Shown piece by piece: positions 1 through 64,000 of a stretch of DNA of 64,000 nt. Each line of letters begins with the position of its first letter. The first letter of the stretch is position 1. Location: assembly GCF_009671205.1 (NCBI RefSeq), contig NZ_CP045309.1, forward strand, positions 992,001 through 1,056,000, in the 5' to 3' direction. Source of the DNA: Micromonospora terminaliae (GTDB taxonomy: Bacteria > Actinomycetota > Actinomycetes > Mycobacteriales > Micromonosporaceae). Under the pieces are notes generated by a model that saw nothing but the letters and a program-made list of their open reading frames with translations, was not told where the DNA came from and searched no databases. Made by a program: the position numbers and the translations under genes.

Positions 1-135
1 GGTCATCGTGTCGGAGAGCTGCCGGACCTCCTGGACGCCCTCCATGAAGTGCGGAAACTCCTCGAACTGCGTCCACTGGTCGTACGCGGTGCGGACGGGG
101 ACGGCCACGTCCACGTGCTCCATAACGCCACTCAT
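1..135 (-). CDS. SRPBCC (START-like) family protein, N-terminal part
   Basis: The first 45 codons of a minus-strand gene that runs off the left edge. It starts at ATG 135 with AGGAGG 9 nt upstream; a second ATG lies four codons further in. The visible protein (EHVDVAVPVRTAYDQW, then FEEFPHFMEGV) matches the beginning of SRPBCC/polyketide-cyclase-type proteins, a hydrophobic-pocket fold with many small ligands. The ligand cannot be inferred because the rest is missing. It lies 55 nt downstream of the DUF2795 gene on the same strand and is probably co-transcribed from that gene's promoter. Confidence 0.75.
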   Translation of the reverse strand, partial: MSGVMEHVDVAVPVRTAYDQWTQFEEFPHFMEGVQEVRQLSDTMT

Positions 136-190
136 GTCAGTGTTCCTCCTGTCCCGCCGGTGTTCGCTCGCGGACCGTGGGCCGGTCCGC

Positions 191-607
191 TCACCAGCGC
201 GTCGTCTCGTTCTTGTGCCCGAGCGCGGCCCACACCTCGGAAACCGTCTGGTATCGGGTGCCCTCGGGAAGTCCTTCCAGGGCGGCGACGATGTCGTCGG
301 GCGCCTGGTTCTCCCGGGCGTTGGCCACCAGCGTGTCGCGGTCGCCGGGCAGGGCGCTCAAGGTGATGAACCGACCGAGGCGGCTGCGTCCCTCGACGTC
401 GTCCATGCTCATTCCCTGCGGGTTGCCGCCGCGGCTCGCGCCGGCCGTCATGGTCTTCGGCTCCGGCTGATCCTCGCCGGCCGGCTCCGGCTGGCGGGAC
501 TCCTCGACGCGCGAGCCACCGGCACCCGGTCCTTGGACCAGGCCGCTGACGTCCTGAGCCATGTTCTCGTCAACCCTGGGCGAGTGCTTGCTGCTGACTC
601 GTTCCAT
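191..607 (-). CDS. DUF2795 domain protein
   Basis: A 138-residue soluble protein. The N-terminal half is polar and low in complexity. The C-terminal 70 residues (SRLGRFITLSALPGDRDTL, LEGLPEGTRYQTVSEVW, ending ALGHKNETTRW) form the DUF2795 domain found in actinobacterial small proteins, whose function is unknown. Several in-frame starts exist. ATG 607 is preferred because a stress-type promoter (-10 GGGCAT at 618-623) overlaps the earlier ATG at 619 and would place the transcript start just before 607. ATG 562 is the remaining alternative. It is followed after 55 nt by the partial SRPBCC gene. Confidence 0.8.
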   Translation of the reverse strand: MERVSSKHSPRVDENMAQDVSGLVQGPGAGGSRVEESRQPEPAGEDQPEPKTMTAGASRGGNPQGMSMDDVEGRSRLGRFITLSALPGDRDTLVANARENQAPDDIVAALEGLPEGTRYQTVSEVWAALGHKNETTRW

Positions 608-617
608 GCCCACAGAC

Positions 618-643
618 ATGCCCGAGGGGGCCGCCGGTAAACC
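618..643 (-). promoter_or_regulatory. Candidate sigma-B/F-type promoter of the DUF2795 gene
   Basis: Minus strand: GGTTT (643-639), 15 nt, GGGCAT (623-618), then 10 nt to ATG 607. This agrees with the GTTT-N15-GGG architecture of general-stress sigma promoters. The identification rests on pattern only. Confidence 0.45.
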
Positions 644-693
644 GATGCCGGCCGGTCGAGCCGGTCATAAGGGCTGAACCAGGCGAAAGGTGG

Positions 694-1668
694 TCAGGAA
701 TCCGCCGGGGCGCGGGGCGGCAGAACGGGCTCGCTGGGCTCCTCCACACCGGCCTGCATGACCCGGCCGCGCTGGAGTTCGGCGTTGACCTGGACGCCGA
801 GCATGAGCGCGCAGTTGGACAAGTAGAGCCAGACCAGGAAGGCGATGACCGCGCCCAGGCTGCCGTAGGTCACGTCGTACGAGCCGAAGTTGGCCACGTA
901 GAGACCGAAGCCGAAGGAGGCGACCACCCAGGCCAGCAGGGCCAGCGCGCCGCCGGGGGTGAGCCAGCGGAACCGGGGCTGCCGTACGTTCGGGGCGATC
1001 CAGAACAGCAGCGACAGCAGGGTCATGGCCACCAGCGCGAGCAGCGGCCACTTCGCCACCGTCCACACCTGGCGGGTGAGCCCTCCGGCGTGCAGCCGGT
1101 CGCCCACGAAGTCGGTGACCGGGCCGCTCACGATCAGCCCCAGCGCCACCACGGCGAGCAGCACCAGCGACACCGCGGCGAGCCCGATCTGCACGGGCCG
1201 CAGCCGGTAGAACGGCCGCCCCTCCTCGACCCCGTAGATCGCGTTGGACGCCCGGGTGAACGCGCCGATGAAGCCGGACGCCGACCAGAGCGCACCGAGC
1301 AGGCCGAAGCTCAGCAGCACCTTCGCCGAGCCCTGCTGCTCCACCACGTTGCGCACCACCGTGACGAAGGCGTCGTTGCCGACCACCGAGCCGGCGCCGA
1401 TCTCCCGGGCCAGGTCGATGACGGTGTCCACGGTGCGTGGCCCGTCGGAGACCAGCCCGACCAGGGCGACCACCACGATGGTCGAGGGAAAGAGCGCCAG
1501 CACCCCGTAGTAGGTGAGCGCGGCGGCCCAGTCGGCGCAGTTGTCCTTCACGAAGTTGCGTCCGGCGCGGACCAGCACCCCGCGCCAGGTGGCCCAGCTC
1601 AACTGGCGTACCCGCCGGGGGATCCGGGCCCGCTGCCGGCCGCCGGCCGCCGCATCCGTCGCCGTCAT
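694..1668 (-). CDS. YihY/UPF0761 family integral membrane protein
   Basis: A 324-residue membrane protein of the YihY/BrkB family (older annotations call it ribonuclease BN, which is not supported). A basic N-terminus is followed by NFVKDNCADWAAALTYYGVL, which introduces the first membrane segment. About six hydrophobic segments are visible, including ALFPSTIVVVALVGLV, IGLAAVSLVLLAVVALG and LGAVIAFLVWLYLSNCALML, and the tail is polar. Its transport role is not established. ATG 1668 has GGAGGCGGTC immediately upstream. It is divergent from the chaB-like gene, and the pair shares a palindrome holding both candidate -35 elements. Confidence 0.9.
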   Translation of the reverse strand: MTATDAAAGGRQRARIPRRVRQLSWATWRGVLVRAGRNFVKDNCADWAAALTYYGVLALFPSTIVVVALVGLVSDGPRTVDTVIDLAREIGAGSVVGNDAFVTVVRNVVEQQGSAKVLLSFGLLGALWSASGFIGAFTRASNAIYGVEEGRPFYRLRPVQIGLAAVSLVLLAVVALGLIVSGPVTDFVGDRLHAGGLTRQVWTVAKWPLLALVAMTLLSLLFWIAPNVRQPRFRWLTPGGALALLAWVVASFGFGLYVANFGSYDVTYGSLGAVIAFLVWLYLSNCALMLGVQVNAELQRGRVMQAGVEEPSEPVLPPRAPADS

Positions 1669-1717
1669 GACCGCCTCCTCCGCGCCGCCGGCGCACCTCC
1701 GGCAGGTGGCCCGGGCG

Positions 1718-1744
1718 GTACCCGGTGGGGGAAGCCGACAAACC
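1718..1744 (-). promoter_or_regulatory. Candidate sigma-B/F-type promoter of the YihY-like gene
   Basis: Minus strand: GGTTT (1744-1740), 16 nt, GGGTAC (1723-1718). It would give a 5' leader of about 40 nt ending in a good Shine-Dalgarno sequence. Its -35 is the left half of the palindrome at 1737-1758. Confidence 0.45.
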
Positions 1745-1758
1745 GGTGCCGGTTTGTC
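1737..1758. promoter_or_regulatory. 22-bp palindrome in a divergent promoter region
   Basis: GACAAACCGG (1737-1746), TG, CCGGTTTGTC (1749-1758): perfect 10-bp arms. Each arm supplies a GGTTT element facing outward, towards the YihY-like gene on the left and the ChaB-like gene on the right. It may be two back-to-back -35 boxes, a dimeric repressor operator, or both. Confidence 0.6.
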
Positions 1759-1776
1759 CTGGACCGGTGCGGGAAT
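1751..1776 (+). promoter_or_regulatory. Candidate sigma-B/F-type promoter of the chaB-like gene
   Basis: GGTTT (1751-1755), 15 nt, GGGAAT (1771-1776). Transcription would start near 1783-1786, leaving a leader of about 28 nt that contains the strong GGAGGACGAG ribosome-binding site before ATG 1812. Confidence 0.5.
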
Positions 1777-1811
1777 TCGTAGTGGATCCCACGGAGACGG
1801 AGGAGGACGAG

Positions 1812-2216
1812 ATGCCCGGGCGCGAGGTACTGCCCAGCACGCTGAAGCGCTCCCCGGACAAGGCGCAGCGGACCTGGGAGAAGACGCACGACTCGGCGGT
1901 CGAGACGTACGGCGAGGGGGAGCGGGCGCACCGCACCGCCTTCGCCGCCGTGAAGCACGAGTTCGAGAAGGTCGGCGACCACTGGGAGCCGAAGGGGCGC
2001 AAGGGCCCGAGCGACCGGCAGGCGGCCGGCGGCGGCCCGGCCCGGCGGGCTCCCACGGCCGGCGGGGTGGACGCCAACGCCAAGAAGGAACACCTCATGG
2101 AGGTGGCGAAGAAGCTCGACGTGCCGGGCCGGTCCCGGATGACCAAGCCGGAGCTGGTCAAGGCGATCGAGAAGGCCAACAACAACGCCACCCGCGAGGC
2201 CCGCGGCGGCCGCTGA
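1812..2216 (+). CDS. ChaB family protein with C-terminal Rho-N/SAP-like domain
   Basis: A 134-residue soluble protein. Residues 1-60 match ChaB (LPSTLKRSPDKAQRTWEKTHDS, then the helix around HRTAFAAVKHEFEKVG). ChaB proteins were named as regulators of cation transport, but the biochemistry is poorly defined. After a Gly/Pro/Arg linker, residues 95-128 (KKEHLMEVAKKLDVPGRSRM, TKPELVKAIEKAN) form a helix-extended-loop-helix of the Rho N-terminal/SAP-like type that often binds nucleic acid. ATG 1812 is chosen over upstream in-frame codons because GGAGGACGAG precedes it. ChaB plus Rho-N proteins are common among actinobacterial stress genes, in line with the promoter seen here. Confidence 0.88.
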   Translation: MPGREVLPSTLKRSPDKAQRTWEKTHDSAVETYGEGERAHRTAFAAVKHEFEKVGDHWEPKGRKGPSDRQAAGGGPARRAPTAGGVDANAKKEHLMEVAKKLDVPGRSRMTKPELVKAIEKANNNATREARGGR

Positions 2217-2231
2217 CCGGCCGGTGCCGAC

Positions 2232-2268
2232 ACGGGAGCCCGGGACCGCGCAGGTCCCGGGCTCCCGT
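2232..2268. terminator. Hairpin terminator between convergent genes
   Basis: A perfect 16-bp stem (2232-2247 with 2253-2268) around a 5-nt loop, between the chaB-like stop and the converging aldehyde dehydrogenase stop. There is no T-tract on either side, as is usual in high-GC actinobacteria. It probably serves both genes. Confidence 0.7.
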
Positions 2269-2276
2269 CGTGCCGC

Positions 2277-3710
2277 TCACCAGTGTCCGCCGCCCGGCGC
2301 CTCGATGTGCACGGCCTTCACCGTGCTGAACTCGTCGAGCAGCTCCGGGCCGTACCCGAAGCCCTGGCCGCTGCCGCGGCGCGGCTGCGCGGCACCGCCC
2401 GGCGCCCCCCCGAACACCGCGTTGACCTTCACGGTGCCGACCGGCAGGTCCCGCCAGGCCCGGTGGGCGTGGCTCATGGAGCCGGTCAGCACCGTGGCGG
2501 CCAGCCCGTACGGTGAGTCGGCCGCGCAGCGCAGCCCCTCGCTGAACGAGTCGACCACGACCACCGGGGCGACCGGCCCGAAGGTCTCCTCGCGGACCAG
2601 CGCCATCTCGTGCCGGCAGTCGCTGACAACCGTCGCCGGGTAGAACGCCCCCGGCCCGTCCGGCACGCTGCCGCCGGTGCGCAGCCGCGCGCCCTCGGCC
2701 ACCGCCGCCGTGACCTGCCCGTGCACGTGGTCCCGGTGCCGCCGGTCGACCAGCGGCCCGAGCTGCGTCCCCGGGTCCCGGCCCGGGCCCAGGGCCAGCG
2801 CCTCGGCCCGCTCCACCAGCGCGTCCACGAAGTCCTCGGCCACGTCCCGGTGCACGTAGATCCGCTCCACGGCGACGCAGATCTGCCCGGCGTTGGCGAA
2901 GCAGCCCAGCGCGGCCTGCTCGGCCGCCCACACCGGGTCCACGTCCGCGTCCACCACGAGGGGATCACTGCCGCCGTTCTCCAGCAGCACCTTCGCGCCG
3001 GTACGGGCGCCCGCGGCGGCGATCGCCCGGCCGGTGGCCGTCGAGCCCACGTGGGCGATCACGTCCACCTCCTGCCCGGCCAGCGCCGCGCCCACCTCGG
3101 CGCCGCCAGTGAGCAGGGACAGCACGCCGGCCGGCAGCGCCGAGTCCAGGGCCCGGGCCAGCAGCCAGCCGGTCGCCGGGGTGCGCTCGCTCGGCTTGTA
3201 CAGCACCACGTTCCCGGTGACGAGGGCCGCGCCGAGCAGGCCGCAGGAGACCGCCACCGGGTCGTTCCAGGGGGTGATCGCAGCGACCACGCCGCGCGGC
3301 TCGGGGGCCATGAAGTCCAGCGCGGAATGGGAGCCGTGCAGGGTCCGCCCGCCCCGCACCGGGCCGAGTTCGGCGTACTGTCGCAGCGTGCCGATGCCCG
3401 CCGCCACGCCACCGCGCGCGTCGTCCAGCGGCTTGCCCATCTCCGCCGTGGTGGCCTGCGCCAGCTCGTCGGCGACGGCCTCGACCGCGTCCGCCGCGCG
3501 GTGCAGCGCCGCCGCGCGCTCCGCCGGGGCCGTCGCCGCCCACTCGGCCGTCGCGCCCCGGGCGGCCTCGACCGCCTTGGCCACCTCGTCCGCCGTCGCC
3601 ATCGGCACGGTGGTCACCGGGGAGCCGTCGGCCGGATCGTGTACGACCAGCTCGCCCCCCTCACCACCGGCACCCCAGACTCCACCTATGAGCTGCGCAA
3701 CCGTGTACAT
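2277..3710 (-). CDS. Aldehyde dehydrogenase family protein
   Basis: A 477-residue cytosolic NAD(P)-dependent aldehyde dehydrogenase that oxidises an aldehyde to the acid. Catalytic elements are all present: Asn149 (TPWND), Lys172 (YKPSE), general base Glu244 in LLENGGSDP, nucleophile Cys278 in NAGQICVAVERI, and the EETFGPV motif near 374. LENGG replaces the more usual LELGG, and the substrate cannot be assigned. ATG 3710 is chosen because the protein aligns from MYTVAQLIGGVW, and a longer open frame upstream covers the divergent neighbour. It is divergent from the FAD oxidoreductase, which suggests joint oxidation of an isoprenoid or other lipid, but this is inference. Confidence 0.92.
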   Translation of the reverse strand: MYTVAQLIGGVWGAGGEGGELVVHDPADGSPVTTVPMATADEVAKAVEAARGATAEWAATAPAERAAALHRAADAVEAVADELAQATTAEMGKPLDDARGGVAAGIGTLRQYAELGPVRGGRTLHGSHSALDFMAPEPRGVVAAITPWNDPVAVSCGLLGAALVTGNVVLYKPSERTPATGWLLARALDSALPAGVLSLLTGGAEVGAALAGQEVDVIAHVGSTATGRAIAAAGARTGAKVLLENGGSDPLVVDADVDPVWAAEQAALGCFANAGQICVAVERIYVHRDVAEDFVDALVERAEALALGPGRDPGTQLGPLVDRRHRDHVHGQVTAAVAEGARLRTGGSVPDGPGAFYPATVVSDCRHEMALVREETFGPVAPVVVVDSFSEGLRCAADSPYGLAATVLTGSMSHAHRAWRDLPVGTVKVNAVFGGAPGGAAQPRRGSGQGFGYGPELLDEFSTVKAVHIEAPGGGHW

Positions 3711-3720
3711 GCGGCAGTGG

Positions 3721-3745
3721 ATGCCCCGACCCGGGCGAGGCAAAC
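3721..3745 (-). promoter_or_regulatory. Candidate sigma-B/F-type promoter of the aldehyde dehydrogenase gene
   Basis: Minus strand: GTTT (3745-3742), 15 nt, GGGCAT (3726-3721), then 10 nt to ATG 3710. The -35 is half of the palindrome AAACGCGTTT (3742-3751), which it shares with the opposite promoter. Confidence 0.45.
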
Positions 3746-3747
3746 GC

Positions 3748-3773
3748 GTTTCGCCCGGTAACCGGCCGGGTAG
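3748..3773 (+). promoter_or_regulatory. Candidate sigma-B/F-type promoter of the FAD oxidoreductase gene
   Basis: GTTT (3748-3751), 16 nt, GGGTAG (3768-3773), then 9 nt to ATG 3783, so the mRNA would be nearly leaderless. It is a mirror image of the promoter on the other strand. Confidence 0.45.
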
Positions 3774-3782
3774 GCGGATCGG

Positions 3783-5375
3783 ATGATTTCGACCGCGGAC
3801 GCCGTCGTGATCGGCGCCGGGCACAACGGACTGGTGGCCGCGAACCTGCTGGCCGACGCGGGCTGGGACGTGCTGGTGCTGGAGGCCACGCAGGTCCCCG
3901 GCGGGGCGGTACGCTCCGCCGAGGTGACCGCCCCCGGCTACCTCAGCGACCTCTACAGCTCCTTCTACCCGCTCGGCTACGCCTCGCCGGTCCTGCGCGG
4001 CCTGGGCCTGGAGCGGCACGGGCTGTCCTGGACCCACTCCCCGGACGTGCTGGCCCACCTGCTGCCGGACGGCCGCGCCGCCGTCATCAACCGGGACCTG
4101 GACGCCACCGCCGCCTCGCTGGAGACGTTCGCGCCCGGCGACGGCGACCGCTGGCGGAACGCGTACGCCGACTGGCGCCAGGTGGCCGAGCCGATGCTCG
4201 ACACCATCACCAGCCCGTTCCCGCCCGTGCGCGGCGGCCTGACCCTGCTGCGCCGGCTCAAGGTCTCCGGCGCGCTGCGGCTGGCCCGCCGGCTCGTGGT
4301 GCCGGTGCGCAAGCTCGGGGACGAGCTCTTCGCCGGCGAGGGCGGGCCGGCGCTGCTGGCCGGCTGCGCGCTGCACACCGACCTGTCACCGGAGGAGGCC
4401 GGCTCCGGGGTGTACGGCTGGCTGCTCGCCATGCTCGGCCAGCAGGTCGGCTGGCCCGTGCCGGTCGGCGGCGCGCAGCGGATCACCGACGCGCTGGTGG
4501 CCCGGCTCGTCGAGCGCGGCGGCCGGATCGAGTACGGCGCCCGGGTCGACCGGGTGCTCACGGCCCGGGGCCGGGCCATGGGGGTGCGTACCGCCGGCGG
4601 CACCGACTGGCGGGCCCGGCGGGCGGTGCTCGCCGACGTTCCCGCCCCGGCGCTCTACCTGGACCTGGTCGGCGCGGCGGCACTCCCGCCCCGGCTGGTC
4701 GAGGACCTGGCGCACTTCCGGTGGGACGGCTCGACGCTCAAGGTGGACTGGGCGCTCTCGGCGCCGGTGCCGTGGAAGAACCGGGCCGTCGCCGGCTCCG
4801 GCACGGTGCACCTCGGCGCCGACCTGAACGGGCTCACGGCCTACGCGGGGGAGCTGGCCCGCGGCGAGGTGCCCCGGAACCCCTTCCTGCTCGTGGGGCA
4901 GATGTCGGTGGCCGACCCGAGCCACTCGCCGCCGGGCACCGAGTCGCTCTGGTCGTACACGCACCTGCCGTTCCGCCGGGCCTGGCGGGCCGAGGAGGTC
5001 ACCGCGCACGTGGAGCGGATGGAGGAGGTGCTGGAGGAGGCCGCCCCGGGCTTCCGCTCCCTGATCGTGGGGCGGCACGTGGCCGGCCCGGCCGACCTGG
5101 AGGCCGCCGAGCCGAGCCTGGTCGGCGGCGCGCTGGGGGGCGGCACGGCGGCCGCGTACCAGCAGCTGTTCCTGCGGCCGATCCCCGGCCTGGGCCGCGC
5201 GGACACCCCGGTGGACCGGCTCTACCTGGCCAGCGCCTCGGCGCACCCCGGCGGCGGCGTGCACGGCGCCCCCGGCGCGAACGCCGCCCGGGCCGCCCTG
5301 GCCCGCGACCGGGCCCTCACCGGCGATCTGTACGCGAGTGTGATCGGCGCGGCGCACCGCACCGTCTACCGCTGA
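3783..5375 (+). CDS. Phytoene-dehydrogenase-like FAD-dependent oxidoreductase
   Basis: A 530-residue amine-oxidase/CrtI-type flavoprotein. Residues 7-28 hold the FAD-binding Rossmann motif (VVIGAGHNGLVAANLL) followed by the second acidic strand end (VLVLEA). The C-terminus has the family FAD motif (LYLASASAHPGGGVHGAPG). Such proteins desaturate or isomerise carotenoids, retinoids and other lipids. No other carotenoid gene is nearby, so carotenoid synthesis is not supported. The next gene converges, with 310 nt between the stops. Confidence 0.9.
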   Translation: MISTADAVVIGAGHNGLVAANLLADAGWDVLVLEATQVPGGAVRSAEVTAPGYLSDLYSSFYPLGYASPVLRGLGLERHGLSWTHSPDVLAHLLPDGRAAVINRDLDATAASLETFAPGDGDRWRNAYADWRQVAEPMLDTITSPFPPVRGGLTLLRRLKVSGALRLARRLVVPVRKLGDELFAGEGGPALLAGCALHTDLSPEEAGSGVYGWLLAMLGQQVGWPVPVGGAQRITDALVARLVERGGRIEYGARVDRVLTARGRAMGVRTAGGTDWRARRAVLADVPAPALYLDLVGAAALPPRLVEDLAHFRWDGSTLKVDWALSAPVPWKNRAVAGSGTVHLGADLNGLTAYAGELARGEVPRNPFLLVGQMSVADPSHSPPGTESLWSYTHLPFRRAWRAEEVTAHVERMEEVLEEAAPGFRSLIVGRHVAGPADLEAAEPSLVGGALGGGTAAAYQQLFLRPIPGLGRADTPVDRLYLASASAHPGGGVHGAPGANAARAALARDRALTGDLYASVIGAAHRTVYR

Positions 5376-5454
5376 CCGGCCACCCGGCAGGGCGCACTCG
5401 TCGCTTCCCGTCACCGTTGGTGACCGATGCCCGCCGGCCGGCGCCCCTCCTCCG

Positions 5455-5586
5455 CCGCCTTTGCTCTGCAGCCGCATACGCAGCGGTGACGCAGGGTGTC
5501 CGGCCGGCGCCGGCGCGGGCGGCCGGGCGGTTGCTCGCCGCGCAGGTGGGGAGGGTGCTGCGGTGATGGCTGCAGAGCAAAGGCGG
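5455..5586. repeat. Palindromic element with 19-bp perfect arms
   Basis: The left arm at 5455-5473 (CCGCCTTTGCTCTGCAGCC) is repeated exactly inverted at 5568-5586, enclosing a GC-rich 94-nt core. Its TTTGCTCTGCAG sequence is less GC-rich than its surroundings. Size, symmetry and position resemble a miniature palindromic element (REP/MITE-like). No target-site duplication was identified. Confidence 0.6.
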
Positions 5587-5615
5587 TCCGAGGCTTTGGC
5601 GGCCGGGACGACGAA

Positions 5616-5650
5616 GCCGCACGCTGCGTCATCGTGACGCAGCGTGCGGC
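5616..5650. terminator. 16-bp hairpin, likely bidirectional terminator
   Basis: GCCGCACGCTGCGTCA (5616-5631), loop TCG, and an exact inverted copy at 5635-5650. It lies between the stop of the FAD oxidoreductase and the stop of the converging mannose synthase gene. Confidence 0.65.
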
Positions 5651-5685
5651 CAGTGTCCGTGCGAGAGCGACCGCGACCGCGGGGG

Positions 5686-6462
5686 TCAGGTGTCCAGGTT
5701 GCGGTGGCGCGTGCGCAGCTTGAACGGCATGAGGGCGCTCTCGATCTTGGTGGCCGTGGTCATCTTCGAGGCGCCCTCGCGGCGCTCCTCGAAGCGGATC
5801 GGCACCTCGAGGATGGTGTGCCCCAGCTTGGTGGCCAGGTAGTGCATCTCCACCTGGAAGCTGTAGCCGTTGGACTGCACCCGCTGCAGGCCGATGTCGC
5901 GCAGCGCGTCGGCCCGCCAGATCTTGAAGCCGGCGGTGAGGTCACGGATCCGCACCCGCAGCAGGGTGTGCACGTAGAGGTTTGCCCAGCCGCTGAGCGC
6001 GCGCCGATAGAGCGGCCAGTTCTCGTCCAGCTCGCCGCCCGGCACGTACCGCGAGCCGATGACCACGCCGGACTGGGTGGAGAGCAGCGCCCCGAGCATG
6101 CCGGGCAGCGCCTCCGGGGGGTGCGACAGGTCGGCGTCCATCTGCGCCACGTACTCGGCGCCGTCGGCGAGCGCCCGCCCGATGCCGTCCACGTACGCCC
6201 GGCCGAGGCCCTCCTTGCCCGGGCGGTGCACCACGAGCAGCCGGTCCGGGTGCTCGATGGCCAGCTTGTCGGCGACCTCCCCGGTGCCGTCGGGGGAGTT
6301 GTCGTCCGCGACGAGCACCTTCAACCCGGGCAGCGGCAGCGCGAGGAGGCGCTCGACCAGCACCGGGAGGTTGCCCGCCTCGTTGTAGGTCGGAACGACG
6401 ACGGTCAGGCGTGCGTCGCGCCACGGGGAGGGCAACTGCACGGGTTCGATCATCACGGACAT
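5686..6462 (-). CDS. Polyprenol monophosphomannose synthase (GT2)
   Basis: A 258-residue cytosolic/membrane-associated GT2 glycosyltransferase of the Ppm1/DPM1 type. It makes polyprenyl-phosphate mannose from GDP-mannose for later lipoglycan and protein mannosylation. Visible motifs: VVVPTYNEAGNLP near the N-terminus, ADDNSPDGTG, the metal-binding QMDADLSHPP, and GYSFQVEMHY with PIRFEERREGASKM near the end. It lacks the C-terminal GtrA-like membrane domain and the N-terminal apolipoprotein acyltransferase domain of fused forms. ATG 6462 is given, but ATG 6453 has a better-spaced GAGG (9 nt). It supplies the mannosyl donor for a pathway related to pgsA, patA and pimA further right. Confidence 0.92.
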   Translation of the reverse strand: MSVMIEPVQLPSPWRDARLTVVVPTYNEAGNLPVLVERLLALPLPGLKVLVADDNSPDGTGEVADKLAIEHPDRLLVVHRPGKEGLGRAYVDGIGRALADGAEYVAQMDADLSHPPEALPGMLGALLSTQSGVVIGSRYVPGGELDENWPLYRRALSGWANLYVHTLLRVRIRDLTAGFKIWRADALRDIGLQRVQSNGYSFQVEMHYLATKLGHTILEVPIRFEERREGASKMTTATKIESALMPFKLRTRHRNLDT

Positions 6463-6490
6463 CCTCGGTCGGCCGACAGGTTCACCTGAG

Positions 6491-6496
6491 AGGGTA
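6491..6496 (-). promoter_or_regulatory. -10 box of the mannose synthase gene
   Basis: TACCCT on the minus strand, 28 nt before ATG 6462. It has the TANNNT form typical of actinobacterial vegetative promoters. No clear -35 was seen. Confidence 0.4.
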
Positions 6497-6568
6497 GCCA
6501 GTCCTCTCCGCGCGGTCCGCACAGATGCCCGCCCGGAGGATTCCGGAGCGTCCCGCCGCGTGGGCACG

Positions 6569-7570
6569 TCACCGAAGGCGACGGGTCAGCCCGCCGGCCA
6601 GCGTCAGCAGCCCACCGACCGCCAGCGCGGAAACCGCGCGCTTGTGCGTGCTCACCCACAGTGCGGCGGAGTGCCCCCGGGCCCGGTCGGCGAAGACGCC
6701 CTCGGCGCCCCGGTCCTGCTCGTCGTCGCCCGGCCGGTTCAGGTTGTCGCGCCACGCCGCCGGGTCGATCGGCGCGTCGGTCTGCTGGCTGTCGTAGCCG
6801 TCCCGGGCCAGCTTCCGGTCCAGCAGTCCGGGGAAGAGGACGTTGCCCAGCCGGGCCCGCCAGGTCGGGCCGCCCACGTTCAGCTCGCGCGGCCCGCGGT
6901 CGGCGGCCCAGACGACCGCCCGCGCGGCCACCTCGGGCGCGAAGATCGGCGGCACCGGCTGCGGATGCCGGGGCAGGCGGGTGCGCACCCAGGAGAACTG
7001 GGGGGTGTTCATGGCGGGGAGCTGCACCATCGACAGCTTCACCCCGGGGCAGTCGTGCAGCAGTTCGGCCCGGAGCGAGTCGTTGAAGCCCTGCACCGCG
7101 TGCTTGCTGGCGCAGTACGCCGACTGCAGCGGGATGCCCCGGTAGGCCAGCGCCGAACCGACCTGCACGATGGCCCCGCGGCCGTGGGCGCGCATGTGGC
7201 GGAGCGCGGCCAGCGTGCCGTGCACCGTGCCCAGGTAGTTGACCTCGGTGACCCGGCGGAACTCCGCGGCGGTGATCTCCCAGGCCGGCGCGAAGACCGA
7301 GACCATCGCGTCGTTCACCCAGACGTCGAGCCCGCCGTAGTGGTGCACCACGTCGTCGGCGGCCCGCTGCACCACGCCCGCGTCGGCGACGTCGACCGGG
7401 TAGGTGCGGACCTCGGCGGCGCCGAGCCGGCGGCAGTCGCGCTCGGCGCCGGCCAGCCCGGCCGCGCCCCGGGCCAGCAGCGCCAGCCGGGCGCCACGCG
7501 CCGCGTACGCCCGGGCGACCGCGCGGCCCACGCCCGCGCTCGCTCCGGTGATCACGACCCGCTGCGTCAC
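6569..7570 (-). CDS. SDR family oxidoreductase
   Basis: A 333-residue classical short-chain dehydrogenase/reductase. TGASAGVGRAVA (residues 8-19) is the NAD(P)-binding TGxxxGxG motif, the DVAD acidic pair follows near 60, and the catalytic Ser, Tyr and Lys are visible as VGSALAYRG with SAYCASKHAVQGF. In place of the usual NNA motif it reads NDAMVSVF. The C-terminal 70 residues extend past the catalytic domain and end in a hydrophobic segment (AVSALAVGGLLTLAGGL) that may anchor it to the membrane. Its start overlaps the upstream SRPBCC stop by 4 nt, so the two are translationally coupled. The substrate is unknown. Confidence 0.9.
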   Translation of the reverse strand: MTQRVVITGASAGVGRAVARAYAARGARLALLARGAAGLAGAERDCRRLGAAEVRTYPVDVADAGVVQRAADDVVHHYGGLDVWVNDAMVSVFAPAWEITAAEFRRVTEVNYLGTVHGTLAALRHMRAHGRGAIVQVGSALAYRGIPLQSAYCASKHAVQGFNDSLRAELLHDCPGVKLSMVQLPAMNTPQFSWVRTRLPRHPQPVPPIFAPEVAARAVVWAADRGPRELNVGGPTWRARLGNVLFPGLLDRKLARDGYDSQQTDAPIDPAAWRDNLNRPGDDEQDRGAEGVFADRARGHSAALWVSTHKRAVSALAVGGLLTLAGGLTRRLR

Positions 7571-8013
7571 CGGTCCGCCTTCTGCCGGGTCGCGATGTCG
7601 GAGAGCCGGCGCAACGTCTCCTTGTTCCGCTGGTGCAGCACCAGGTCGTTGAGCTTGTTCCGGATCCAGCGCAGCGGCCCGGCGGCGAAGTCCTCGCCGA
7701 TGGTGACCCGGGTCCGGCCGTCACCCAGCGGCTGCAGCTGGAACACCACGACCGCCTCACCGGCGGGCCACAACCCGGCCCGCACCACGAACCGGTGCGG
7801 GGCGTCGCACTCCAGCACGGTGGAGGTGTCCTGCAGCGAGAGCGGCCACGGGCCGGCCTTGTGGTGCAGCCGGCTGCCCACCCGGGGCCAGGTGTCGTCC
7901 ACGTCCCGGACGTGCACGGTGCCGACCACCCAGTCGCTGTACGTCCACCCGTCGGCGAGCACGTCGAAGACCTGCTGCGGGGACGCGTCGATCACTTTCT
8001 CCACAATCGCCAC
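7567..8013 (-). CDS. SRPBCC family protein
   Basis: A 148-residue START-like/polyketide-cyclase-fold protein (IVEKVIDASPQQVFDVLADG at the N-terminus, LECDAPHRFVVRAGLWPAGE in the middle, and a basic C-terminal helix). Such proteins bind small hydrophobic ligands. It starts with GTG 8013, 9 nt after a candidate stress-type -10. It overlaps the SDR gene by 4 nt, which suggests the two handle the same ligand. Confidence 0.88.
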   Translation of the reverse strand: MAIVEKVIDASPQQVFDVLADGWTYSDWVVGTVHVRDVDDTWPRVGSRLHHKAGPWPLSLQDTSTVLECDAPHRFVVRAGLWPAGEAVVVFQLQPLGDGRTRVTIGEDFAAGPLRWIRNKLNDLVLHQRNKETLRRLSDIATRQKADR

Positions 8014-8022
8014 CGGAACCCC

Positions 8023-8048
8023 ATACCCCCGCCCCGACCGCCGCTAAC
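8023..8048 (-). promoter_or_regulatory. Candidate sigma-B/F-type promoter of the SRPBCC-SDR operon
   Basis: Minus strand: GTTA (8048-8045), 16 nt, GGGTAT (8028-8023), then 9 nt to GTG 8013. The -10 is a perfect stress-type GGGTAT; the -35 differs at one base. The -35 lies in the loop of a 10-bp inverted repeat (8033-8042 with 8050-8059). Confidence 0.4.
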
Positions 8049-8161
8049 GGGCGGTCGGGTTAGCTTCTCGGGGGCGGCGGGTAACGCCGGACCGGGCCGG
8101 TGGGAAGCGCGGTGCGGACCGGCCGTGCGGCACCGGCGGACGCGGCTCCGCCGAAGTTGAT

Positions 8162-8186
8162 GTTTACTCCTCGGGGGGTCGGGAAC
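8162..8186 (+). promoter_or_regulatory. Candidate sigma-B/F-type promoter of the heptose operon
   Basis: GTTT (8162-8165), 15 nt, GGGAAC (8181-8186), then 9 nt to GTG 8196. It supports GTG 8196 as the start of the first gene, because ATG 8160 would lie upstream of the transcript. Confidence 0.45.
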
Positions 8187-8195
8187 CCGCCGCCC

Positions 8196-9872
8196 GTGCG
8201 ACGGGACCACGAGCGGGATCAGTGCAGGTCAGCCCGGGTTGACCCGGGTGCTGACCGGTTCCCGCACGGCCTGTACGACGCGGTGCTGCTGGACCGGGAC
8301 GGCACGCTCATCGAGGACGTGCCCTACAACGGCGACCCGGAGAAGGTCCGCCCGGTTCCCGGCGCCCGGGAGGCGCTGGACCGGCTGCGCGCGGCGGGGC
8401 TGCGCCTCGCGGTGGTCAGCAACCAGTCCGGCCTGGCCCGAGGCTGCTTCACGGCCGACGACCTGCGCCGGGTCAACGCCCGGGTGGAGGAGCTGATCGG
8501 ACCCTTCGACACCTGGCAGATCTGCCCCCACGGCGAGCCGGACGGCTGTGCCTGCCGGAAACCGGCCCCCGGGCTGGTGCACGCCGCCGCCCGGGCGCTC
8601 GGCACCACACCGAGCCGCTGTGTCCTGGTCGGCGACATCGGCGCCGACATGGCCGCCGCCGCGGCGGCCGGCGCCGCCGGCATCCTGGTCCCCACCCCGG
8701 CGACCCGGGCCGCCGAGGTGGCCGCCGCGCCGACGGTCGCCGCCGACCTGCCGGACGCGGTCGGCACCATCCTCGCCCGGATGCGGCTGGTGGCCGCGCC
8801 CGAGCCGGCGCCCCGGCGCGGCACCGTGCTGGTGGCGCGCAGCGACGCGGCCGGCGACGTGCTGGTCACCGGCCCCGGGATCCGCGCGGTGGCGGCCGGG
8901 GCGGAACGGGTGGTGCTGCTCTGCGGGCCACGCGGCCGGGCCGCGGCGGAGCTGCTGCCCGGCGTCGACGAGATCATCGAATGGCCGCTGCCGTGGATCG
9001 ACGCCCCGGCCCCGCCGGTCGACCCGGCCCGGATGCGCGCCCTGGTCGACCGGATCGCCGCGGTCGGCGCCGAGGAGGCGGTCGTCTTCACCTCCTTCCA
9101 CCAGTCGGCGCTGCCCCTCGCCCTGCTGCTGCGGATGGCGGGCGTGCCGCGGATCAGCGCGATCAGCGACGACTACCCGGGCGCCCTGCTCGACGTGCGG
9201 CACCGGGTGCCCGTCGGGGTGCCGGAGCCGGAGCGGGCGCTGTCGCTCGCCGCGGCGGCCGGCTTCGGCCTGCCCGCCGGGGACGAGCCGGGGCTGCGGT
9301 TGCGCGCCGACCGGCTGCCGCCCGCGCCCGCGGCCGGCGAGCCCGGTTACGTGGTGCTGCACCCGGGCTCCTCGGTGGAGACCCGGGCCTGTCCGTTCGA
9401 GCTGGCCACCCGGATCGTCCGGGTGCTCAGCGCCGCCGGCTACCGGGTGGTGGTCACCGGCGGTCCCGACGAACGCGAGCTGACCGCGCAGGTGGCCGCC
9501 GCGGGCGGTCTCGACCTGGGCGGGCGCACCGGGCTCGGTGAGCTGGCCGCGGTGGTCGCCCGGGCCGGCGCGCTGGTGGTCGGCAACACCGGGCCGGCGC
9601 ACCTCGCGGCGGCGCTCGGCGTGCCGGTCGTGAGCCTCTTCGCCCCGACCGTCCCCTTCGGGCAGTGGGGGCCCTACCGGGTGCCCACGGTCCGGCTCGG
9701 CGATGCCGGTGCGGCCTGCCGGGACACCCGGGCCATGCGCTGCCCGGTCCCCGGCCACCCCTGCCTCTCCGCCGTCGAGCCGGGGCGCGTGCTGGAGGCG
9801 CTGCGGCTGCTCGGGGTGCCCGCCGACGCACCCGAGCCGCTGGTCACCGTCCCCGGCGGGGTGGTCGGATGA
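8196..9872 (+). CDS. HAD-IIIA phosphatase (GmhB-like) fused to GT9 glycosyltransferase
   Basis: A two-domain protein of about 558 residues. Residues 27-190 are a HAD-IIIA phosphatase: DRDGTL (Asp33/Asp35), the SNQSG motif, the zinc loop CPHGEPDGCACRKPAPG and GDIGADM. This matches the heptose-1,7-bisphosphate 7-phosphatase GmhB. Residues from about 215 are a GT9 heptosyltransferase: VVLHPGSSVETRACP, TGGPDERE, GRTGLGELAAVVARA and VGNTGPAHLAAALG. The fusion couples precursor synthesis with transfer. The start is uncertain: GTG 8196 fits the promoter, while ATG 8160 and GTG 8100 are in frame upstream. It heads a run of seven genes joined by overlaps or very short gaps. Confidence 0.88.
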   Translation: MRRDHERDQCRSARVDPGADRFPHGLYDAVLLDRDGTLIEDVPYNGDPEKVRPVPGAREALDRLRAAGLRLAVVSNQSGLARGCFTADDLRRVNARVEELIGPFDTWQICPHGEPDGCACRKPAPGLVHAAARALGTTPSRCVLVGDIGADMAAAAAAGAAGILVPTPATRAAEVAAAPTVAADLPDAVGTILARMRLVAAPEPAPRRGTVLVARSDAAGDVLVTGPGIRAVAAGAERVVLLCGPRGRAAAELLPGVDEIIEWPLPWIDAPAPPVDPARMRALVDRIAAVGAEEAVVFTSFHQSALPLALLLRMAGVPRISAISDDYPGALLDVRHRVPVGVPEPERALSLAAAAGFGLPAGDEPGLRLRADRLPPAPAAGEPGYVVLHPGSSVETRACPFELATRIVRVLSAAGYRVVVTGGPDERELTAQVAAAGGLDLGGRTGLGELAAVVARAGALVVGNTGPAHLAAALGVPVVSLFAPTVPFGQWGPYRVPTVRLGDAGAACRDTRAMRCPVPGHPCLSAVEPGRVLEALRLLGVPADAPEPLVTVPGGVVG

Positions 9873-10843
9873 ACATCCTGGTGTGGCACGTGCACGGGTC
9901 CTGGACCACGTCGTTCGTGCACGGCAAGCACCGCTACCTGGTGCCGGTCACCCCGGACCGGGGGGCGTACGGGCTGGGCCGGGCGCGGACCTACCCCTGG
10001 CCGGACAGCGCCGTCGAGGTGACCCCGGCGGACCTGCGCCGGGCCGACGTGGACATGGTGCTGCTCCAGCGGCCCGAGGAGTTCGACCTGGCCTGCGAGT
10101 GGCTGGGCCGGCGGGTCGGCCGGGACGTGCCGGCCGTCTACGTCGAGCACAACACCCCGAAGGGCGACGTGCCGAACACCCGCCACCCCATGGCCGACCG
10201 CGACGACCTGCTGCTCACCCACGTCACCCACTTCAACGAGCTGTTCTGGGACAACGGCGGCACCCGCACCGCCGTGGTCGAGCACGGGGTGGTCGCGCCG
10301 GCCGTCGAGTGGACCGGGGAGCTGGACCGGCTCGCCGTGGTCATCAACGAGCCGGTCCGCCGCTGGCGGGTCACCGGCACCGACCTGCTGGCCCGGTTCG
10401 CCGAGCTGGCCCCGCTGGACGTCTACGGCATGAAGGTGGCCGGGCTCGCCGAGCACCTGGGCCTGTCGGCGGACCGGCTGACCAGCCACGACGACGTGCC
10501 GCAGCACGCCATGCACGCAGAGCTGGCCAAGCGGCGGGCGTACCTGCACCTGTGCCGGTGGACCTCGCTCGGGCTGAGCCTCGTCGAGGCCATGACCATG
10601 GGCATGCCGGTGGTCGCGCTGGCCACCACCGAGGCCGTGGAGGCGGTGCCGCCGTCCGCCGGCGCCCTCTCCACCCGGGTCGACGTGCTGGTCGAGGCGG
10701 CCCGGGGCCTGCTGGACGACCCGGCGGCGGCCCGCCGGGCGGGTGCCGCGGCCCGGACCGCCGCCCGCGACCGCTACGGCCTGGAGCGTTTCCTCGCCGA
10801 CTGGGACCGGCTGCTGGAGGAGGAAGTATGCGCATCGCGATGA
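9869..10843 (+). CDS. Glycosyltransferase (GT4-like)
   Basis: A 324-residue glycosyltransferase with a GT-B outline: an N-terminal half starting MNILVWHVHGSWTTSFVHG and a C-terminal half with RRAYLHLCRWTSLGLSLVEA, in the place of the GT4 donor-binding EX7E region, followed by MTMGMPVVALATTEAVEAVP. ATG 9869 overlaps the previous stop (ATGA), and its own end overlaps the next gene by 16 nt. The donor sugar is not determinable. Given the neighbours, it probably extends a heptose-containing surface glycan. Confidence 0.85.
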   Translation: MNILVWHVHGSWTTSFVHGKHRYLVPVTPDRGAYGLGRARTYPWPDSAVEVTPADLRRADVDMVLLQRPEEFDLACEWLGRRVGRDVPAVYVEHNTPKGDVPNTRHPMADRDDLLLTHVTHFNELFWDNGGTRTAVVEHGVVAPAVEWTGELDRLAVVINEPVRRWRVTGTDLLARFAELAPLDVYGMKVAGLAEHLGLSADRLTSHDDVPQHAMHAELAKRRAYLHLCRWTSLGLSLVEAMTMGMPVVALATTEAVEAVPPSAGALSTRVDVLVEAARGLLDDPAAARRAGAAARTAARDRYGLERFLADWDRLLEEEVCASR

Positions 10844-12045
10844 TCTCGGAACACGCCAGCCCGCTCGCCGTCCTCGGCGGGGAGGACGCCGGCGGCCAGA
10901 ACACGCATGTCGCGGAGCTCTCCGCCGCGCTCGCGGCCGCCGGTCACGACGTGCGGGTGTACACCCGGCTCGACGCGGTGGACCTGCCGGTGACGGTCCG
11001 CGCCCCGGACGGGTACGACGTGGTGCACGTGCCCGCCGGGCCCGCCGAGCCGATGGCGAAGGACGACCTGCTGCCGTACATGCCGGCGTTCGGGGAGTGG
11101 CTGGCCGAGCGGTGGCGCACCGGCGACTGGCAGCCCGAGGTGGTGCACGCGCACTTCTGGATGAGCGGCCTGGCCGGGCTGGCCGCCGCCCGCCGCACGG
11201 GGGTGCCGGTGGTGCAGACGTACCACGCGCTCGGCACGGTCAAGCGCCGGCACCAGGGCGCGCAGGACACCAGCCCGCCGGGCCGGGTCGGGCACGAGCG
11301 CCGGCTGGGCCGCGCCGTCGACCGGGTGGTGGCCCAGTGCCAGGACGAGGTCGCCGAGCTGGTCCGGATGGGTGTGCCCCGGTCCCGGATGACCGTCGTG
11401 CCGTCCGGGGTGAACCTGTCCACCTTCGCGCCGCTCGGCCCGGTCGCCGAGCGGGACGGCGCCCGGCCCCGGATCCTCACCGTCGGGCGGCTGGTCGAGC
11501 GCAAGGGCTTCCAGGACGTCATCCGGGCCGCGGCGCTGGTGCCGGACGCCGAGTGCGTGGTGGTCGGCGGCCCGCCGGCCGGGCTGCTGGAGACCGACCC
11601 GTACGCGCTGCGGCTGCGCGCGCTCGCGCAGTCCCGCGGCATCGCCGACCGGGTGAAGCTGATCGGGGCGGTGCCCCGGGAGGAGATGGGCCGCTGGTAC
11701 CGGTCGGCGGACGTGCTGGTGGCCGCCCCCTGGTACGAGCCGTTCGGGCTCACCCCGCTGGAGGCGATGGCGTGCGGCGTACCCGTGATCGGCACCGCCG
11801 TCGGCGGGCTGATCGACACGGTGGTGCCCGGCCGGACCGGCGACCTCGTGCCCGCCCGCGACCCGGCGGCCCTCGGTGCGGCGATCCGCGCGTTGCTCGG
11901 GGACCGGTTCCGCCGGTTCGCCTACGCCACCGCGGCGCTGGAGCGCGCCCGGACCCGCTACTCCTGGTCCACCACGGCCGACCGGCTCGCCGCGCTGTAC
12001 GCCGAGGTGGCCACCGTGCGCCGGCCCTCCCGGGTGGTCGCCTGA
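10828..12045 (+). CDS. Glycosyltransferase family 4
   Basis: A 405-residue GT4 enzyme with all the usual landmarks: GGEDAGGQNTHVAELSAAL (acceptor-side glycine loop), HAHFWMSGLAG, VPSGVNLSTFAP, TVGRLVERKGFQDVI and the donor-site APWYEPFGLTPLEAMACG (EX7E). The N-terminal GGQNTHV loop resembles sucrose-phosphate-synthase/MshA-like enzymes. The ATG at 10828 follows GGAGGAGGAAGT and lies inside the end of the previous gene. Its stop overlaps the gmhA start by one base (TGATG). It is inferred to add a sugar to the same glycan as its neighbours. Confidence 0.92.
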   Translation: MRIAMISEHASPLAVLGGEDAGGQNTHVAELSAALAAAGHDVRVYTRLDAVDLPVTVRAPDGYDVVHVPAGPAEPMAKDDLLPYMPAFGEWLAERWRTGDWQPEVVHAHFWMSGLAGLAAARRTGVPVVQTYHALGTVKRRHQGAQDTSPPGRVGHERRLGRAVDRVVAQCQDEVAELVRMGVPRSRMTVVPSGVNLSTFAPLGPVAERDGARPRILTVGRLVERKGFQDVIRAAALVPDAECVVVGGPPAGLLETDPYALRLRALAQSRGIADRVKLIGAVPREEMGRWYRSADVLVAAPWYEPFGLTPLEAMACGVPVIGTAVGGLIDTVVPGRTGDLVPARDPAALGAAIRALLGDRFRRFAYATAALERARTRYSWSTTADRLAALYAEVATVRRPSRVVA

Positions 12046-12737
12046 TGGCGGCGCCCACGCCGGCCGTCGGTGGGACGGTGCTGGAGGACCACCTCACCCG
12101 GCTGGCCGCCGCGCTGCTGCCGCTGCGCGACGCGGAGCAGCTGCTGGCCCGCTGGGGCGGCGAGCTGGCGAACCGGCTGGCCACCGGCGGGCGGCTGCTG
12201 GTCGCCGGCAACGGCGGCAGCGCCGCCGAAGCCCAGCACCTCACCGCCGAACTCGTCGGCAAACTCCGCGACGACCGCGAACCACTGTCCGCCATCGCCC
12301 TGCACGCCGAAACCTCCGCCCTCACCGCCATCGGCAACGACTACGGCTACGACGAGGTCTTCGCCCGCCAGGTCCGCGCCCACGGCCGACCCGACGACAT
12401 CCTCCTGCTCATGTCCACCAGCGGCACCAGCACCAACCTCCTCACCGCCGCCCAGGCCGGCCACGACACCGGCCTGCGCTGCTGGGCCTTCACCGGCCCC
12501 GCCCCCAACCCGCTCGCCGGGTCCTGCCACGAGACCCTCGCCATCGACTCACCGGACAGCCAGGTCGTGCAGGAGCTGCACCTGGTCGCCACCCATGTGC
12601 TCTGCGAGTACGTCGACCGGGCGCTGCCGGCGGCGCTCGCCGCCCGCGCCGCCGACCCGGTGCCGGCCGACACGGTGCGCGCCGGCGTCGAGGTGGTGCT
12701 CGGCGACGGCCCGGACGGGAAGGTGCAGGCCCGATGA
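12045..12737 (+). CDS. gmhA: Phosphoheptose isomerase (SIS domain, GmhA-type)
   Basis: A 230-residue SIS-domain protein. GmhA converts sedoheptulose 7-phosphate to D-glycero-D-manno-heptose 7-phosphate, the first step of heptose nucleotide synthesis. Visible: GNGGSAAEAQHLTAELVGKL (phosphosugar loop and zinc/catalytic region), STSGTSTNLLTA, and the ELHLVATHVLCEYVD segment with the conserved His. The C-terminus is about 30 residues longer than E. coli GmhA. Codon use changes inside the gene: from about 12220 to 12540 third positions are strongly C-biased and Glu is mostly GAA, unlike the flanks. Confidence 0.9.
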   Translation: MAAPTPAVGGTVLEDHLTRLAAALLPLRDAEQLLARWGGELANRLATGGRLLVAGNGGSAAEAQHLTAELVGKLRDDREPLSAIALHAETSALTAIGNDYGYDEVFARQVRAHGRPDDILLLMSTSGTSTNLLTAAQAGHDTGLRCWAFTGPAPNPLAGSCHETLAIDSPDSQVVQELHLVATHVLCEYVDRALPAALAARAADPVPADTVRAGVEVVLGDGPDGKVQAR

Positions 12738-12748
12738 GGAGGTCGAGC

Positions 12749-14224
12749 ATGACGGGACCCGTGGTGGTGCTCGGTGACACGCTGCTGGACCGGGACGTCG
12801 AGGGGGTGGTGAACCGGCTCTGCCCGGACTCCCCGGTGCCGGTGCTCGAGGAGACCACGCACGTCGACCGCCCCGGCGGCGCCGGCCTCGCCGCCGTCTT
12901 CGCCGCCGCGCAGGGCGCCGACGTCGCGCTGGTCACCGCGGTGGCGGACGACGCCGGCGGCGCCCGGCTGGGCACCCTGCTGGCCGCCGCCGGCGTGCAG
13001 TTGTACGCGCTGCCGCTGGCCGGGGCGACCCCCGAGAAGATCCGGCTGCACGCCCGCGGCCGGGTGCTGCTGCGCCACGACCGGGGCGGACCGGCCGGCG
13101 ACCCGGGCGAGCCGAGCGAGGCCGTGCTGCGCCTGCTCGCCACCGCCTCCGCCGTGCTGGTCAGCGACTACGGCCGGGGCGTCGCCCGGCACCCGGCACT
13201 GCGCGCCGCGCTCGCCGCGACCCGGGCGCCGGTGGTCTGGGACCCGCATCCGCGCGGCCCGGCCGCCGTGCCCGGCGTCAGCCTGGCCACACCGAACGAG
13301 TCCGAGGCACGGGAACTGGCCAAGGCGCCGCCGGGCGCGTCCCGGCTGGTCACCGCCTCCCGCGGCGCGCAGGCGCTGCGCCGGCGCTGGCAGGCCGGCG
13401 CAGTGGCGGTGACCCTGGGCGGGGACGGCGCGCTGCTCTGCCACGCCGGCTCCACCCCGCTGGTGGTGCCCGCCCCGGCCGCCGAGGGGGACACCTGCGG
13501 CGCCGGGGACCGGTTCGCCGCCACGGCCACGCTGGCCCTGGCCCGGGGCGCGCTGGTGTCCGAGGCGGTGCAGGAGGCGGTGGCCGAGGCGTCCGCCTAC
13601 GTGGCCGACGGGGGAGTGGCCACCGCGCTGCCCGCCCCGGTCCGGACCGCCGCCCCGGCGGTGGTCGTCGGCGGCGGGGACCGGATCGGCGCGGCCGCGG
13701 CCGGCGAGGTGGTGTCCCGGGTACGCGCGGCGGGCGGCACGGTGGTGGCCACCGGCGGCTGCTTCGACCTGCTGCACGCCGGGCACGTGGCCACCCTCCA
13801 GGCGGCCCGGCAGCTCGGCGACTGTCTCGTGGTCTGCCTGAACTCCGACACCAGCGTGGCCGGGCTGAAGGGGCCGGAGCGGCCGGTCGTGCCGCAGGGC
13901 GACCGGGGCCGGCTGCTCGCCGCGCTGGGCTGCGTCGACGCCGTCCTGATCTTCGACGAGCCCACCCCGCACGCGGCGCTGTCCTGGCTGCGGCCGGACA
14001 TCTGGGTCAAGGGCGGTGACTACGCCAGCGGCGGCGGCGCGGAGACCCTCCCGGAGGCGCAGGTCCTGGCCCGCTGGGGCGGGCACACGGTGGTGGTGCC
14101 GTACCTGGACGGCCGGTCCACCACCGACATGATCGCGGCGGCCCGCGCCGGGCGCGGCACGGCGGGCTGGCCGACGTCCGGGCTTCCGGCGATCGTCCGG
14201 TCCACGGCGGAGGGAGCGGCATGA
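12749..14224 (+). CDS. hldE: Bifunctional heptose 7-phosphate kinase / heptose 1-phosphate adenylyltransferase
   Basis: 491 residues in two domains. Residues 1-315 are a PfkB-type sugar kinase with the substrate glycine pair (DRPGGAGLAAVFAA) and the ATP/catalytic motif EGDTCGAGDRFAAT near 245-258. Residues 330-475 are a RfaE2-type nucleotidyltransferase with TGGCFDLLHAGHV (the HxGH-type site), LNSDTSVAGLKG and KGGDYASGG. Together they convert heptose 7-phosphate to the 1,7-bisphosphate and, after GmhB, heptose 1-phosphate to ADP-heptose. ATG 12749 is preferred because GGAGG precedes it at good spacing; an in-frame ATG lies at 12734. The stop overlaps the SDR start (ATGA). Confidence 0.93.
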   Translation: MTGPVVVLGDTLLDRDVEGVVNRLCPDSPVPVLEETTHVDRPGGAGLAAVFAAAQGADVALVTAVADDAGGARLGTLLAAAGVQLYALPLAGATPEKIRLHARGRVLLRHDRGGPAGDPGEPSEAVLRLLATASAVLVSDYGRGVARHPALRAALAATRAPVVWDPHPRGPAAVPGVSLATPNESEARELAKAPPGASRLVTASRGAQALRRRWQAGAVAVTLGGDGALLCHAGSTPLVVPAPAAEGDTCGAGDRFAATATLALARGALVSEAVQEAVAEASAYVADGGVATALPAPVRTAAPAVVVGGGDRIGAAAAGEVVSRVRAAGGTVVATGGCFDLLHAGHVATLQAARQLGDCLVVCLNSDTSVAGLKGPERPVVPQGDRGRLLAALGCVDAVLIFDEPTPHAALSWLRPDIWVKGGDYASGGGAETLPEAQVLARWGGHTVVVPYLDGRSTTDMIAAARAGRGTAGWPTSGLPAIVRSTAEGAA

Positions 14225-14922
14225 GCAGCAGTCCACCCGGGGCCGGCCCGACCGTCCTGGTCACCGGCGGGTCGAGCGGGCTCGGCGCGGCGGTGGTCGC
14301 CGCGGTGGCCCGGGCCGGCGGCCGTCCCCTGGTGCTGGACCGGCAGCGGCCCGCCGACGGGGTGCCCTGGGCCGAGTGCGACCTGGCCGACACCCGGGCC
14401 GCCGAGGCCGCGACCCGGGACCTCGCGGAACGCTCCGGCGGGCTGGACGCCGTGGTGACCGCGGCCGGCATGGACGTGCCGGGGAAGCTCATCGACGTGC
14501 CGGCGGAGACCTGGGAACGGATCGTCACCGTGGACCTGCTCGCCACCGCCGCCGTGATCCGGGCCGCGCTGCCCTTCCTGGAGGCGTCCCGGGGCAACAT
14601 CGTCACCATCGCCTCCACGCTCGGCGTGAAGGCGGTCAGCGACGCGACCGCGTACTGCGCGGCGAAGTTCGGGGTGGTCGGCTTCACCCGGGCGCTCGCC
14701 GCCGAACTGGCCGGCGCGGTCGGCGTCACCCTGCTCATCCCCGGCGGCATGCGCACCGCCTTCTTCGACCAGCGGGACGCCCAGTACCGTCCCGGCCCGG
14801 ACGCCGTGCTCAACGAGCCCGCCGACACCGCCGCCGCGGTGATGTTCGCCCTCTCCCAGCCGGCCGGCTGCGCCGTACGCGAGATGGTGGTCTGCGCGGA
14901 GCAGGAGTCCTCGTACCCGTGA
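14221..14922 (+). CDS. Classical SDR family oxidoreductase in the heptose operon
   Basis: A 233-residue short-chain dehydrogenase with TGGSSGLGAAVV (cofactor loop), TAAGMDVPG in the place of NNAG, and Ser in TIASTLG plus YCAAKFGVVGF (Tyr and Lys). It is far too short, and has the wrong motifs, to be the extended-SDR epimerase HldD, which would normally epimerise ADP-heptose at C6. Its step may be reduction or oxidation of a sugar. It is coupled by 4-nt overlaps to hldE upstream and to the GT9 gene downstream. Confidence 0.88.
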   Translation: MSSSPPGAGPTVLVTGGSSGLGAAVVAAVARAGGRPLVLDRQRPADGVPWAECDLADTRAAEAATRDLAERSGGLDAVVTAAGMDVPGKLIDVPAETWERIVTVDLLATAAVIRAALPFLEASRGNIVTIASTLGVKAVSDATAYCAAKFGVVGFTRALAAELAGAVGVTLLIPGGMRTAFFDQRDAQYRPGPDAVLNEPADTAAAVMFALSQPAGCAVREMVVCAEQESSYP

Positions 14923-15890
14923 TCCTGGTGCTGCGGGCGCTCGGGGTCGGCGACCTGGCCACCGCCGTCCCGGTGCTGCGCGGCCTGCGGGCCGGCCTCC
15001 CGGGGCGGGAGCTGGTGCTGGCCGCGCCGGCCTGGCTCGCGCCGCTGGCCGAGCTCACCGGGGCGGTCGACCGGGTGCTGCCGACGGCCGGGCTGGCCGA
15101 CCGGCCCGCATGGCCGGGCCCGCCGCCGGAGGTGGCGGTCAACCTGCACGGGCGTGGCCCGCGGTCGCACCGGATGCTCGCCGCCGCCCGGCCGGGCCGG
15201 CTGCTCGCCTATCGCAACGCCGAGGCCGGACATCTCGCCGGACCGGCCTGGGACGACGGCGAGCACGAGGTGCGCCGCTGGTGCCGGCTGCTGCACTGGT
15301 ACGGCCTCCCGGCCGACCCCGGCGACCTGGCGCTGCACCGGCCGCCGGACGCCGCCGTCCCGGCCGGGGTCACCCTGCTGCACCCCGGCAGCAAGGTCGC
15401 CGCGAAGCGCTGGCCGGCGGACCGTTTCGCCGCGCTGGCCCGGATCCTCGCCGACCGGGGACACCGGGTGGTGCTCACCGGTTCGACCGACGAGCGGGAC
15501 CTGGCGGCCCGGGTGGCCCGGGACGCCGGGCTGCCCCCGGACGCGGTGCTCGCCGGCCGCACCGGCCTGGCCGAGCTGGCCGCCCTGGTGGCCGGCGCCC
15601 GGCTCGTGGTCAGCGGGGACACCGGGATCGCCCACCTGGCCACCGGGTACGGCACCGCGTCGGTGGTGCTCTTCGGGCCGGTGCCGCCGGCGCACTGGGG
15701 CCCGCCGCCCGACCGGCCCCGGCACCGGGTGCTCGGGGTCGCGGACCGGGACGGGACGGACGTGGATTGGCCCGGTCCCGCCGGGGTAGGAACGCACCCG
15801 ACATTGGCGGCCATCGAGGTCGACGAGGTGGTGGCCGCCGTGGACGAGGCGGAACGGGCGGTGCGGGTGTCCGGTGCGATTGCGGCGTAG
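14919..15890 (+). CDS. Glycosyltransferase family 9 (heptosyltransferase-like)
   Basis: A 323-residue GT9 enzyme. The N-terminus LRALGVGDLATAVPVLRGL contains the GDL-type acceptor loop. The C-terminal half has LLHPGSKVAAKRWPADRFAA (donor site), LTGSTDERDLAA, GRTGLAELAALVAGA and SGDTGIAHLATGYGT. GT9 enzymes use ADP-heptose in LPS core synthesis. Here the acceptor must be a Gram-positive glycan. The GTG start overlaps the SDR stop (GTGA). This is the second GT9 domain in the operon, so two heptose or related residues may be added. Confidence 0.92.
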   Translation: MILVLRALGVGDLATAVPVLRGLRAGLPGRELVLAAPAWLAPLAELTGAVDRVLPTAGLADRPAWPGPPPEVAVNLHGRGPRSHRMLAAARPGRLLAYRNAEAGHLAGPAWDDGEHEVRRWCRLLHWYGLPADPGDLALHRPPDAAVPAGVTLLHPGSKVAAKRWPADRFAALARILADRGHRVVLTGSTDERDLAARVARDAGLPPDAVLAGRTGLAELAALVAGARLVVSGDTGIAHLATGYGTASVVLFGPVPPAHWGPPPDRPRHRVLGVADRDGTDVDWPGPAGVGTHPTLAAIEVDEVVAAVDEAERAVRVSGAIAA

Positions 15891-16863
15891 TGATCCGGGC
15901 CGGCCGGGGTACGGGCGCCGGCGGCGGGGCAAGGGCTGGCTCTTCGTCGACGCGAAGGGCGAACCGGTGCGCGACCCGGACGAGCTGGCCCGGTTGCGCG
16001 ACCTCGTGATCCCACCGGCCTGGCAGGACGTGTGGATCTCGCCGTACCCGAACGGGCACATCCAGGCCACGGGGATCGACGCCGCCGGCCGCAAGCAGTA
16101 CCTCTACCACCCGAAGTGGCGGGAGAAGCGGGACGAGGCCAAGTTCGACCACGTGCTGGAGGTGGCCCACCGGCTGCCCGTGCTGCGCGACCGGGTCGAG
16201 CACGACCTGGCGCTGCGCGGCCTGCGGCGGGAGCGGATCCTGGCCACCGTCGCCCGGCTGCTCGACATGGGCACGTTCCGGGTCGGCAACGACCAGTACG
16301 CCACCGGCGAGGACGCCACCTTCGGCGTCTCCACCCTGCGCCCGGAGCACGCCCGTTCGCGGGGCGGCTGCGTGGTCTTCGAGTTCCCGGCGAAGGGCGG
16401 CATCGAGCAGGTCCGCCGGATCGAGGACCCGGAGCTGTGCCGGGTGCTCACCAACCTGCGCCGCCGGCGGCGGGCCGAGGAGCGCCTGTTCGGCTACTGG
16501 GACGGCCGGACCTGGCGGGACGTGCGCAGCGACGAGGTCAACGACTACCTGCGCGAGGCCAGCGGCGGGGAGATGACCGCCAAGGACTTCCGCACCTGGC
16601 ACGCCACCGTCCTGGCCGCCACGGAGCTCGCCACGCTCGGCCCGCAGCGCTCCACGGCGGCCCGCAGGCGGGCGGTGGCGGCCGTCATGCGCTCGGTCGC
16701 CGAGCTGCTCGGCAACACCCCCACGGTGGCCCGCACGTCCTACGTGGACCCGCGGGTGGTCGACCTCTTCCACGACGGGGTGCTGGCGCCGGTGGAGCCC
16801 GAGATGCCGCGCGAGGCCGCGGAGAAGGCGGTGCTGGTGCTGCTGGAGGAGGAGGCGGGCTGA
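15874..16863 (+). CDS. DNA topoisomerase IB
   Basis: A 329-residue poxvirus-type topoisomerase IB that relaxes supercoils through a 3'-phosphotyrosine. The N-terminal beta domain holds VIPPAWQDVWISPYPNGHIQ and the KQYLYHPKWREKRDEAKF motif. The catalytic domain holds TAKDFRTWHATVLAA (His) and the nucleophile Tyr290 in RTSYVDPRVVDLF. The length is normal for bacterial members. The GTG start at 15874 lies within the last 17 nt of the GT9 gene, so it is probably read from the heptose operon mRNA even though its function is unrelated. Confidence 0.93.
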   Translation: MRLRRSDPGRPGYGRRRRGKGWLFVDAKGEPVRDPDELARLRDLVIPPAWQDVWISPYPNGHIQATGIDAAGRKQYLYHPKWREKRDEAKFDHVLEVAHRLPVLRDRVEHDLALRGLRRERILATVARLLDMGTFRVGNDQYATGEDATFGVSTLRPEHARSRGGCVVFEFPAKGGIEQVRRIEDPELCRVLTNLRRRRRAEERLFGYWDGRTWRDVRSDEVNDYLREASGGEMTAKDFRTWHATVLAATELATLGPQRSTAARRRAVAAVMRSVAELLGNTPTVARTSYVDPRVVDLFHDGVLAPVEPEMPREAAEKAVLVLLEEEAG

Positions 16864-16906
16864 CCGGCCCCGCCGTCGATCCTGGGGGGAAGCACGACGG
16901 GGCCGG
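16864..16906 (+). terminator. Terminator of the heptose-topoisomerase operon
   Basis: A 9-bp stem CCGGCCCCG (16864-16872) pairs exactly with 16898-16906, starting at the topoisomerase stop codon. There is no T-tract. Confidence 0.55.
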
Positions 16907-16910
16907 AAAC

Positions 16911-16942
16911 CCGGTGTGGCCCCTCGGTGGGCCACCGGGCGG
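16911..16942 (-). terminator. Terminator of the AraC gene
   Basis: A hairpin with CCGG and TGGCCC pairing to GGGCCA and CCGG, with a small bulge, downstream of the minus-strand AraC stop at 17028. Confidence 0.45.
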
Positions 16943-17027
16943 CCGCCCGCGACGGAGATCGCCGCGGGCGCCTCGCCACGGCCCCCCGATACCAGTGGGC
17001 CGCGCCGGTCGCCCGGCCGGCCCGCAC

Positions 17028-18068
17028 TCAGTATGTCCGGCCGGAGTTGACTGCGGACGCCGCCGTGTTGACGATCCGTGCCGCTTCCAGGTGCCGCGCC
17101 CGGTACGCCTGCGGCGTCTCCCCGTACGCGGTGCGGAACGCCCGGCTGAAGTGCGCCTTGTCCCGGAAACCCCAGCGGCCGGCGACGAGCTGGATCGGCC
17201 GGTCGGCCAGCGCCGCGTCGGCGAGGTCCCGGCGGCACCGCTCCAGCCGCTCGTCCCGGATGTACGCCGCCACCGTGGTCTCCTCGTCCTCGAAGAGCCG
17301 GTGCAGCGACCGGACGGAGACGTGGTGCGCGTCGGCGATCGACTGCGGGGTCAGCGCCGGGTCGCCGAGGTGCTGGCGGACGTGCGAGCGCACCTGGGCC
17401 AGCAGGGCCCGCCGCCGCACCTCGGTGGGCACCGCGTCCTCGGAGACCAGGTGCCGGCCCAGCAGGGTGGACACCAGGTCGAGCCCCACGCCGCCCAGCC
17501 GCTCCGCGTCTGCCGCGTGGTACTGCTCGGGATGGCCGGTGAGCCGGATGAGGTAGTCGGCCAGCAGGGCGCCGATCCCCTCGTCGCCGGACATGCGGCC
17601 GGCGAACAGGGGCGCGAGCCGGCGACTCGACAGCGGCAGCGACTCGTACGGGATGAAGGCCACGATGGAGCTGACCGGCTGGTCCTCATCGACGCCGTGG
17701 TGGCTGATCTCCTGCGGACGGGCGCAGTCGTAGAACGTGAAGTCGCCGGGGCGGCAGATGCCGCGCTGCCCCTCCTGGTCGGTGATGCCGGTGCCCGCGA
17801 GGGTCAGCGCGAGCACGTAGTAGTCCGCGTCGGAGCGCTGGATCAACTTCCGGGTCCGGACGGCGTCGAGCGGGGGGTAGCGGTGGCGGACCAGCTGCAT
17901 GGGGCCCAGGTCGAGGAACTCGGACCGGGCCACGAAGTTGTCGGCGTGCTCGGTGCGCACCCGCATGAGGCCGGGCGTGCTGGCGAGCATGTCCAGCCAC
18001 AGCCCGAAACGGTCGGCGGCGGGCACCTGCTCCGTGTCGAAGACGTGCCGCGTCAGTTGTGCGTCCAT
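17028..18068 (-). CDS. AraC family transcriptional regulator
   Basis: A 346-residue regulator. Residues 1-200 resemble the AraC-binding-like domain of the NphR/FeaR type (RFGLWLDMLASTPGLMRVR, LGPMQLVRHRYPPLDAVRT, GDFTFYDCARPQEI). The C-terminal 100 residues hold the double helix-turn-helix (ADAHHVSVRSLHRLFEDE, WGFRDKAHFSRAFRTAYGETPQAYR). Such regulators often control aromatic or nitrile catabolism, but no such genes are adjacent. ATG 18068 is chosen because GGGGG precedes it; an in-frame ATG 30 nt upstream is possible. Two inverted repeats lie upstream. Confidence 0.92.
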   Translation of the reverse strand: MDAQLTRHVFDTEQVPAADRFGLWLDMLASTPGLMRVRTEHADNFVARSEFLDLGPMQLVRHRYPPLDAVRTRKLIQRSDADYYVLALTLAGTGITDQEGQRGICRPGDFTFYDCARPQEISHHGVDEDQPVSSIVAFIPYESLPLSSRRLAPLFAGRMSGDEGIGALLADYLIRLTGHPEQYHAADAERLGGVGLDLVSTLLGRHLVSEDAVPTEVRRRALLAQVRSHVRQHLGDPALTPQSIADAHHVSVRSLHRLFEDEETTVAAYIRDERLERCRRDLADAALADRPIQLVAGRWGFRDKAHFSRAFRTAYGETPQAYRARHLEAARIVNTAASAVNSGRTY

Positions 18069-18105
18069 GCCGGACCCCCGTTGGTGTGTCGCCTTCATAG
18101 GCAGG

Positions 18106-18143
18106 ACGCCCCACGAGGCCGGAAGTTGGCACCCGTGGGGCGT
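18106..18143 (-). terminator. 10-bp inverted repeat between two minus-strand genes
   Basis: ACGCCCCACG (18106-18115) and its exact inverse (18134-18143) with an 18-nt loop. It lies downstream of the gene ending at 18191 and upstream of araC. It may be a terminator of the former or a leader hairpin of the latter. Confidence 0.4.
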
Positions 18144-18150
18144 GACATAG

Positions 18151-18163
18151 CCGTCATTGACGG
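18151..18163. promoter_or_regulatory. Short palindrome upstream of the AraC gene
   Basis: CCGTCA-T-TGACGG, a perfect 6-bp inverted repeat about 83 nt before the araC start, in a locally AT-rich stretch. It is a plausible operator for autoregulation or a promoter element. Confidence 0.35.
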
Positions 18164-18190
18164 ATGTGAAATCTTCTGTTAAGAGTCCGT

Positions 18191-18694
18191 TCAGTCGTTG
18201 AGCACGTGGGAGAGCCGGTCGCGGAAGCGCCGCTCCGAGTCGCTCACCACGTCGCCGCCGAGACCCAGGATGCCGCCCGTGGACGCGGCGCCCACCACCT
18301 GCTCGGCGATCTCCACCAGCCAGTGCCGGTACGCGCCGGCCTGCCCCTCGTCGATCTTGCCGGACAGCAGCGCCGACGCCTGCCCGGCCCGGGCGAGCAC
18401 GTCGTCGATCATCGCCTGCGGGTCGTCGGGGGTGATGATCGGCAGCTCGGCGCCGATCTCGGGGTCGCCCACCCGGGAGACCACCTCCCCGGCGACCGCG
18501 GCCACCAGTGGGCTGGCCGACTCGCGGCCCGCCGCGATGGTCTCCAGCCCGGCGGCGTTCTCGGCCATGGTGCGCCGGGTGCCGTCGGACTCGGCCGCGG
18601 CCGCCGCGGCGAGGACCGACTGCGGCAGCCCGACCAGCAGCCCCCACTCCTCGTCGGAGAAACCGAACCCGGTGTACGCCGGCTGCTCGATCAC
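18191..18694 (-). CDS. Conserved hypothetical protein
   Basis: A 167-residue, acidic, Ala-rich, mostly helical protein with no signal peptide, membrane segment or catalytic motif that I recognise. Blocks likely to be conserved are FGFSDEEWGLLVGLPQSVL, ITPDDPQAMIDDVLARAGQA and YRHWLVEIAEQVV followed by a Gly-rich GGILGLGG. GTG 18694 is preferred because AAAGGGG lies about 7 nt upstream; an ATG at 18736 is in frame but has no ribosome-binding site. It lies 66 nt downstream of recQ on the same strand. I cannot assign a function. Confidence 0.75.
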   Translation of the reverse strand: MIEQPAYTGFGFSDEEWGLLVGLPQSVLAAAAAAESDGTRRTMAENAAGLETIAAGRESASPLVAAVAGEVVSRVGDPEIGAELPIITPDDPQAMIDDVLARAGQASALLSGKIDEGQAGAYRHWLVEIAEQVVGAASTGGILGLGGDVVSDSERRFRDRLSHVLND

Positions 18695-18760
18695 GATCAA
18701 GCCCCTTTCGCCGTGGTCGTCGTTGTCGACGGGCACCGCCTCCGCGGCGCCCGGGTCAGG

Positions 18761-20392
18761 CTAGTCCAGCTCCAGCAGCCCCTGTTCGGACACCACGCGG
18801 ACGGACAGCGTCTTGTAGCCCACCTCGTCGAAGAGCACCGTCATCCGGTCCTCCTCGTAGCTCAGCACCAGACCGGCACCCCACTCCGGGTGGCGGACCT
18901 GGCTGTGCACGGGAAACGGCCCGACCGCGCCGTCCGCGGCGACGCTGGTGCCGGCGTGGCAGTTGTCGCAGTGCCCGCAGACCTCGTTCATCTGCTCGCC
19001 GAAGTACGCCAGCAGCGCCTGCCCCCGGCAGCCGGTGGTCTCCGCGAAGGCGCGCATCATGTCGGTCCGCGACCGGGTCACCGTCTGCTGGCGTTCCGCC
19101 TCGGCGAGCGCGGCGCGGCCGGACTCGGCGGCCGCCGGGGCGTACCGGGGGGCGGCGATCCGCTGCCGGGCCCGGGGTTCCGCGGCGCCCACCTGCTCCA
19201 GCAGGGACAGGTACTGGCCGAGCTTGCGCGGCCCGAGGCCGGTCAGCTCGCGCAGCTCCTTCTTGGTGCGGGCCTGCTTGCGCAGCAGGGCGGCGAGTTC
19301 CGCCAGCTCCTTCTCGTCGGGCAGGCCGCCGCTGAAGTACCGCTGGAGACCGACGTCCTCGGCGCGCCAGAGCAGCAGCACCCGGGCGGGCGCCCCGTCC
19401 CGGCCGGCCCGGCCGATCTCCTGGAAGTAGCTGTCCGGCGAGTCGCGCAGCGCCATGTGCACCACCCACGCGATGTTCGGCTTGTCGATGCCCATGCCGA
19501 ACGCCGAGGTGGCCACCATGATCGGCACCTGGTCGGCGAGGAAGGCCTCGTGCAGCTCGTTGCGCGCGCCGGTCGGCATCCCGCCGTGGTAGTACTGCGC
19601 CGGGAAGCCCGCGTCGGTGAGCCGCTGCGCGAGTTCCTCGGCCGCCCGCCGGGTCGGCACGTAGATGATGCCCGGCCGCTCGTCGTCGCGGAGCAGCGCG
19701 ACCAGCCGCCGCCACCGGTAGTCGTCGGTGGGGCAGTGGGCCACCTCCAGGAAGAGGTTGGGCCGGTCCAGCCCCGACACCACCACCTCGGGGTCGCGCA
19801 GCCGCAGCCGGGCGACGATGTCGTCGCGCACCGGCGGGGAGGCGGTTGCGGTGAGCGCCACCACCGGCGGCCGGCCGATGCCCTCGATGAGGTGGCCGAG
19901 CGCCAGGTAGTCCGGGCGGAAGTCGTGCCCCCAGGCGGAGATGCAGTGCGCCTCGTCGATCGCGACCAGCGCCGGCTTGAGCGCGCGTACCTCGGCCAGC
20001 CGCTCCGGGTTGCTCAGCGCCTCCGGCGTGATGAACAGGAACTCGGCGCGGCCCGCCCGGATCTCCGCGATCGCCTCGGCCTGCTGGGCCGCGCTCTCGT
20101 CGGAGCTGATCCGGACCGCCCGCAGCTCCGGGCGCTGCCGCTCGTTGAGCGCGGCGATCTGATCCTGCTGGAGGGCGAGCAGCGGGGAGATGACCACCGT
20201 GGGACCGGGGATCAGGCTCGCCGGGATCTGGTAGATCGCCGACTTGCCCGCGCCGGTGGGGAGCACCACCAGGGCGTCGCGGCGCTTCATGACCGCCCGC
20301 ATGGCGGCCAGCTGGTTCGGCCGGAGGGCGGTCCAGCCGAAGAGGCTCTTGGCCGCGCGCCGCAGGGTCGTCGAGTGCCTGGTCAGTTTCAT
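18761..20392 (-). CDS. recQ: ATP-dependent DNA helicase RecQ
   Basis: A 543-residue RecQ helicase. In order: motif 0 region (LFGWTALRPNQLAAM), Walker A VLPTGAGKSAIYQ, the IDEAHCISAWGHDFRPDY DEAH box, LTATA, HGGMPTGARNE, TSAFGMGIDKPN, QEIGRAGRDG, then the zinc module with four Cys (TTGCRGQ, NEVCGHCDNCHAG). There is no HRDC domain. The C-terminus carries a small HPEWGAGLVLSYEEDRMTVLF segment like the SH3/Tudor-like tail of PcrA/UvrD helicases. It unwinds DNA in repair and recombination. It lies 45 nt after the VWA gene on the same strand and may share its transcript. Confidence 0.95.
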   Translation of the reverse strand: MKLTRHSTTLRRAAKSLFGWTALRPNQLAAMRAVMKRRDALVVLPTGAGKSAIYQIPASLIPGPTVVISPLLALQQDQIAALNERQRPELRAVRISSDESAAQQAEAIAEIRAGRAEFLFITPEALSNPERLAEVRALKPALVAIDEAHCISAWGHDFRPDYLALGHLIEGIGRPPVVALTATASPPVRDDIVARLRLRDPEVVVSGLDRPNLFLEVAHCPTDDYRWRRLVALLRDDERPGIIYVPTRRAAEELAQRLTDAGFPAQYYHGGMPTGARNELHEAFLADQVPIMVATSAFGMGIDKPNIAWVVHMALRDSPDSYFQEIGRAGRDGAPARVLLLWRAEDVGLQRYFSGGLPDEKELAELAALLRKQARTKKELRELTGLGPRKLGQYLSLLEQVGAAEPRARQRIAAPRYAPAAAESGRAALAEAERQQTVTRSRTDMMRAFAETTGCRGQALLAYFGEQMNEVCGHCDNCHAGTSVAADGAVGPFPVHSQVRHPEWGAGLVLSYEEDRMTVLFDEVGYKTLSVRVVSEQGLLELD

Positions 20393-20437
20393 CAGTGGCC
20401 GCAGGTACCCCTGCCGATCACCCCCGAAACCGCGCCG

Positions 20438-22273
20438 TCAGGTCATCCGGAACACCGGGCCGCGTGGCGTGAACGGCAGTCGGGCGCCCCGGGACACCAG
20501 GAACGCGTGGTCCCGGCGGATCCGCAGCACGTCGCACTCGCCGTCGGTGATCACCAGGATCGGGCCGTCGGCCGGGAAGTCACCGGCAGCCTCCAACAGG
20601 CGGACGCCCGGCTGCAGCACGGTGCCCCCGCCGCCCCGCACCCGCACCCGCCCGGCGATCTCCTCCACCGGCAGGTAGCCGGCGTCGTACGCCACCGCGT
20701 CGCAGAACACCACGCGGGCGGCGGGCACGTCCCGGGCGAGGGCGTACGCGGCTACGGCGCCGAGCGCCCGCCCCATCAGCCGGGTGCCCATCGACCCGGA
20801 GGTGTCCAACAGCACGCCGAAGGTCGGCCGGCGCTCCTCCACCTCGGGCCGGTGCCAGCCGGGACGCGGGATGCCCGGAGTGGCCGCCTGCCGCCGCGAC
20901 GGCCGGGCGTACGAGCGCAGCCGCTCCCGCGCGGGGAACCGCTCGTCGAACCAGCGGGCCAGTTGCACGTCCCACGGCGGTGGCGGTTCGTCGAGCACGC
21001 GGATCTCGGCGACCAGCCCGGCCGGGAGCAGCCCGCGCCCGGCCGACTCGTGGTACGCGAGCCCGCCGGTGAGCGCCCGCCGGTAGTACTCGTCCAGGTC
21101 GACGCCGCGGCGGGCCTCGCCCGGTCCCGGCGTCCCGTGGCCCAGGATGTCCCCCCGCCCCGGGCCGCGCAGGGTGGCGAGCTTGCGGTGGCGGCGCAGG
21201 TCCGTGACGAGCCGGTCGTACACCGCCTCGCTCGAGAGGCCGCGCAGCTGCGGGTCGTGCAGCAGGCCCTCGGGCATCTCGCCGACCGCCATCTCCACGA
21301 GCCAGCCGTTGACGACGTAGTCGGTGGCGACGTTCCACAGGTACGGGTCGCGGTGCGCCACCCGGTCGCCGTGCCGCAGCGCGGCGTGCAGCATCTCGTG
21401 CGCCAGCACGAAACGGCACTGCGCCTCCGGCATGACCCGGAGCGGGTTGACGTAGATCTCCCCGGCGCCGGCGTCCACGGCGGCGACCGTGATGTCCCAG
21501 GAGCGCGCCAGCTCCGCGTCGGCGACGATCCGGAACCCCGCGGCCAGCGCGCCGAGCAGCGGGTACGACGAGACGAACCAGCGCCGGGCCCGTTCCCAGG
21601 GGTTGTCGCGGGTGACACCGCCCGGGCCCGGCTTCGGCGCGCCCGCCGCCTCCACGGCCGCCGTGGCGGCCGCCGCCAGGCCCACGGCGAAGCGCTCCGG
21701 CCAGGTCTGCCAGCGGGTGCCGGGCACGGTCGGGGCGGTCGGCCGGGCGGGCGCGGCCGGGAGCGCCACGTCGCCGTCGTGGCCGCCGACGCCGCAGGCC
21801 AGGTACTCCGGCGGGATCCCGCGGTGCCGCCAGTCGGCGGCCAGCCGCTCCTCCGTGCCGCCGGGCAGCGGGGTGGGCAGCAGGCGGGGCGGCCGGCCCA
21901 GCTTCGCGTCGAGCTGGAAGCGGCTCACCGCCACGCAGGCCGCGACCGCCGCCGCCTGGTCGGTCCGGCCGGCGCGTTCCGGCGCCAGGTGGCCGAAGCC
22001 GAGATGCAGGAGGCAGTGGGCCACCACCCACCACCACTCCTCGGTGTCCGCGCGCCGGCGCCGGTCGACGCGGATCTCGCCGTCGGCGGCCACCCGGGCC
22101 CAGCCCCGCCCGTCCGCGGCCGCGTCGTCGTCCACCCAGCGGAACCGGGCGCGGGGATAGCCGTCGGCGAGCAGGGGCCGGAACATCGGATGGTCGTACG
22201 CGCGCCTCTCGGCCCGGCCGAACGCCTCCTCGTTCGGGTCCGGCCGGCGTCCGCCCCGGCGTCGGGTCGCCAT
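20438..22273 (-). CDS. VWA-like protein with N-terminal metallopeptidase-like domain (DUF2201)
   Basis: 611 residues. The middle region has a zincin signature, LAHEMLHAALRHGDRVA, near residue 287, and an earlier partial copy (VAHCLLHLGFGHL) near 86. The C-terminal 160 residues are a VWA domain with the MIDAS start LLDTSGSMGTR and VITDGECDV. This two-part architecture is DUF2201/VWA-like. Such proteins pair with a MoxR-type AAA ATPase, encoded here just upstream with a 3-nt gap, and are thought to be metal-dependent remodelling factors. Client and protease activity are unknown. Confidence 0.88.
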   Translation of the reverse strand: MATRRRGGRRPDPNEEAFGRAERRAYDHPMFRPLLADGYPRARFRWVDDDAAADGRGWARVAADGEIRVDRRRRADTEEWWWVVAHCLLHLGFGHLAPERAGRTDQAAAVAACVAVSRFQLDAKLGRPPRLLPTPLPGGTEERLAADWRHRGIPPEYLACGVGGHDGDVALPAAPARPTAPTVPGTRWQTWPERFAVGLAAAATAAVEAAGAPKPGPGGVTRDNPWERARRWFVSSYPLLGALAAGFRIVADAELARSWDITVAAVDAGAGEIYVNPLRVMPEAQCRFVLAHEMLHAALRHGDRVAHRDPYLWNVATDYVVNGWLVEMAVGEMPEGLLHDPQLRGLSSEAVYDRLVTDLRRHRKLATLRGPGRGDILGHGTPGPGEARRGVDLDEYYRRALTGGLAYHESAGRGLLPAGLVAEIRVLDEPPPPWDVQLARWFDERFPARERLRSYARPSRRQAATPGIPRPGWHRPEVEERRPTFGVLLDTSGSMGTRLMGRALGAVAAYALARDVPAARVVFCDAVAYDAGYLPVEEIAGRVRVRGGGGTVLQPGVRLLEAAGDFPADGPILVITDGECDVLRIRRDHAFLVSRGARLPFTPRGPVFRMT

Positions 22274-22276
22274 CGC

Positions 22277-23347
22277 TCAGGCCCGGGCCGCGACGAGGCG
22301 GGGCAGGTCCCGGGTCACCTCGACCAGGAACCAGGCCGGCAGCACCGGCATCCCGTCGTCGTCGGTGGCGACGACGAGCTGCGCGCACTCGAGGGAGATC
22401 TCGGCCAGTTCCACCAGCAGTCCCTTGGCCCGGATCGAGAAGTCCCGCACCGCGGGGGAGGCGTGCTCCCGGGAGGCGGGCAGCTCCTTGACCAGCCGGG
22501 CGCGGAAGGCCTCGGCGAAGAAGTAGAGCAGGTCCCGGTCGTGCGGGGCCCGCGGCCAGCCGGCGTCACCCCGCACGATGGCGTCCAGGCCGTACCGGTG
22601 GCGCACCGTCTTGACGTACGCGGCGAAGCCGGCGGCGTGCTGCCCCGTGAGGGTGCCGCCGGCCAGCAGCCGCACGGTCGTCTCGTCGACGTCGTCGCCG
22701 AAGGAGTGCAGGGCGTCGGAGAGCATGTGCCAGCTGCGCGGGGTGGAGAACGCCTCCTCGGTATTCGGCGGGGCCACCCAGAGCTGGTCGGGGCGCTCGG
22801 TCAGGTAGTCCCGCACCCACGGGTGCACCCCGGCGCCGGCCGCCCAGGCGAGCCAGTCCGTCGCCGAAGCGCGCAGGTGCACGTGCACCAGCCGGTTCAC
22901 CAGCGCGGACGCCATCGGGCGGGCGAGGGCGTTGTCGGTGGCCCGGTTGCCGGCGCCGATCACGATGGACCCGGCCGGCAGCTCGTACGAGCCGATCCGG
23001 CGGTCCAGGATCAGCGAGTAGAACGCCTTCTGCACCTCCGGGCTGGAGGAGTTGAGCTCGTCCAGGAAGAGGCAGTACGGCTCGTCCCGCGCGATGGACT
23101 CCGGCGGCGCGAACCGGCTGCGGCCGTCGCGCAGCTCCGGCACCCCGATCAGGTCCTCCGCGGCGAGCTGGGTGCCGACCAGGGTCACGCAGGGCAGGCC
23201 GAGCGAGTCGGCGAAGGCCCGCACCAGCGAGCTCTTGCCGATGCCGGGCGGTCCCCAGACGAAGACGGGCCGGACCACCGCCACGTGCAGCAGCAGCGCG
23301 GGCAGCTCGGCCGGGGTCACCGTGAGGGCGGAATGCACGCCCACCAT
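22277..23347 (-). CDS. MoxR-like AAA ATPase
   Basis: A 356-residue AAA+ ATPase. Walker A is WGPPGIGKSSLVRAF (residues 31-45), Walker B is CLFLDELNSSSPEVQKAF, the sensor region is VIGAGNRATDN, and FSTPRSWHML is the sensor-2-like block. It is paired with the VWA/zincin protein 3 nt downstream. In MoxR-VWA systems (RavA-ViaA, CbbQ-CbbO are studied relatives) the ATPase acts with the MIDAS protein to remodel or insert a cofactor into a client. No client gene is adjacent. Confidence 0.93.
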   Translation of the reverse strand: MVGVHSALTVTPAELPALLLHVAVVRPVFVWGPPGIGKSSLVRAFADSLGLPCVTLVGTQLAAEDLIGVPELRDGRSRFAPPESIARDEPYCLFLDELNSSSPEVQKAFYSLILDRRIGSYELPAGSIVIGAGNRATDNALARPMASALVNRLVHVHLRASATDWLAWAAGAGVHPWVRDYLTERPDQLWVAPPNTEEAFSTPRSWHMLSDALHSFGDDVDETTVRLLAGGTLTGQHAAGFAAYVKTVRHRYGLDAIVRGDAGWPRAPHDRDLLYFFAEAFRARLVKELPASREHASPAVRDFSIRAKGLLVELAEISLECAQLVVATDDDGMPVLPAWFLVEVTRDLPRLVAARA

Positions 23348-23407
23348 GATCGGAAGTGAGGCACCCCTCGCGCACCCGAATTCCGGTGGCCCCGGCCGGT
23401 GCGGCTC

Positions 23408-24358
23408 TCAGCGCAGCCGGGGGAGCACCTCGCGCTCGTAGAGGTCGAACAGGCCCTGCCAGTGCGGGCCGGTGTTGGCCACGTAGATCTCGTCGAAGCC
23501 GGCCTTGGCGTACTTGTCGATCATCTCCAGGTGGGCGTCGGCGTCCTTGCCGCAGACGAACGACTCCTTCATCATCTCCGGCTGGACCAGCTGCGCGGCC
23601 TGCTCGAAGTGGCGGGGCGACGGGAGCACCTGGGACAGCTCGCCCGGCACGCCGGCGTTGGGCCACCGCTCGTACGCGATCCGCACGCCCTCGTCCTCGC
23701 TGTCGGCGTACGCGGCCTTGAACCCGGCCTGGCAGGGCTTGTCGCCGCCGCCGGAGTCGCGGAACCGGCGCACCATGTCGGCGTCGGGCATGGTGCTGAC
23801 GTAGCCGTCGCCGATCCGGGCGGCCAGCTCGATCGACTTCGCGCCGAAGCCGGAGACGTAGATCGGCGGGGGCGTGTCGGGCCGGGTGTAGATCCGGGCG
23901 TGCTCGACGGTGTAGTGCCTGCCGTGGTGGTTGACGAAGTCGCCCGTCCACAGCTTGCGGATCACCTCGATCGACTCCTCCAGCATCTCCAGCCGGACGT
24001 CGGCCTGCGGCCACGGGTCGCCGAAGATGTGCTCGTTGAGCGCCTCGCCGCTGCCCACCCCGAGCACGAAACGGCCCTCGTGCAGCACGGCGCTGGTCGC
24101 CGCGGCCTGCGCGATCACCGCGGGGTGGATGCGGACGGTCGGGCAGGTGACCGCCGTGGTCACCGGCAGCCGGCAGACCTGGCTGAGGGCGCCGATGGTC
24201 GACCAGACGAAGGGGCTCTGCCCCTGCGCGTCGACCCAGGGGTGGTAGTGGTCGGAGATCCACAGTGCCTCGAAGCCGGCCCGCTCGGCGCCGCGCGCCT
24301 GTTCCAGCAGCTCCGCCGGGGTGTACTCCTCACTGGACAGAAAGTAGCCGATCTTCAT
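23408..24358 (-). CDS. LLM class F420-dependent oxidoreductase (TIGR03557-type)
   Basis: A 316-residue TIM-barrel luciferase-like enzyme close to F420-dependent glucose-6-phosphate dehydrogenase-type proteins: WISDHYHPWVDAQGQSPFVW, TAVTCPTVRIHPAVIAQAA, LGVGSGEALNEHIFGDPWP, VSGFGAKSIELAARIGDGY and IYVANTGPHWQGLFDLYE. These use coenzyme F420 for hydride transfer. The exact substrate cannot be assigned. ATG 24358 follows GAGGGGGAACG. A weak stress-type promoter match lies upstream. Confidence 0.92.
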   Translation of the reverse strand: MKIGYFLSSEEYTPAELLEQARGAERAGFEALWISDHYHPWVDAQGQSPFVWSTIGALSQVCRLPVTTAVTCPTVRIHPAVIAQAAATSAVLHEGRFVLGVGSGEALNEHIFGDPWPQADVRLEMLEESIEVIRKLWTGDFVNHHGRHYTVEHARIYTRPDTPPPIYVSGFGAKSIELAARIGDGYVSTMPDADMVRRFRDSGGGDKPCQAGFKAAYADSEDEGVRIAYERWPNAGVPGELSQVLPSPRHFEQAAQLVQPEMMKESFVCGKDADAHLEMIDKYAKAGFDEIYVANTGPHWQGLFDLYEREVLPRLR

Positions 24359-24410
24359 CGTTCCCCCTCGCCGCGTCCGCGTGCCGGGCGCACGCCGGAC
24401 AACGAGAGCC

Positions 24411-24435
24411 CTACCCCGGGAGACGCGCTCCGAAC
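24411..24435 (-). promoter_or_regulatory. Weak sigma-B/F-type promoter candidate for the LLM oxidoreductase
   Basis: Minus strand: GTTC (24435-24432), 15 nt, GGGTAG (24416-24411), with a leader of about 45 nt. The -35 is one base off the pattern seen at 1-8 kb. Confidence 0.25.
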
Positions 24436-24443
24436 GCGGCGGG

Positions 24444-24566
24444 TCAGCGGCGGAACATCGCCCGGATGGCGATCAGCAGGAACAGGCCGCCGACCACCAG
24501 GCCGAGCAGGCGTACGCCGGGGATGTCCGCGGCGCTGGTGGCGTCGGCGAGCAGGGCGGGAGGCAT
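24444..24566 (-). CDS. Small single-pass membrane protein (40 aa)
   Basis: ATG 24566 to TGA gives 40 residues. A short soluble N-terminus (MPPALLADATSAADIPG) is followed by one transmembrane helix (VRLLGLVVGGLFLLIAIRAM) and a basic FRR end, the layout expected of a real small membrane protein. It lies upstream of the LLM oxidoreductase on the same strand, with 85 nt between. No function can be named. Confidence 0.6.
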   Translation of the reverse strand: MPPALLADATSAADIPGVRLLGLVVGGLFLLIAIRAMFRR

Positions 24567-24621
24567 GCCCGCACTCTCCCACGGGTCGCCCGGCGGTGCC
24601 AGCCGCTAACAGTAAGGATTG

Positions 24622-24650
24622 TTGACTATTTCGGGACGCGGTGTGACCAT
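24622..24650 (+). promoter_or_regulatory. Promoter candidate of the GH3 gene in an AT-rich island
   Basis: TTGACT (24622-24627), 17 nt, GACCAT (24645-24650). It sits just after the unusually AT-rich stretch TAACAGTAAGGATTGTTGAC (24607-24626), which may include a regulator site. Confidence 0.35.
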
Positions 24651-24701
24651 GGCAGCACCGCCGGGCGGCGGGCCGTGGGGAAGACGGGGGTACGACAGCG
24701 C

Positions 24702-26204
24702 ATGAGCGAGCGGATCGTGGGAGCGACCGGAGACCTGGCGGCCCTGGCGGCCGCCGTCCTGCAACCGGGGTTCGTCGGCACCACGCCGCCCCCGTGGGTC
24801 TGCCGCTGGCTCGGCGAGGGGCTCGGCTCGGTGGTGCTCTTCGCCCGCAACGTCGTCGACCACGAGCAGGTCGCCGCGCTCACCGCCGCCCTCCGCGCCG
24901 AGCGCCCCGACGTGATCGTGGCGATCGACGAGGAGGCCGGCGACGTCACCCGGATCGAGTCGGTCCGGGGCAGCTCCCGGCCCGGCAACCTCGCCCTCGG
25001 CGCGGTCGACGACCCGGCCCTGACCGAGGAGGTCGCCCGCGACCTGGGCGCCGAGCTCGCCGCCGTGGGCGTCACGCTCAACTACGCCCCGGACGCCGAC
25101 GTCAACTCCAACCCCGAGAACCCGGTGATCGGCGTCCGCTCGTTCGGCGCCGACCCGGCCCTGGTCGCCCGGCACACCGCCGCCTGGATCCGCGGCCTGC
25201 AGGCCGGTGGCGTCGCGGCCTGCGCCAAGCACTTCCCCGGGCACGGCGACACCCGGGTCGACTCCCACCACGACCTGCCCCGCATCGGCGGCGACCGGGC
25301 CCGGCTGGACACGGTCGAGCTGGCCCCGTTCCGGGCCGCGGTGACCGCCGGGGCGCAGGCGATCATGACCGGGCATCTGCTGGTGCCGGCGCTGGATCCG
25401 GAGCTGCCGGCCACCCTGAGCCCGCGCATCCTGGGCCGCCTGCTCCGCGAGGAGCTCGGGTTCGGCGGCGTGGTGGTGACCGACGCGGTGGAGATGGGGG
25501 CGGTCGCCGACCGGTACGGCTTCGCGGGTGCGACGGTCCGCGCGCTCGCCGCCGGTGCGGACGCGATCTGCGTGGGCGGCGAGCGGGCCACCGAGGCCGA
25601 CGCCCGCGAGCTGCGCGACGCCATCGTGGCCGCCGTGGTCGCCGGCGAACTGCCGGAGGAGCGCCTGGCCGAGGCGGCCAAGCGCGTCGGGCAGCTGGCC
25701 GCCTGGACGGTCGCCGCCCGCGCCGGCCGGTCCGGTGCCCGGCCCGCCGCCGCCGGCTCGGCGATCGGCCTGGCCGCCGCCCGCCGGGCCCTGCGGGTGG
25801 TCGCCGCCACGGGCGGGCTGCTGCCGCTGGCCGGTCCGGCGCACGTGGTCGAGTTCGCCCCGCCACACAACATGGCCATCGGCGACGAGACCCCGTGGGG
25901 GATCGCCGCGCCCCTGGCCGACCTGGCGCCCGGCACCACGACCGCCCGGTACGCCCGGGACGAGGTCCCCGCCGACCCGGCCGCCGGCACGGCCGGTCGC
26001 CCGCTCGTGCTCGTGGTGCGGGACCTGCACCGGCACGACTGGATGCGCGACGCCGTGTCCCGCGCCCTGGCCACCCGCCCGGACGCGGTGGTCGTCGAGC
26101 TGGGCGTGCCCGAGCTGGTCACCGGCGCGGTGCACGTGGCCACCCACGGCGCCACCCGGGCCGCCGCCCGCGCCGCCGCCGAACTGCTCGCCGGCGCCCG
26201 CTGA
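24702..26204 (+). CDS. Glycoside hydrolase family 3, beta-N-acetylhexosaminidase (NagZ-like)
   Basis: A 500-residue GH3 enzyme. The NagZ signature KHFPGHGDT followed by DSHHDLP is at residues 176-190, and the candidate nucleophile is Asp261 in VVVTDAVEMGAV. It removes N-acetylglucosamine from cell-wall fragments or other GlcNAc conjugates. A C-terminal extension of about 140 residues resembles the second domain of longer GH3 proteins. No signal peptide is seen, so it is probably cytosolic. ATG 24702 is chosen as the first in-frame start before the conserved region. Confidence 0.92.
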   Translation: MSERIVGATGDLAALAAAVLQPGFVGTTPPPWVCRWLGEGLGSVVLFARNVVDHEQVAALTAALRAERPDVIVAIDEEAGDVTRIESVRGSSRPGNLALGAVDDPALTEEVARDLGAELAAVGVTLNYAPDADVNSNPENPVIGVRSFGADPALVARHTAAWIRGLQAGGVAACAKHFPGHGDTRVDSHHDLPRIGGDRARLDTVELAPFRAAVTAGAQAIMTGHLLVPALDPELPATLSPRILGRLLREELGFGGVVVTDAVEMGAVADRYGFAGATVRALAAGADAICVGGERATEADARELRDAIVAAVVAGELPEERLAEAAKRVGQLAAWTVAARAGRSGARPAAAGSAIGLAAARRALRVVAATGGLLPLAGPAHVVEFAPPHNMAIGDETPWGIAAPLADLAPGTTTARYARDEVPADPAAGTAGRPLVLVVRDLHRHDWMRDAVSRALATRPDAVVVELGVPELVTGAVHVATHGATRAAARAAAELLAGAR

Positions 26205-26221
26205 GCCCCGGGCCCGGCCGG

Positions 26222-26509
26222 TCAGGGTTCGGGGACCACCAGGTCGGCGTACTCGGGGTGGCGCTCGATGAACGCGGCCATGAAGCGGCACTGCGTCGCG
26301 ATACGGCCGCCCCGCTCGCGGATCTGGTCGAGTGTGCCCTTGATCAGCGCCGAGCCCACCCCCATGTTCTGGAAGCGCTCGTCCACCTCGGTGTGCGTGA
26401 AGACCAGCACCTCCCCGCGCGGCACGTACTCGGTGGACCCGGCCAGGGCGTCGTCGACCAGGATCTCGAAGCGGTGCCGCGCGGGGTTCTCCTCGACCAG
26501 GAAGCTCAC
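26222..26509 (-). CDS. Small GNAT-like N-acetyltransferase (YjdJ/GTNAT type)
   Basis: A 95-residue protein with the compact acetyltransferase fold of the NAT-like/YjdJ group: FLVEENPARHRFEILVDD, LVFTHTEVDERFQNMGVGSAL (acetyl-CoA-binding loop) and CRFMAAFIERHPEYADLV at the end. The substrate is unknown. GTG 26509 overlaps the stop of the upstream PLP enzyme (GTGA), so the two are translationally coupled. Confidence 0.88.
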   Translation of the reverse strand: MSFLVEENPARHRFEILVDDALAGSTEYVPRGEVLVFTHTEVDERFQNMGVGSALIKGTLDQIRERGGRIATQCRFMAAFIERHPEYADLVVPEP

Positions 26510-27732
26510 CCGGCCATTGTCTCCCCGCCCGCCGCCAGCCGGTCGAGTTCGGCCAGCAAGCGGTCCACCTCCTCGACCGTGTTGTAGTGGTAGACGCTGG
26601 CGCGGACCGCGCCGCCGCTGTCCCGCAGGCCCATGGTGCGGAAGTACTCGTAGGCGTAGTAGTCGCCGGAGGAGAGGCAGACCCCGGCCGCGCCCAGCGC
26701 CGCCGCCGTCTCCGCCGGGGCCGACCCCGCCACCCGGAAGGACACCGTCGGGCAGCGCCGGGCCGGCGTGCCGTGGACGGTGACGAAGGGCCGGGCCGCC
26801 AGCCCGGCGAGCAGCCGCTCGAAGACGGCCTCCTCGTGCGCCTGGGCGGCGGCCAGCCCGGCCCGGACCCGGTCCCGGCGGCTGCCGGTCGCGGCCGGAT
26901 CCAGGGCCGCCAGGTGGTCCACCGCCGCGACCACCCCGGCCAGCAGGGGGAAGCTCGGCGTGCCGTACTCGAACCGGTCCGGGACCGCGTCGGAGGAGGG
27001 GATCAGCTTGGCCGGGCGCAGCGACGCCCACCGGTCCGGGTCGGCGGCCATCGCGGCCAGGTGCGGCCCGGACCACTTGTAGGCGCTGGTCACCAGGAAG
27101 TCCGCGCCGAGCGACGCCAGGTCGGTCGGCCCGTGCGGCACCGCGTGGACCCCGTCCACGCAGACCAGCGCGCCGGCCGCGTGCGCGGTCTTGGCGATCG
27201 CCGCCACGTCCGGCACGGTGCCGATCGCGTTGCTGCCGGCGGTCACCGCCACGAGCCGGGTGCGCTCGGTGACCAGGTCGGCGTACTGGCCGGCGGGCAG
27301 GTCACCGGTCGCCGGGTCGAACTCGGCCCAGCGCACGGTCGCCCCGGCGGCCTCGGCCGCCTGCACCCAGGGCCGGACGTTGGCGTCGTGGTCGAGCCGG
27401 GAGACCACCACTTCGTCGCCGGGCCGCCAGGCCGCGCCGAGCGTCCGGGCCAGCGTGTACGTGAGCGCCGTGGCGCTCGGGCCGAGCACCACGCCGCCGG
27501 GTTCCGCGCCGAGCAGGTCGGCCACCGCCGCGCGCGCCGCGGCCACGAGGTCCAGCGACCGCCGGCCCGGCACGAACGCGGTGCTCCGGTTGCCGGTGGC
27601 GGCCGTCATGGCGGCGGCGACCGCCTCGATCACCGGCTGGGCGGTCTGGGTGCCGCCGGCGCCGTCGAAGTGGGCGAAGCCCTCGGTCAGGGCGGGGTAG
27701 GCGGCCCGGGTGCGGGCGATGTCGAAGGGCAT
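26506..27732 (-). CDS. Cysteine desulfurase-like PLP enzyme (TIGR01976-type, lacks catalytic Cys)
   Basis: A 408-residue class V aminotransferase-fold protein. The PLP lysine is in FLVTSAYKWSGPHLA, with DGVHAVPHG and SRLDHDANVRPW as other cofactor-site blocks. In SufS/CsdA the nucleophilic Cys sits in an RTGHHCA-type loop; here the equivalent loop reads SSGDYYAYEYF, with no cysteine. True desulfurase activity is therefore unlikely, and another PLP reaction is expected. The ATG start is supported by the conserved N-terminus (RAAYPALTEGFAHFDGAGGT). Confidence 0.9.
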   Translation of the reverse strand: MPFDIARTRAAYPALTEGFAHFDGAGGTQTAQPVIEAVAAAMTAATGNRSTAFVPGRRSLDLVAAARAAVADLLGAEPGGVVLGPSATALTYTLARTLGAAWRPGDEVVVSRLDHDANVRPWVQAAEAAGATVRWAEFDPATGDLPAGQYADLVTERTRLVAVTAGSNAIGTVPDVAAIAKTAHAAGALVCVDGVHAVPHGPTDLASLGADFLVTSAYKWSGPHLAAMAADPDRWASLRPAKLIPSSDAVPDRFEYGTPSFPLLAGVVAAVDHLAALDPAATGSRRDRVRAGLAAAQAHEEAVFERLLAGLAARPFVTVHGTPARRCPTVSFRVAGSAPAETAAALGAAGVCLSSGDYYAYEYFRTMGLRDSGGAVRASVYHYNTVEEVDRLLAELDRLAAGGETMAG

Positions 27733-27793
27733 GCCGGGACCCTAACCCGCCCCGGAACGATCACCGGCGGGTGGCGGTGTGGCCGCCGTCTCG

Positions 27794-27799
27794 TACCCT
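27794..27799 (+). promoter_or_regulatory. Leaderless -10 box of the lipoprotein gene
   Basis: TACCCT followed by 7 nt and GTG 27807, the standard geometry of a leaderless actinobacterial promoter. It decides the choice of start codon. Confidence 0.55.
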
Positions 27800-27806
27800 T
27801 GGCCGG

Positions 27807-28172
27807 GTGACGAACCGACGCGTTTCCCCCTCGCTGACCCCCATCCGCCGGGCCGCCGGCCTGCTGGCCGGCCTCGCGCTCGGCGCCGCGCTGCTGGCCG
27901 GTTGCAGCTCGCAGAACGCCTCCACCGACTGCGGCCTGGACGCGTGCACCGTCACCTTCGACCGGGGCGTCGAGGCCAGCGCCACCATCCTCGGGGTCGA
28001 GGCGAAGCTGGTCGGCGCCGAGGGCGACCAGGTCACCGTCGAGGTGGCCGGTGAGCAGCTCTCGCTCACCGTCGGCCAGCAGGCCGCCCAGGCCGGCGGC
28101 TTCTCGGTGACCCTGGACAGCGTCACCGACCAGCAGGTCGTCATCCGGGTGGCGCGCGACCCGAACAGCTGA
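27807..28172 (+). CDS. Putative lipoprotein
   Basis: A 121-residue exported protein. A basic N-terminus (TNRRVSPSLTPIRRA) is followed by a hydrophobic stretch and the lipobox LLAGC, so the mature lipoprotein is about 85 residues. It has two more cysteines (DCGLDAC) and a short beta-rich domain ending VTDQQVVIRVARD. No family was recognised. GTG 27807 is chosen from the leaderless promoter and the signal-peptide length. Confidence 0.8.
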   Translation: MTNRRVSPSLTPIRRAAGLLAGLALGAALLAGCSSQNASTDCGLDACTVTFDRGVEASATILGVEAKLVGAEGDQVTVEVAGEQLSLTVGQQAAQAGGFSVTLDSVTDQQVVIRVARDPNS

Positions 28173-28200
28173 TCGCGGGGGCCGGGCGGCGGCGGCCGAC

Positions 28201-28225
28201 GTTTGGAAATCTTCGCACCGGGAGA
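28201..28225 (+). promoter_or_regulatory. Candidate sigma-B/F-type promoter of the DUF1206 gene
   Basis: GTTT (28201-28204), 15 nt, GGGAGA (28220-28225), then 10 nt to ATG 28236. Same spacing as the copies at 1-8 kb. Confidence 0.4.
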
Positions 28226-28235
28226 TTGAGGCGCC

Positions 28236-29057
28236 ATGTCTCTCACCCGGAACGCCGGAGCCACCGCCGCCCAGGCCGCGAACAGCAGGTGGCTCGAACT
28301 GTTGACCCGGGCCGGTTTCATCGGCTACGGGATCGTGCACCTCCTGTTCGCCTGGCTTGCCGTGCAGATCGCCTTCGGCAAGTCGGGGGAGGAGGGCAAC
28401 CAGAACGGCGCCCTGCGCACCCTGGGCGCCCAGCCGCTGGGCAAGTTCCTCCTCGTCGCCGTCGCCGTCGGGCTCTTCGCCATGGCGATCTGGCAGGCGT
28501 TCGAGGCGGTCATCGGCCACCGCTTCCTGCGCGGCAAGGAGAAGCTCTTCGAGCGGATCGCCTCCGTGGTCCGCGTGATCGTCTTCGTCTGGCTGGGCTG
28601 GACCGCCATCAAGGTCTTCCAGGACGCCAGCAGCAACGCCGCGGACCAGCAGCAGCAGTTCACCGAGAAGCTGATGGCCTCCGACGGCGGCCGGTGGCTC
28701 GTCGGGCTGGCCGGTCTCGTGCTCGCCGCGGTCGGCATCGGCATGGTGATCTACGGGCTCAAGAAGAAGTTCGAGCGCAACCTGAAGACCGGTGAGATGA
28801 GCCCGAAGACGCACACCCTGACCCGCCGCCTCGGCATGGCCGGCTACGCCGCCCGGGGCGCGGTCTTCGCCATCGCCGGCCTGCTGATCGTGACCGCCGC
28901 CGTGAAGTACGACCCCGAGAAGGCCCGCGGCCTGGACGCCGCCCTGCGTACCCTCCGGGACCAGTCGTACGGGCCGGTGCTGCTGGCGCTCATGGCCCTC
29001 GGTATCGCCGCCTTCGGCGTCTACTGCTTCTTCCAGTCGCGCTACCGCCGGGTGTGA
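28236..29057 (+). CDS. DUF1206 domain membrane protein
   Basis: A 273-residue integral membrane protein. DUF1206 consists of repeated two-helix units, and three are visible, each with a G(Y/F)-type start: LLTRAGFIGYGIVHLLFAWL, VVRVIVFVWLGWTAIKVF with LVGLAGLVLAAVGIGMVIYG, and GYAARGAVFAIAGLLIVTA with VLLALMALGIAAFGVYCF. A basic KKKFERN loop separates the halves. The function is unknown. The next gene encodes a mechanosensitive channel, which suggests an envelope-stress context. Confidence 0.9.
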   Translation: MSLTRNAGATAAQAANSRWLELLTRAGFIGYGIVHLLFAWLAVQIAFGKSGEEGNQNGALRTLGAQPLGKFLLVAVAVGLFAMAIWQAFEAVIGHRFLRGKEKLFERIASVVRVIVFVWLGWTAIKVFQDASSNAADQQQQFTEKLMASDGGRWLVGLAGLVLAAVGIGMVIYGLKKKFERNLKTGEMSPKTHTLTRRLGMAGYAARGAVFAIAGLLIVTAAVKYDPEKARGLDAALRTLRDQSYGPVLLALMALGIAAFGVYCFFQSRYRRV

Positions 29058-29135
29058 GCCTGGTCGATACGCGGTAGTCCGGGCACCATTGGGCCTTTGC
29101 CCGATTCCCGCCCGGCCGGAGGGAGAGTAGAGAAC

Positions 29136-30332
29136 GTGCAGACCTACCTCGTGACCGCCGCCGCCGCGCTCGCCGCGGCGGCGGTCGCGCTGTTGCTGGT
29201 CGAGGTGGTGCACCGGGCCACCCGCCGGCTCGGCCGGCGCTCGCTGCTGATGACCGAGCTGACCGAGCACTCGCACCGCTCGTTCCAGGTGGCCGCCACC
29301 GTGCTCGCCGTGCAGCTCGCTGTCCGGTTCACCACCCTGTACGCCGTGGGCAGCCCGTGGCGGCAGGTCGTCCTGCACGCCCTGGTGCTCGCCCTCATCG
29401 CCGCGACCGCCTGGCTGGTGGCCTCGCTGCTGGTGGTGGCGGAGGACACCGCGCTCGCCCGGTTCCGGGTGGACGTGCCGAACAACCGCCACGCCCGGCG
29501 GGTGCGTACCCAGGTGGTGCTGCTGCGCCGGCTGACCATCGCGGTCATCGTGGTGCTCGCCCTCGGCGTCATGCTGATGACCTTCCCCGCCGTCCGCGGC
29601 ATCGGCGCCGGCGTGCTGACCAGCGCCGGTGTGGTCGGTGTGGTCGCCGCCCTGGCCGCGCAGAGCCTGCTGGGCAACGTCTTCGCCGGCCTCCAGCTCG
29701 CCTTCAGCGACGCCGTCCGCCTCGACGACGTGGTGGTGGTCGAGGGGGAGTGGGGCCGCATCGAGGAGCTGACCCTCAGCTACGTGGTGGTGCAGGTCTG
29801 GGACGACCGGCGGCTCATCCTGCCCACCTCGTACTTCACGAGCACCCCCTTCCAGAACTGGACCCGGACCGAGGCCGCCGTGCTCGGCACCGCCGAGTTC
29901 GACCTGGACTGGGCCATCCCCGTGCAGGCCATGCGGGAGGAGCTGCGGCGGCTGTGCGAGGGCACCGAGCTCTGGGACGGCCGGGTGTGCGTGCTCCAGG
30001 TGACCGACGCGACCGGCGGCATGGTCAAGGTCCGGGCCCTGGTCAGCGCCGCCGACGCGGGCAGCCTCTGGGACCTGCGCTGCCTCGTGCGCGAGCACCT
30101 GGTCGCCTGGGTACGCGACCAGCGTCCCGCCGCCCTGCCCCGGCTGCGCGCCGAGGTGGGCGACACCGGCGGCTCCCTGCCCTGGCAGGCGGTGCCGCCG
30201 CGCCGCCCGGCCCGCCGGCGGACCGACACCGAGGTCCCGGACGACGCGCGGGTCTTCGGCGGCAGCGACGACGGCGAGGCCCGCAGCGAGGCGTTCGTCG
30301 GCCGGGAGGAGCACGCCGACGTCCGCCGCTGA
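29136..30332 (+). CDS. MscS-family mechanosensitive ion channel
   Basis: A 398-residue membrane protein. Four hydrophobic segments precede the pore helix GIGAGVLTSAGVVGVVAALAAQ with the following SLLGNVFAGLQLAF, the Gly/Ala-rich TM3 signature of MscS. The soluble beta domain (LDDVVVVEGEWGRIEELTL, LPTSYFTSTPFQNWTR) comes next, and the C-terminus is a disordered polar tail. It releases solutes on hypo-osmotic shock. GTG 29136 is preferred because GGAGGGAGA lies upstream; a TTG at 29097 is in frame. Confidence 0.92.
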   Translation: MQTYLVTAAAALAAAAVALLLVEVVHRATRRLGRRSLLMTELTEHSHRSFQVAATVLAVQLAVRFTTLYAVGSPWRQVVLHALVLALIAATAWLVASLLVVAEDTALARFRVDVPNNRHARRVRTQVVLLRRLTIAVIVVLALGVMLMTFPAVRGIGAGVLTSAGVVGVVAALAAQSLLGNVFAGLQLAFSDAVRLDDVVVVEGEWGRIEELTLSYVVVQVWDDRRLILPTSYFTSTPFQNWTRTEAAVLGTAEFDLDWAIPVQAMREELRRLCEGTELWDGRVCVLQVTDATGGMVKVRALVSAADAGSLWDLRCLVREHLVAWVRDQRPAALPRLRAEVGDTGGSLPWQAVPPRRPARRRTDTEVPDDARVFGGSDDGEARSEAFVGREEHADVRR

Positions 30333-30348
30333 CCCCGTACCCCCGTCC

Positions 30349-30384
30349 GGAGCCCCCGGCCGCCCCCGCGGCGCCGGGGGCTCC
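30349..30384 (+). terminator. Hairpin terminator after the MscS gene
   Basis: GGAGCCCCCGGC (30349-30360) pairs exactly with 30373-30384 over a 12-nt loop, 17 nt after the stop. Confidence 0.7.
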
Positions 30385-30589
30385 GCGCGTCGGCCGGCCC
30401 GCTCGTGACCTCCGGCCCCGCCGGCCCGTTGCACCTGCCGGACGCCCTGCGGCCCGGGTCGATCAGGCCGGTCGCGTTTGACCGGCGTTATCCGGGGGAC
30501 CTGCTGCGCACGCCCCGGATCCGGCCGCCGCCCGGCGGCCGGGCGAGGCGAGGGTGCGCGGCCGGGCCGACCGGCCGCTCCGCGCAGGA

Positions 30590-30618
30590 TTGACGGGCGG
30601 CGACTCCGGGCATACAGC
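30590..30618 (+). promoter_or_regulatory. Promoter of the holin/DUF3618/DUF4235 operon
   Basis: TTGACG (30590-30595), 17 nt, TACAGC (30613-30618), 25 nt before ATG 30644. The leader contains AAAGGAGG. Confidence 0.45.
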
Positions 30619-30643
30619 GCGGTGATGATGAAAGGAGGACAGC

Positions 30644-31078
30644 ATGGCTGACGTCGCGAGTCGCAGCGCGTCCCGGAACGGGCACGAGCCGTCCACCGCG
30701 GAGCTGGTGCAGCGGGCCACCGAACAGGTCACCCGCCTGGTGCGGGACGAGCTGGCGCTGGCCCGGGCGGAACTGACCCAGAAGGGCAAGCACGCCGGGA
30801 TCGGGATCGGTCTGTTCGGCGGCGGCGGGGTGATGGCCCTCTACGGCGCCGGGGCGCTGGTCGCCACGGTGATCCTGCTGCTGGATCTGGTCATGCCGGC
30901 GTGGCTGGCCGCGCTGATCGTGGCGGTCGCGCTCTTCCTGCTCGCCGGCATCCTGGCGCTCGTCGGCAAGAAGCAGGTCAGCCGTGCCGTCCCGCCGGTG
31001 CCGGAGGCGACGGTCCGCAGCGTCCGGGCGGACGTGGACACCGTCACCGCCGCGGTGAAGGACGGGAGGCGGGCATGA
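30644..31078 (+). CDS. Phage holin family (Actinobacterial holin-X / DUF1469) membrane protein
   Basis: A 144-residue protein with an N-terminal amphipathic region (STAELVQRATEQVTRLVRDE) and two transmembrane helices (GIGLFGGGGVMALYGAGALVA and PAWLAALIVAVALFLLAGIL) ending in a KKQVSRA basic stretch. Despite the family name, there is no phage context. Such genes are common next to DUF3618 in actinobacteria and are thought to be envelope-associated. AAAGGAGG lies 5 nt upstream of ATG. The stop overlaps the next start by 4 nt. Confidence 0.9.
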   Translation: MADVASRSASRNGHEPSTAELVQRATEQVTRLVRDELALARAELTQKGKHAGIGIGLFGGGGVMALYGAGALVATVILLLDLVMPAWLAALIVAVALFLLAGILALVGKKQVSRAVPPVPEATVRSVRADVDTVTAAVKDGRRA

Positions 31079-31416
31079 CCGGCAACGGGACCGGGGACGT
31101 GGCGGCGCTCCGGGAGGAGATCCGCCGGACCCGGGTGGAACTGGGCGAGACGATGGAACTGCTGGCCGCCAGGGCCGACGTCAAGGCGCTGGTGCGGCAC
31201 TCCGCCGAGCAGGCGAAGGTGCGGATGCGCCAGCAGGCGGCGCTGACCGTGGCCCGGGTGCGCGGGCAGGCGGCGCAGAAGGCCCGGCTGGTCCGGGCGC
31301 AGGCGTACGACAAGGGCGGCGCGGTCGGGCGCAGCCCGGTGCCGTGGGCGGCCGTCGCGGCCGGCGCCGTGGCCACCGCGGTGGTGCTGCTGATCGTCCG
31401 GGGGAGGCGCAGGTGA
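31075..31416 (+). CDS. DUF3618 domain protein
   Basis: A 113-residue protein. LREEIRRTRVELGETMELLA at residues 11-30 is the DUF3618 signature helix. A charged coiled-coil-like stretch follows (VKALVRHSAEQAKVRMRQQA), and a single C-terminal membrane helix (WAAVAAGAVATAVVLLIV) ends in basic residues. Its function is unknown. It is coupled to both neighbours by 4-nt overlaps (ATGA and GTGA). Confidence 0.9.
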   Translation: MTGNGTGDVAALREEIRRTRVELGETMELLAARADVKALVRHSAEQAKVRMRQQAALTVARVRGQAAQKARLVRAQAYDKGGAVGRSPVPWAAVAAGAVATAVVLLIVRGRRR

Positions 31417-31685
31417 GCAACAGGATCGGCAAGGCCGCGTACAAGCCCGTCGGGGTGCTGATGGGTCTGGCGGCCGGCACCGTGGCCGGGGTCATCTTCC
31501 GGCAGGTCTGGAAGATCACGGCCGGCGACGGCGAGGCGCCGAGCGCCACCGACGAGGACCGCCGCTGGGGCGAGATCCTCGCCGCCGCGGCGTTGCAGGG
31601 CGCGATCTTCGCGGTGGTCCGCGCCGCTGTGGACCGTGGCGGGGCGGTCGGCGTACGCCGGCTCACCGGCCGCTGGCCCGACTGA
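31413..31685 (+). CDS. DUF4235 domain protein
   Basis: A 90-residue protein matching DUF4235: AAYKPVGVLMGLAAGTVAGV as the first membrane segment, IFRQVWKIT and the acidic DEDRRWGEILAAAALQGAIF leading into the second, then basic residues (RRLTGRW). It is the last gene of the operon. GTG 31413 overlaps the DUF3618 stop. The three proteins together are probably an envelope complex of unknown role. Confidence 0.9.
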   Translation: MSNRIGKAAYKPVGVLMGLAAGTVAGVIFRQVWKITAGDGEAPSATDEDRRWGEILAAAALQGAIFAVVRAAVDRGGAVGVRRLTGRWPD

Positions 31686-31696
31686 TTCCATACGCA

Positions 31697-31736
31697 CGAA
31701 AGGCCCCTTTTCCGCCTCCGGAACAGGGGCCTTTCG
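31697..31736 (+). terminator. Hairpin terminator of the holin/DUF3618/DUF4235 operon
   Basis: A 12-bp stem CGAAAGGCCCCT (31697-31708) with its inverse (31725-31736), 12 nt after the stop. Confidence 0.8.
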
Positions 31737-31806
31737 CATGGCCCGACCGGGCCGGCCAGTGGATCTGCCGCAACCGTCAGGTCACATGTCGGAGAATTTC
31801 GTCGGG

Positions 31807-31812
31807 TAGGCT
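31807..31812 (+). promoter_or_regulatory. -10 box of the cold-shock gene with long leader
   Basis: TAGGCT. Transcription from here gives a leader of about 155 nt that contains TCTCA...TGAGA inverted repeats (around 31841-31860), typical of cold-shock mRNAs whose leader controls stability and translation. Confidence 0.45.
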
Positions 31813-31973
31813 GTGCGAAGTTTTTGCGTACGTGGTTTGCTGTCTCACGCTGTTGAGAGACGCGTGGGTTGAGAGAAGTCTCCTTCGATGGGGGCCGCCT
31901 CAGGCGCCGCTGCTCGAAAACGGCCAATCGGCCGCACGGCGTGCTCGGCCGCCAGTTTTAGAAGGAGATACAC

Positions 31974-32177
31974 ATGGCGCAGGGAACCGTGAAGTGGTTC
32001 AACGCTGACAAGGGCTTCGGCTTCATCACCGTCGACGGCGGGGGTGCTGACGTGTTCGTCCACTTCTCGGCCATCCAGACCAGCGGCTACCGCACGCTGG
32101 AGGAGAACCAGCGGGTGGAGTTCGAGATCGCCCAGGGTCAGAAGGGTCCGCAGGCCGAGCAGGTCCGCCCCATCTGA
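31974..32177 (+). CDS. Cold-shock protein (CspA family)
   Basis: A 67-residue single cold-shock domain that binds single-stranded nucleic acid as an RNA chaperone. RNP1 is KGFGFI (residues 13-18) and RNP2 is VFVHF. The length is standard. The ribosome-binding region AGAAGGAGATACACATG is very strong and close to that of phage T7 gene 10. The long structured leader points to post-transcriptional control. Confidence 0.97.
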
Positions 32178-32213
32178 GCTGTCGGAGCACCGGCCGCGCC
32201 GGCCGGTGCGTAG

Positions 32214-32247
32214 AAGCCCCGCGTCCCTTCCGGGAGGCGGGGCTTTT
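32214..32247 (+). terminator. Terminator of the cold-shock gene
   Basis: AAGCCCCGC (32214-32222) pairs with GCGGGGCTT (32237-32245), followed by TT. It is one of the few hairpins here that ends in a T-run. Confidence 0.75.
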
Positions 32248-32268
32248 CCGCGTGTGGACTCCCGGTGC

Positions 32269-32466
32269 TCAGCCGCGCCGGCGCCGGGCCCGCATGCCGA
32301 ACCACAGCGCGACGAGTCCGATGAGGACGAGCGCCGGACCGGCGGCCGCCCAGATCCGCTGGTCGGTCATGACGCTGCCGTCGACGTAGCCCAGGCCCGT
32401 CACGGTCCACAGTGCACCGAGCACGACGGCCAGCAACCCCACGGTGAGCCGGAACCAGCCCCTCAT
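32269..32466 (-). CDS. Small two-helix membrane protein
   Basis: 65 residues with two transmembrane helices (FRLTVGLLAVVLGALWTVTG and WAAAGPALVLIGLVALWFGM) joined by a polar loop, and an Arg-rich C-terminus (RARRRRG). The positive-inside pattern supports a real membrane protein. There is no recognisable family. It lies convergent to the cold-shock gene. Confidence 0.7.
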   Translation of the reverse strand: MRGWFRLTVGLLAVVLGALWTVTGLGYVDGSVMTDQRIWAAAGPALVLIGLVALWFGMRARRRRG

Positions 32467-32557
32467 CGCTCCCCCTCCGCCGACGTGCGCCCCGCTCCAG
32501 CATGGCCGCGGGCGCCGGCTCGCGGCGACGCCGCGCCGACGGGCCGCCGGTCCGGGC

Positions 32558-33541
32558 TCACCACCGGTCGTGCACCTGCGGCCGGATCAGCTCGTCGTAG
32601 GTGGCGCGCACGGCGGCCAGTTCCACCTCGGTCAGCGGCGGCAGCGCGGCCGCGGCGGCGTTGCGCCGGGCCTGCTCGGCGTTGCGGGCACCCGGGATGA
32701 CCACGGTGACACCGGGCTGGTCGAGGATCCAGCGGAGCGCGAACTGGGCCATCGTCCGGCCCTCGCCGACCAGCGGCGCGAGCCGGCGCACGGCGGACAG
32801 GCCGAGGTCGTAGTCGACACCGGAGAAGGTCTCGCCGACGTCGAAGGACTCGCCGTGCCGGTTGAAGTTCCGGTGGTCGTTCGCCGGGAAGGTGGTGTGC
32901 TCGTCGTACCGGCCGGAGAGCAGGCCGCTGGCCAGGGGCACCCGGGCGATGATGCCGACCCCGGCCTTCGCGGCCTCGGGCAGCACCCGCTCCAGCGGCT
33001 TGTGCCGCACCGCGTTGAGGATGATCTGCACGCTGGCCACGCCGGGGCGGGCGATCGCGGTGAGCGCCTGGTCGCAGGTCTCGACGCTGACGCCGTACCC
33101 GGCGATGCGCTCTTCGGCGACCAGGGTGTCCAGCGCGTCGAAGACCCGGTCGTCGGCGAAGACCGCGGTGGGCGGGCAGTGCAGCTGCACCAGGTCGAGG
33201 GTGTCCACGCCCAGGTTGGCCCGGGACCGGTCGGTCCAGGCCCGGAAGTTGTCCAGGGTGTACGCCTCGGGCGTCTGCGGCACCCGCCGGCCCATCTTGG
33301 TGGCCACCGTCAGGCCGTGCCCGGGGTGCTCCCGCAGGAACCGGCCGATGAGCTGCTCGCTGCGGCCGTCGCCGTAGACGTCGGCGGTGTCCAGGAAGGT
33401 GACACCCGCGTCGACGGCGGCGCCCAGCACGTCGAGTGCGGCGTCCTCGCTCACCTCGCCCCAGTCCGCGCCCAGCTGCCAGGCGCCGAGTCCGATGATG
33501 CCGACGTGCCGGCCGAGCCGGTCGAAGCTGCGCTGTTCCAC
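32558..33541 (-). CDS. Aldo/keto reductase
   Basis: A 327-residue AKR-family (beta/alpha)8 oxidoreductase. Visible: GIIGLGAWQLG, the catalytic Asp/Tyr in FLDTADVYGDGRSE, the catalytic Lys in VATKMGRR, His in LVQLHCPP, and the NADP-binding VVIPGARNAEQARRN. It reduces aldehydes or ketones; the substrate is unknown. GTG 33541 is preferred to upstream in-frame codons because TAGGCT lies 7 nt before it, in leaderless geometry. Confidence 0.92.
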   Translation of the reverse strand: MEQRSFDRLGRHVGIIGLGAWQLGADWGEVSEDAALDVLGAAVDAGVTFLDTADVYGDGRSEQLIGRFLREHPGHGLTVATKMGRRVPQTPEAYTLDNFRAWTDRSRANLGVDTLDLVQLHCPPTAVFADDRVFDALDTLVAEERIAGYGVSVETCDQALTAIARPGVASVQIILNAVRHKPLERVLPEAAKAGVGIIARVPLASGLLSGRYDEHTTFPANDHRNFNRHGESFDVGETFSGVDYDLGLSAVRRLAPLVGEGRTMAQFALRWILDQPGVTVVIPGARNAEQARRNAAAAALPPLTEVELAAVRATYDELIRPQVHDRW

Positions 33542-33548
33542 CCGGTCG

Positions 33549-33554
33549 AGCCTA
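33549..33554 (-). promoter_or_regulatory. Leaderless -10 box of the aldo/keto reductase gene
   Basis: TAGGCT on the minus strand, 7 nt before GTG 33541. Confidence 0.55.
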
Positions 33555-33626
33555 GTGAGCCGCTTGCCGGGACGCTCGCCGGGCCGTATCTTCCCAACAA
33601 GACGTACGTACGGTTTGGAGGCGGCC

Positions 33627-34454
33627 ATGTGGGACCCGAGCACCTATCTGCGCTACGGCGACGAACGTTCCCGGCCCTTCCACGACCTCGTGGCCCGGGT
33701 CCCGGCGGAGCGGCCCCGCGCGGTCGTCGACCTGGGCTGCGGCCCGGGCACCCTGACCGCGAGCCTCGCCGGCCGCTGGCCGGACAGCCGGATCGCCGGC
33801 CTGGACTCCTCCGCCGAGATGATCGCACGGGCCCGCGCCCTGACCCGGGTCCGCAGCCTGGCCGGGGCCGGCGTGGTGGCCGAGCCGGTCGCCTTCTCCG
33901 TCGGCGACGTGCGCGACTGGCGTCCGGAGCCCGACGTCGACGTGGTCGTGTGCAACGCGGTGCTCCAGTGGGTGCCCGGCCATCAGGAACTGCTCACCGG
34001 CTGGGCCGGCGCGCTGCCGGCGGGCGCCTGGCTGGCCTTCCAGGTGCCGGGCAACTTCGCCGCCCCGTCACACCGGGCGCTGCGCGAGGTGGCCGGGCGG
34101 GACCGGTGGCGGGACACCCTCGCCCCGCTGCTGCGCGAGGCGCCGGTCGAGGAGCCGGTGGACTACGCCGCGCTGCTGGTCGGTGCCGGCTGCGCCGTCG
34201 ACGCCTGGGAGACTACCTACGTGCACCTGCTCCCGGCCGCCAGCGCCGACCACCCGGTGCTGGCCTGGATGGAGGGGACGGCGCTGCGCCCGGTCCGCGC
34301 CGCGCTCGACGCCGCCGGCTGGGCCGACTTCCGCGCCGAGCTGGAGGTACGCCTCGCCGAGGCGTACCCGGTCCGGCAGGGTCAGGTGTACTTCCCGTTC
34401 CGCCGGATCTTCGTGGTGGCCCGCACCGGCGCCCGCGCAGAGGAGAACCCGTGA
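33627..34454 (+). CDS. tam: Trans-aconitate 2-methyltransferase (Tam-like)
   Basis: A 275-residue SAM-dependent class I methyltransferase. Motif I is VVDLGCGPGTLTASLA, then IAGLDSSAEMIARAR, VVCNAVLQWVPGHQELL and LAFQVPGNFAAPSHRAL, which match Tam. Tam methylates trans-aconitate, which otherwise inhibits aconitase. GGAGGCGGCC precedes ATG 33627. The stop overlaps the adenosine deaminase start (GTGA). The pairing with purine salvage has no obvious metabolic reason. Confidence 0.9.
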   Translation: MWDPSTYLRYGDERSRPFHDLVARVPAERPRAVVDLGCGPGTLTASLAGRWPDSRIAGLDSSAEMIARARALTRVRSLAGAGVVAEPVAFSVGDVRDWRPEPDVDVVVCNAVLQWVPGHQELLTGWAGALPAGAWLAFQVPGNFAAPSHRALREVAGRDRWRDTLAPLLREAPVEEPVDYAALLVGAGCAVDAWETTYVHLLPAASADHPVLAWMEGTALRPVRAALDAAGWADFRAELEVRLAEAYPVRQGQVYFPFRRIFVVARTGARAEENP

Positions 34455-35476
34455 CCGACCTGCCCACCTTCATCGCCGGACTGCCCAAGGTGGAGCTGCA
34501 CGTGCACCACGTCGGCTCCGCCTCGCCCCGGATCGTGGCCGAGCTGGCCGCCCGGCACGAGGGGCGCAGCCCCGTCCCGGCCGACCCGGAGGCGCTCGCC
34601 GACTACTTCGCGTTCCGCGACTTCGCCCACTTCATCGAGGTCTACCTGAGCGTGGTGGACCTGATCCGCGACGCCGACGACGTCTGGCTGCTCACCCACG
34701 AGGTGGCCCGCGAGCTGGCCCGCCAGCAGGTCCGGTACGCCGAGCTGACCGTCACGCCGTACTCCCACGTACACCGGGGCATCCCCGCGCCGGCGTTCTG
34801 CGAGGCGATCGAGGACGCCCGCAAGCGGGCCGAGGCCGACTTCGGCATCGCGCTGCGCTGGTGCTTCGACATCCCCGGTGAGGCCGGCCTGCCGGCCGCC
34901 GAGCAGACCCTGCGCATCGCCCTCGACGAGCGGCCGGACGGGCTCATCAGCTTCGGCCTGGGCGGCCCGGAGATCGGGGTGCCGCGGCCGCAGTTCAAGC
35001 CGTACTTCGACCAGGCCCGGGCGGCCGGCCTGCGCTCGGTGCCGCACGCCGGCGAGACCACCGGCCCGGAGACCGTCTGGGACGCGCTGCGCGAGCTGGG
35101 TGCCGAGCGGATCGGGCACGGCATCTCCGCGGCCCTCGACCCGGCGCTGCTCGCCCACCTGGCCGAGCGGCGGATCCCCCTCGAGGTCTGCCCCACCTCG
35201 AACGTGCGCACCCGGGCCGTGGCGACCATCGAGGAGCACCCGCTGCCGCAGCTCGTCGAGGCCGGCGTGCTGGTCACCGTCAACTCCGACGACCCGCCCA
35301 TGTTCGGCACCACGCTCAACGACGAGTACGCCGTGGCGGCCCGCCTGCTGCGCCTCGACCCGGCCGGGGTGGCGGCACTGGCCCGGAACGCGGTTACCGC
35401 CGCGTTCCTGGAGCCGGGGGAGCAGGCCCGGATCAGCGGCGAGATCGACGCGTACCTCGCGGCCGCGACGCGCTGA
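34451..35476 (+). CDS. Adenosine deaminase
   Basis: A 341-residue metal-dependent hydrolase that deaminates adenosine (and deoxyadenosine) to inosine. Zinc ligands are in KVELHVHHVGS, VPHAGETTGPETVW has the catalytic His/Glu region, IGHGISAALDP follows, and VTVNSDDPPMF has the metal-binding Asp pair. The HHVGSASPRIV variant after the first motif is the form usual in actinobacteria. GTG 34451 is coupled to tam. The 3' end overlaps a convergent small gene by 44 nt. Confidence 0.93.
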   Translation: MTDLPTFIAGLPKVELHVHHVGSASPRIVAELAARHEGRSPVPADPEALADYFAFRDFAHFIEVYLSVVDLIRDADDVWLLTHEVARELARQQVRYAELTVTPYSHVHRGIPAPAFCEAIEDARKRAEADFGIALRWCFDIPGEAGLPAAEQTLRIALDERPDGLISFGLGGPEIGVPRPQFKPYFDQARAAGLRSVPHAGETTGPETVWDALRELGAERIGHGISAALDPALLAHLAERRIPLEVCPTSNVRTRAVATIEEHPLPQLVEAGVLVTVNSDDPPMFGTTLNDEYAVAARLLRLDPAGVAALARNAVTAAFLEPGEQARISGEIDAYLAAATR

Positions 35477-35708
35477 GCGGACGGGACGGCACCGGCCGCC
35501 GGGACACCCGCAGCGGCCGGCGCCGCCCCGCCAGGGCCAGCCCGAAGCCGACCGCAGCGGCCACGGCGACGGCGGTCGTGGGCAGGTCGTCGGCGGACCG
35601 GTCGGGGCCGTCCGCGAGGACCGGGTCCTGCCAGGCGGCGAGCGTGAGGGCGACGCCGAGGCCGATCACGGCGGCCCAGCGGAGCAGGCGGCTCAGGGGT
35701 GGCGTCAT
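35433..35708 (-). CDS. Small membrane protein (91 aa)
   Basis: Two hydrophobic segments (LLRWAAVIGLGVALTLAA and AVAVAAAVGFGLALAG) separated by an acidic loop, then a very basic tail (RRRPLRVSRRPVP...). ATG 35708 has GAGGTGACC upstream. Its last 44 nt overlap the end of the convergent adenosine deaminase gene. No family was recognised; it could be shorter or spurious at its 3' end. Confidence 0.5.
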   Translation of the reverse strand: MTPPLSRLLRWAAVIGLGVALTLAAWQDPVLADGPDRSADDLPTTAVAVAAAVGFGLALAGRRRPLRVSRRPVPSRPLSASRPRGTRRSRR

Positions 35709-35945
35709 CACGGTCACCTCACGCCCGGGGTGCGGCACGACGGGGAGAAGCGGCGCGCGGCGGGAGCGAGGTGTGGGGGGACCGAACTCCCGCCGCGCGC
35801 ACTGCTCCGCCGACCGGAGTCTTACGGGGCGTCCCGGCCGACGGAACTGATGGGTTCGGTCCTGATCCTGACAGCACGGCAGGACGCCGGCGCCGTCGTT
35901 AATCCACTCCTAAGGAAGACTTGCGGCGGCCCACAACCACCGGTT

Positions 35946-37358
35946 TCAGCGCGGGCGCGGCCAGCGCCGGCCGGCCTTCGGCTCCCGGGCGTCGCGCGCC
36001 ATCCGGCCGACCAGGCCGAAGCGGTTGACCTGCCGGGGCGTCGCCTCCGGATCGGCCAGCAGCATCACCACGCTCGCCCCGCCGAGCCGGGCCCGGTCGA
36101 TGCTCACCGAGCCGTTGGCCTGCAACGCGACCCGCTTCGCGATGTCCAGCCCCAGCCCGGTGGAGCCCTGGTCGCTGGCGCCGCGCCGCAGCGCCCGGTC
36201 CGGGTCGGTGATGCCCGGCCCGGCGTCGTCGATCCGGATCGCCACCCAGCCGTCCCGCCGGCTCACCGCCACCTCGAACGCGGTGCCCTGCGGGGTGTAG
36301 CGGAAGACGTTGCCGATCACCGCGTCCAGCGCCGCGGCCAGCTCGGCCCGGGGCACCGGCGCGGGGATCCGCAGCTGCGCGCCGACCACCCGGTACGGCC
36401 GGTTCTGGTCGCCCGCGAGGGCCGACCAGAAGACCATCCGGTCCCGGACCACTTCGCTGACATCGCAGGTCGCCGGCCCGGTCTCCTGGCTGACCGCCTT
36501 GCGGGTGGTCGTGATCAGCTGGTCGACCTCGCCCTCCAGCGTCACGATGGCCTGCCGGATCCGCCGGATGCCGCGGCGGCGGTCCAGCTCCGCCTCGCTG
36601 AACGTGCCGATGCTGGTGTCGTCGGACTCCAGGGCCTCGGCGTCCAGCCGCAGCGCGGTCAGCGGCGTCCGCAGCCGGTGCGACAGGTCGGCGACGAGTT
36701 CCCGCTCGTCGGCGCGGAGCGCGACCAGCCGCTCCGCCATCCGGTTGAACGCGTGCCCGGCCTCGGCCAGCTCCCGCGGCCCGGTCGGCTCGACCCGGAC
36801 GCCCAGCTCACCGTCGCCGACCGCGAGGGCCGCCTTCACCAGCTCGCCCGTCGCGTCGACGGCCCGGGCGGCCACCCGGTCGACCACGATCACGGCGGCG
36901 CCGACCAGCGCCCCCGCCACGGCGAGCAGCAGCAGCCACCGCCCGCCGGCGCCCTCGTCGAGCACCTCGTCGGGGACGAAGACCTCCACCACGGCGACCC
37001 GGTCGCCGAGCACCACCGGGTCCAGCCGGAGGACGCCGCCGGGCACGTCGGTGACCACCGAGCGCCGCTCGGCGGCCGCCCGGTCCAGCGCCGCCGCGTC
37101 GGCACGGCCCGCGCCCTCGTCGAGCCCGATCCCGTGTACGACGGGCCGCAGCGCCGGGTCGTCGCCGCTGGCCGCCACGGCCCGCCGGACGATCTCCGGA
37201 TCGGTGCTGACGGCGAGCGCCCCGGTGACCAGCGCGCTGCGCCGGGCCGCGTCGGCCAGCTTCTCCTCGCGGGCCTGGTCGGACAGGGTGATCCCGAGCG
37301 GGATGAGGAAGGCGAGCGCGACGAGGCTGCACATGCCGGCCGTGAGCCAGGCCAGCAC
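35946..37358 (-). CDS. Sensor histidine kinase
   Basis: A 470-residue membrane sensor kinase. Two transmembrane helices (LAWLTAGMCSLVALAFLIPLG and WLLLLAVAGALVGAAVIVV) enclose an extracellular region of about 120 residues. Then come a HAMP domain, the phospho-accepting H box LVADLSHRLRTPLTALR, and the ATPase core: N box IGNVFRYTPQG, G1 IRIDDAGPGI and G2 GSTGLGLDIAKR. Asn replaces none of the key residues. GTG 37358 begins 5 nt after the response-regulator stop. The signal is unknown. Confidence 0.92.
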   Translation of the reverse strand: MLAWLTAGMCSLVALAFLIPLGITLSDQAREEKLADAARRSALVTGALAVSTDPEIVRRAVAASGDDPALRPVVHGIGLDEGAGRADAAALDRAAAERRSVVTDVPGGVLRLDPVVLGDRVAVVEVFVPDEVLDEGAGGRWLLLLAVAGALVGAAVIVVDRVAARAVDATGELVKAALAVGDGELGVRVEPTGPRELAEAGHAFNRMAERLVALRADERELVADLSHRLRTPLTALRLDAEALESDDTSIGTFSEAELDRRRGIRRIRQAIVTLEGEVDQLITTTRKAVSQETGPATCDVSEVVRDRMVFWSALAGDQNRPYRVVGAQLRIPAPVPRAELAAALDAVIGNVFRYTPQGTAFEVAVSRRDGWVAIRIDDAGPGITDPDRALRRGASDQGSTGLGLDIAKRVALQANGSVSIDRARLGGASVVMLLADPEATPRQVNRFGLVGRMARDAREPKAGRRWPRPR

Positions 37359-37363
37359 CGGCC

Positions 37364-38053
37364 TCAGTCCGGCGCCACCAGCCGGAAGCCGACCCCCCGC
37401 ACGGTGCGCAGGTAGCGCGGCTTCGCCGCGGACTCGCCCATTTTGCGGCGCAGCCAGTAGAGGTGAACGTCGATGGTCTGGTCCTCGCCGACCGAGGGCT
37501 GCCGCCATACCTCCTCCAAGAGTTCCCGCCGGGACACTACCCGGCCGGGACGTGCGGCGAGATACGCCAGCAGGTCGAATTCCTTGCGGGTCAGGGCCAG
37601 CGGCTCACCGTCCAGCACCGCGCTGCGCTCACCGACGTCGACCCGCAGGCCGCCGACCGTGTGCACGGCCGGCTGGACGGTCCGGCTGGCCCGGCCCGCC
37701 CGGCGCAGCACGGTGGTGATGCGGGCGTCCAGGTGGGCGCCCGTGAACGGCTTGACCATGTAGTCGTCGGCGCCCGCGCGGAGCAGCCGGACCACCGACT
37801 GCTCGTCGTCGCGCGCGGTCGCGATGATGATCGGCACGTCGGTGATCCCGCGCAGCATCCGCAGCGCGTCGGAGCCGTCCAGGTCGGGCAGGCCGAGGTC
37901 GAGCACCACGAGGTCGGGGGTCTCGGCGGCGACCCGGCGCAGCGCGTCCAGCGCCGTGCCGACGGCGTGCACGGCGTGGCCCCGGTCGGTCAGGGACCGC
38001 AGCATCGCGCCGCGGACGACGTGATCGTCTTCGACCAGGAGGACCGTTGCCAC
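37364..38053 (-). CDS. OmpR-family response regulator
   Basis: A 229-residue two-domain regulator. The receiver has the acidic pair in VEDDH (residues 8-10), the phospho-acceptor Asp52 (VVLDLGLPD) and the Lys in MVKPF. The C-terminal winged helix shows LTRKEFDLLAYLAARPGRVV, RRELLEEVWRQPS and IDVHLYWLRRKMGESA. It is co-transcribed with the kinase. Targets are unknown. GTG 38053 has leaderless geometry with TACGGT. Confidence 0.94.
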   Translation of the reverse strand: MATVLLVEDDHVVRGAMLRSLTDRGHAVHAVGTALDALRRVAAETPDLVVLDLGLPDLDGSDALRMLRGITDVPIIIATARDDEQSVVRLLRAGADDYMVKPFTGAHLDARITTVLRRAGRASRTVQPAVHTVGGLRVDVGERSAVLDGEPLALTRKEFDLLAYLAARPGRVVSRRELLEEVWRQPSVGEDQTIDVHLYWLRRKMGESAAKPRYLRTVRGVGFRLVAPD

Positions 38054-38059
38054 GTCAGC

Positions 38060-38065
38060 ACCGTA
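38060..38065 (-). promoter_or_regulatory. Leaderless -10 box of the two-component operon
   Basis: TACGGT on the minus strand, 6 nt before GTG 38053. Confidence 0.5.
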
Positions 38066-38126
38066 CTCGGCGTGGCAAGTTGATCGCGTTGCGGCGCTCC
38101 TGGGAACCGGGCAAGCTGGGACGACG

Positions 38127-39053
38127 ATGACGTTCACTCTCTTCCCCGACACCCGCCTGACGCTGGCGCGCGACTCGCTGGCGGGGCTGTCGGTCGGCGA
38201 CGCGCTCGGCGCGCGGTTCTTCGTCCCGGGCCGCGCCACCGCCGCCTGGGCCGACGCGCTGCCGCCCGGCCCGTGGCCGTGGAGCGACGACACCGAGATG
38301 GCCTGCTCGGTGCTCACCGTGCTCGCCGCGCACGGCCGGGTCGACCGGGACGCCCTCGCGCTCGCCTTCGCGGCGCACTACGACCCGGCCCGCCGTTACG
38401 GCGCCGGCGCCGTGGAACTGCTCGAACTGATCCGCGCCGGCACGCCGTGGCCGGTGGCCGCCGCGTCCGCGTTCGACGGGCAGGGCTCCTGCGGCAACGG
38501 CGCCGCCATGCGGGTGGCCCCGCTCGGCGCCTGGTACGCCGACTCCACCCGGCGGGCCGCCGACCAGGCTCGCGCCTCCGCCGAGGTGACCCACGCCCAC
38601 CCCGAGGGGATCGCCGGTGCGGTCGCCGTGGCGGTGGCCGCCTCGCTGGCCGCCCGGGCCCGGCTCGACGGGGACCGGCCCGACCCGGCCCGCCTGCTCA
38701 CCGTGGTGGCCGGCGCCCTCGACCCGGCCGGCGAGGTGCACCGGGGCGTACGCCGGGCCGCCGCGCTGCTCGGCCACCCGGCCCGTGAGGTGGCCGAGGC
38801 GCTGGGCAACGGCTCCCGGGTGACCGCGCAGGACACCGTCCCCTTCACGCTCTGGGTCGCCGCCACCCACCTGCACGACTACCCGGCCGCGATCCGCGCC
38901 TGCGTGGAGGCGGGCGGGGACGTCGACACCACGGCGGCGATCGTCGGCGGCGTGGTGGCCGCCCACACGGGCGTCGGCACCCCCGGTGGCGTGCCGGACG
39001 GCTGGCTCGCCGCCCGCGAACCCCTCCCGCCCTGGCTCACCGCCCCCGCCTGA
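38127..39053 (+). CDS. ADP-ribosylglycohydrolase family protein
   Basis: A 308-residue all-helical dinuclear-metal hydrolase of the DraG/ARH family. Metal-binding motifs: WSDDTEM near residue 52 (S/T-D-D), GSCGNGAAMRVAPLG, THAHPEGIAGAVAVA and GGDVDTTAAIVGG (the second Asp cluster). It removes ADP-ribose from proteins or other acceptors. No ADP-ribosyltransferase is in the window. It is divergent from the two-component genes. Confidence 0.93.
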   Translation: MTFTLFPDTRLTLARDSLAGLSVGDALGARFFVPGRATAAWADALPPGPWPWSDDTEMACSVLTVLAAHGRVDRDALALAFAAHYDPARRYGAGAVELLELIRAGTPWPVAAASAFDGQGSCGNGAAMRVAPLGAWYADSTRRAADQARASAEVTHAHPEGIAGAVAVAVAASLAARARLDGDRPDPARLLTVVAGALDPAGEVHRGVRRAAALLGHPAREVAEALGNGSRVTAQDTVPFTLWVAATHLHDYPAAIRACVEAGGDVDTTAAIVGGVVAAHTGVGTPGGVPDGWLAAREPLPPWLTAPA

Positions 39054-39146
39054 CCGCCCCGGGCGTCCCGCCGGCCGCGCGGGTTTCGGATCGTGGAGAG
39101 TTGTCGTCCGTGACGAACGGTAAGTCGCCAAGATCGCGTGGAGCGC

Positions 39147-40010
39147 TCAGCGGGAGGCGACGGAGCTGAGGGGTGCTGTTTCGACGGCGGCGGGGCGCGG
39201 TTCGCCCGGTGGGTCCTCGTCGTCGTCGGGCGCGACAGGGGTGTCGGGCGGGAAGGTCAGGGTGTCGCGCCGGCGGCGGCTGAGCAGCCAGCCGAGCGCC
39301 GCGCCGCCGGCCAGCCCCGCGAGCAGCCCGCCGCCCAGCAGGAGGTCCGCGCTCGGCCCGTCATCGGCGGGTCGAGGCGGTGCGGCCGCCGCCGGCGCCT
39401 CGGCGGCCGGGTCCCCGTGGCCGGCGTGGCCGGGCGCCTCTGCGGCCGGGCCGCCGTGCGCGGCGGCGCCCGGCGGCGGGGGCAGCAGGGCGACCGTCGG
39501 GGCGGGGTGGGCGCCGCCGGGTGGGTCGGCCCAGCGGACCACCGTGCCGTCGGCGTAGGTCTGGATCACCGTGAAGGTGAGCTTGTCGGTGGCCGGCATC
39601 GGGCCCATGCCGAGCGAGAGCCGGGCCGGCCCGGTGGAGCCGCCGGGCATCCGGATCCAGGTCACCGCGTCGGTCACCTGGTTCAGCTCGGAGGAGTGGA
39701 TGCCGGCGACCGGCTGGTCGAGGGTGCGGGTGGTGATGGACGGCGCCCAGTCCGGCACGGAGAGCGGGTAGACCTCGCCGATCGGGGCGTCCGTGGGCAT
39801 CCGCAGCTCGATCCGGCTGGTCCGGCTGCCGGCCCGCTCCTCGGGCAGCACGACGGCCAGCTCGATGGCGTCGCCCTGGTGCACCTGGGCGGGGGAGGTC
39901 GTGACGGTCACCTCGGCGGCGCTCGCGGCGCCGGGCCAGCCCAGCGTGCCGCCGGCCACGGCGGCCAGCAGCGCGATCGCCCACCACCGGCCCCGACGGG
40001 TCATGGTCAT
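39147..40010 (-). CDS. YcnI family secreted copper-associated protein
   Basis: A 287-residue exported protein. The signal peptide (RWWAIALLAAVAGGTLGWPG) ends near ASAAEVTV. The YcnI-type beta domain covers residues 35-170 (SPAQVHQGDAIELAVVLPEE, VYPLSVPDWAPSITTRTLDQ, VTWIRMPGG, YADGTVVRWADPP). A Pro/Ala/His-rich linker with HGG and GHAGHGD clusters that could bind copper precedes a C-terminal membrane helix (LLLGGGLLAGLAGGAALGWLL). The typical N-terminal His after signal cleavage is not visible. ATG 40010 is chosen with GGGGACGACC upstream; 40022 and 40004 are alternatives. Confidence 0.88.
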   Translation of the reverse strand: MTMTRRGRWWAIALLAAVAGGTLGWPGAASAAEVTVTTSPAQVHQGDAIELAVVLPEERAGSRTSRIELRMPTDAPIGEVYPLSVPDWAPSITTRTLDQPVAGIHSSELNQVTDAVTWIRMPGGSTGPARLSLGMGPMPATDKLTFTVIQTYADGTVVRWADPPGGAHPAPTVALLPPPPGAAAHGGPAAEAPGHAGHGDPAAEAPAAAAPPRPADDGPSADLLLGGGLLAGLAGGAALGWLLSRRRRDTLTFPPDTPVAPDDDEDPPGEPRPAAVETAPLSSVASR

Positions 40011-40156
40011 GGTCGTCCCCATCCGTGTCGACGCGGCCGGTCCGGCTCCGGCCCCACCCGGTAGTTCGGGCGCGGGGGCGGAAAGGTTCAACCCGGGACG
40101 GAACTGATCGCCGGGGCGAGCGCGGCGTCGCCGACGGTGCGGGCCGGGGCGACCGA

Positions 40157-40162
40157 TAGCAT
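40157..40162 (+). promoter_or_regulatory. -10 box of thrS
   Basis: TAGCAT, 51 nt before GTG 40214. The leader holds ACAGGAG before the start. No T-box stem-loop or T-box sequence was found. Confidence 0.45.
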
Positions 40163-40213
40163 CGCAGGGGCCGGTACCCGGCACATCCGAACCCGTCGAC
40201 GACAGGAGTCACC

Positions 40214-42238
40214 GTGTCCGCACCCCGTACCCCGATCGTGGCCGACCCCGTCGTCGTCGCCGCCGGGTCGACGGCGGCCGACGCGGTGGCCGCGGCCGGG
40301 CTGCCGATGAACGGTCCGAAGGCGATCGTGGTGGTCCGCGACCCGCAGGGCGTGCTGCGCGACCTGGACTGGAAGCCGGCCGAGGAGACCGCGGTCGAGC
40401 CGGTCGCCCTGGACAGCCCGGACGGGCTGAACGTGCTGCGCCACTCCACCGCGCACGTGCTGGCCCAGGCCGTGCAGGACGTGTTCCCCGAGGCCAAGCT
40501 CGGCATCGGCCCGCCCATCGAGAACGGCTTCTACTACGACTTCCAGGTGGCCAAGCCGTTCCAGCCGGACGACCTGGCCAAGCTCGAGAAGCGGATGCAG
40601 GAGATCGTCAAGTCCGGCCAGCGGTTCCGCCGGCGCCGCTTCAACAGCCTGGACGAGGCGCGCGGCGAACTGGCCGCCGAGCCGTTCAAGATGGAGCTCA
40701 TCGAGGTCAAGGGCGAGGGGCTGGACTCCTCCGAGGTGATGGAGGTGGGCGGCGGCGAGCTGACCATCTACGACAACCTCGCCGCCAACGAGGACAAGGT
40801 CTGCTGGTCGGACCTGTGCCGCGGCCCGCACCTGCCGAACACCCGGCTCATCGGCGCGTTCAAGCTGATGCGCTCGGCCGCCGCCTACTGGCGGGGCTCG
40901 GAGAAGAACCCGCAGCTCCAGCGGGTCTACGGCACCGCGTGGCCGACCCGGGACGAGCTGAAGGCGTACCTGCGGTTGCTGGAGGAGGCCGCCCGGCGCG
41001 ACCACCGCAAGCTCGGCGCGGACCTGGACCTGTTCAGCTTCCCCGACGAGATCGGCTCCGGCCTGGCGGTCTTCCACCCGAAGGGTGGCGTGCTCAAGCG
41101 GGTCATGGAGGACTACGTCCGCACCCGGCACATCGAGGAGGGCTTCCAGTACGTCGGGACCCCGCACATCTCGAAGGAAGGGCTCTTCCACACCTCGGGC
41201 CACCTGCCCTACTACGCCGACGGCATGTACCCGCCCATGGAGCTCGAGGGCGCGGACTACTACCTCAAGGCCATGAACTGCCCCATGCACAACCTGATCT
41301 ACCGGTCGCGCGGGCGGTCCTACCGCGAGCTGCCGATGCGGCTGTTCGAGTTCGGGTCGGTCTACCGGTACGAGAAGTCGGGCGTGGTGCACGGGCTGAC
41401 CCGGGTGCGCGGGCTGACCCAGGACGACTCGCACTCCTACTGCACCCGCGAGCAGGCGCCGGCCGAGATCAAGCACCTGCTCAACTTCGTGCTGAGCCTG
41501 CTGAAGGACTTCGGCATCGACGACTTCTACCTGGAGCTGTCGACCCGCGACGAGGCCCGGCTCGACAAGTTCGTCGGCTCCGACGAGGACTGGGCGACGG
41601 CCACCGCGGTGCTGGAGCAGTGCGCCAGGGAGACCGGGCTGGACCTGGTGCCGGATCCGGGCGGCGCGGCCTTCTACGGCCCGAAGATCTCGGTGCAGGC
41701 CAAGGACGCTATCGGCCGCACCTGGCAGCTGTCGACCATCCAGTACGACTTCAACCAGCCGAAGGGCTTCGGGCTGGAGTACCAGGCGGCCGACGGCACG
41801 CGGCAGCAGCCCGTGATGATCCACTGCGCGAAGTTCGGGTCGATCGAGCGGTTCATCGGCGTGCTAACCGAGCACTACGCGGGCGCGTTCCCGGCCTGGC
41901 TCGCCCCGGTGCAGGTGGTCGGCATCCCGATCCGCGAGGACCACACCGACTACCTCCAGGACTTCGTCACCACCCTGCGCCGCAAGGGCATCCGCGCCGA
42001 GGTCGACGCGGGCGACGACCGGATGCAGAAGAAGATCCGCAACGCGCAGCAGCAGAAGATCCCGTTCATGGTCATCGCCGGTGACGACGACGTGGCCGCC
42101 GGCACGGTCTCGTTCCGCTACCGGGACGGGTCGCAGCGCAACGGCGTGCCGATCGAGGAGGCGGTGGCCCACGTGCGGGAGGTCGCCGAGTCCCGCACCA
42201 ACTCCGGCCCGTCGGCCGAGGGCACGCCCAACACCTGA
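40214..42238 (+). CDS. thrS: Threonyl-tRNA synthetase
   Basis: A 674-residue class II aminoacyl-tRNA synthetase. A TGS-like N-terminus is followed by the editing/SAD region ([34 protein letters not shown]). The catalytic core has [15 protein letters not shown] (zinc Cys), [18 protein letters not shown] with [14 protein letters not shown] (motif 2 region), and [20 protein letters not shown] (zinc His and motif 3). The anticodon-binding domain ends the protein. It starts the conserved thrS-HIT-pgsA block. GTG 40214 follows ACAGGAGTCACC. Confidence 0.97.
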
Positions 42239-42288
42239 GCGCCCCGTCGCGGGTCCGGCCGGCCAGGCCGGACCCGCCACGGTGACCG

Positions 42289-42294
42289 TAGGAT
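42289..42294 (+). promoter_or_regulatory. Leaderless -10 box of the HIT gene
   Basis: TAGGAT, 6 nt before GTG 42301. Confidence 0.55.
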
Positions 42295-42300
42295 CGGCGT

Positions 42301-42864
42301 GTGACTGGGGCGGAACGGCACTTCGACGGCGGCGACGGCGGCGACAACGGTCTGGCGGACGGGCTGGAGCGGCTGTGGACGCCGCACCGGATGACCTACA
42401 TCTCCGGCGAGGACCGGCCCGCCGGCGGGTACGAGAAGCCGGCCGGCTGCCCGTTCTGCCTCGCCCCCGGCCTGCCGCCCGACGAGAGCCTGGTGGTGGC
42501 CCGGGGCGAGCACGTCTACGCGGTGCTCAACCTCTACCCCTACAACCCCGGGCACCTGCTGGTGTGCCCGTACCGGCACGTGGCCGACTACACCGAGCTG
42601 GACGCGCCGGAGACCGCCGAGCTGGCCGCGTTCACCAAGGACGCCATGCGGGTGGTCCGGCACGTCTCCAACGCGCACGGCTTCAACCTGGGCATGAACC
42701 AGGGCGGCGTGGCCGGCGCGGGCATCGCCGCGCACCTGCACCAGCATGTGGTGCCGCGCTGGGGCGGCGACGCTAATTTCATGCCGGTCATCGGCCGTAC
42801 CAAGGTGCTGCCGCAGCTGCTCGCCGACACCCGGGACCTGCTGGCCAAGGCCTGGCCGGCCTGA
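42301..42864 (+). CDS. HIT family protein (AP4A-phosphorylase-like)
   Basis: A 187-residue histidine-triad hydrolase/transferase. Active site: AHLHQHVVPRWGGD. Other blocks are LNLYPYNPGHLLVCPYRHV and FNLGMNQGGVAGAGI. The mycobacterial protein at the same place next to thrS is an AP4A phosphorylase, so a role in breaking down diadenosine polyphosphates is likely. GTG 42301 is fixed by the leaderless -10. Confidence 0.94.
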   Translation: MTGAERHFDGGDGGDNGLADGLERLWTPHRMTYISGEDRPAGGYEKPAGCPFCLAPGLPPDESLVVARGEHVYAVLNLYPYNPGHLLVCPYRHVADYTELDAPETAELAAFTKDAMRVVRHVSNAHGFNLGMNQGGVAGAGIAAHLHQHVVPRWGGDANFMPVIGRTKVLPQLLADTRDLLAKAWPA

Positions 42865-42868
42865 CCGG

Positions 42869-42948
42869 CGCCGGGCCTGCGTGGCGCTGGGTCTGCGTGG
42901 CGCCGGGCCTGCGTGGCGCTGGGTCTGCGTGGCGCTTGGCCTGCGTGG
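42869..42948. repeat. 16-bp tandem repeat, five copies
   Basis: Five back-to-back units of 16 bp, alternating CGCCGGGCCTGCGTGG and CGCTGGGTCTGCGTGG, with the last unit slightly different (CGCTTGGCCTGCGTGG). It starts 5 nt after the HIT stop. Because two unit types alternate, it may also be seen as a 32-bp repeat. Confidence 0.85.
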
Positions 42949-43040
42949 CGCGCACCTGGGTCGCCGACGTCCGGGCCCGGTTCACGGCCCGCCGGGCGGC
43001 CCCGCCGACGCCGGTCGCACCGGCGGCGCGGCCCCGACAG

Positions 43041-43046
43041 TACGAT
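43041..43046 (+). promoter_or_regulatory. Leaderless -10 box of the maltokinase-cap-like gene
   Basis: TACGAT, 7 nt before ATG 43054. Confidence 0.55.
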
Positions 43047-43053
43047 CTTGCGC

Positions 43054-43674
43054 ATGGCCCTGCTGCACCGCGCGGAACTGCGCCCCTCGAAGCTCGACCT
43101 GCTCACCACCTGGCTGCCCGGCCGGCCCTGGTTCGCCGGCACCCCGGGGGCGGAGGCCACCCGCGTGGCGTCCTACCGGTTCGACGACCCGGCCGGCGAG
43201 GTCGGCATCGAGACCATCCTGGTCCGGGCCGGGGACGGGCCGGTGCTCCAGGTGCCGCTCACCTACCGGGCCGCGCCGCTGGCCGGCGCCGAGCGGTGGC
43301 TGGTCGGCACCACCGACCACTCCGTGCTCGGCCCGCGCTGGGTCTACGACGCCTCCGGCGACCCGGTCTACCCGCCGGCGCTGGCCGCCGCCGTCCTCGC
43401 CGACGCCGGACAGGCGGAGGAGTACTTCGAGGTTGACGGCCGGCGCGAGGTGCGCGCCCCGAGCGTGACCCTGACCGGCGGCCGGGCCGACACCGCACCG
43501 GCGTTCGACCTGGTCGACGAGGTGGTCGACGGCGACCCGACGCTGATCCGCGCCGGTGGCGCGGAGCTGGCCCTGGTCCGCCGACCGGCCCCGGCCGACG
43601 CGTCGGCGGCGGCCCGGCTGACCGGCTCCTGGGCCGGGCAGGTTGACCCGGTGCTGCTGGCCTACGTCCGCTGA
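43054..43674 (+). CDS. Maltokinase N-terminal cap-like domain protein
   Basis: A 206-residue soluble protein. The N-terminus (LLHRAELRPSKLDLLTTWLP, then PWFAGTPGAE) and the body (VLQVPLTYRAAPLAGAERWL) resemble the N-terminal cap domain of maltokinases and related actinobacterial proteins, without the kinase domain. Its role is unknown; binding of a sugar or nucleotide ligand is possible. A tandem repeat lies upstream and an octamer array starts at its stop. Confidence 0.8.
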   Translation: MALLHRAELRPSKLDLLTTWLPGRPWFAGTPGAEATRVASYRFDDPAGEVGIETILVRAGDGPVLQVPLTYRAAPLAGAERWLVGTTDHSVLGPRWVYDASGDPVYPPALAAAVLADAGQAEEYFEVDGRREVRAPSVTLTGGRADTAPAFDLVDEVVDGDPTLIRAGGAELALVRRPAPADASAAARLTGSWAGQVDPVLLAYVR

Positions 43675-43677
43675 CCG

Positions 43678-43937
43678 GCCGGGCTGCCGGGTCGCCGGGC
43701 CGCCGGGCCGCTGGGCTGCCGGGTCGCCGGGTCGCTGGGTCGCCGGGCCGCCGGGCTGAGGGTCGCCGGGCCGCTGGGCTGCCGGGTCGCCGGGCTGCCG
43801 GGTCGCCGGGTCGCCGGGTCGCCGGGTCGCCGGGTCGCCGGGTCGCCAAGGCTGCCGGGGGGGCGCCGGACAACCGGGCCGCCGGGCCACCGGACAACCG
43901 GGTGGCCGGGCGGCCGAAGCGCCGGACAACCGGGCGG
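43678..43937. repeat. 8-bp tandem array (GCCGGGTC type)
   Basis: Twenty octamers of the form GCC(or GCT)GGGTC/CC/CT with one 7-nt unit run from 43678 to 43844. They continue as degenerate octamers, including three CCGGACAA-CCGGG copies (43866, 43890, 43922) spaced by 24 and 32 nt. It should be prone to replication slippage. Confidence 0.85.
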
Positions 43938-44014
43938 GCCGGCGGCTGCTGACCGTGCGCCGGTCGGCTCGGCACCCGGGGTGAGGACGCCGCCCACGGG
44001 TCCCGGGAAGGTGG

Positions 44015-44020
44015 CAGGAT
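44015..44020 (+). promoter_or_regulatory. Leaderless -10 box of the second aldo/keto reductase gene
   Basis: CAGGAT, 6 nt before ATG 44027. The first base departs from TANNNT. Confidence 0.4.
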
Positions 44021-44026
44021 GCGGCG

Positions 44027-45085
44027 ATGGCAGTCAGCACGCGGCCGTTGGGCCGCAGCGGCATCGCGGTCAGCGCCCTGGGCATGGGCTGCTGGGCGAT
44101 CGGCGGCCCGTGGGCCGAGGGTTCCCGGCCGCTGGGCTGGGGCGCCGTGGACGACGACGAGTCGATCCGGGCGGTCCGCCGTGCCCTCGACCTCGGGGTG
44201 ACCCTTTTCGACACCGCCGACACGTACGGCGCCGGGCACGGCGAGCGGATCCTCGGGCGGGCCCTCGCCGGCCGGCGTGACGAGGCGGTGATCGCCACCA
44301 AATGGGGCTACACCTTCGACGAGCGGACCCGGCAGGCCACCGGGGAGGACGCCTCGCCGGAGTACCTGCGGCGGGCGGTCGTCGACTCGCTGCGCCGGCT
44401 GGACACCGACCGCATCGACCTCTACCAGCTGCACCTCGCCGACCTGCCGGTGCCCCGGGCCGAGGCGCTGATCGGCGCCCTGGAGGACCTGGTCGCCGAC
44501 GGGCTCGTCCGGGCGTACGGCTGGAGCACCGACCGGGCCGACCGGGCCGCCGCCTTCGCGCAGGTGGTCCGGAGCGCCGCCGCCGTGCAGCACGGCCTGT
44601 CGGTGCTGCGGGACGCCCCGGCCATGCTGGCCGTCTGCGAGAAGCACGACCTGGCCAGCCTGGCCCGGGGGCCGCTCGGGATGGGGCTGCTCACCGGCAA
44701 GTACACCCCGGAGTCCACGCTGCCCCGCGACGACGTGCGCGGCACCGCCCCGAACTGGCTGGAGTGGTTCCGCAGCGGCCGGCCCGCCCCGGAGTGGCTG
44801 CGCCGGGTCGCCGCCGTCCGCGGCGCGCTGACCGCCGACGGCCGGACCCTCGCGCAGGGCGCGCTCGGCTGGATCTGGGCGCGCAGCGGCCGGGCCGTGC
44901 CGATCCCGGGCGCCCGCACGGTCGCCCAGGTGGAGGAGAACGCCGCCGCGCTGGACCGCGGCCCGCTCGCCCCCGACCAGTTCGCCGAGGTGGAGCGGCA
45001 GCTCGCCGCCCTGCGCGCGGCCGCCCTGCGCGACGCCGACCGACCGCACTGGCCCATGCCGCCCGTCCCCGCCGCCCGCCCCTGA
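44027..45085 (+). CDS. Aldo/keto reductase
   Basis: A 352-residue AKR-family oxidoreductase. VSALGMGCWAIGGPW begins the barrel, FDTADTYGAGHGE holds the catalytic Asp and Tyr, ATKWGYTFDE the Lys, and DLYQLHLADLP the His. The cofactor-binding end is VPIPGARTVAQVEENAA. The substrate is unknown. It lies inside the segment that separates the HIT gene from pgsA. Confidence 0.92.
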   Translation: MAVSTRPLGRSGIAVSALGMGCWAIGGPWAEGSRPLGWGAVDDDESIRAVRRALDLGVTLFDTADTYGAGHGERILGRALAGRRDEAVIATKWGYTFDERTRQATGEDASPEYLRRAVVDSLRRLDTDRIDLYQLHLADLPVPRAEALIGALEDLVADGLVRAYGWSTDRADRAAAFAQVVRSAAAVQHGLSVLRDAPAMLAVCEKHDLASLARGPLGMGLLTGKYTPESTLPRDDVRGTAPNWLEWFRSGRPAPEWLRRVAAVRGALTADGRTLAQGALGWIWARSGRAVPIPGARTVAQVEENAAALDRGPLAPDQFAEVERQLAALRAAALRDADRPHWPMPPVPAARP

Positions 45086-45135
45086 CCGCGCCGGGCGCCC
45101 CGCGCCCCCGCGCCCCGCACCCCGCGCCCGCGCCC

Positions 45136-45212
45136 CGTCGATCATGGAGTTGTGGCACCGCCGAAAACGGTCTCAATCGGGTGGACCGGGAACCACAACT
45201 CCATGATCGACG
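45136..45212. repeat. Palindromic element with 20-bp perfect arms
   Basis: CGTCGATCATGGAGTTGTGG (45136-45155) is repeated exactly inverted at 45193-45212 with a 37-nt core. It lies between the convergent aldo/keto reductase and EF-G2 stops. Elements with GATCATGGAGTTGT arms are, from memory, a recurrent intergenic type in Micromonospora. It may act as a bidirectional terminator. Confidence 0.65.
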
Positions 45213-45260
45213 CGGGTGGGTGCGGGTGCGTGCGGGGATCGCGGGGGGACGTCGCGCCGG

Positions 45261-47423
45261 TCAGGACCGGGTGACGGCTTCCTTTCGGACCTGCTCGGCC
45301 AGGTGGGCGGGCATCGGCTCGTAGCGGGCGAACTCGCGGCGGAAGGTGCCGGTGCCGGCGGTCATCGAGCGCAGCTCGACCGCGTACCGCAGCAGTTCGG
45401 TGGCGGGGACCTCGGCGCGGACCAGCGTGCGGCCCTCGGCCTCCGGGTCCGGCTCGGTGCCGAGCACGCGGCCGCGCCGGCCGGACAGGTCGCCCATCAC
45501 GGCGCCCACCGACGCGTCGGGCACCCGTACGGTGATCTCGTCGACCGGCTCCAGCAGCGTCGGCTGTCCCTTCTCGGCGGCGTCCCGCAGGGCGAGCGCG
45601 CCGGCGGTCTGGAACGCCGCGTCGGAGGAGTCGACGCTGTGCGCCTTGCCGTCGAACAGGGTCACCCGCAGGTCCACCACCGGGTAGCCGCCGACGAGGC
45701 CGCGTTCCATCTGCGCCCGGACGCCCTTCTCCACCGAGGGGATGTAGTTGTGCGGCACCGCGCCGCCGACCACCTTGTCCACGAACTCGAAGCCGGCGCC
45801 CCGGGGCAGCGGCGTCACCTCGATGTCGCAGACCGCGTACTGGCCGTGGCCGCCGGACTGCTTGACGTGCCGGCCGTGACCCTTGGCGGCGGCCGTGAAC
45901 GTCTCGCGCAGCGCCACCCGCACCGGCTCGGTCTCCAGCTCCACCCCGCCGGCGCGCAGCCGGTCGAGCACCACGTCGGCGTGCGCCTCGCCCATGCACC
46001 ACAGCACCAGTTGGTGGGTCTCGGCGTTGCGGTCCAGCCGCAGCGTCGGGTCGCCGGCGACCAGCCGGGCCAGGTTGCGGGCGAGGGCGTCCTCGTCGGC
46101 CCGGCTCTTCGCCACGATGGCCACCGGCAGCAGCGGCTCCGGCATCTCCCACGGAGCGATGAGCAGCGGCTCCTCCTTGGCGGAGATGGTGTCGCCGGTC
46201 TCCGCGCTGCCCGACTTGGTGATCGCGCAGATGTCGCCGGCCACCGCCATGGGCACCTCGCGCAGCGTCGCGCCGAGCGGGCTGTAGATGTGGCCGACCC
46301 GCTCGTCGGCGTCGTGGTCGGGGTGACCGCGCTCGGCCATGCCATGGCCGGACACGTGGACCACCTGATCGGGGCGGAGCGTGCCGGAGAAGACGCGCAC
46401 CAGGGAGACCCGGCCGACGTGCCGGTCCACGGTCGTCTTGACCACCTCGGCGACCAGCGGCCCGTCCGGGTCGCAGGCCAGCGGCGGCCGGGGCGAGCCG
46501 TCGACCCCGGTGACCGCGGGCAGCTCGTGCTCCAGCGGCGACGGGAACGCGGCCACCAGGCCGTCCAGCAGCGCGTCCAGGCCGACGCCGGTCTCGGCGC
46601 AGACCGGCACCACCGGGTAGAAGTGGCCGCGGGCGACCGCCGTCTCCAGGTCGGTGATGAGCACCTCGGTGTCGATCTCCTCGCCGCCGAGGTAGCGGTC
46701 CATGAGGGTCTCGTCCTCGCTCTCCGCGATGACCCCCTCGATGAGCTCGTTGCGGGACTCGAGGATGGCCGGCAGGTGCTCCGGGTCCGGCTCGCGCACC
46801 GCGGCCGGCAGGCCCTGGGAGTAGTCGAAGACCCGCCGCGTGATGAGCCCCATGAGGCCGGCGACCGACTCGCCGTCGTCGCCCAGCATCGGCAGGTAGA
46901 GGGGGAGCACGTTGTCGCCGAAGACCCGCTGGCAGAGCGCCACGGCCTCGTCGAAGTCGGCGCGCGGGTGGTCGAGCCGGGTCACCGCGACGGCGCGGGG
47001 CATGTCGACGGCCGCGCACTCCTCCCAGAGGGCGGCGGTGGCGGCGTCCATGCCGTCGACGGCGGAGACCACGAACAGCGCCGCGTCGGCGGCCCGCAGC
47101 CCGGCGCGCAGCTCGCCGACGAAGTCGCCGTACCCGGGGGTGTCCAGGAGGTTGACCTTGACGTCGCGGTGCAGCAGCGGGGCGCAGGCCAGGCTCACCG
47201 AGCGCTGCTGGCGCACGGCGGCGGGATCGTGGTCGCAGACGGTGGTGCCCTCGGTGACGCTGCCGGCGCGGCCGATCGTGCCGCTGGCGGCGAGCAGCGC
47301 CTCGACCAGCGTCGTCTTGCCCGCTCCGGAGTGCCCGACGAGCACCACGTTGCGAACCCTGCCGGGCTCGGTCACCACCGGCGCGCCGCCGGTGACACCC
47401 TTCTCCTGATTCTTCTGCGCCAT
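45261..47423 (-). CDS. Elongation factor G-like protein EF-G2
   Basis: A 720-residue paralogue of EF-G with five domains. The GTPase part has G1 GHSGAGKTTLVEAL, G3 DTPGYGDFVGEL, and at the G4 position TRLDHPRADF instead of NKxD, so guanine recognition may be changed. Domains III-V follow (ATLREVPMAVAGDICAI, SGGHGQYAVCDIEV, IPSVEKGVRAQMERG). Mycobacterial EF-G2 is reported to lack ribosome-dependent GTPase activity, so this is probably not the main translocase. A GGAGG lies 9 nt before the ATG. Confidence 0.92.
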   Translation of the reverse strand: MAQKNQEKGVTGGAPVVTEPGRVRNVVLVGHSGAGKTTLVEALLAASGTIGRAGSVTEGTTVCDHDPAAVRQQRSVSLACAPLLHRDVKVNLLDTPGYGDFVGELRAGLRAADAALFVVSAVDGMDAATAALWEECAAVDMPRAVAVTRLDHPRADFDEAVALCQRVFGDNVLPLYLPMLGDDGESVAGLMGLITRRVFDYSQGLPAAVREPDPEHLPAILESRNELIEGVIAESEDETLMDRYLGGEEIDTEVLITDLETAVARGHFYPVVPVCAETGVGLDALLDGLVAAFPSPLEHELPAVTGVDGSPRPPLACDPDGPLVAEVVKTTVDRHVGRVSLVRVFSGTLRPDQVVHVSGHGMAERGHPDHDADERVGHIYSPLGATLREVPMAVAGDICAITKSGSAETGDTISAKEEPLLIAPWEMPEPLLPVAIVAKSRADEDALARNLARLVAGDPTLRLDRNAETHQLVLWCMGEAHADVVLDRLRAGGVELETEPVRVALRETFTAAAKGHGRHVKQSGGHGQYAVCDIEVTPLPRGAGFEFVDKVVGGAVPHNYIPSVEKGVRAQMERGLVGGYPVVDLRVTLFDGKAHSVDSSDAAFQTAGALALRDAAEKGQPTLLEPVDEITVRVPDASVGAVMGDLSGRRGRVLGTEPDPEAEGRTLVRAEVPATELLRYAVELRSMTAGTGTFRREFARYEPMPAHLAEQVRKEAVTRS

Positions 47424-47550
47424 CGCGGCGCACCTCCCTCAACCGGTGGTGGTGGCGACCGCCGCGCGCGACGGGGAAGCGGCCCGGGCGGGCACCGCGG
47501 CGATATCTTCCGGTGATCTCCTGGACGACGGGTGGGCGGACGGGTGATCC

Positions 47551-47566
47551 GGTGAGCTGGCTCACC
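47551..47566. promoter_or_regulatory. Short palindrome upstream of pgsA
   Basis: GGTGAGC-TG-GCTCACC, perfect 7-bp arms, in the 251-nt divergent region between EF-G2 and pgsA. It is a possible operator. Confidence 0.3.
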
Positions 47567-47659
47567 TTCCACGCTCGATCTCACACCCGTAACCGGGCCG
47601 GCACAAGAGCGCCTGGCGGGTCGGGACGACCGGCTGTGTTCCCGGCCGCTGCCGGCCGT

Positions 47660-47665
47660 TATCGT
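47660..47665 (+). promoter_or_regulatory. -10 box of the pgsA operon
   Basis: TATCGT, 9 nt before ATG 47675; a nearly leaderless transcript. Confidence 0.4.
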
Positions 47666-47674
47666 GGGACCGCC

Positions 47675-48295
47675 ATGGCGAAGATCTTCCAAGTGTCGGC
47701 CCGCGCGGGGATGACCCGCGTCGTGGAGCCGATCGCGCGCGGTCTGCTCCGCGCCGGTGTGTCCCCCAACGCGGTCACGGTGACCGGGACGGCCGGCGTG
47801 CTCGTCGGTGCGCTCGGCTTCGGTGCCCGCGGTCACCTCGTCGCCGGTGCGCTGATCGTGACGGTCTTCGCGCTCACCGACCTGCTCGACGGCACGATGG
47901 CCCGGATGAGCGGCGGCTCCACCCGGTTCGGCGCCTTCCTCGACTCGAGCATGGACCGGATCGCCGACAGCGCGGTCTTCGGCGCGGTCGCCTACTGGCT
48001 GGCCAGCCGGCACGACCAGTCGGGCGTGGCCGCCGCACTGCTCTGCCTGGCCGCCGGTGGCCTGGTCTCCTACGTGAAGGCCCGCGCCGAGGGCCTCGGG
48101 ATGACCTGCAACGTGGGCATCGCCGAGCGCACCGAGCGGCTGTTGATCGTCGGGGTGGGCGGCCTGCTCACCGGCCTCGGCGTCGGCCCGGCCCTGGAGA
48201 TCGCGCTCTGGCTGCTCGCCGCCGTCTCGATCTTCACGGTCGGGCAGCGGATGGCCCACGTGTACCGGCAGGCGCAGCTGGCCGGCCGGGAGTGA
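47675..48295 (+). CDS. pgsA: Phosphatidylinositol phosphate synthase
   Basis: A 206-residue membrane CDP-alcohol phosphatidyltransferase with about six transmembrane segments. The family motif D-x2-DG-x2-AR-x8-G-x3-D-x3-D is complete in two blocks, DLLDGTMARMSGGSTRFG and FLDSSMD. In actinobacteria this enzyme joins CDP-diacylglycerol to inositol phosphate, the first step to phosphatidylinositol, PIMs and lipoglycans. It is coupled to patA by a GTGA overlap and followed by pimA, as in mycobacteria. Confidence 0.95.
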   Translation: MAKIFQVSARAGMTRVVEPIARGLLRAGVSPNAVTVTGTAGVLVGALGFGARGHLVAGALIVTVFALTDLLDGTMARMSGGSTRFGAFLDSSMDRIADSAVFGAVAYWLASRHDQSGVAAALLCLAAGGLVSYVKARAEGLGMTCNVGIAERTERLLIVGVGGLLTGLGVGPALEIALWLLAAVSIFTVGQRMAHVYRQAQLAGRE

Positions 48296-49221
48296 ACCTC
48301 ACCGAGGCGGGCTACGTCGCCGGGTGGCGCCTGGTCCGGGCGTTGCCCCGGCCCGTGGTCGCCGCCGCCTTCCGGGCGGGCGCCGACCGCGCCCACCGGA
48401 GCAACGGCCGGGGTACGCGGCGGCTGCGCGCCAACCTGCGCCGGGTGGTCGGCCCCGACCTGCCCGAGGCGGAGCTGAACGCGCTGGTCCGTGCCGGCCT
48501 GCGGTCGTACGCCCGGTACTGGCTGGAGGCGTTCCGGCTGCCCAGCCTGAGCCGGCCGGAGATCCTCGCCGGCTTCCACCTGGACGGCCAGGAGAAGCTC
48601 GCCGCCGACGTGGCGGCCGGCCGGGGCGCGGTGGTCGCGCTGCCGCACTCGGGCAACTGGGACGCGGCCGGCGCCTGGGTGGCCGCCACCGGCTGGCCGA
48701 TCACCACGGTCGCCGAGCGGCTCAGGCCGGAGGGCCTCTACAAGCGTTTCCTCGCCTTCCGGCAGAGCCTCGGCATGGAGATCCTGCCCACCTCCGGTGG
48801 CGACCGGCCGGCGTTCGACGTGCTGCTGGACCGGGTGCGGGCGGGGGCAGTGGTGCCGCTGCTCGCCGACCGGGACCTCTCCGCCCGGGGCGTGGAGGTG
48901 GAGTTCTTCGGCGGCCGCACCCGGATGCCGCCCGGGCCCGCCCTGTTGGCCATCCGCACCGGCGCGCCGCTCTACGTGGCCTCGCTGTGGTACACGCCGG
49001 ACCGCGCCCACGCCGCCATCGAGGGCCCGCTGGAGCTGCCCGATCCGGACAGCGCCCCGCTGGACGCCCGGGTGCGCGCGGTGACCCAGCGGATTGCCGA
49101 CCGTCTTGCGGCGGGCATCGCCCGGCATCCGGAAGACTGGCACATGTTGCAGCGGATGTGGCTGGACCAGGGCACCGACGGCACGCTGTCGCAGCCGGCG
49201 GCCACCACCGGGACGATCTGA
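48292..49221 (+). CDS. patA: Phosphatidylinositol mannoside acyltransferase (PatA-like)
   Basis: A 309-residue membrane-associated acyltransferase of the LpxL/HtrB superfamily. The HX4D catalytic motif is HSGNWD in VVALPHSGNWDAAGA. RYWLEAFRLPSLSRPE and LLADRDLSARGVEVEFFGG follow, and WHMLQRMWLDQ is near the end. It acylates the mannose of phosphatidylinositol mannosides. GTG 48292 overlaps the pgsA stop. A 71-nt spacer with a short reading frame separates it from pimA. Confidence 0.93.
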   Translation: MNLTEAGYVAGWRLVRALPRPVVAAAFRAGADRAHRSNGRGTRRLRANLRRVVGPDLPEAELNALVRAGLRSYARYWLEAFRLPSLSRPEILAGFHLDGQEKLAADVAAGRGAVVALPHSGNWDAAGAWVAATGWPITTVAERLRPEGLYKRFLAFRQSLGMEILPTSGGDRPAFDVLLDRVRAGAVVPLLADRDLSARGVEVEFFGGRTRMPPGPALLAIRTGAPLYVASLWYTPDRAHAAIEGPLELPDPDSAPLDARVRAVTQRIADRLAAGIARHPEDWHMLQRMWLDQGTDGTLSQPAATTGTI

Positions 49222-49234
49222 GGAAGGGGCTGCG

Positions 49235-49291
49235 GTGAGCGCGAGGAGCGCAGCGCAGCGGAGCCCCGCAGTCGCGAACGAAGGGCATTGA
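49235..49291 (+). other. Short leader-like reading frame with a recurrent GC-rich motif
   Basis: GTG 49235 to TGA 49291 gives 18 codons (SARSAAQRSPAVANEGH after the start). The DNA (GTGAGCGCGAGGAGCG, then GGAGCCCCGCAGTCGCGAAC) is, from memory, a sequence seen before many actinobacterial genes. It stops 1 nt before pimA's GTG, so re-initiation is possible. It is probably not a gene in its own right. Confidence 0.35.
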
Positions 49292-49292
49292 C

Positions 49293-50453
49293 GTGCGTAT
49301 CGGCATCGTGTGCCCGTACTCCTTCGACGTCCCGGGCGGGGTGCAGAACCACGTCATGGACCTGGCCGAGGCGCTGCTCGGGCTCGGCCACGAGGTGAGC
49401 GTGCTGGCCCCGGCCGACGAGGACTCGCCGCTGCCGCCGTACGTGGTGTCGGCCGGCCGGGCGGTGCCGCTGCCGTACAACGGCTCGGTCGCCCGGATCG
49501 CCTTCGGCCCGGTCTCGACGGCCCGGGTGCGCCGCTGGATCACCCGCGGCGACTTCGACGTGCTGCACGTGCACGAGCCGCTCACCCCCAGCCTGTCGAT
49601 GCTGGCGGTGCTCTGCGCCCGGGGCCCGGTGGTGGCCACCTTCCACACGGCGATGACCCGTTCGCGGGTGCTCTCCGCCGCCCAGGGGGTGCTCCAGATC
49701 CTGCTGGAGCGGATCACCGCCCGGATCGCGGTGAGCGCCCTGGCCCGCAAGGTCCAGGTGGAGCACATGGACGGCGGCGCCGTGGAGATCCCCAACGGCG
49801 TGGCGGTGGCGAAGTTCGCGGGCGTCGAGCCGCTGCCGGGCTGGCCGGGGGAGTGCCCGCCGGGCAGCGGCGGGACGCTCGGCTTCCTGGGCCGGTTCAC
49901 GGAGCCGCGCAAGGGCTTCCCGATCCTGCGGGACGCCTTCGTCGCGCTGGCCCCGCACCGGCCCGGGCTGCGGCTGCTGGTCGCCGGGCCGGGCGACGCC
50001 GACGACCTCTACGACCAGTTCCCGGCCGACCTGCGGGACCGGGTCACCTTCCTGGGCCTGGTCTCCGAGGCGGACAAACCTCGCATGCTGCGCAGCCTGC
50101 ACCTCTACGTCGCACCGAACACCGGCGGGGAGTCCTTCGGGATGATCCTCACCGAGGCGCTCGCCGCCGGCACCACCGTGGTGGCCAGCGACCTGGACGC
50201 GTTCCGCCGGGTGCTGGACGGCGGGCGGGCCGGCCGGCTCTTCCCGACCGGGGACGCGGCCGCCCTGCGTACCGCCCTGGCCGAGCTGCTCGACGACGGC
50301 GGGCAGCGGGCCGCGCTGACCGCCTGCGGCGACCAGGTGGTGGCGAATTTCGACTGGCCCGTGGTTGCCCGCCGGGTTCTGGAGGTATACGCAGCGGCGA
50401 TCGAAGCCACCGACGGCCGGGTCATGGACCAGGAATGGGCGGGGCTGGGCTGA
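49293..50453 (+). CDS. pimA: Phosphatidylinositol alpha-mannosyltransferase PimA
   Basis: A 386-residue GT4 enzyme that adds the first mannose from GDP-mannose to phosphatidylinositol. GIVCPYSFDVPGGVQNHV (glycine loop) and VLHVHEPLTPSLSML form the acceptor side; IPNGVAVAKF, FLGRFTEPRKGFPIL and APNTGGESFGMILTEAL (EX7E) form the donor side. Position after pgsA and patA confirms the assignment. GTG 49293. Confidence 0.96.
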   Translation: MRIGIVCPYSFDVPGGVQNHVMDLAEALLGLGHEVSVLAPADEDSPLPPYVVSAGRAVPLPYNGSVARIAFGPVSTARVRRWITRGDFDVLHVHEPLTPSLSMLAVLCARGPVVATFHTAMTRSRVLSAAQGVLQILLERITARIAVSALARKVQVEHMDGGAVEIPNGVAVAKFAGVEPLPGWPGECPPGSGGTLGFLGRFTEPRKGFPILRDAFVALAPHRPGLRLLVAGPGDADDLYDQFPADLRDRVTFLGLVSEADKPRMLRSLHLYVAPNTGGESFGMILTEALAAGTTVVASDLDAFRRVLDGGRAGRLFPTGDAAALRTALAELLDDGGQRAALTACGDQVVANFDWPVVARRVLEVYAAAIEATDGRVMDQEWAGLG

Positions 50454-50532
50454 ACCCGGTGGCCGGTGGGGCCGCTGTGACGAGCGCGTCGGCCGGTGCC
50501 CCGCACCGGCCGGGCGGGATGAGGAGCAGCAC

Positions 50533-50538
50533 TACGAT
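50533..50538 (+). promoter_or_regulatory. Leaderless -10 box of the membrane-protein gene
   Basis: TACGAT, 7 nt before ATG 50546. It favours this ATG over the one at 50537. Confidence 0.5.
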
Positions 50539-50545
50539 GCCGGGC

Positions 50546-51040
50546 ATGTGGTGGGTGGTGGGCGCGGCGCTGGTGCTCGGGCTGGTCTCGGCGTACCTCA
50601 TCTGGACCGCCGGCCGGGTCGAGCGCCTGCAGGCCCGCGCGGAGTCGGCGGCCCGGGCCCTCGACGCGCACCTGCTGCGCCGCGCGGCCGCCGCCGCGGT
50701 GCTGGCCGAGCAGCGCTACGGCGTGGAGCTGTACTCGGCCGCCCGGATCGCCCTGGATGCCGTGGGCGAGGAGCGGGAGGCCGCGGAGAACGACCTCACC
50801 CGCCAGCTGCGCGCGGTCGAGCTGGATCCCGAGGACCCGGCCTGCGAGGCGGTGATCGCGGCCAGCCGGCGGCTTGCCCTGGCCCGGCAGGTGCACACCG
50901 ACCTGGTCCGCGACGCCCGGGCGGCCCGGGGCCGCCCGCTGGTGCGCCTGCTCCGGATGGGGCGCGGCCGGGAGTGGCCCCGCTACTTCGACGTCGACGA
51001 CCCGACGCTCACCCCGCGGGCCGACGTCACCACCGGCTGA
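50546..51040 (+). CDS. Conserved membrane-anchored protein
   Basis: 164 residues. One N-terminal membrane helix (WWVVGAALVLGLVSAYLIW) is followed by a long helical region (TAGRVERLQARAESAARALD, LRRAAAAAVLAEQRYGV, ARQVHTDLVRDARAARG). It looks similar in outline to LemA-type proteins, but no motif proves that. A comparable membrane protein follows pimA in mycobacteria (Rv2609c position). Confidence 0.85.
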   Translation: MWWVVGAALVLGLVSAYLIWTAGRVERLQARAESAARALDAHLLRRAAAAAVLAEQRYGVELYSAARIALDAVGEEREAAENDLTRQLRAVELDPEDPACEAVIAASRRLALARQVHTDLVRDARAARGRPLVRLLRMGRGREWPRYFDVDDPTLTPRADVTTG

Positions 51041-51130
51041 GCGGGGGCGGTGACCCGGCCCCGGTGACGGCGGCCACAGAGCAGGCCACCGGGGGTCTGA
51101 TTGGCTGTCGGACCGGCGTTGACCCCGTCG

Positions 51131-51136
51131 TAGCCT
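51131..51136 (+). promoter_or_regulatory. -10 box of pdxS
   Basis: TAGCCT, about 41 nt before GTG 51178; the leader includes AAGGAG. Confidence 0.4.
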
Positions 51137-51177
51137 TCTGGCAGCCACCCCCGAGCCCGTCCAAGGAGCGATGACCC

Positions 51178-52095
51178 GTGCCCGAATCCACCTCCCCGAA
51201 CACCAACGCCAACCCGGTCGTCGGCACCGCCCGCGTCAAGCGGGGCATGGCCGAGATGCTCAAGGGCGGCGTGATCATGGACGTGGTCACCCCCGAGCAG
51301 GCCAAGATCGCCGAGGACGCCGGCGCCGTCGCCGTCATGGCGCTGGAGCGGGTGCCCGCCGACATCCGCGCCCAGGGCGGCGTCTCCCGGATGAGCGACC
51401 CGGACATGATCGACGGCATCATCAACGCCGTCTCCATCCCCGTGATGGCCAAGGCCCGGATCGGCCACTTCGTCGAGGCGCAGGTCCTCCAGGCCCTCGG
51501 CGTCGACTACGTCGACGAGTCCGAGGTGCTGACCCCCGCCGACTACGAGAACCACATCGACAAGTGGGCCTTCACCGTGCCCTTCGTCTGCGGCGCGACC
51601 AACCTGGGCGAGGCGCTGCGCCGGATCACCGAGGGCGCCGCCATGATCCGCTCGAAGGGTGAGGCCGGCACCGGCGACGTCTCCAACGCCACCACCCACA
51701 TGCGGAAGATCCGCAAGGAGATCCGCCGGCTCCAGTCCCTGCCCACCGACGAGCTGTTCGTGGCCGCCAAGGAGCTCCAGGCGCCGTACGAGCTGGTCAA
51801 GGAGGTCGCCGAGACCGGGAAGCTGCCCGTCGTGCTGTTCACCGCGGGCGGCATCGCCACCCCGGCGGACGCGGCCATGATGATGCAGCTCGGCGCCGAG
51901 GGCGTCTTCGTCGGCTCGGGCATCTTCAAGTCGGGCAACCCGGCCCAGCGCGCCGCCGCGATCGTGAAGGCCACCACCTTCCACGACGATCCGGACGTGC
52001 TGGCCAAGGTCTCCCGCGGGCTGGGCGAGGCGATGGTCGGCATCAACGTCGACGAGATCCCGCAGCCGCACCGGCTGGCCGAGCGCGGCTGGTGA
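51178..52095 (+). CDS. pdxS: Pyridoxal 5'-phosphate synthase subunit PdxS
   Basis: A 305-residue (beta/alpha)8 synthase that makes PLP from ribose 5-phosphate, glyceraldehyde 3-phosphate and ammonia. The catalytic lysines are in MAKARIGHF and in [33 protein letters not shown] and [19 protein letters not shown] form the phosphate sites. It forms a dodecamer with PdxT. GTG 51178 follows AAGGAGCGATGACCC. It lies 56 nt before pdxT. Confidence 0.97.
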
Positions 52096-52151
52096 CGGCG
52101 ACCGAACGGGGCCCGGGCCGGGCCCCGTCCGACGAGCGAGAGGAGCGAGAG

Positions 52152-52757
52152 GTGACCGCACCCGTCATCGGTGTGCTCGCCCTCCAGGGCGACGTACGCG
52201 AGCACCTTGCCGCCCTGGCCGGGGCCGGCGCGGACGCCCGTCCGGTGCGCCGCCCGGCTGAACTGGACGAGGTCGACGGCCTGGTGATCCCGGGCGGCGA
52301 GTCGACCACCATGAGCAAGCTCGCCGACATCTTCGAGATGCGCGAGCCGATCGACAAGCGGATCGCCGGCGGCATGCCGGTCTACGGGTCCTGCGCCGGC
52401 ATGATCATGCTGGCCGCCGAGGTGCTCGACGGCCGCCCCGACCAGCGCGGCTTCGCCGGCATCGAGATGACCGTCCGGCGCAACGCGTTCGGCCGGCAGG
52501 TCGACTCGTTCGAGGCGCCCGTGGAGATCACCGGGGTCGAGGGGGAGCCGTTCCACGCGGTCTTCATCCGGGCCCCCTGGGTCGAGCGGGTCGGCGCGGG
52601 CGTCGAGGTGCTCGGCCGGGTCACGGACGGGCCGGCCGCCGGCCGGATCGTCGCCGTGCGGCAGGGGCACCTGCTGGCCACCTCGTTCCACCCGGAACTC
52701 ACCGGCGACCTGCGGCTGCACCGCTACTTCGTGGACCTGGTCCGCGCCGCCGCCTGA
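52152..52757 (+). CDS. pdxT: Pyridoxal 5'-phosphate synthase glutaminase subunit PdxT
   Basis: A 201-residue class I glutaminase that supplies ammonia to PdxS. The catalytic Cys is in [11 protein letters not shown], the His-x-Glu pair in [10 protein letters not shown], and the N-terminal [14 protein letters not shown] and [14 protein letters not shown] bind glutamine. GTG 52152 is chosen because GAGAGGAGCGAGAG precedes it and the conserved domain begins just after; an upstream GTG at 52092 in the same frame is less likely. Confidence 0.96.
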
Positions 52758-52866
52758 CCGCTTTCCTCCTGGTTGCGGCATTCCGCCCGGACGGTTCCGG
52801 TCTCCTCGGGTGAGGCGCCCGGGCCCGCCCCGGGTGCGGGTGTGACATGCGGGGACGCCACCTCGG

Positions 52867-52872
52867 TAGGAT
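52867..52872 (+). promoter_or_regulatory. -10 box of yebC
   Basis: TAGGAT in the 235-nt gap after pdxT, about 120 nt before ATG 52993. The leader has GGAGG before the start. No other gene is seen in the gap. Confidence 0.4.
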
Positions 52873-52992
52873 TGCGGCGGTTCGGCAGGGCTCACCGCCC
52901 GCCGCCGCCCCCCAGCCGACCGCCCGGCGGTCCCGGTTCGGCGCGGGCGCGGACAGTCGACGCAGGCGTGAGTCAACAGACGGAGGTATGAG

Positions 52993-53742
52993 ATGTCCGG
53001 CCACTCAAAGTGGGCGACCACCAAGCACAAGAAGGCCGTCATCGACGCCAAGCGCGGCAAGATGTTCGCCAAGCTGATCAAGAACGTCGAGGTCGCGGCC
53101 CGGACCGGCGGCGGGGACCCCGCCGGCAACCCGACCCTCTACGACGCCATCCAGAAGGCGAAGAAGAACTCCGTCCCGAACGACAACATCGACCGCGCGG
53201 TCAAGCGGGGCTCCGGGCTGGAGGCCGGCGGCGCCGACTACCAGACGATCATGTACGAGGGCTACGGCCCGAACGGCGTCGCGCTGCTCATCGAGTGCCT
53301 CACCGACAACCGCAACCGCGCCGCCACCGAGGTGCGCACCGCGCTCACCCGCAACGGCGGCTCGTTCGCCGACGCAGGCTCGGTGTCGTACATGTTCTCC
53401 CGCAAGGGCGTCGTGATCGTCCCGAAGGCCGGCACCAGCGAGGACGACGTCATGATGGCCGTGCTCGACGCGGGCGCCGAGGAGGTCAACGACCTCGGTG
53501 AGGCGTTCGAGGTGGTCTCCGAGCCGACCGACCTCATCCCGGTCCGCACCGCCCTGCAGGATGCCGGCATCGAGTACGAGTCGGCCGAGTCGTCCCTCGT
53601 CCCCAGCGTCAACGTGCCGCTGGACGAGGAGGGCGCGCGCAAGATCTTCAAGCTGATCGACGTCCTCGAGGACTGCGACGACGTGCAGAACGTCTACGCC
53701 AACTTCGACGTCTCCGACGAGGTCATGGCCGCCGTCGGCTGA
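52993..53742 (+). CDS. YebC/PmpR family protein
   Basis: A 249-residue soluble protein of the TACO1/YebC family. [20 protein letters not shown] is the N-terminal signature, then [53 protein letters not shown] and the acidic C-terminus. These proteins relieve ribosome stalling on proline-rich stretches and some act as transcription regulators. In mycobacteria yebC is followed by ruvCAB. That is not so here, so synteny ends with this gene. Confidence 0.96.
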
Positions 53743-53763
53743 CCTCGACCGCAAGCGCGTGCC

Positions 53764-53790
53764 GCGCCGGGCGACCTGGTCGCCCGGCGC
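53764..53790. terminator. Hairpin terminator between convergent genes
   Basis: GCGCCGGGCGA (53764-53774), loop CCTGG, and the exact inverse (53780-53790), between yebC and the converging secreted-protein gene. Confidence 0.7.
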
Positions 53791-53809
53791 GACGTCGTCT
53801 CCGGCCCGG

Positions 53810-54403
53810 TCAGCAGGACGGCCCCTGCCGGAAGGCCCGCTCGACGTGGGAGGCCAGCCCGGCCTCGTACCAGCCGACACCGGGGCGGATCGGGTGGCCG
53901 GTGAACAGCTCGACCCGTGACCCGTGCCGCACGAGGTACGCCTCGGCGTCGCCCGCGTCGTTGCGGATCAGCGCCCCGCGCCGCCCGTAGATGCGCTCCA
54001 GTTCGGCGAAGGACATGCCGACCGACGCGCCGGCCGGGGAGCGGGGCGGGACGGTGGCGGTGCCCACCGACACCAGCCGGCCGTCGCGGAAGGCCAGCAT
54101 GATCACCCCGGCCCAGGCCCCGGTGGCGCCGGCGTCCACCACCCCGGCGCAGCCCGGCGCGGTCCAGTCGATGAGGCCGGCCGCCGCGAGCCGGTCCAGC
54201 CGGGCCCCGATCCGGTACGGGCCGGCGCCGCGGACGCCGAGCACCTCGACCGTCGCGACGGCCGGCCGGCCGGCCATCGGCGCCCGGTCGGCGGTCGTAC
54301 CGACCGCCGGCGCAGCGGCCGAGGCCGGCGCGGCGACGGTCACCGGGACGGCGGCGGCGAGGGCCAGCAACCCGGTGAGGACGGTGGACGAGAGACGGTT
54401 CAT
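53810..54403 (-). CDS. Secreted protein of unknown function
   Basis: 197 residues with a clear Sec signal peptide (LSSTVLTGLLALAAAVPVTV, AxA-type site near APASAAAPA). The mature part has a small domain (VEVLGVRGAGPYRIGARLDR, IMLAFRDGRLVSVGTATVP, GMSFAELERIYGRRGALI) and two cysteines (APGCAG and the C-terminal GPSC) that may pair. No family was recognised. AAGGAGATCCGCC precedes the ATG. It is divergent from the Ser/Thr kinase gene. Confidence 0.82.
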   Translation of the reverse strand: MNRLSSTVLTGLLALAAAVPVTVAAPASAAAPAVGTTADRAPMAGRPAVATVEVLGVRGAGPYRIGARLDRLAAAGLIDWTAPGCAGVVDAGATGAWAGVIMLAFRDGRLVSVGTATVPPRSPAGASVGMSFAELERIYGRRGALIRNDAGDAEAYLVRHGSRVELFTGHPIRPGVGWYEAGLASHVERAFRQGPSC

Positions 54404-54547
54404 GGCGGATCTCCTTCCGTTGGCTCTTCTCCTGCTCTGTTGGTCTCCGGCCGGGCCGGTTCGGTTCGGTCCGTCGGGTTGCCGACCGTCCCGCTGCGCG
54501 ACCGCGAGCCGACGCCGTCGGGACAGCCGCCGGCCGGGTACGGCGTC

Positions 54548-54553
54548 TACCGT
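54548..54553 (+). promoter_or_regulatory. -10 box candidate of the Ser/Thr kinase gene
   Basis: TACCGT, 42 nt before ATG 54596. Confidence 0.3.
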
Positions 54554-54595
54554 CAAGGGAACGGCGGCCGAGTGACGATCGGCGGTGGTGATGTG

Positions 54596-56050
54596 ATGAC
54601 CGCGCCGACGCGGATCGGGGCCTACCGGGTGGAGCGGCTGCTCGGCGCGGGCTCCTTCGCCACGGTGTGGCTCGCCCATGACCCGCTGCTCGACGGCCGG
54701 GTGGCGATCAAGGTGCTGGCCGAGAACTGGAGCCACGACCTGCGGGTGCGGGAACGCTTTCTGGACGAGGCGCGGCTGCTGCGCCGGCTGGACCACGACC
54801 GCCTGGTCCGGGTGCACGCCGTGGGTGAGCTGCCCGACGGCCGCCCGTACGCCGTGCTGGCCTGGGCGGACGGCGGCAGCCTCCGGGACCGGCTGGTGCG
54901 GGGGCCGCTGCCGGTTGCCGAGGCCGTGACGCTGCTCGACGAGATCGCGGCGGGGGTCGCCGTGCTGCACCGGCACGGGGTGGTGCACCGGGATCTCACG
55001 CCGGGCAACATCCTCTTCCGGTCGGCGTCCGGCGCCGAGCGGGTGCTGGTCGCCGACCTGGGGCTGGCCAAGGCGCTCGCCGCCGCCTCCGGGCTGACCG
55101 CCCGGGCGGGCACTCCCGGTTACATGGCGCCGGAGCAGGACGACCCGTTCGCCGTCGTCGACACCCGCGCGGACGTGTTCGGGCTGGGCCGCCTCGGGCT
55201 CCGGCTGCTCGGCGACGCCCCGGCGGCCCCCGTCCGGGACGACCGGCGGGGCGGGAGGGGCCTGCCGCGACTGCGAGCCGGCGTGCCGCCGGGGGTGGCC
55301 GCGGTGCTCCGCACCGCCACCGCCGTGCGGCCCGCCGACCGCTACCCGGACGCGGCGGCGTTCCGGGCCGCCCTCCGGCACGCCGCGACCAGCGCCCGCG
55401 TCGGGCAGGCCGCAGCGACCTCCGCCGCGCACACCGGGACAACCTTCGCCGGGCTCGCCGTGGCGCCCTCCGCCGTGGGTCCCGGTGGCGGTGCCCCTCG
55501 GCCGTCCCGGCGGCGGCTCGCCGCCTCGGCGGCGGTCGCGGTGCTGCTCGTCGCCCTGGGCGGCACCGCGGGCGACGCCGCCGGCCGCGACCCGGCCGGC
55601 GCCGTGGGACGCAGCGGGCCGCTCACCGTCGCCCTGCCGGCCGGCTGGCGGGCCGACGGCACCGGCTGGGCCGGGCAGTACGGCGACGACGGCGAACTGG
55701 AACCCGCCCTGGTGGTGTCACCGGACCCGGGCCGCTGGGCGGCGGACCCGGGGGTGCCCGGTGCCTTCGTCGGACTCTCCGCCGGCACGGCCCGCCGCAC
55801 CACGCCCGAGGGCTTCCTCGCCGAACGCCCGCACGCGGACTGCGCCGCGGCGCCGGTGCGGCGCAGCCGGCAGGGCGGCGTCGACTGGATCGTCGCCGCC
55901 TTCGCCTGCCCCGCCGGCCGGCCGGTGATCGTCGAGGCCGCCGGGCGGGCGGCCGGCCCGGCCGGCCTGCTCTACGTGCAGCTCACCCCGCCGCCGGGCA
56001 GCGGCACGGACTTCGTCGACGCCCTGCTCGCCGGGGTGCGGGTCGGGTAG
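54596..56050 (+). CDS. Ser/Thr protein kinase with extracytoplasmic C-terminal domain
   Basis: A 484-residue Hanks-type kinase. Kinase domain, residues 1-265: LLGAGSFATVWLAHD (P-loop), AIKVLAENW (Lys), HRDLTPGN (catalytic loop), VADLGLAK (DLG in place of DFG) and GYMAPEQDD. A membrane helix (AASAAVAVLLVALGGTAG) near residue 310 leads to an extracytoplasmic domain of about 140 residues with two cysteines (HADCAAAP and AFACPAG). It probably senses an envelope signal. ATG 54596 is chosen; GTG 54572 and 54593 are in frame. Confidence 0.9.
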   Translation: MTAPTRIGAYRVERLLGAGSFATVWLAHDPLLDGRVAIKVLAENWSHDLRVRERFLDEARLLRRLDHDRLVRVHAVGELPDGRPYAVLAWADGGSLRDRLVRGPLPVAEAVTLLDEIAAGVAVLHRHGVVHRDLTPGNILFRSASGAERVLVADLGLAKALAAASGLTARAGTPGYMAPEQDDPFAVVDTRADVFGLGRLGLRLLGDAPAAPVRDDRRGGRGLPRLRAGVPPGVAAVLRTATAVRPADRYPDAAAFRAALRHAATSARVGQAAATSAAHTGTTFAGLAVAPSAVGPGGGAPRPSRRRLAASAAVAVLLVALGGTAGDAAGRDPAGAVGRSGPLTVALPAGWRADGTGWAGQYGDDGELEPALVVSPDPGRWAADPGVPGAFVGLSAGTARRTTPEGFLAERPHADCAAAPVRRSRQGGVDWIVAAFACPAGRPVIVEAAGRAAGPAGLLYVQLTPPPGSGTDFVDALLAGVRVG

Positions 56051-56059
56051 GCCGCCCGG

Positions 56060-56596
56060 TCAGACCACCACCACGGTGATCCGGTACGTCCGGCCGTCCT
56101 GCGGGATCGTCACCACGACGGTGCCGGTACGCACGAATCGGATGTCCACGACGCCGGCCTCGTAGCTCCGGGACACCAGGTCCTCGCGGTCCACGGTGAC
56201 CAGACCCGGCCCGATGCCCCGGATCCGCAGTACCCCGCCGGTGGCGAAACAGAGCGACTTCAGCAGTGCCAGCTCGGTCTCGGCGAGGACCAGGTCGTAG
56301 CGCACCGCCTCGAGGCAGGCGCTCGGCAGCGCGGCCGATGCCGGCGGGGTCGCCCGGGGCGTCCGGCTCCGGGTCGGCGCGGGGCTGCGGCTCGGCGGCG
56401 TGGCCGTCGACGTTTCCGGTGCGGTGGAGGTGGGCGGCGCGGCGGCGCCGACGGTGCTGGCCGCGGGGGTCGGTGGCCGGACCGGCAACGGCGAGACGGG
56501 GCGGCCGGCGCAGCCCGGCACCCCGCCGAGGACGGCGAGGGCGGCAAGCGCGGTGAGGGCGCCGGCCCGGAAGCCCCGGCGTGGCGGCTCAGCCAT
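56060..56596 (-). CDS. Putative lipoprotein overlapping the ECF sigma gene
   Basis: 178 residues. An N-terminal signal (ALTALAALAVLGGVPGC) ends in a lipobox-like GVPGC. A long Pro/Ser/Thr-rich linker (about residues 33-90) leads to a C-terminal beta domain (RIRGIGPGLVTVDREDLV, VVDIRFVRTGTVVVTIPQD). Its start overlaps the end of the sigma gene by 8 nt, in the place where an anti-sigma factor is usually found, but it shows no zinc HxxxCxxC motif. Function unknown. Confidence 0.8.
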   Translation of the reverse strand: MAEPPRRGFRAGALTALAALAVLGGVPGCAGRPVSPLPVRPPTPAASTVGAAAPPTSTAPETSTATPPSRSPAPTRSRTPRATPPASAALPSACLEAVRYDLVLAETELALLKSLCFATGGVLRIRGIGPGLVTVDREDLVSRSYEAGVVDIRFVRTGTVVVTIPQDGRTYRITVVVV

Positions 56597-57128
56597 CGGA
56601 CAGCCGCTGCCGGACCTGCCGGCGGGCCTCGTGGATCCGGGACTTGACGGTTCCCTCGGGCAGGTCGAGAAGGCCGGCGATCTCGCGGTAGCTCAGGCCG
56701 AGCACGTCCCGCAGGGTCACCGCCTCGGCGAGGTCGGCCGGGACCGCGTCGAGCGCGTCGAGCAGGTCCAGCCGGGTGCCGGCCACCACGCTGGTCCGCC
56801 GGGGATCGGGCGGGTCAGGCAGTGGCACGCCGCCGGCCTCCAGCTGCCAGCGCCGGCGCAGCATCCGGTAGGTGGAGCGCGCCCGGTTCGCGGTGAGCCG
56901 GTAGAGCCAGGTGTGGAACGACGACCGCTCCTCGAACCGGGTGATCCCGCGGGCCAGCGCCAGCAGCGCGTCCTGGCAGGCCTCCTCGGCGTCCTGCCGG
57001 TGGGGCAGCAGGCGGGCGCACTGGCGCAGCACTTCGGGCCGTACGGCCACCAGCAGCGCGTCGAGCGCCCTCCGGTCGCCGCGCGCGGCCGACCGGGCCA
57101 GCTCGTCGGTGCCGTCAGGGAGAGGCAT
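56589..57128 (-). CDS. ECF RNA polymerase sigma factor
   Basis: A 179-residue sigma-70 family extracytoplasmic-function factor. Region 2 spans residues 25-90 (DAEEACQDALLALARGI, SSFHTWLYRLTANRARSTYR) and region 4 spans 120-175 (LAEAVTLRDVLGLSYREIAG, LPEGTVKSRIHEARRQVR). No anti-sigma gene of the classical zinc type is adjacent; the overlapping gene encodes a lipoprotein. Target promoters are not known. Confidence 0.93.
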   Translation of the reverse strand: MPLPDGTDELARSAARGDRRALDALLVAVRPEVLRQCARLLPHRQDAEEACQDALLALARGITRFEERSSFHTWLYRLTANRARSTYRMLRRRWQLEAGGVPLPDPPDPRRTSVVAGTRLDLLDALDAVPADLAEAVTLRDVLGLSYREIAGLLDLPEGTVKSRIHEARRQVRQRLSDG

Positions 57129-57269
57129 CAGCGCGTCCAGTGCTCGCCGGTGGGCCGGGTCTCCAGGCTATGCCCGCCGCCGCCCGGCGGGCCCGGACGA
57201 GTCCGGCAGCCGACGCAACCCCGGGCGGCCCGTGAGGAAACCCGGCTGACCGGCCGGCCGGCGCGCCCG

Positions 57270-57275
57270 TACCCT
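57270..57275 (+). promoter_or_regulatory. Leaderless -10 box of the GNAT gene
   Basis: TACCCT, 6 nt before ATG 57282. Confidence 0.55.
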
Positions 57276-57281
57276 GCCGGA

Positions 57282-57851
57282 ATGCTCGTTCCCGACCTGC
57301 CGCTGCGCACCGACCGCCTGCTGCTGCGCGCCTTCACCCCCGACGACCTGGCCGTGATCCGCGACTACCGGGGCCGGCCGGAGGTCACCCGGTTCCTCTA
57401 CCACGAGCCCTACGACGACGCCGCCGCGCGGGCGGCGGTGGACCGGATGGTGCGGCGCACCGGACTCCGCGCGCCGGGTGACGTGCTCAACCTGGCCCTC
57501 GTCGTGGCGGAGACCGGTGAGTTCGTCGGCGACGTGCTCCTCAGCTGGACCAGCGGGGAGCACCGGCAGGGTGAGATCGGCTACGTCGCCCACCCCGACC
57601 ACACGGGCCGGGGGTACGTCACCGAGGGCGCCCGGGAGCTGCTGCGGCTCGGCTTCGAGGGCCTCGGGCTGCACCGGATCGTCGGCCGGCTGGACGCCCG
57701 CAACACCGCCTCGGCCCGGGTGCTGGAGCGTCTCGGCATGCGCCGCGAGGCGCTCCTGAGGGAGAACGAGTTCGTCAAGGGCGAGTGGACCGACGAGGCC
57801 GTGTACGCCCTGCTCGACCGCGAGTGGCGGGCCCAGCGCGCGGAGGCCTGA
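57282..57851 (+). CDS. GNAT family N-acetyltransferase (RimJ/RimL-like)
   Basis: A 189-residue acetyltransferase of the RimJ/RimL type. TDRLLLRAFTPDDL begins the domain, IGYVAHPDHTGRGYVTEGAR is the acetyl-CoA-binding V/GxGxG-type loop, and LHRIVGRLDARNTASARVLE with LGMRREALLREN completes the fold. It acetylates an amine on an unknown substrate, possibly a protein N-terminus or a drug. It is transcribed as a single gene. Confidence 0.92.
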   Translation: MLVPDLPLRTDRLLLRAFTPDDLAVIRDYRGRPEVTRFLYHEPYDDAAARAAVDRMVRRTGLRAPGDVLNLALVVAETGEFVGDVLLSWTSGEHRQGEIGYVAHPDHTGRGYVTEGARELLRLGFEGLGLHRIVGRLDARNTASARVLERLGMRREALLRENEFVKGEWTDEAVYALLDREWRAQRAEA

Positions 57852-57858
57852 ACCGGCG

Positions 57859-57889
57859 TGGCCCGGCACCCCCCGTGGGTGCCGGGCCA
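57859..57889. terminator. Hairpin terminator between convergent genes
   Basis: A 13-bp stem TGGCCCGGCACCC (57859-57871) with its inverse (57877-57889) and a 5-nt loop. Confidence 0.75.
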
Positions 57890-57904
57890 GGCCGCTCGCC
57901 GCGA

Positions 57905-58852
57905 TCAGTGCCGGTTGCGGTACGCCTTGACCGCGCTGTCGACGATGTCCCACACCACGACCAGGGCGGTGCCGGCCACCACGATCGTGGCGACGGTGGT
58001 CAGGTTCTCCTCGCGCCCGAGCCACGCGAAGCGGCCGACGAACTCGGGGTTGAGCAGCCGGTCGGTCGACATCAGCCAGATCACCGGCACCGCGAACGCC
58101 AGGTCGAGCACCGCGTTCACGGCGACCAGCGGCCACGTCCACCGCCCGGCCCGGTACTTGGCGATCTCCAGGCCGATGGTGGCGACGAGCACGGCGATCA
58201 GGAACGGCAGCCAGAAGCTCCACAGCGCCGGGTCGAGGATCGGCAGGTTGCCGCCGCCGCTCGGCACGAACGAGTGGAAGTGCTGGATCGGCAGGTAGGC
58301 GATGACCAGCACCAGCCAGCCGATCGCGGCGGTGACGTCGACGAGGGTGATCTGCCGGTTGGCCTGCACCTCGGGGAGCTGGTCGACGGTCCACGCCGGC
58401 AGGTGCAGCGACGTGTTGGTCCGCTCGAGGACCGCGAAGACCAGCGTGACCCAGAAGGCGATCTGGACCGCGACCTCCAGGGCGGTGGCAACGCCCGCGC
58501 CGACCGCGCCGCCGGGGTTCTTCCCGTCGGTGGCCTCCAGCAGGCCGACGATGATCCCCACGGTGGCCGGGACGAAGCTGAGCAGCAGCTTCATCAGCCG
58601 CTCCCAGGCCAGGTAGTAGGTCGGGCCGATGAGCTGGAGCCGCCGGTCGGCGTAGCGGGCCGCCAGCTGTGCAGGGTTGCCCAGTTCGGTGAGGACCTCG
58701 CGTTCCGCGGTCTCGGCGTCCCGGCCGTCGGCGCGGCGGCCGTCGATCATGTCCTCGATCGAGCCGCGCAGCTCGGTCTCGATCTCGGGGCGCCGGGCGG
58801 CCGGCACGGCTCGGAGGGTGGCGGCGAGATAACGGTCGGTCAGCGAGCTCAT
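57905..58852 (-). CDS. HAAS-domain integral membrane protein
   Basis: 315 residues. The first 85 (LTDRYLAATLRAVPAARRPE, ETAEREVLTELGNPAQLAAR) form the HAAS/permease-prefix helical domain that often follows PadR regulators. About six to seven transmembrane helices follow (LLLSFVPATVGIIVGLLEA, VAVQIAFWVTLVFAVLE, LVLVIAYLPIQHF and others). It is coupled to padR by an ATGA overlap. It is probably a membrane sensor or transporter partner controlled by PadR. Confidence 0.9.
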   Translation of the reverse strand: MSSLTDRYLAATLRAVPAARRPEIETELRGSIEDMIDGRRADGRDAETAEREVLTELGNPAQLAARYADRRLQLIGPTYYLAWERLMKLLLSFVPATVGIIVGLLEATDGKNPGGAVGAGVATALEVAVQIAFWVTLVFAVLERTNTSLHLPAWTVDQLPEVQANRQITLVDVTAAIGWLVLVIAYLPIQHFHSFVPSGGGNLPILDPALWSFWLPFLIAVLVATIGLEIAKYRAGRWTWPLVAVNAVLDLAFAVPVIWLMSTDRLLNPEFVGRFAWLGREENLTTVATIVVAGTALVVVWDIVDSAVKAYRNRH

Positions 58853-59190
58853 CGCTCCACTCCTTCGATCAGGCTGGTGAGAGAGGTCTGGACGGCGGCC
58901 AGGTCGTCGAGGAGTCGCCGGAGCAGCCTCTCGCCCTCGTCGCTGGTCCGGTAGAACTTGCGCGGTCGGCTCTCCTCGGTGTTCCACTCGCTGGTCAGCA
59001 GCCCCTGTTCCTCGAGGCGGCGCAGCAGCGGGTAGAGCGTGTTGGCGTCCACCGGGAAGCCGTGGCCGGTGAGCCGTTGCAGCAGTGCGTAGCCGTAGTC
59101 GGGGCGGCGCAGGGCGACCAGGCTCGCCACCACGACCGTGCCCCGACGTAGTTCCTGGAGGTGGGTCCGGAGGATCTCGTCGGCGACCAT
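58849..59190 (-). CDS. PadR family transcriptional regulator
   Basis: A 113-residue winged-helix regulator. [58 protein letters not shown] and [12 protein letters not shown] are classic PadR blocks; a C-terminal helix dimerises. Its own start is preceded by a palindromic site overlapping the promoter, which indicates autorepression, and the operon also encodes a HAAS membrane protein. ATG 59190 lies 7 nt after TATCGT. Confidence 0.94.
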
Positions 59191-59197
59191 GCGTCAC

Positions 59198-59203
59198 ACG
59201 ATA
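59198..59203 (-). promoter_or_regulatory. Leaderless -10 box of the padR operon
   Basis: TATCGT on the minus strand, 7 nt before ATG 59190. Confidence 0.55.
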
Positions 59204-59205
59204 CT

Positions 59206-59218
59206 GTGTGCTACACAC
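59206..59218. promoter_or_regulatory. Candidate PadR operator
   Basis: GTGTG-CTA-CACAC, a perfect 5-bp inverted repeat lying 2 nt upstream of the padR -10. It fits an autoregulatory site and lies in the 182-nt region shared with dnaE. Confidence 0.55.
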
Positions 59219-59314
59219 TGTTGTCCACCAACCAGCATTGTGCCGCGCACAACGCTGTGGGGGAGACGCCGGCCACCGTCGGCGCGGCCGGTGGAGCCGC
59301 GGAGTTGACCTCGG

Positions 59315-59320
59315 TAGGGT
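59315..59320 (+). promoter_or_regulatory. -10 box of dnaE
   Basis: TAGGGT, about 52 nt before ATG 59373. No good -35 was found. Confidence 0.4.
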
Positions 59321-59372
59321 GGGTCCCGGTCGGTTCCGACCGCCCAAGATCCACAGCTGGGGGGCGCCACGC

Positions 59373-62300
59373 ATGGGCGATTCGTTCGCGCATCTGCACG
59401 TACACACCGAGTACTCGATGCTGGACGGAGCGGCCCGGCTCAAGGACCTCTTCGCCGAGGCCGCGCGGCTCGGCATGCCGGCGGTGGCGATCACCGACCA
59501 CGGCAACATGCACGGCGCGAACGACTTCTACAAGCAGGCCATGGCCGCCGGGGTGAAGCCGATCCTCGGCGTCGAGGCGTACGTGGCGCCGGAGTCGCGC
59601 TTCCACAAGCAGCGGGTCAAGTGGGGCCGCCCCGAGCAGAAGAGCGACGACGTCTCCGGCAATGGCGCCATCACCCACATGACCATGTGGGCGGCGAACC
59701 GCGACGGCCTGCACAACCTCTTCAAGCTCAACTCGCGCGCCTCCATGGAGGGCCACTACGTCAAGTGGCCGCGCATGGACATGGAGCTCATCGCCGAGCA
59801 CGCCGAGGGGATCATGGCCACCACCGGCTGCCCCTCGGGCGCCGTGCAGACCCGGCTGCGGCTCGGCCAGTTCGACGAGGCGCTCAAGGTCGCCGCCGCC
59901 TACCAGGACATCTTCGGCAAGGACAACTACTTCCTGGAGATCATGGACCACGGGCTCGACATCGAGCGCCGGGTCCGCGACGGCCTCACCGAGATCGCCC
60001 GCAAGCTCGACATCCCGCCGGTGGTCACCAACGACTCGCACTACACCCACGAGGCGCAGGCCGAGGCGCACGACGTGCTGCTCTGCGTACAGACCGGCAG
60101 CAACGTCGCCGACCCCAACCGCTTCCGGTTCGAGGGCGGCGGATACTTCGTCAAGTCGGCCGAGCAGATGCGCGCCGTCGACTCGTCCGAGCTGTGGCAG
60201 CAGGGCTGCCGCAACACCCTGCTGGTGGCCGAGAAGGTCGACCCGGCCGGGATGTTCGAGTTCCACAACCTCATGCCGCGGTTCCCGATCCCCGAGGGGG
60301 AGACCGAGGAGTCCTGGTTCCGCAAGGAGACCTTCGCCGGTCTGGCCCGCCGCTACCCGAACGGCATCCCCGAGGGGCACGTCGTCCAGGCGGAGTACGA
60401 GCTGGGCGTCATCATCCAGATGGGCTTCCCGTCCTACTTCCTCGTGGTCGCCGACTTCATCCAGTGGGCGAAGAGCCAGGGCATCGCGGTGGGCCCGGGC
60501 CGGGGCTCGGCCGCCGGCTCGCTGGTCGCGTACGCCCTGGGCATCACCGACCTGGACCCCATCCCGCACGGCCTGATCTTCGAGCGGTTCCTCAACCCCG
60601 AGCGCATCTCGATGCCCGACGTCGACATCGACTTCGACGAGCGCCGGCGCGGTGAGGTGATCCGCTACGTCACCGACAAGTGGGGCGAGGACAAGGTCGC
60701 GCAGATCGCGACCTTCGGCACCATCAAGGCGAAGGCCGCGATCAAGGACTCGGCGCGGGTGCTCGGCTACCCGTACGCGGTGGGCGACCGGATCACCAAG
60801 GCCATGCCCCCGGCCGTCATGGGCAAGGACATCCCGCTGTCCGGCATCTTCGACCCGAAGCACCCGCGCTACGCGGAGGCGGGCGAGATCCGCGGCCTCT
60901 ACGAGTCCGACCCGGACGTCAAGAAGGTCATCGAGACGGCGAAGGGCATCGAGGGCCTGATCCGGCAGACCGGCGTGCACGCCGCCGGCGTCATCATGTC
61001 CGCCGAGCCGATCATCGAGCACATCCCGCTCATGCGGCGGGACTCCGACGGCGTCATCATCACGCAGTTCGACTACCCGACGTGCGAGTCGCTCGGGCTG
61101 CTGAAGATGGACTTCCTCGGCCTGCGCAACCTCACGATCATCGACGACGCGGTCAAGAACATCCAGCTCAACCACGGCAAGGAGCTGGACCTGCTGGGCC
61201 TGCCGCTGGACGACAAGGCGGCCTACGAGCTGCTGGCGCGCGGTGACACGCTGGGCGTCTTCCAGCTCGACGGCGGGCCCATGCGCTCGCTGCTGCGGCT
61301 CATGAAGCCCGACAACTTCGAGGACATCTCCGCCGTGCTGGCGCTCTACCGGCCCGGCCCCATGGGCGTGGACTCGCACACCAACTACGCGCTGCGCAAG
61401 AACAACCTCCAGGAGATCACGCCGATCCACCCGGAGCTGGAGGAGCCGCTGCGCGAGATCCTCGCCCCCACCTACGGCCTGATCGTCTACCAGGAGCAGG
61501 TGCAGCGCGCCGCGCAGATCCTCGCCGGCTACACCCTCGGCCAGGCCGACCTGCTCCGCCGCGCGATGGGCAAGAAGAAGAAGGAGATCCTCGACAAGGA
61601 GTTCATCCCGTTCCGGGACGGCTGCCGCGAGCGCGGCTACTCCGACGAGGCCATCCAGGCGGTGTGGGACGTCCTCGTCCCGTTCGCCGGCTACGCGTTC
61701 AACAAGGCGCACTCCGCCGCCTACGGCCTGGTGTCGTACTGGACCGCGTACCTCAAGGCGCACTACCCGGCCGAGTACATGGCGGCGCTGCTCACCTCCG
61801 TGGGCGACGACAAGGACAAGATGGCGCTCTACCTCTCCGAGTGCCGCCGGATGCGCATTCAGGTCCTTCCGCCGGACGTCAACACCTCGGCCGGGCCGTT
61901 CACCCCGGTCGGCGAGGACATCCGGTTCGGCCTGGCCGCCGTGCGCAACGTCGGCGCCAACGTGGTGGCCGCCATCATGCGGTGCCGCGAGGAGAAGGGC
62001 GACTACGCCGACTTCTACGACTTCCTGTCCAAGGTGGACGCGGTCGCCTGCAACAAGAAGACCATCGAATCGCTGATCAAGGCGGGCGCCTTCGACTCGC
62101 TGGGCCACAGCCGCAAGGGCCTGCTCGCCGTGCACGCCGACGCCATCGACGCGTATGCCGACGTCAAGCGCAAGGAGGCCGTCGGCCAGTACGACCTGTT
62201 CGGCGCCGGCTTCGGCGACGTGGACACCGGCGGCAGCACCACGGTCATGCCGGTCATCGGCGAGGGGGAGTGGGACAAGCGGGACAAGCTCGCCTTCGAG

Positions 62301-62906
62301 CGCGAGATGCTCGGCCTGTACGTGTCCGACCACCCGCTCTTCGGGCTGGAGCACGTGCTCGGCGCGGCGGCCGACACGACCATCACGGCGCTCTCCGAGG
62401 AGGGCAGCGTGCCCGACGGCGCCGTGGTCACCCTGGCCGGCATCCTCTCCGGGGTGCAGCGCCGGGTCACCAAGCAGGGCCGGGCCTGGGCGTCGGCCAC
62501 CCTGGAGGACCTGGCCGGCGGGGTGGAGACGCTGTTCTTCCCGAACACCTACGAGGTGATCGGGCAGTACATCGCCGAGGACGCCATCGTCGTGGTGAAG
62601 GGCCGGGTGGACCGCCGCGACGACACGCCGCGGATCATGGCGATGGACATGCAGATGCCCGACATCAGCAGCAACCCGGCGAACAAGCCGGTCACCCTCA
62701 CCATCCCGGTGCACCGCTGCACGCCGCCGCTGGTCGAGAAGCTCAAGGAGACGCTCGTGCTGCACCCGGGCGACACCGAGGTGCACGTCAAGCTGCTCAA
62801 CGGCGGCAAGGTCACCACGCTGCGCCTGGGCCCGTTCCGGGTGGCGGCCACCACCGCGCTGATGGGCGACCTGAAGAGCGTCCTCGGCCCGGCCAACGTG
62901 AGCTGA
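59373..62906 (+). CDS. dnaE: DNA polymerase III subunit alpha
   Basis: The replicative polymerase, 1177 residues. The PHP domain keeps its metal-binding pattern: [39 protein letters not shown] and TNDSHYTH. In mycobacterial DnaE1 the PHP domain is the proofreading exonuclease, and this pattern suggests the same here. The palm has [10 protein letters not shown] and [13 protein letters not shown], followed by the fingers, tandem HhH, the OB domain ([13 protein letters not shown]) and the C-terminal domain. Length and motifs match DnaE1 rather than the shorter DnaE2. ATG 59373 is where the protein aligns. Confidence 0.97.
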
Positions 62907-62983
62907 CCGAGTAACGGAAGGCCGCGACCAGCGGATATAACGCAGAGTAAACTCCGACTTCACCTGGAAGCCCTAGGTTCGGC

Positions 62984-63009
62984 GGCGGCGCGCCACCCGG
63001 CGCGCCGCC
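62984..63009 (+). terminator. 11-bp hairpin after dnaE
   Basis: GGCGGCGCGCC (62984-62994), loop ACCC, and the exact inverse (62999-63009). It may end dnaE or lie in the leader of the following small peptide gene. Confidence 0.5.
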
Positions 63010-63030
63010 CGCAGAACCCAGGAGCCTCCC

Positions 63031-63135
63031 GTGAGTCAGGTACTCGTCGCCGTCGCCGTGAACGTCCTCAGCGCCGCGCTGATCGCGCTCGCCACCGCCA
63101 TCGTCCGTCGACTCCTGGCACCCGTCGCCGCCTGA
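63031..63135 (+). CDS. Small hydrophobic peptide (34 aa)
   Basis: GTG 63031 to TGA 63135, 34 residues: almost wholly one transmembrane helix (VLVAVAVNVLSAALIALATA) ending in a basic cluster (IVRRLLAPVAA). CCAGGAGCC, with AGGAG 6 nt upstream, is a good ribosome-binding site, and candidate -10 boxes TAAACT (62948) and TAGGTT (62974) lie further up. Its shape resembles small membrane peptides, including type I toxins, but no antisense RNA was identified. Function unknown. Confidence 0.5.
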   Translation: MSQVLVAVAVNVLSAALIALATAIVRRLLAPVAA

Positions 63136-63234
63136 CTCCGGCCGCCGCGCCCGGGCGCGCGCGTCGGTGATGGGGACCCGACCCGGTCGGCTGCGCCGGC
63201 TGCTGCGTCGCCGCGGCCCGGCACGCACGGCCCC

Positions 63235-63240
63235 TAGGAT
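63235..63240 (+). promoter_or_regulatory. Leaderless -10 box of the VOC gene
   Basis: TAGGAT, 6 nt before ATG 63247. Confidence 0.55.
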
Positions 63241-63246
63241 CGGCTC

Positions 63247-63624
63247 ATGATCGCTGGCCTGCAGTGCGTCGTGCTGGACTGCTCCCATCCGGCGGAACTC
63301 GCCGAGTTCTACCAGGCGCTCCTCGGCGGTGCCGTCAACCAGCGGGATCGGCGATGGGCGCTCAGCGACGACTGGGCGACGTTGCATACGTCGTCCGGTC
63401 TCGTCCTGGCCTTTCAACGCGCGGTGGACTACCAGCCGCCGCGGTGGCCCGACCCGACCCGGCCCCAGCAGTTCCACCTGGACTTCGGCGTCGCGGACCT
63501 GGACCGTGCCCAGGAACAGGTGCTGGCCCTGGGAGCAACGGTCTTGGACGATCGAGCGGGTGGACAAGTCTGGCGCATCTATGCCGACCCCGCCGGGCAT
63601 CCGTTCTGCCTTGTCCGCCACTGA
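63247..63624 (+). CDS. VOC family protein (glyoxalase-like)
   Basis: A 125-residue vicinal-oxygen-chelate protein with two beta-alpha-beta-beta-beta units. AGLQCVVLDCSHPAELAEFY begins the first, and QQFHLDFGVADLDRAQEQVL the second; RIYADPAGHPFCLVRH ends the fold. Members are dioxygenases, glyoxalases or resistance proteins. Metal ligands cannot be fixed from sequence alone. The codon mix is slightly less GC-rich than that of its neighbours. Confidence 0.9.
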   Translation: MIAGLQCVVLDCSHPAELAEFYQALLGGAVNQRDRRWALSDDWATLHTSSGLVLAFQRAVDYQPPRWPDPTRPQQFHLDFGVADLDRAQEQVLALGATVLDDRAGGQVWRIYADPAGHPFCLVRH

Positions 63625-63649
63625 CCGGACGCGGCCTGCTACGGGCGGC

Positions 63650-63991
63650 TCAGAGCCGGTGGCCGCCGAGGACGTCCGCGGCGGCGTCGGAGGTCTCCAG
63701 CACCACGGTGTGGTAGCTCTCGATGCGCGACAGGATCGCGTCGCGGGGGCCGTCGTGCCAGGCGTCGCTGCCGTAGAAGGCCTCCTCCTGCGCGTCCCGC
63801 ACCGCCAGGGAGGGGAAGCCCCGGATCAGGTACGCCTCCTCGTGGCCGTCCTCACGGACCAGGGACGCCCCGGCGGCCACCACCCGGATGCCGAAGCGGC
63901 CGAGCAGCGGCGCGGCCTCCTCCCGCATGACCCGGACGAACTCGTCGATCGTGCCGGGCTTCAGGCGGTAGGTTCGGATCTCGAGAATCAT
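63650..63991 (-). CDS. NIPSNAP family protein
   Basis: A 113-residue dimeric alpha-beta barrel protein. LEIRTYRLKPGTIDEFVRVM is the NIPSNAP signature at the N-terminus, followed by AYLIRGFPSLAVRDAQEEAFY and DAILSRIESYHTVVLE. The biochemical function is unknown; some related proteins bind heme or act as monooxygenases. It converges with the VOC gene with 25 nt between the stops. Confidence 0.9.
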   Translation of the reverse strand: MILEIRTYRLKPGTIDEFVRVMREEAAPLLGRFGIRVVAAGASLVREDGHEEAYLIRGFPSLAVRDAQEEAFYGSDAWHDGPRDAILSRIESYHTVVLETSDAAADVLGGHRL

Positions 63992-64000
63992 CGACGACCT

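Follow-up and report, generated by a model that had tools for sequence, protein, structure and literature searches.

SigB/SigF-type promoter sites with GTTT and GGGNA boxes in Micromonospora terminaliae, upstream of stress-type genes and of one of two heptose operons

Introduction

Micromonospora, a genus of soil actinomycetes, is known for antibiotic producers. In the 64-kb stretch of the M. terminaliae genome analysed here (referred to below as the window), a sequence-only reading had noted eight strong and two weaker sites, in which a GTTT-like box is followed after 15 or 16 nt by a GGG-containing box, and it had interpreted them as sigma-B/sigma-F-type promoters of a local general-stress regulon that includes a heptose operon. 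The question raised by this locus is whether these sites are promoters of a single class and, if so, how far the class extends and which sigma factor would read it. No SigB/F-type promoter map for Micromonospora was found in a literature search whose coverage left out most subscription papers.

Occurrence, spacing and position of the motif

For the eight strong sites, the sequences and positions given earlier proved correct. Exact matches to GTTT-N15/16-GGGNA number eight in the window, versus a mean of 0.66 and a maximum of 3 in 100 dinucleotide shuffles. Six of these matches are strong sites (618, 1718, 1751, 3721, 3748 and 8162) and the other two are the weak site at 30476 and a newly added site at 20406-20430 (minus strand); the sites at 8023 (GTTA) and 28201 (GGGAG) fall outside this exact pattern. 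The 6.74-Mb genome contains 133 matches versus 20 for the reversed-pattern control, and 51 versus 2 when GTTT-N15/16-GGGTA alone is considered; among 100 genome places listed, at least two lie in what we take to be 16S rRNA. Scanning GTTT-Nk-GGGWA across 864 kb of sampled sequence gave 27 sites for k=15 and 13 for k=16, and 0-2 sites at each of the remaining spacings between 8 and 25; the N14 spacing with GGGNA is likewise not enriched (3 sites in the sampled 864 kb). A start codon on the same strand is present within 150 nt downstream of 43/49 sampled sites versus 17/60 sites with decoy spacings, and 1/49 versus 30/60 are more than 90% inside a called gene, where the genes were called by a simple custom script and most of the sampled stretches had been picked because they hold listed sites. 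The motif is thus in excess over shuffled sequence and over the genome-wide control and is scarce within genes.

Replacement of GTTT by GTTA is only weakly enriched genome-wide (42 versus 29), and a genome-wide GTTA sub-class was rejected on this count. Both GTTA sites of the window are conserved despite this near lack of enrichment.

Conservation of the individual promoters

The features of the window are listed in Table 1. Seven of the eight strong sites keep their boxes and their distance from the start codon in most or all of the relatives examined, and the sites at 3721 and 3748 are arranged back to back. The site before the RecQ-like gene had been missed earlier. In chaB loci of other families, a site is present just upstream in 3/5 cases, and for five neighbouring control genes it is found at 0/46 upstream regions. 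G-rich boxes are frequent in a genome of 75% G+C, and matches with decoy spacings do occur in it (60 sites); however, the shuffles, the reversed pattern, the decoy spacings themselves, the neighbouring-gene controls and the conservation all contradict the view that the matches are due to chance, to which we attach practically no weight. Based on these results, it is confirmed that the motif is real, occurs genome-wide and is conserved in relatives.

Table 1. Promoter sites and related features of the window. Conservation counts are from related species, which are not independent of one another; named loci are those evaluated, except where every locus was counted.
Feature	Position	Strand	Boxes	Start codon	Relatives	Named loci
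DUF2795 gene promoter	618..643	-	GTTT-N15-GGGCAT	ATG 10 nt past box (start at 607)	24/24 same-genus chaB loci	56/56; offset 10 nt in 55/56
BrkB-family gene (694-1668) promoter	1718..1744	-	GTTT-N16-GGGTAC	ATG 49 nt after	22/24 same-genus loci	53/53; spacer 16 in all 53
chaB (1812-2216) promoter	1751..1776	+	GTTT-N15-GGGAAT	ATG 35 nt after	23/24 same-genus loci	56/56
Aldehyde dehydrogenase (ALDH) gene (2277-3710) promoter	3721..3745	-	GTTT-N15-GGGCAT	ATG 10 nt past box	10/10	57/57; offset 8-10 nt throughout
CrtI/CrtO-like oxidoreductase gene (3783-5375) promoter	3748..3773	+	GTTT-N16-GGGTAG	ATG 9 nt past box	10/10	51/56 (5/56 without site)
SRPBCC gene (7567-8013) promoter	8023..8048	-	GTTA-N16-GGGTAT	GTG 9 nt past box	7/9 (absent in 2/9)	47/51, GTTA in all 47 (absent in 4/51)
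Distal heptose promoter (new)	8059..8084	+	GTTAG-N16-GGGTAA		11-genome alignment	61/80, every locus counted
Proximal heptose promoter	8162..8186	+	GTTTA-N15-GGGAAC	GTG 9 nt past box	10/10	63/80, every locus counted; offset 9 nt in 63/63
Seven-gene heptose operon (Pfam and NCBIfam scans)	8196..15890	+				
RecQ-like helicase gene (18761-20392) promoter (new)	20405..20430	-	GTTT-N16-GGGTAC	ATG 12 nt past box	8/8 with homologue	
Weak candidate, luciferase-like monooxygenase gene (23408-24358)	24411..24435	-	GTTC-N15-GGGTAG (no strict match)		GGGGTA in 4/4; -35 poor	
Conserved block before DUF1206 gene (28236-29057); class assignment not supported	28201..28225	+			GTTTG and GGAGATTG kept	
Weak candidate, far upstream of holin-family gene (30644-31078)	30476..30500	+	GTTT-N15-GGGGAC	ATG 143 nt away	GTTTG and GGGGA in 8/9	

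The exception among the strong sites is 28201, where the GGG reads CGG in 4/8 relatives, and its assignment as a SigB/SigF-type promoter is not supported for this reason. The earlier statement that six sites end 9-10 nt before a start codon (618, 3721, 3748, 8023, 8162 and 28201) is correct as a count, but it includes this site, which fails as a member of the class.

Position of the start codons

At five window promoters (DUF2795, ALDH, CrtI-like, SRPBCC and the proximal heptose promoter), the start codon is 9-10 nt past the -10 box. This distance is compatible with predicted transcription starts 5-12 nt after the box, and for Streptomyces coelicolor SigB and its homologues the accessible text of PMC8346170 places the start mostly 8-11 nt after a GGGNA -10 box. 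Transcription from these five promoters would thus be expected to begin at the start codon itself or right beside it, and leaderless mRNAs are predicted for all five. The RecQ-like transcript would be near leaderless (12 nt), and the BrkB and chaB leaders would be roughly 25-40 nt long. However, it will be incorrect to regard this architecture as a special mark of the regulon, as leaderless starts are common in this genome anyway: a TANNNT box 6-8 nt upstream of the start is frequent as well, with 58 occurrences among 493 genes with free upstream sequence. In Actinoplanes SE50/110, 14% of the CDS are described as leaderless in the part of PMC7682106 that is accessible.

Promoter class and candidate sigma factors

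In promoters of the SigB/SigF class, GTTT and GGGNA boxes are 14-17 bp apart, and the spacing observed here peaks solely at 15 and 16. The sites are located upstream of genes (in the position test given above) and they are conserved in relatives and in named species. The genome also encodes sigma factors of the SigB/F/G family: in a profile search, 3/23 matches exceed the TIGR02980 cut-off, viz. two SigF-like proteins and one ssdA-like protein, a sigma factor with a C-terminal extension. Together with the published consensus sequences, these observations strongly support the class assignment made in the sequence-only reading, and the sites very probably represent the known sigma-B/sigma-F promoter class, with a -35 GTTT and a -10 GGGNAN separated by 15-16 bp. 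Both boxes would be recognised by an RNA polymerase holoenzyme with a sigma factor of the SigB/SigF family. The description of the regulon as local did not hold, as the 133 sites are spread across the genome and are again densely grouped at 1.388-1.504 Mb. Strict sites exceed the reversed-pattern background by about 110, and they would form a stress or late-growth regulon that extends over the whole genome, with nine conserved members in the window.

The same type of site is described for other actinobacteria, in those parts of the cited papers that are accessible. The Mycobacterium smegmatis SigF consensus is GTTT-N(15-17)-GGGTA (PMC7390352), and within the SigF regulon of this species, sites of the form GTTT- or GTTG-N15/16-GGG are given for the genes of ChaB, hemerythrin, catalase and phytoene dehydrogenase (PMC4694148). 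Consensus and target types are thus shared with M. terminaliae. However, chaB shares a transcript with rsbW and sigF in M. smegmatis, whereas in M. terminaliae it stands alone, divergent from the BrkB gene, and no sigma gene is present beside it within the window. The accessible descriptions of the M. smegmatis regulon also contain no heptose operon, unlike M. terminaliae. S. coelicolor SigB and its homologues have the GGGNA -10 box in common with the sites described here, but a looser -35, GNNT, is given for SigB, SigL and SigM (PMC8346170). The strict motif showed no excess in a putatively Streptomyces-like genome family.

The acting sigma factor, its signal and the exact 5' ends can be proposed only provisionally from sequence. 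Among the matches listed, no strict site is present near the two SigF-like genes, and there is thus no sign of autoregulation there. The ssdA-like gene lies within the densest site group (1.388-1.504 Mb) and adjoins ctaD and a HATPase gene, both bearing sites; an arrangement of ssdA and sipA with ctaD between them is described for Micromonospora in the accessible text of PMC10733313. The promoters could be of this class and yet form mainly the regulon of the ssdA-like sigma factor, serving spores and dormancy rather than general stress. The motif given in the same source for sigma-SsdA of Actinoplanes missouriensis, a member of the same family as the Micromonospora candidates, is GnTT-n14-CGGGTA, which equals a 15-bp spacer as counted here; a catalase and a luciferase-like monooxygenase are among the 17 likely targets of this sigma factor. 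However, only these 17 direct targets are proposed there, compared with an excess of about 110 strict sites over background in M. terminaliae, where three SigBFG sigma factors are candidates; further, the two other SigBFG genes outscore the ssdA-like gene in the family search, and M. smegmatis SigF uses the same motif for stress genes (PMC4694148, PMC7390352). We consider the ssdA-centred alternative possible but the less probable one. A general-stress role, for which genes of oxidative, osmotic and DNA or protein protection would be expected, is compatible with the target types: the further targets in the genome include catalase, OsmC, DJ-1/PfpI, DksA/TraR-type and hemerythrin genes, and many of the 30/39 further targets scanned with Pfam are of stress type, a tally that covers the targets alone.

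The heptose operon and its tandem promoters

The operon encodes a GmhB-like/GT9 fusion, two glycosyltransferases, GmhA-like, HldE-like and SDR proteins and a GT9 protein; the heptose-enzyme equivalog models match these proteins below their curated cut-offs. Its earlier assignment to this promoter class is upheld, but a second, distal promoter had been overlooked. The -35 region of this distal promoter and that of the SRPBCC promoter form a perfect inverted repeat, GCTAAC-N10-GTTAGC (8043-8064), which could also be read as a palindromic operator for a repressor or activator instead of back-to-back -35 boxes. However, in those aligned genomes where both halves occur, they lie 7 to 11 nt apart, depending on the genome, and each half mostly retains its own GGGTA at 15-16 bp. 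On the variable gap a fixed operator was rejected, and an operator of any such kind is very unlikely; two divergent -35 boxes are the preferred reading.

The tandem promoters carry a common spacer element, GTTWRCTYCYCGG, which in the 6.74-Mb genome occurs exactly at these two places only; allowing one mismatch, there are 61 matches (2 of them exact) versus 23 for the reversed element. The seven-gene operon is present twice in this genome, and the second copy has neither the tandem promoters nor the spacer element; in a looser scan, an N14 variant was also absent from it. This variant, GTTTA-N14-GGGCAA with the start codon 10 nt later, is present in 5/16 evaluable loci that lack a 15/16-bp site (L150, L156, L168, L175 and L181) and was not found in the other 11. 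As some comparable loci elsewhere carry it, the second copy may once have been under such control and have lost it, instead of having always lacked it. Tentatively, one heptose copy could be under a SigB-type stress response through its tandem promoters, with the spacer element bound by an additional putative regulator, and the other copy could have drifted out of this control here.

Our literature search on heptose in actinobacteria found little; in the accessible text of PMC5563000, an annotated heptosyltransferase of Frankia is up-regulated by salt, which is only a loose parallel to the operon described here.

Significance

The sites described here can serve as a list of SigB/F-type promoters to be tested in Micromonospora. 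The ADP-heptose-type pathway is best known from Gram-negative lipopolysaccharide, and in this actinobacterium such a pathway is tied to a predicted stress-type promoter through one of two duplicated operons, so that the two copies can be compared. If the proposed control is true, a Gram-positive bacterium would make a heptose glycan specifically under stress.

Enrichment and distribution of the GTTT-N15/16-GGGNA promoters

The pattern GTTT-N15/16-GGGNA, in which the two elements are the -35 and -10 of SigB/SigF-type promoters, is present 8 times in the window, versus a mean of 0.66 and a maximum of 3 in 100 shuffles. Across the 6.74-Mb genome, of which the window covers 992001-1056000, it is found 133 times as against 20 for the reversed pattern, and GTTT-N15/16-GGGTA 51 times as against 2. 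In an 864-kb sample, consisting of the window and 800 kb mostly picked for containing listed sites, GTTT-Nk-GGGWA was seen 27 times for k=15, 13 times for k=16 and 0-2 times for each remaining k in the range 8-25. In this sample a same-strand start lies within 150 nt of 43 of the 49 sites, compared to 17 of 60 sites with decoy spacing, and 1/49 versus 30/60 lie more than 90% inside a called gene. Among 148 genomes from across the class, the strict GGGTA motif clearly exceeded its reversed control in Micromonospora, in most genomes of another family of the order (f8, with the exception of genome G121, where it did not) and in some others; in many families of this set, f33 among them, it was not clearly above the control.

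Conservation of the window promoters

The letters and coordinates given for the sites by the sequence-only reading proved right when the sequence was read again, and two conserved sites which it had missed, viz. those before the RecQ-like gene and at the distal end of the heptose promoter region, are included in the table. In the upstream regions of five control genes (GT2, topoisomerase IB, AraC, GH3 and MscS) from the ten relatives, no site was present in 46 regions, and GT2 had one in 1/61 of the loci fetched via the heptose protein. Of 24 chaB-centred loci from the genus, 24 carry the DUF2795-type site, 23 the chaB site and 22 the BrkB N16 site, and the site is found just upstream in 3/5 chaB loci from other families.

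Features of the window. Relatives are ten same-genus genomes (40 kb each); fetched loci are those evaluated of 80 named loci, which are related to one another so that the counts are not independent; left out are the 22-29 loci per gene in which no homologue was within reach, and a single weak match for each of BrkB, ALDH and CrtI-like
Feature	Position	Relatives	Fetched loci	Start after box (fetched loci)	Remarks
DUF2795	618	10/10	56/56	10 nt in 55/56	
BrkB	1718	9/9	53/53		spacer 16 in 53/53
chaB	1751	10/10	56/56		
ALDH	3721	10/10	57/57	8-10 nt in 57/57	spacer 15 in 57/57
CrtI-like oxidoreductase	3748	10/10	51/56	9 nt in 47/51	
Inverted repeat	5458-5473, 5568-5583				perfect, 16 bp (CCTTTGCTCTGCAGCC), between two convergent genes
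SRPBCC	8023	7/9	47/51	9 nt in 41/47	spacer length mixed (33 and 14 of the 47 loci)
Heptose, distal	8059-8084				plus; GTTAG-N16-GGGTAA
Heptose, proximal	8162-8186	10/10		9 nt in 63/63	
Shared spacer element	8059-8071, 8162-8174				GTTWRCTYCYCGG
Heptose operon	8196-15890				seven genes: GmhB-like phosphatase/GT9 fusion, two further glycosyltransferases, GmhA-like, HldE-like, SDR, another GT9
RecQ-like	20405-20430	8/8			minus; ATG 12 nt past box
DUF2201-type metallopeptidase and AAA ATPase gene	20438-23347				homologues absent from the 40 kb read in each of the ten relatives
Weak sites	24411, 30476				
DUF1206 block	28201-28235				GTTTG ... GGAGATTG, conserved
Stretch before holin-family gene	30588-30643				CAGGATTGACG ... 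CTCCGGGCATACAGCGCGGTGATGA, strongly conserved

Spacer length is mostly kept in the fetched loci. The site at 28201 before DUF1206, which had been counted among the strong ones, does not hold as a member of this class, as its GGG is changed to CGG in 4/8 relatives and the fifth base of its -10 is G; the block may be a ribosome-binding region or a promoter of a different class. The sites at 24411 and 30476, already considered weak, are conserved in part and may belong to the class. Compared with the 30476 site, the stretch at 30588-30643 looks more like a housekeeping promoter.

Distance to the start codon

Across the 49 sites, the distance from the box to a start-type codon is 9 nt in 8 cases, and 10 nt and 12 nt in 4 cases each; the counts rise again from 28 nt. 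In the fetched loci this offset is nearly fixed. In table rows of PMC8346170, SigB-type transcription in Streptomyces starts mostly 8-11 nt past the box. Because the start codons sit where transcription would thus begin, the mRNAs of the DUF2795, ALDH, CrtI-like, SRPBCC and proximal heptose promoters are predicted to be leaderless, an arrangement of a type that is common in this genome anyway.

The heptose operon and its second copy

The heptose-enzyme matches of this operon fall under the NCBIfam equivalog cut-offs. Among named organisms, the heptose protein is closest to those of M. chaiyaphumensis and other Micromonospora, which places the genome in this genus. The operon is duplicated, with a second copy at genome ~829-837 kb (first proteins 77% identical). 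Of the 80 fetched loci, 65 are on the topoisomerase or SRPBCC side, where the two promoters occur together in 60, the proximal one alone in 2 and neither in 3 (one each a contig-end cut, Micromonospora sp. KC606 and Actinoplanes). The other 15 are in a different context; both 15/16-bp sites are missing from 14 of these and present on one short contig. Both promoters are present in Salinispora (3) and the proximal one in Phytohabitans (1). In a looser scan of the 17 loci lacking a 15/16-bp site, GTTTA-N14-GGGCAA was found in 5/16 evaluable loci, each time followed by a start codon after 10 nt; the second copy of this genome has neither a 15/16-bp site nor this variant. Therefore, second-copy loci are not uniformly without such boxes, and loss is as probable an account of their promoter state as capture.

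Spacer conservation is higher in the two heptose promoters (1.50 and 1.49 bits per column) than in six others (0.71-1.21), and GTTWRCTYCYCGG, common to both, has its only exact genome matches there. The proximal signature was found in 3/296 class-wide genomes, which are all three Micromonospora of that draw. On a bold reading, this element would be the target of an additional regulator; a plain alternative is that the tandem promoters inherited it from a common ancestor.

Sigma factors and targets

Three genes, at genome positions 1594690, 971849 and 1458735, score above the cut-off for the SigB/F/G family. The last of these is ssdA-like and encodes 377 residues, the sigma part ending at 261, followed by what by eye is a putative anti-sigma-antagonist-like domain. 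Sites are present at ctaD (COX1), a HATPase gene and a DUF4383 gene, all adjoining it, and this neighbourhood is similar to the ssdA/ctaD/sipA arrangement that PMC10733313 describes in Micromonospora. A dense group of sites surrounds this sigma gene (genome 1388034-1504329). A Pfam scan of 30 of 39 further targets assigned families to 27, including catalase, OsmC, DJ-1/PfpI, DksA/TraR-type zinc finger, hemerythrin, four DUF2267 proteins, a Clp-type ATPase, a mechanosensitive-channel protein and a kinase; the impression, from a scan of targets alone, is of enrichment in stress types.

The promoter class itself is already known. Tentative additions to it are the map for Micromonospora, the fixed distance to the start codon and the duplication of the heptose operon; a literature search listed no published account of these.
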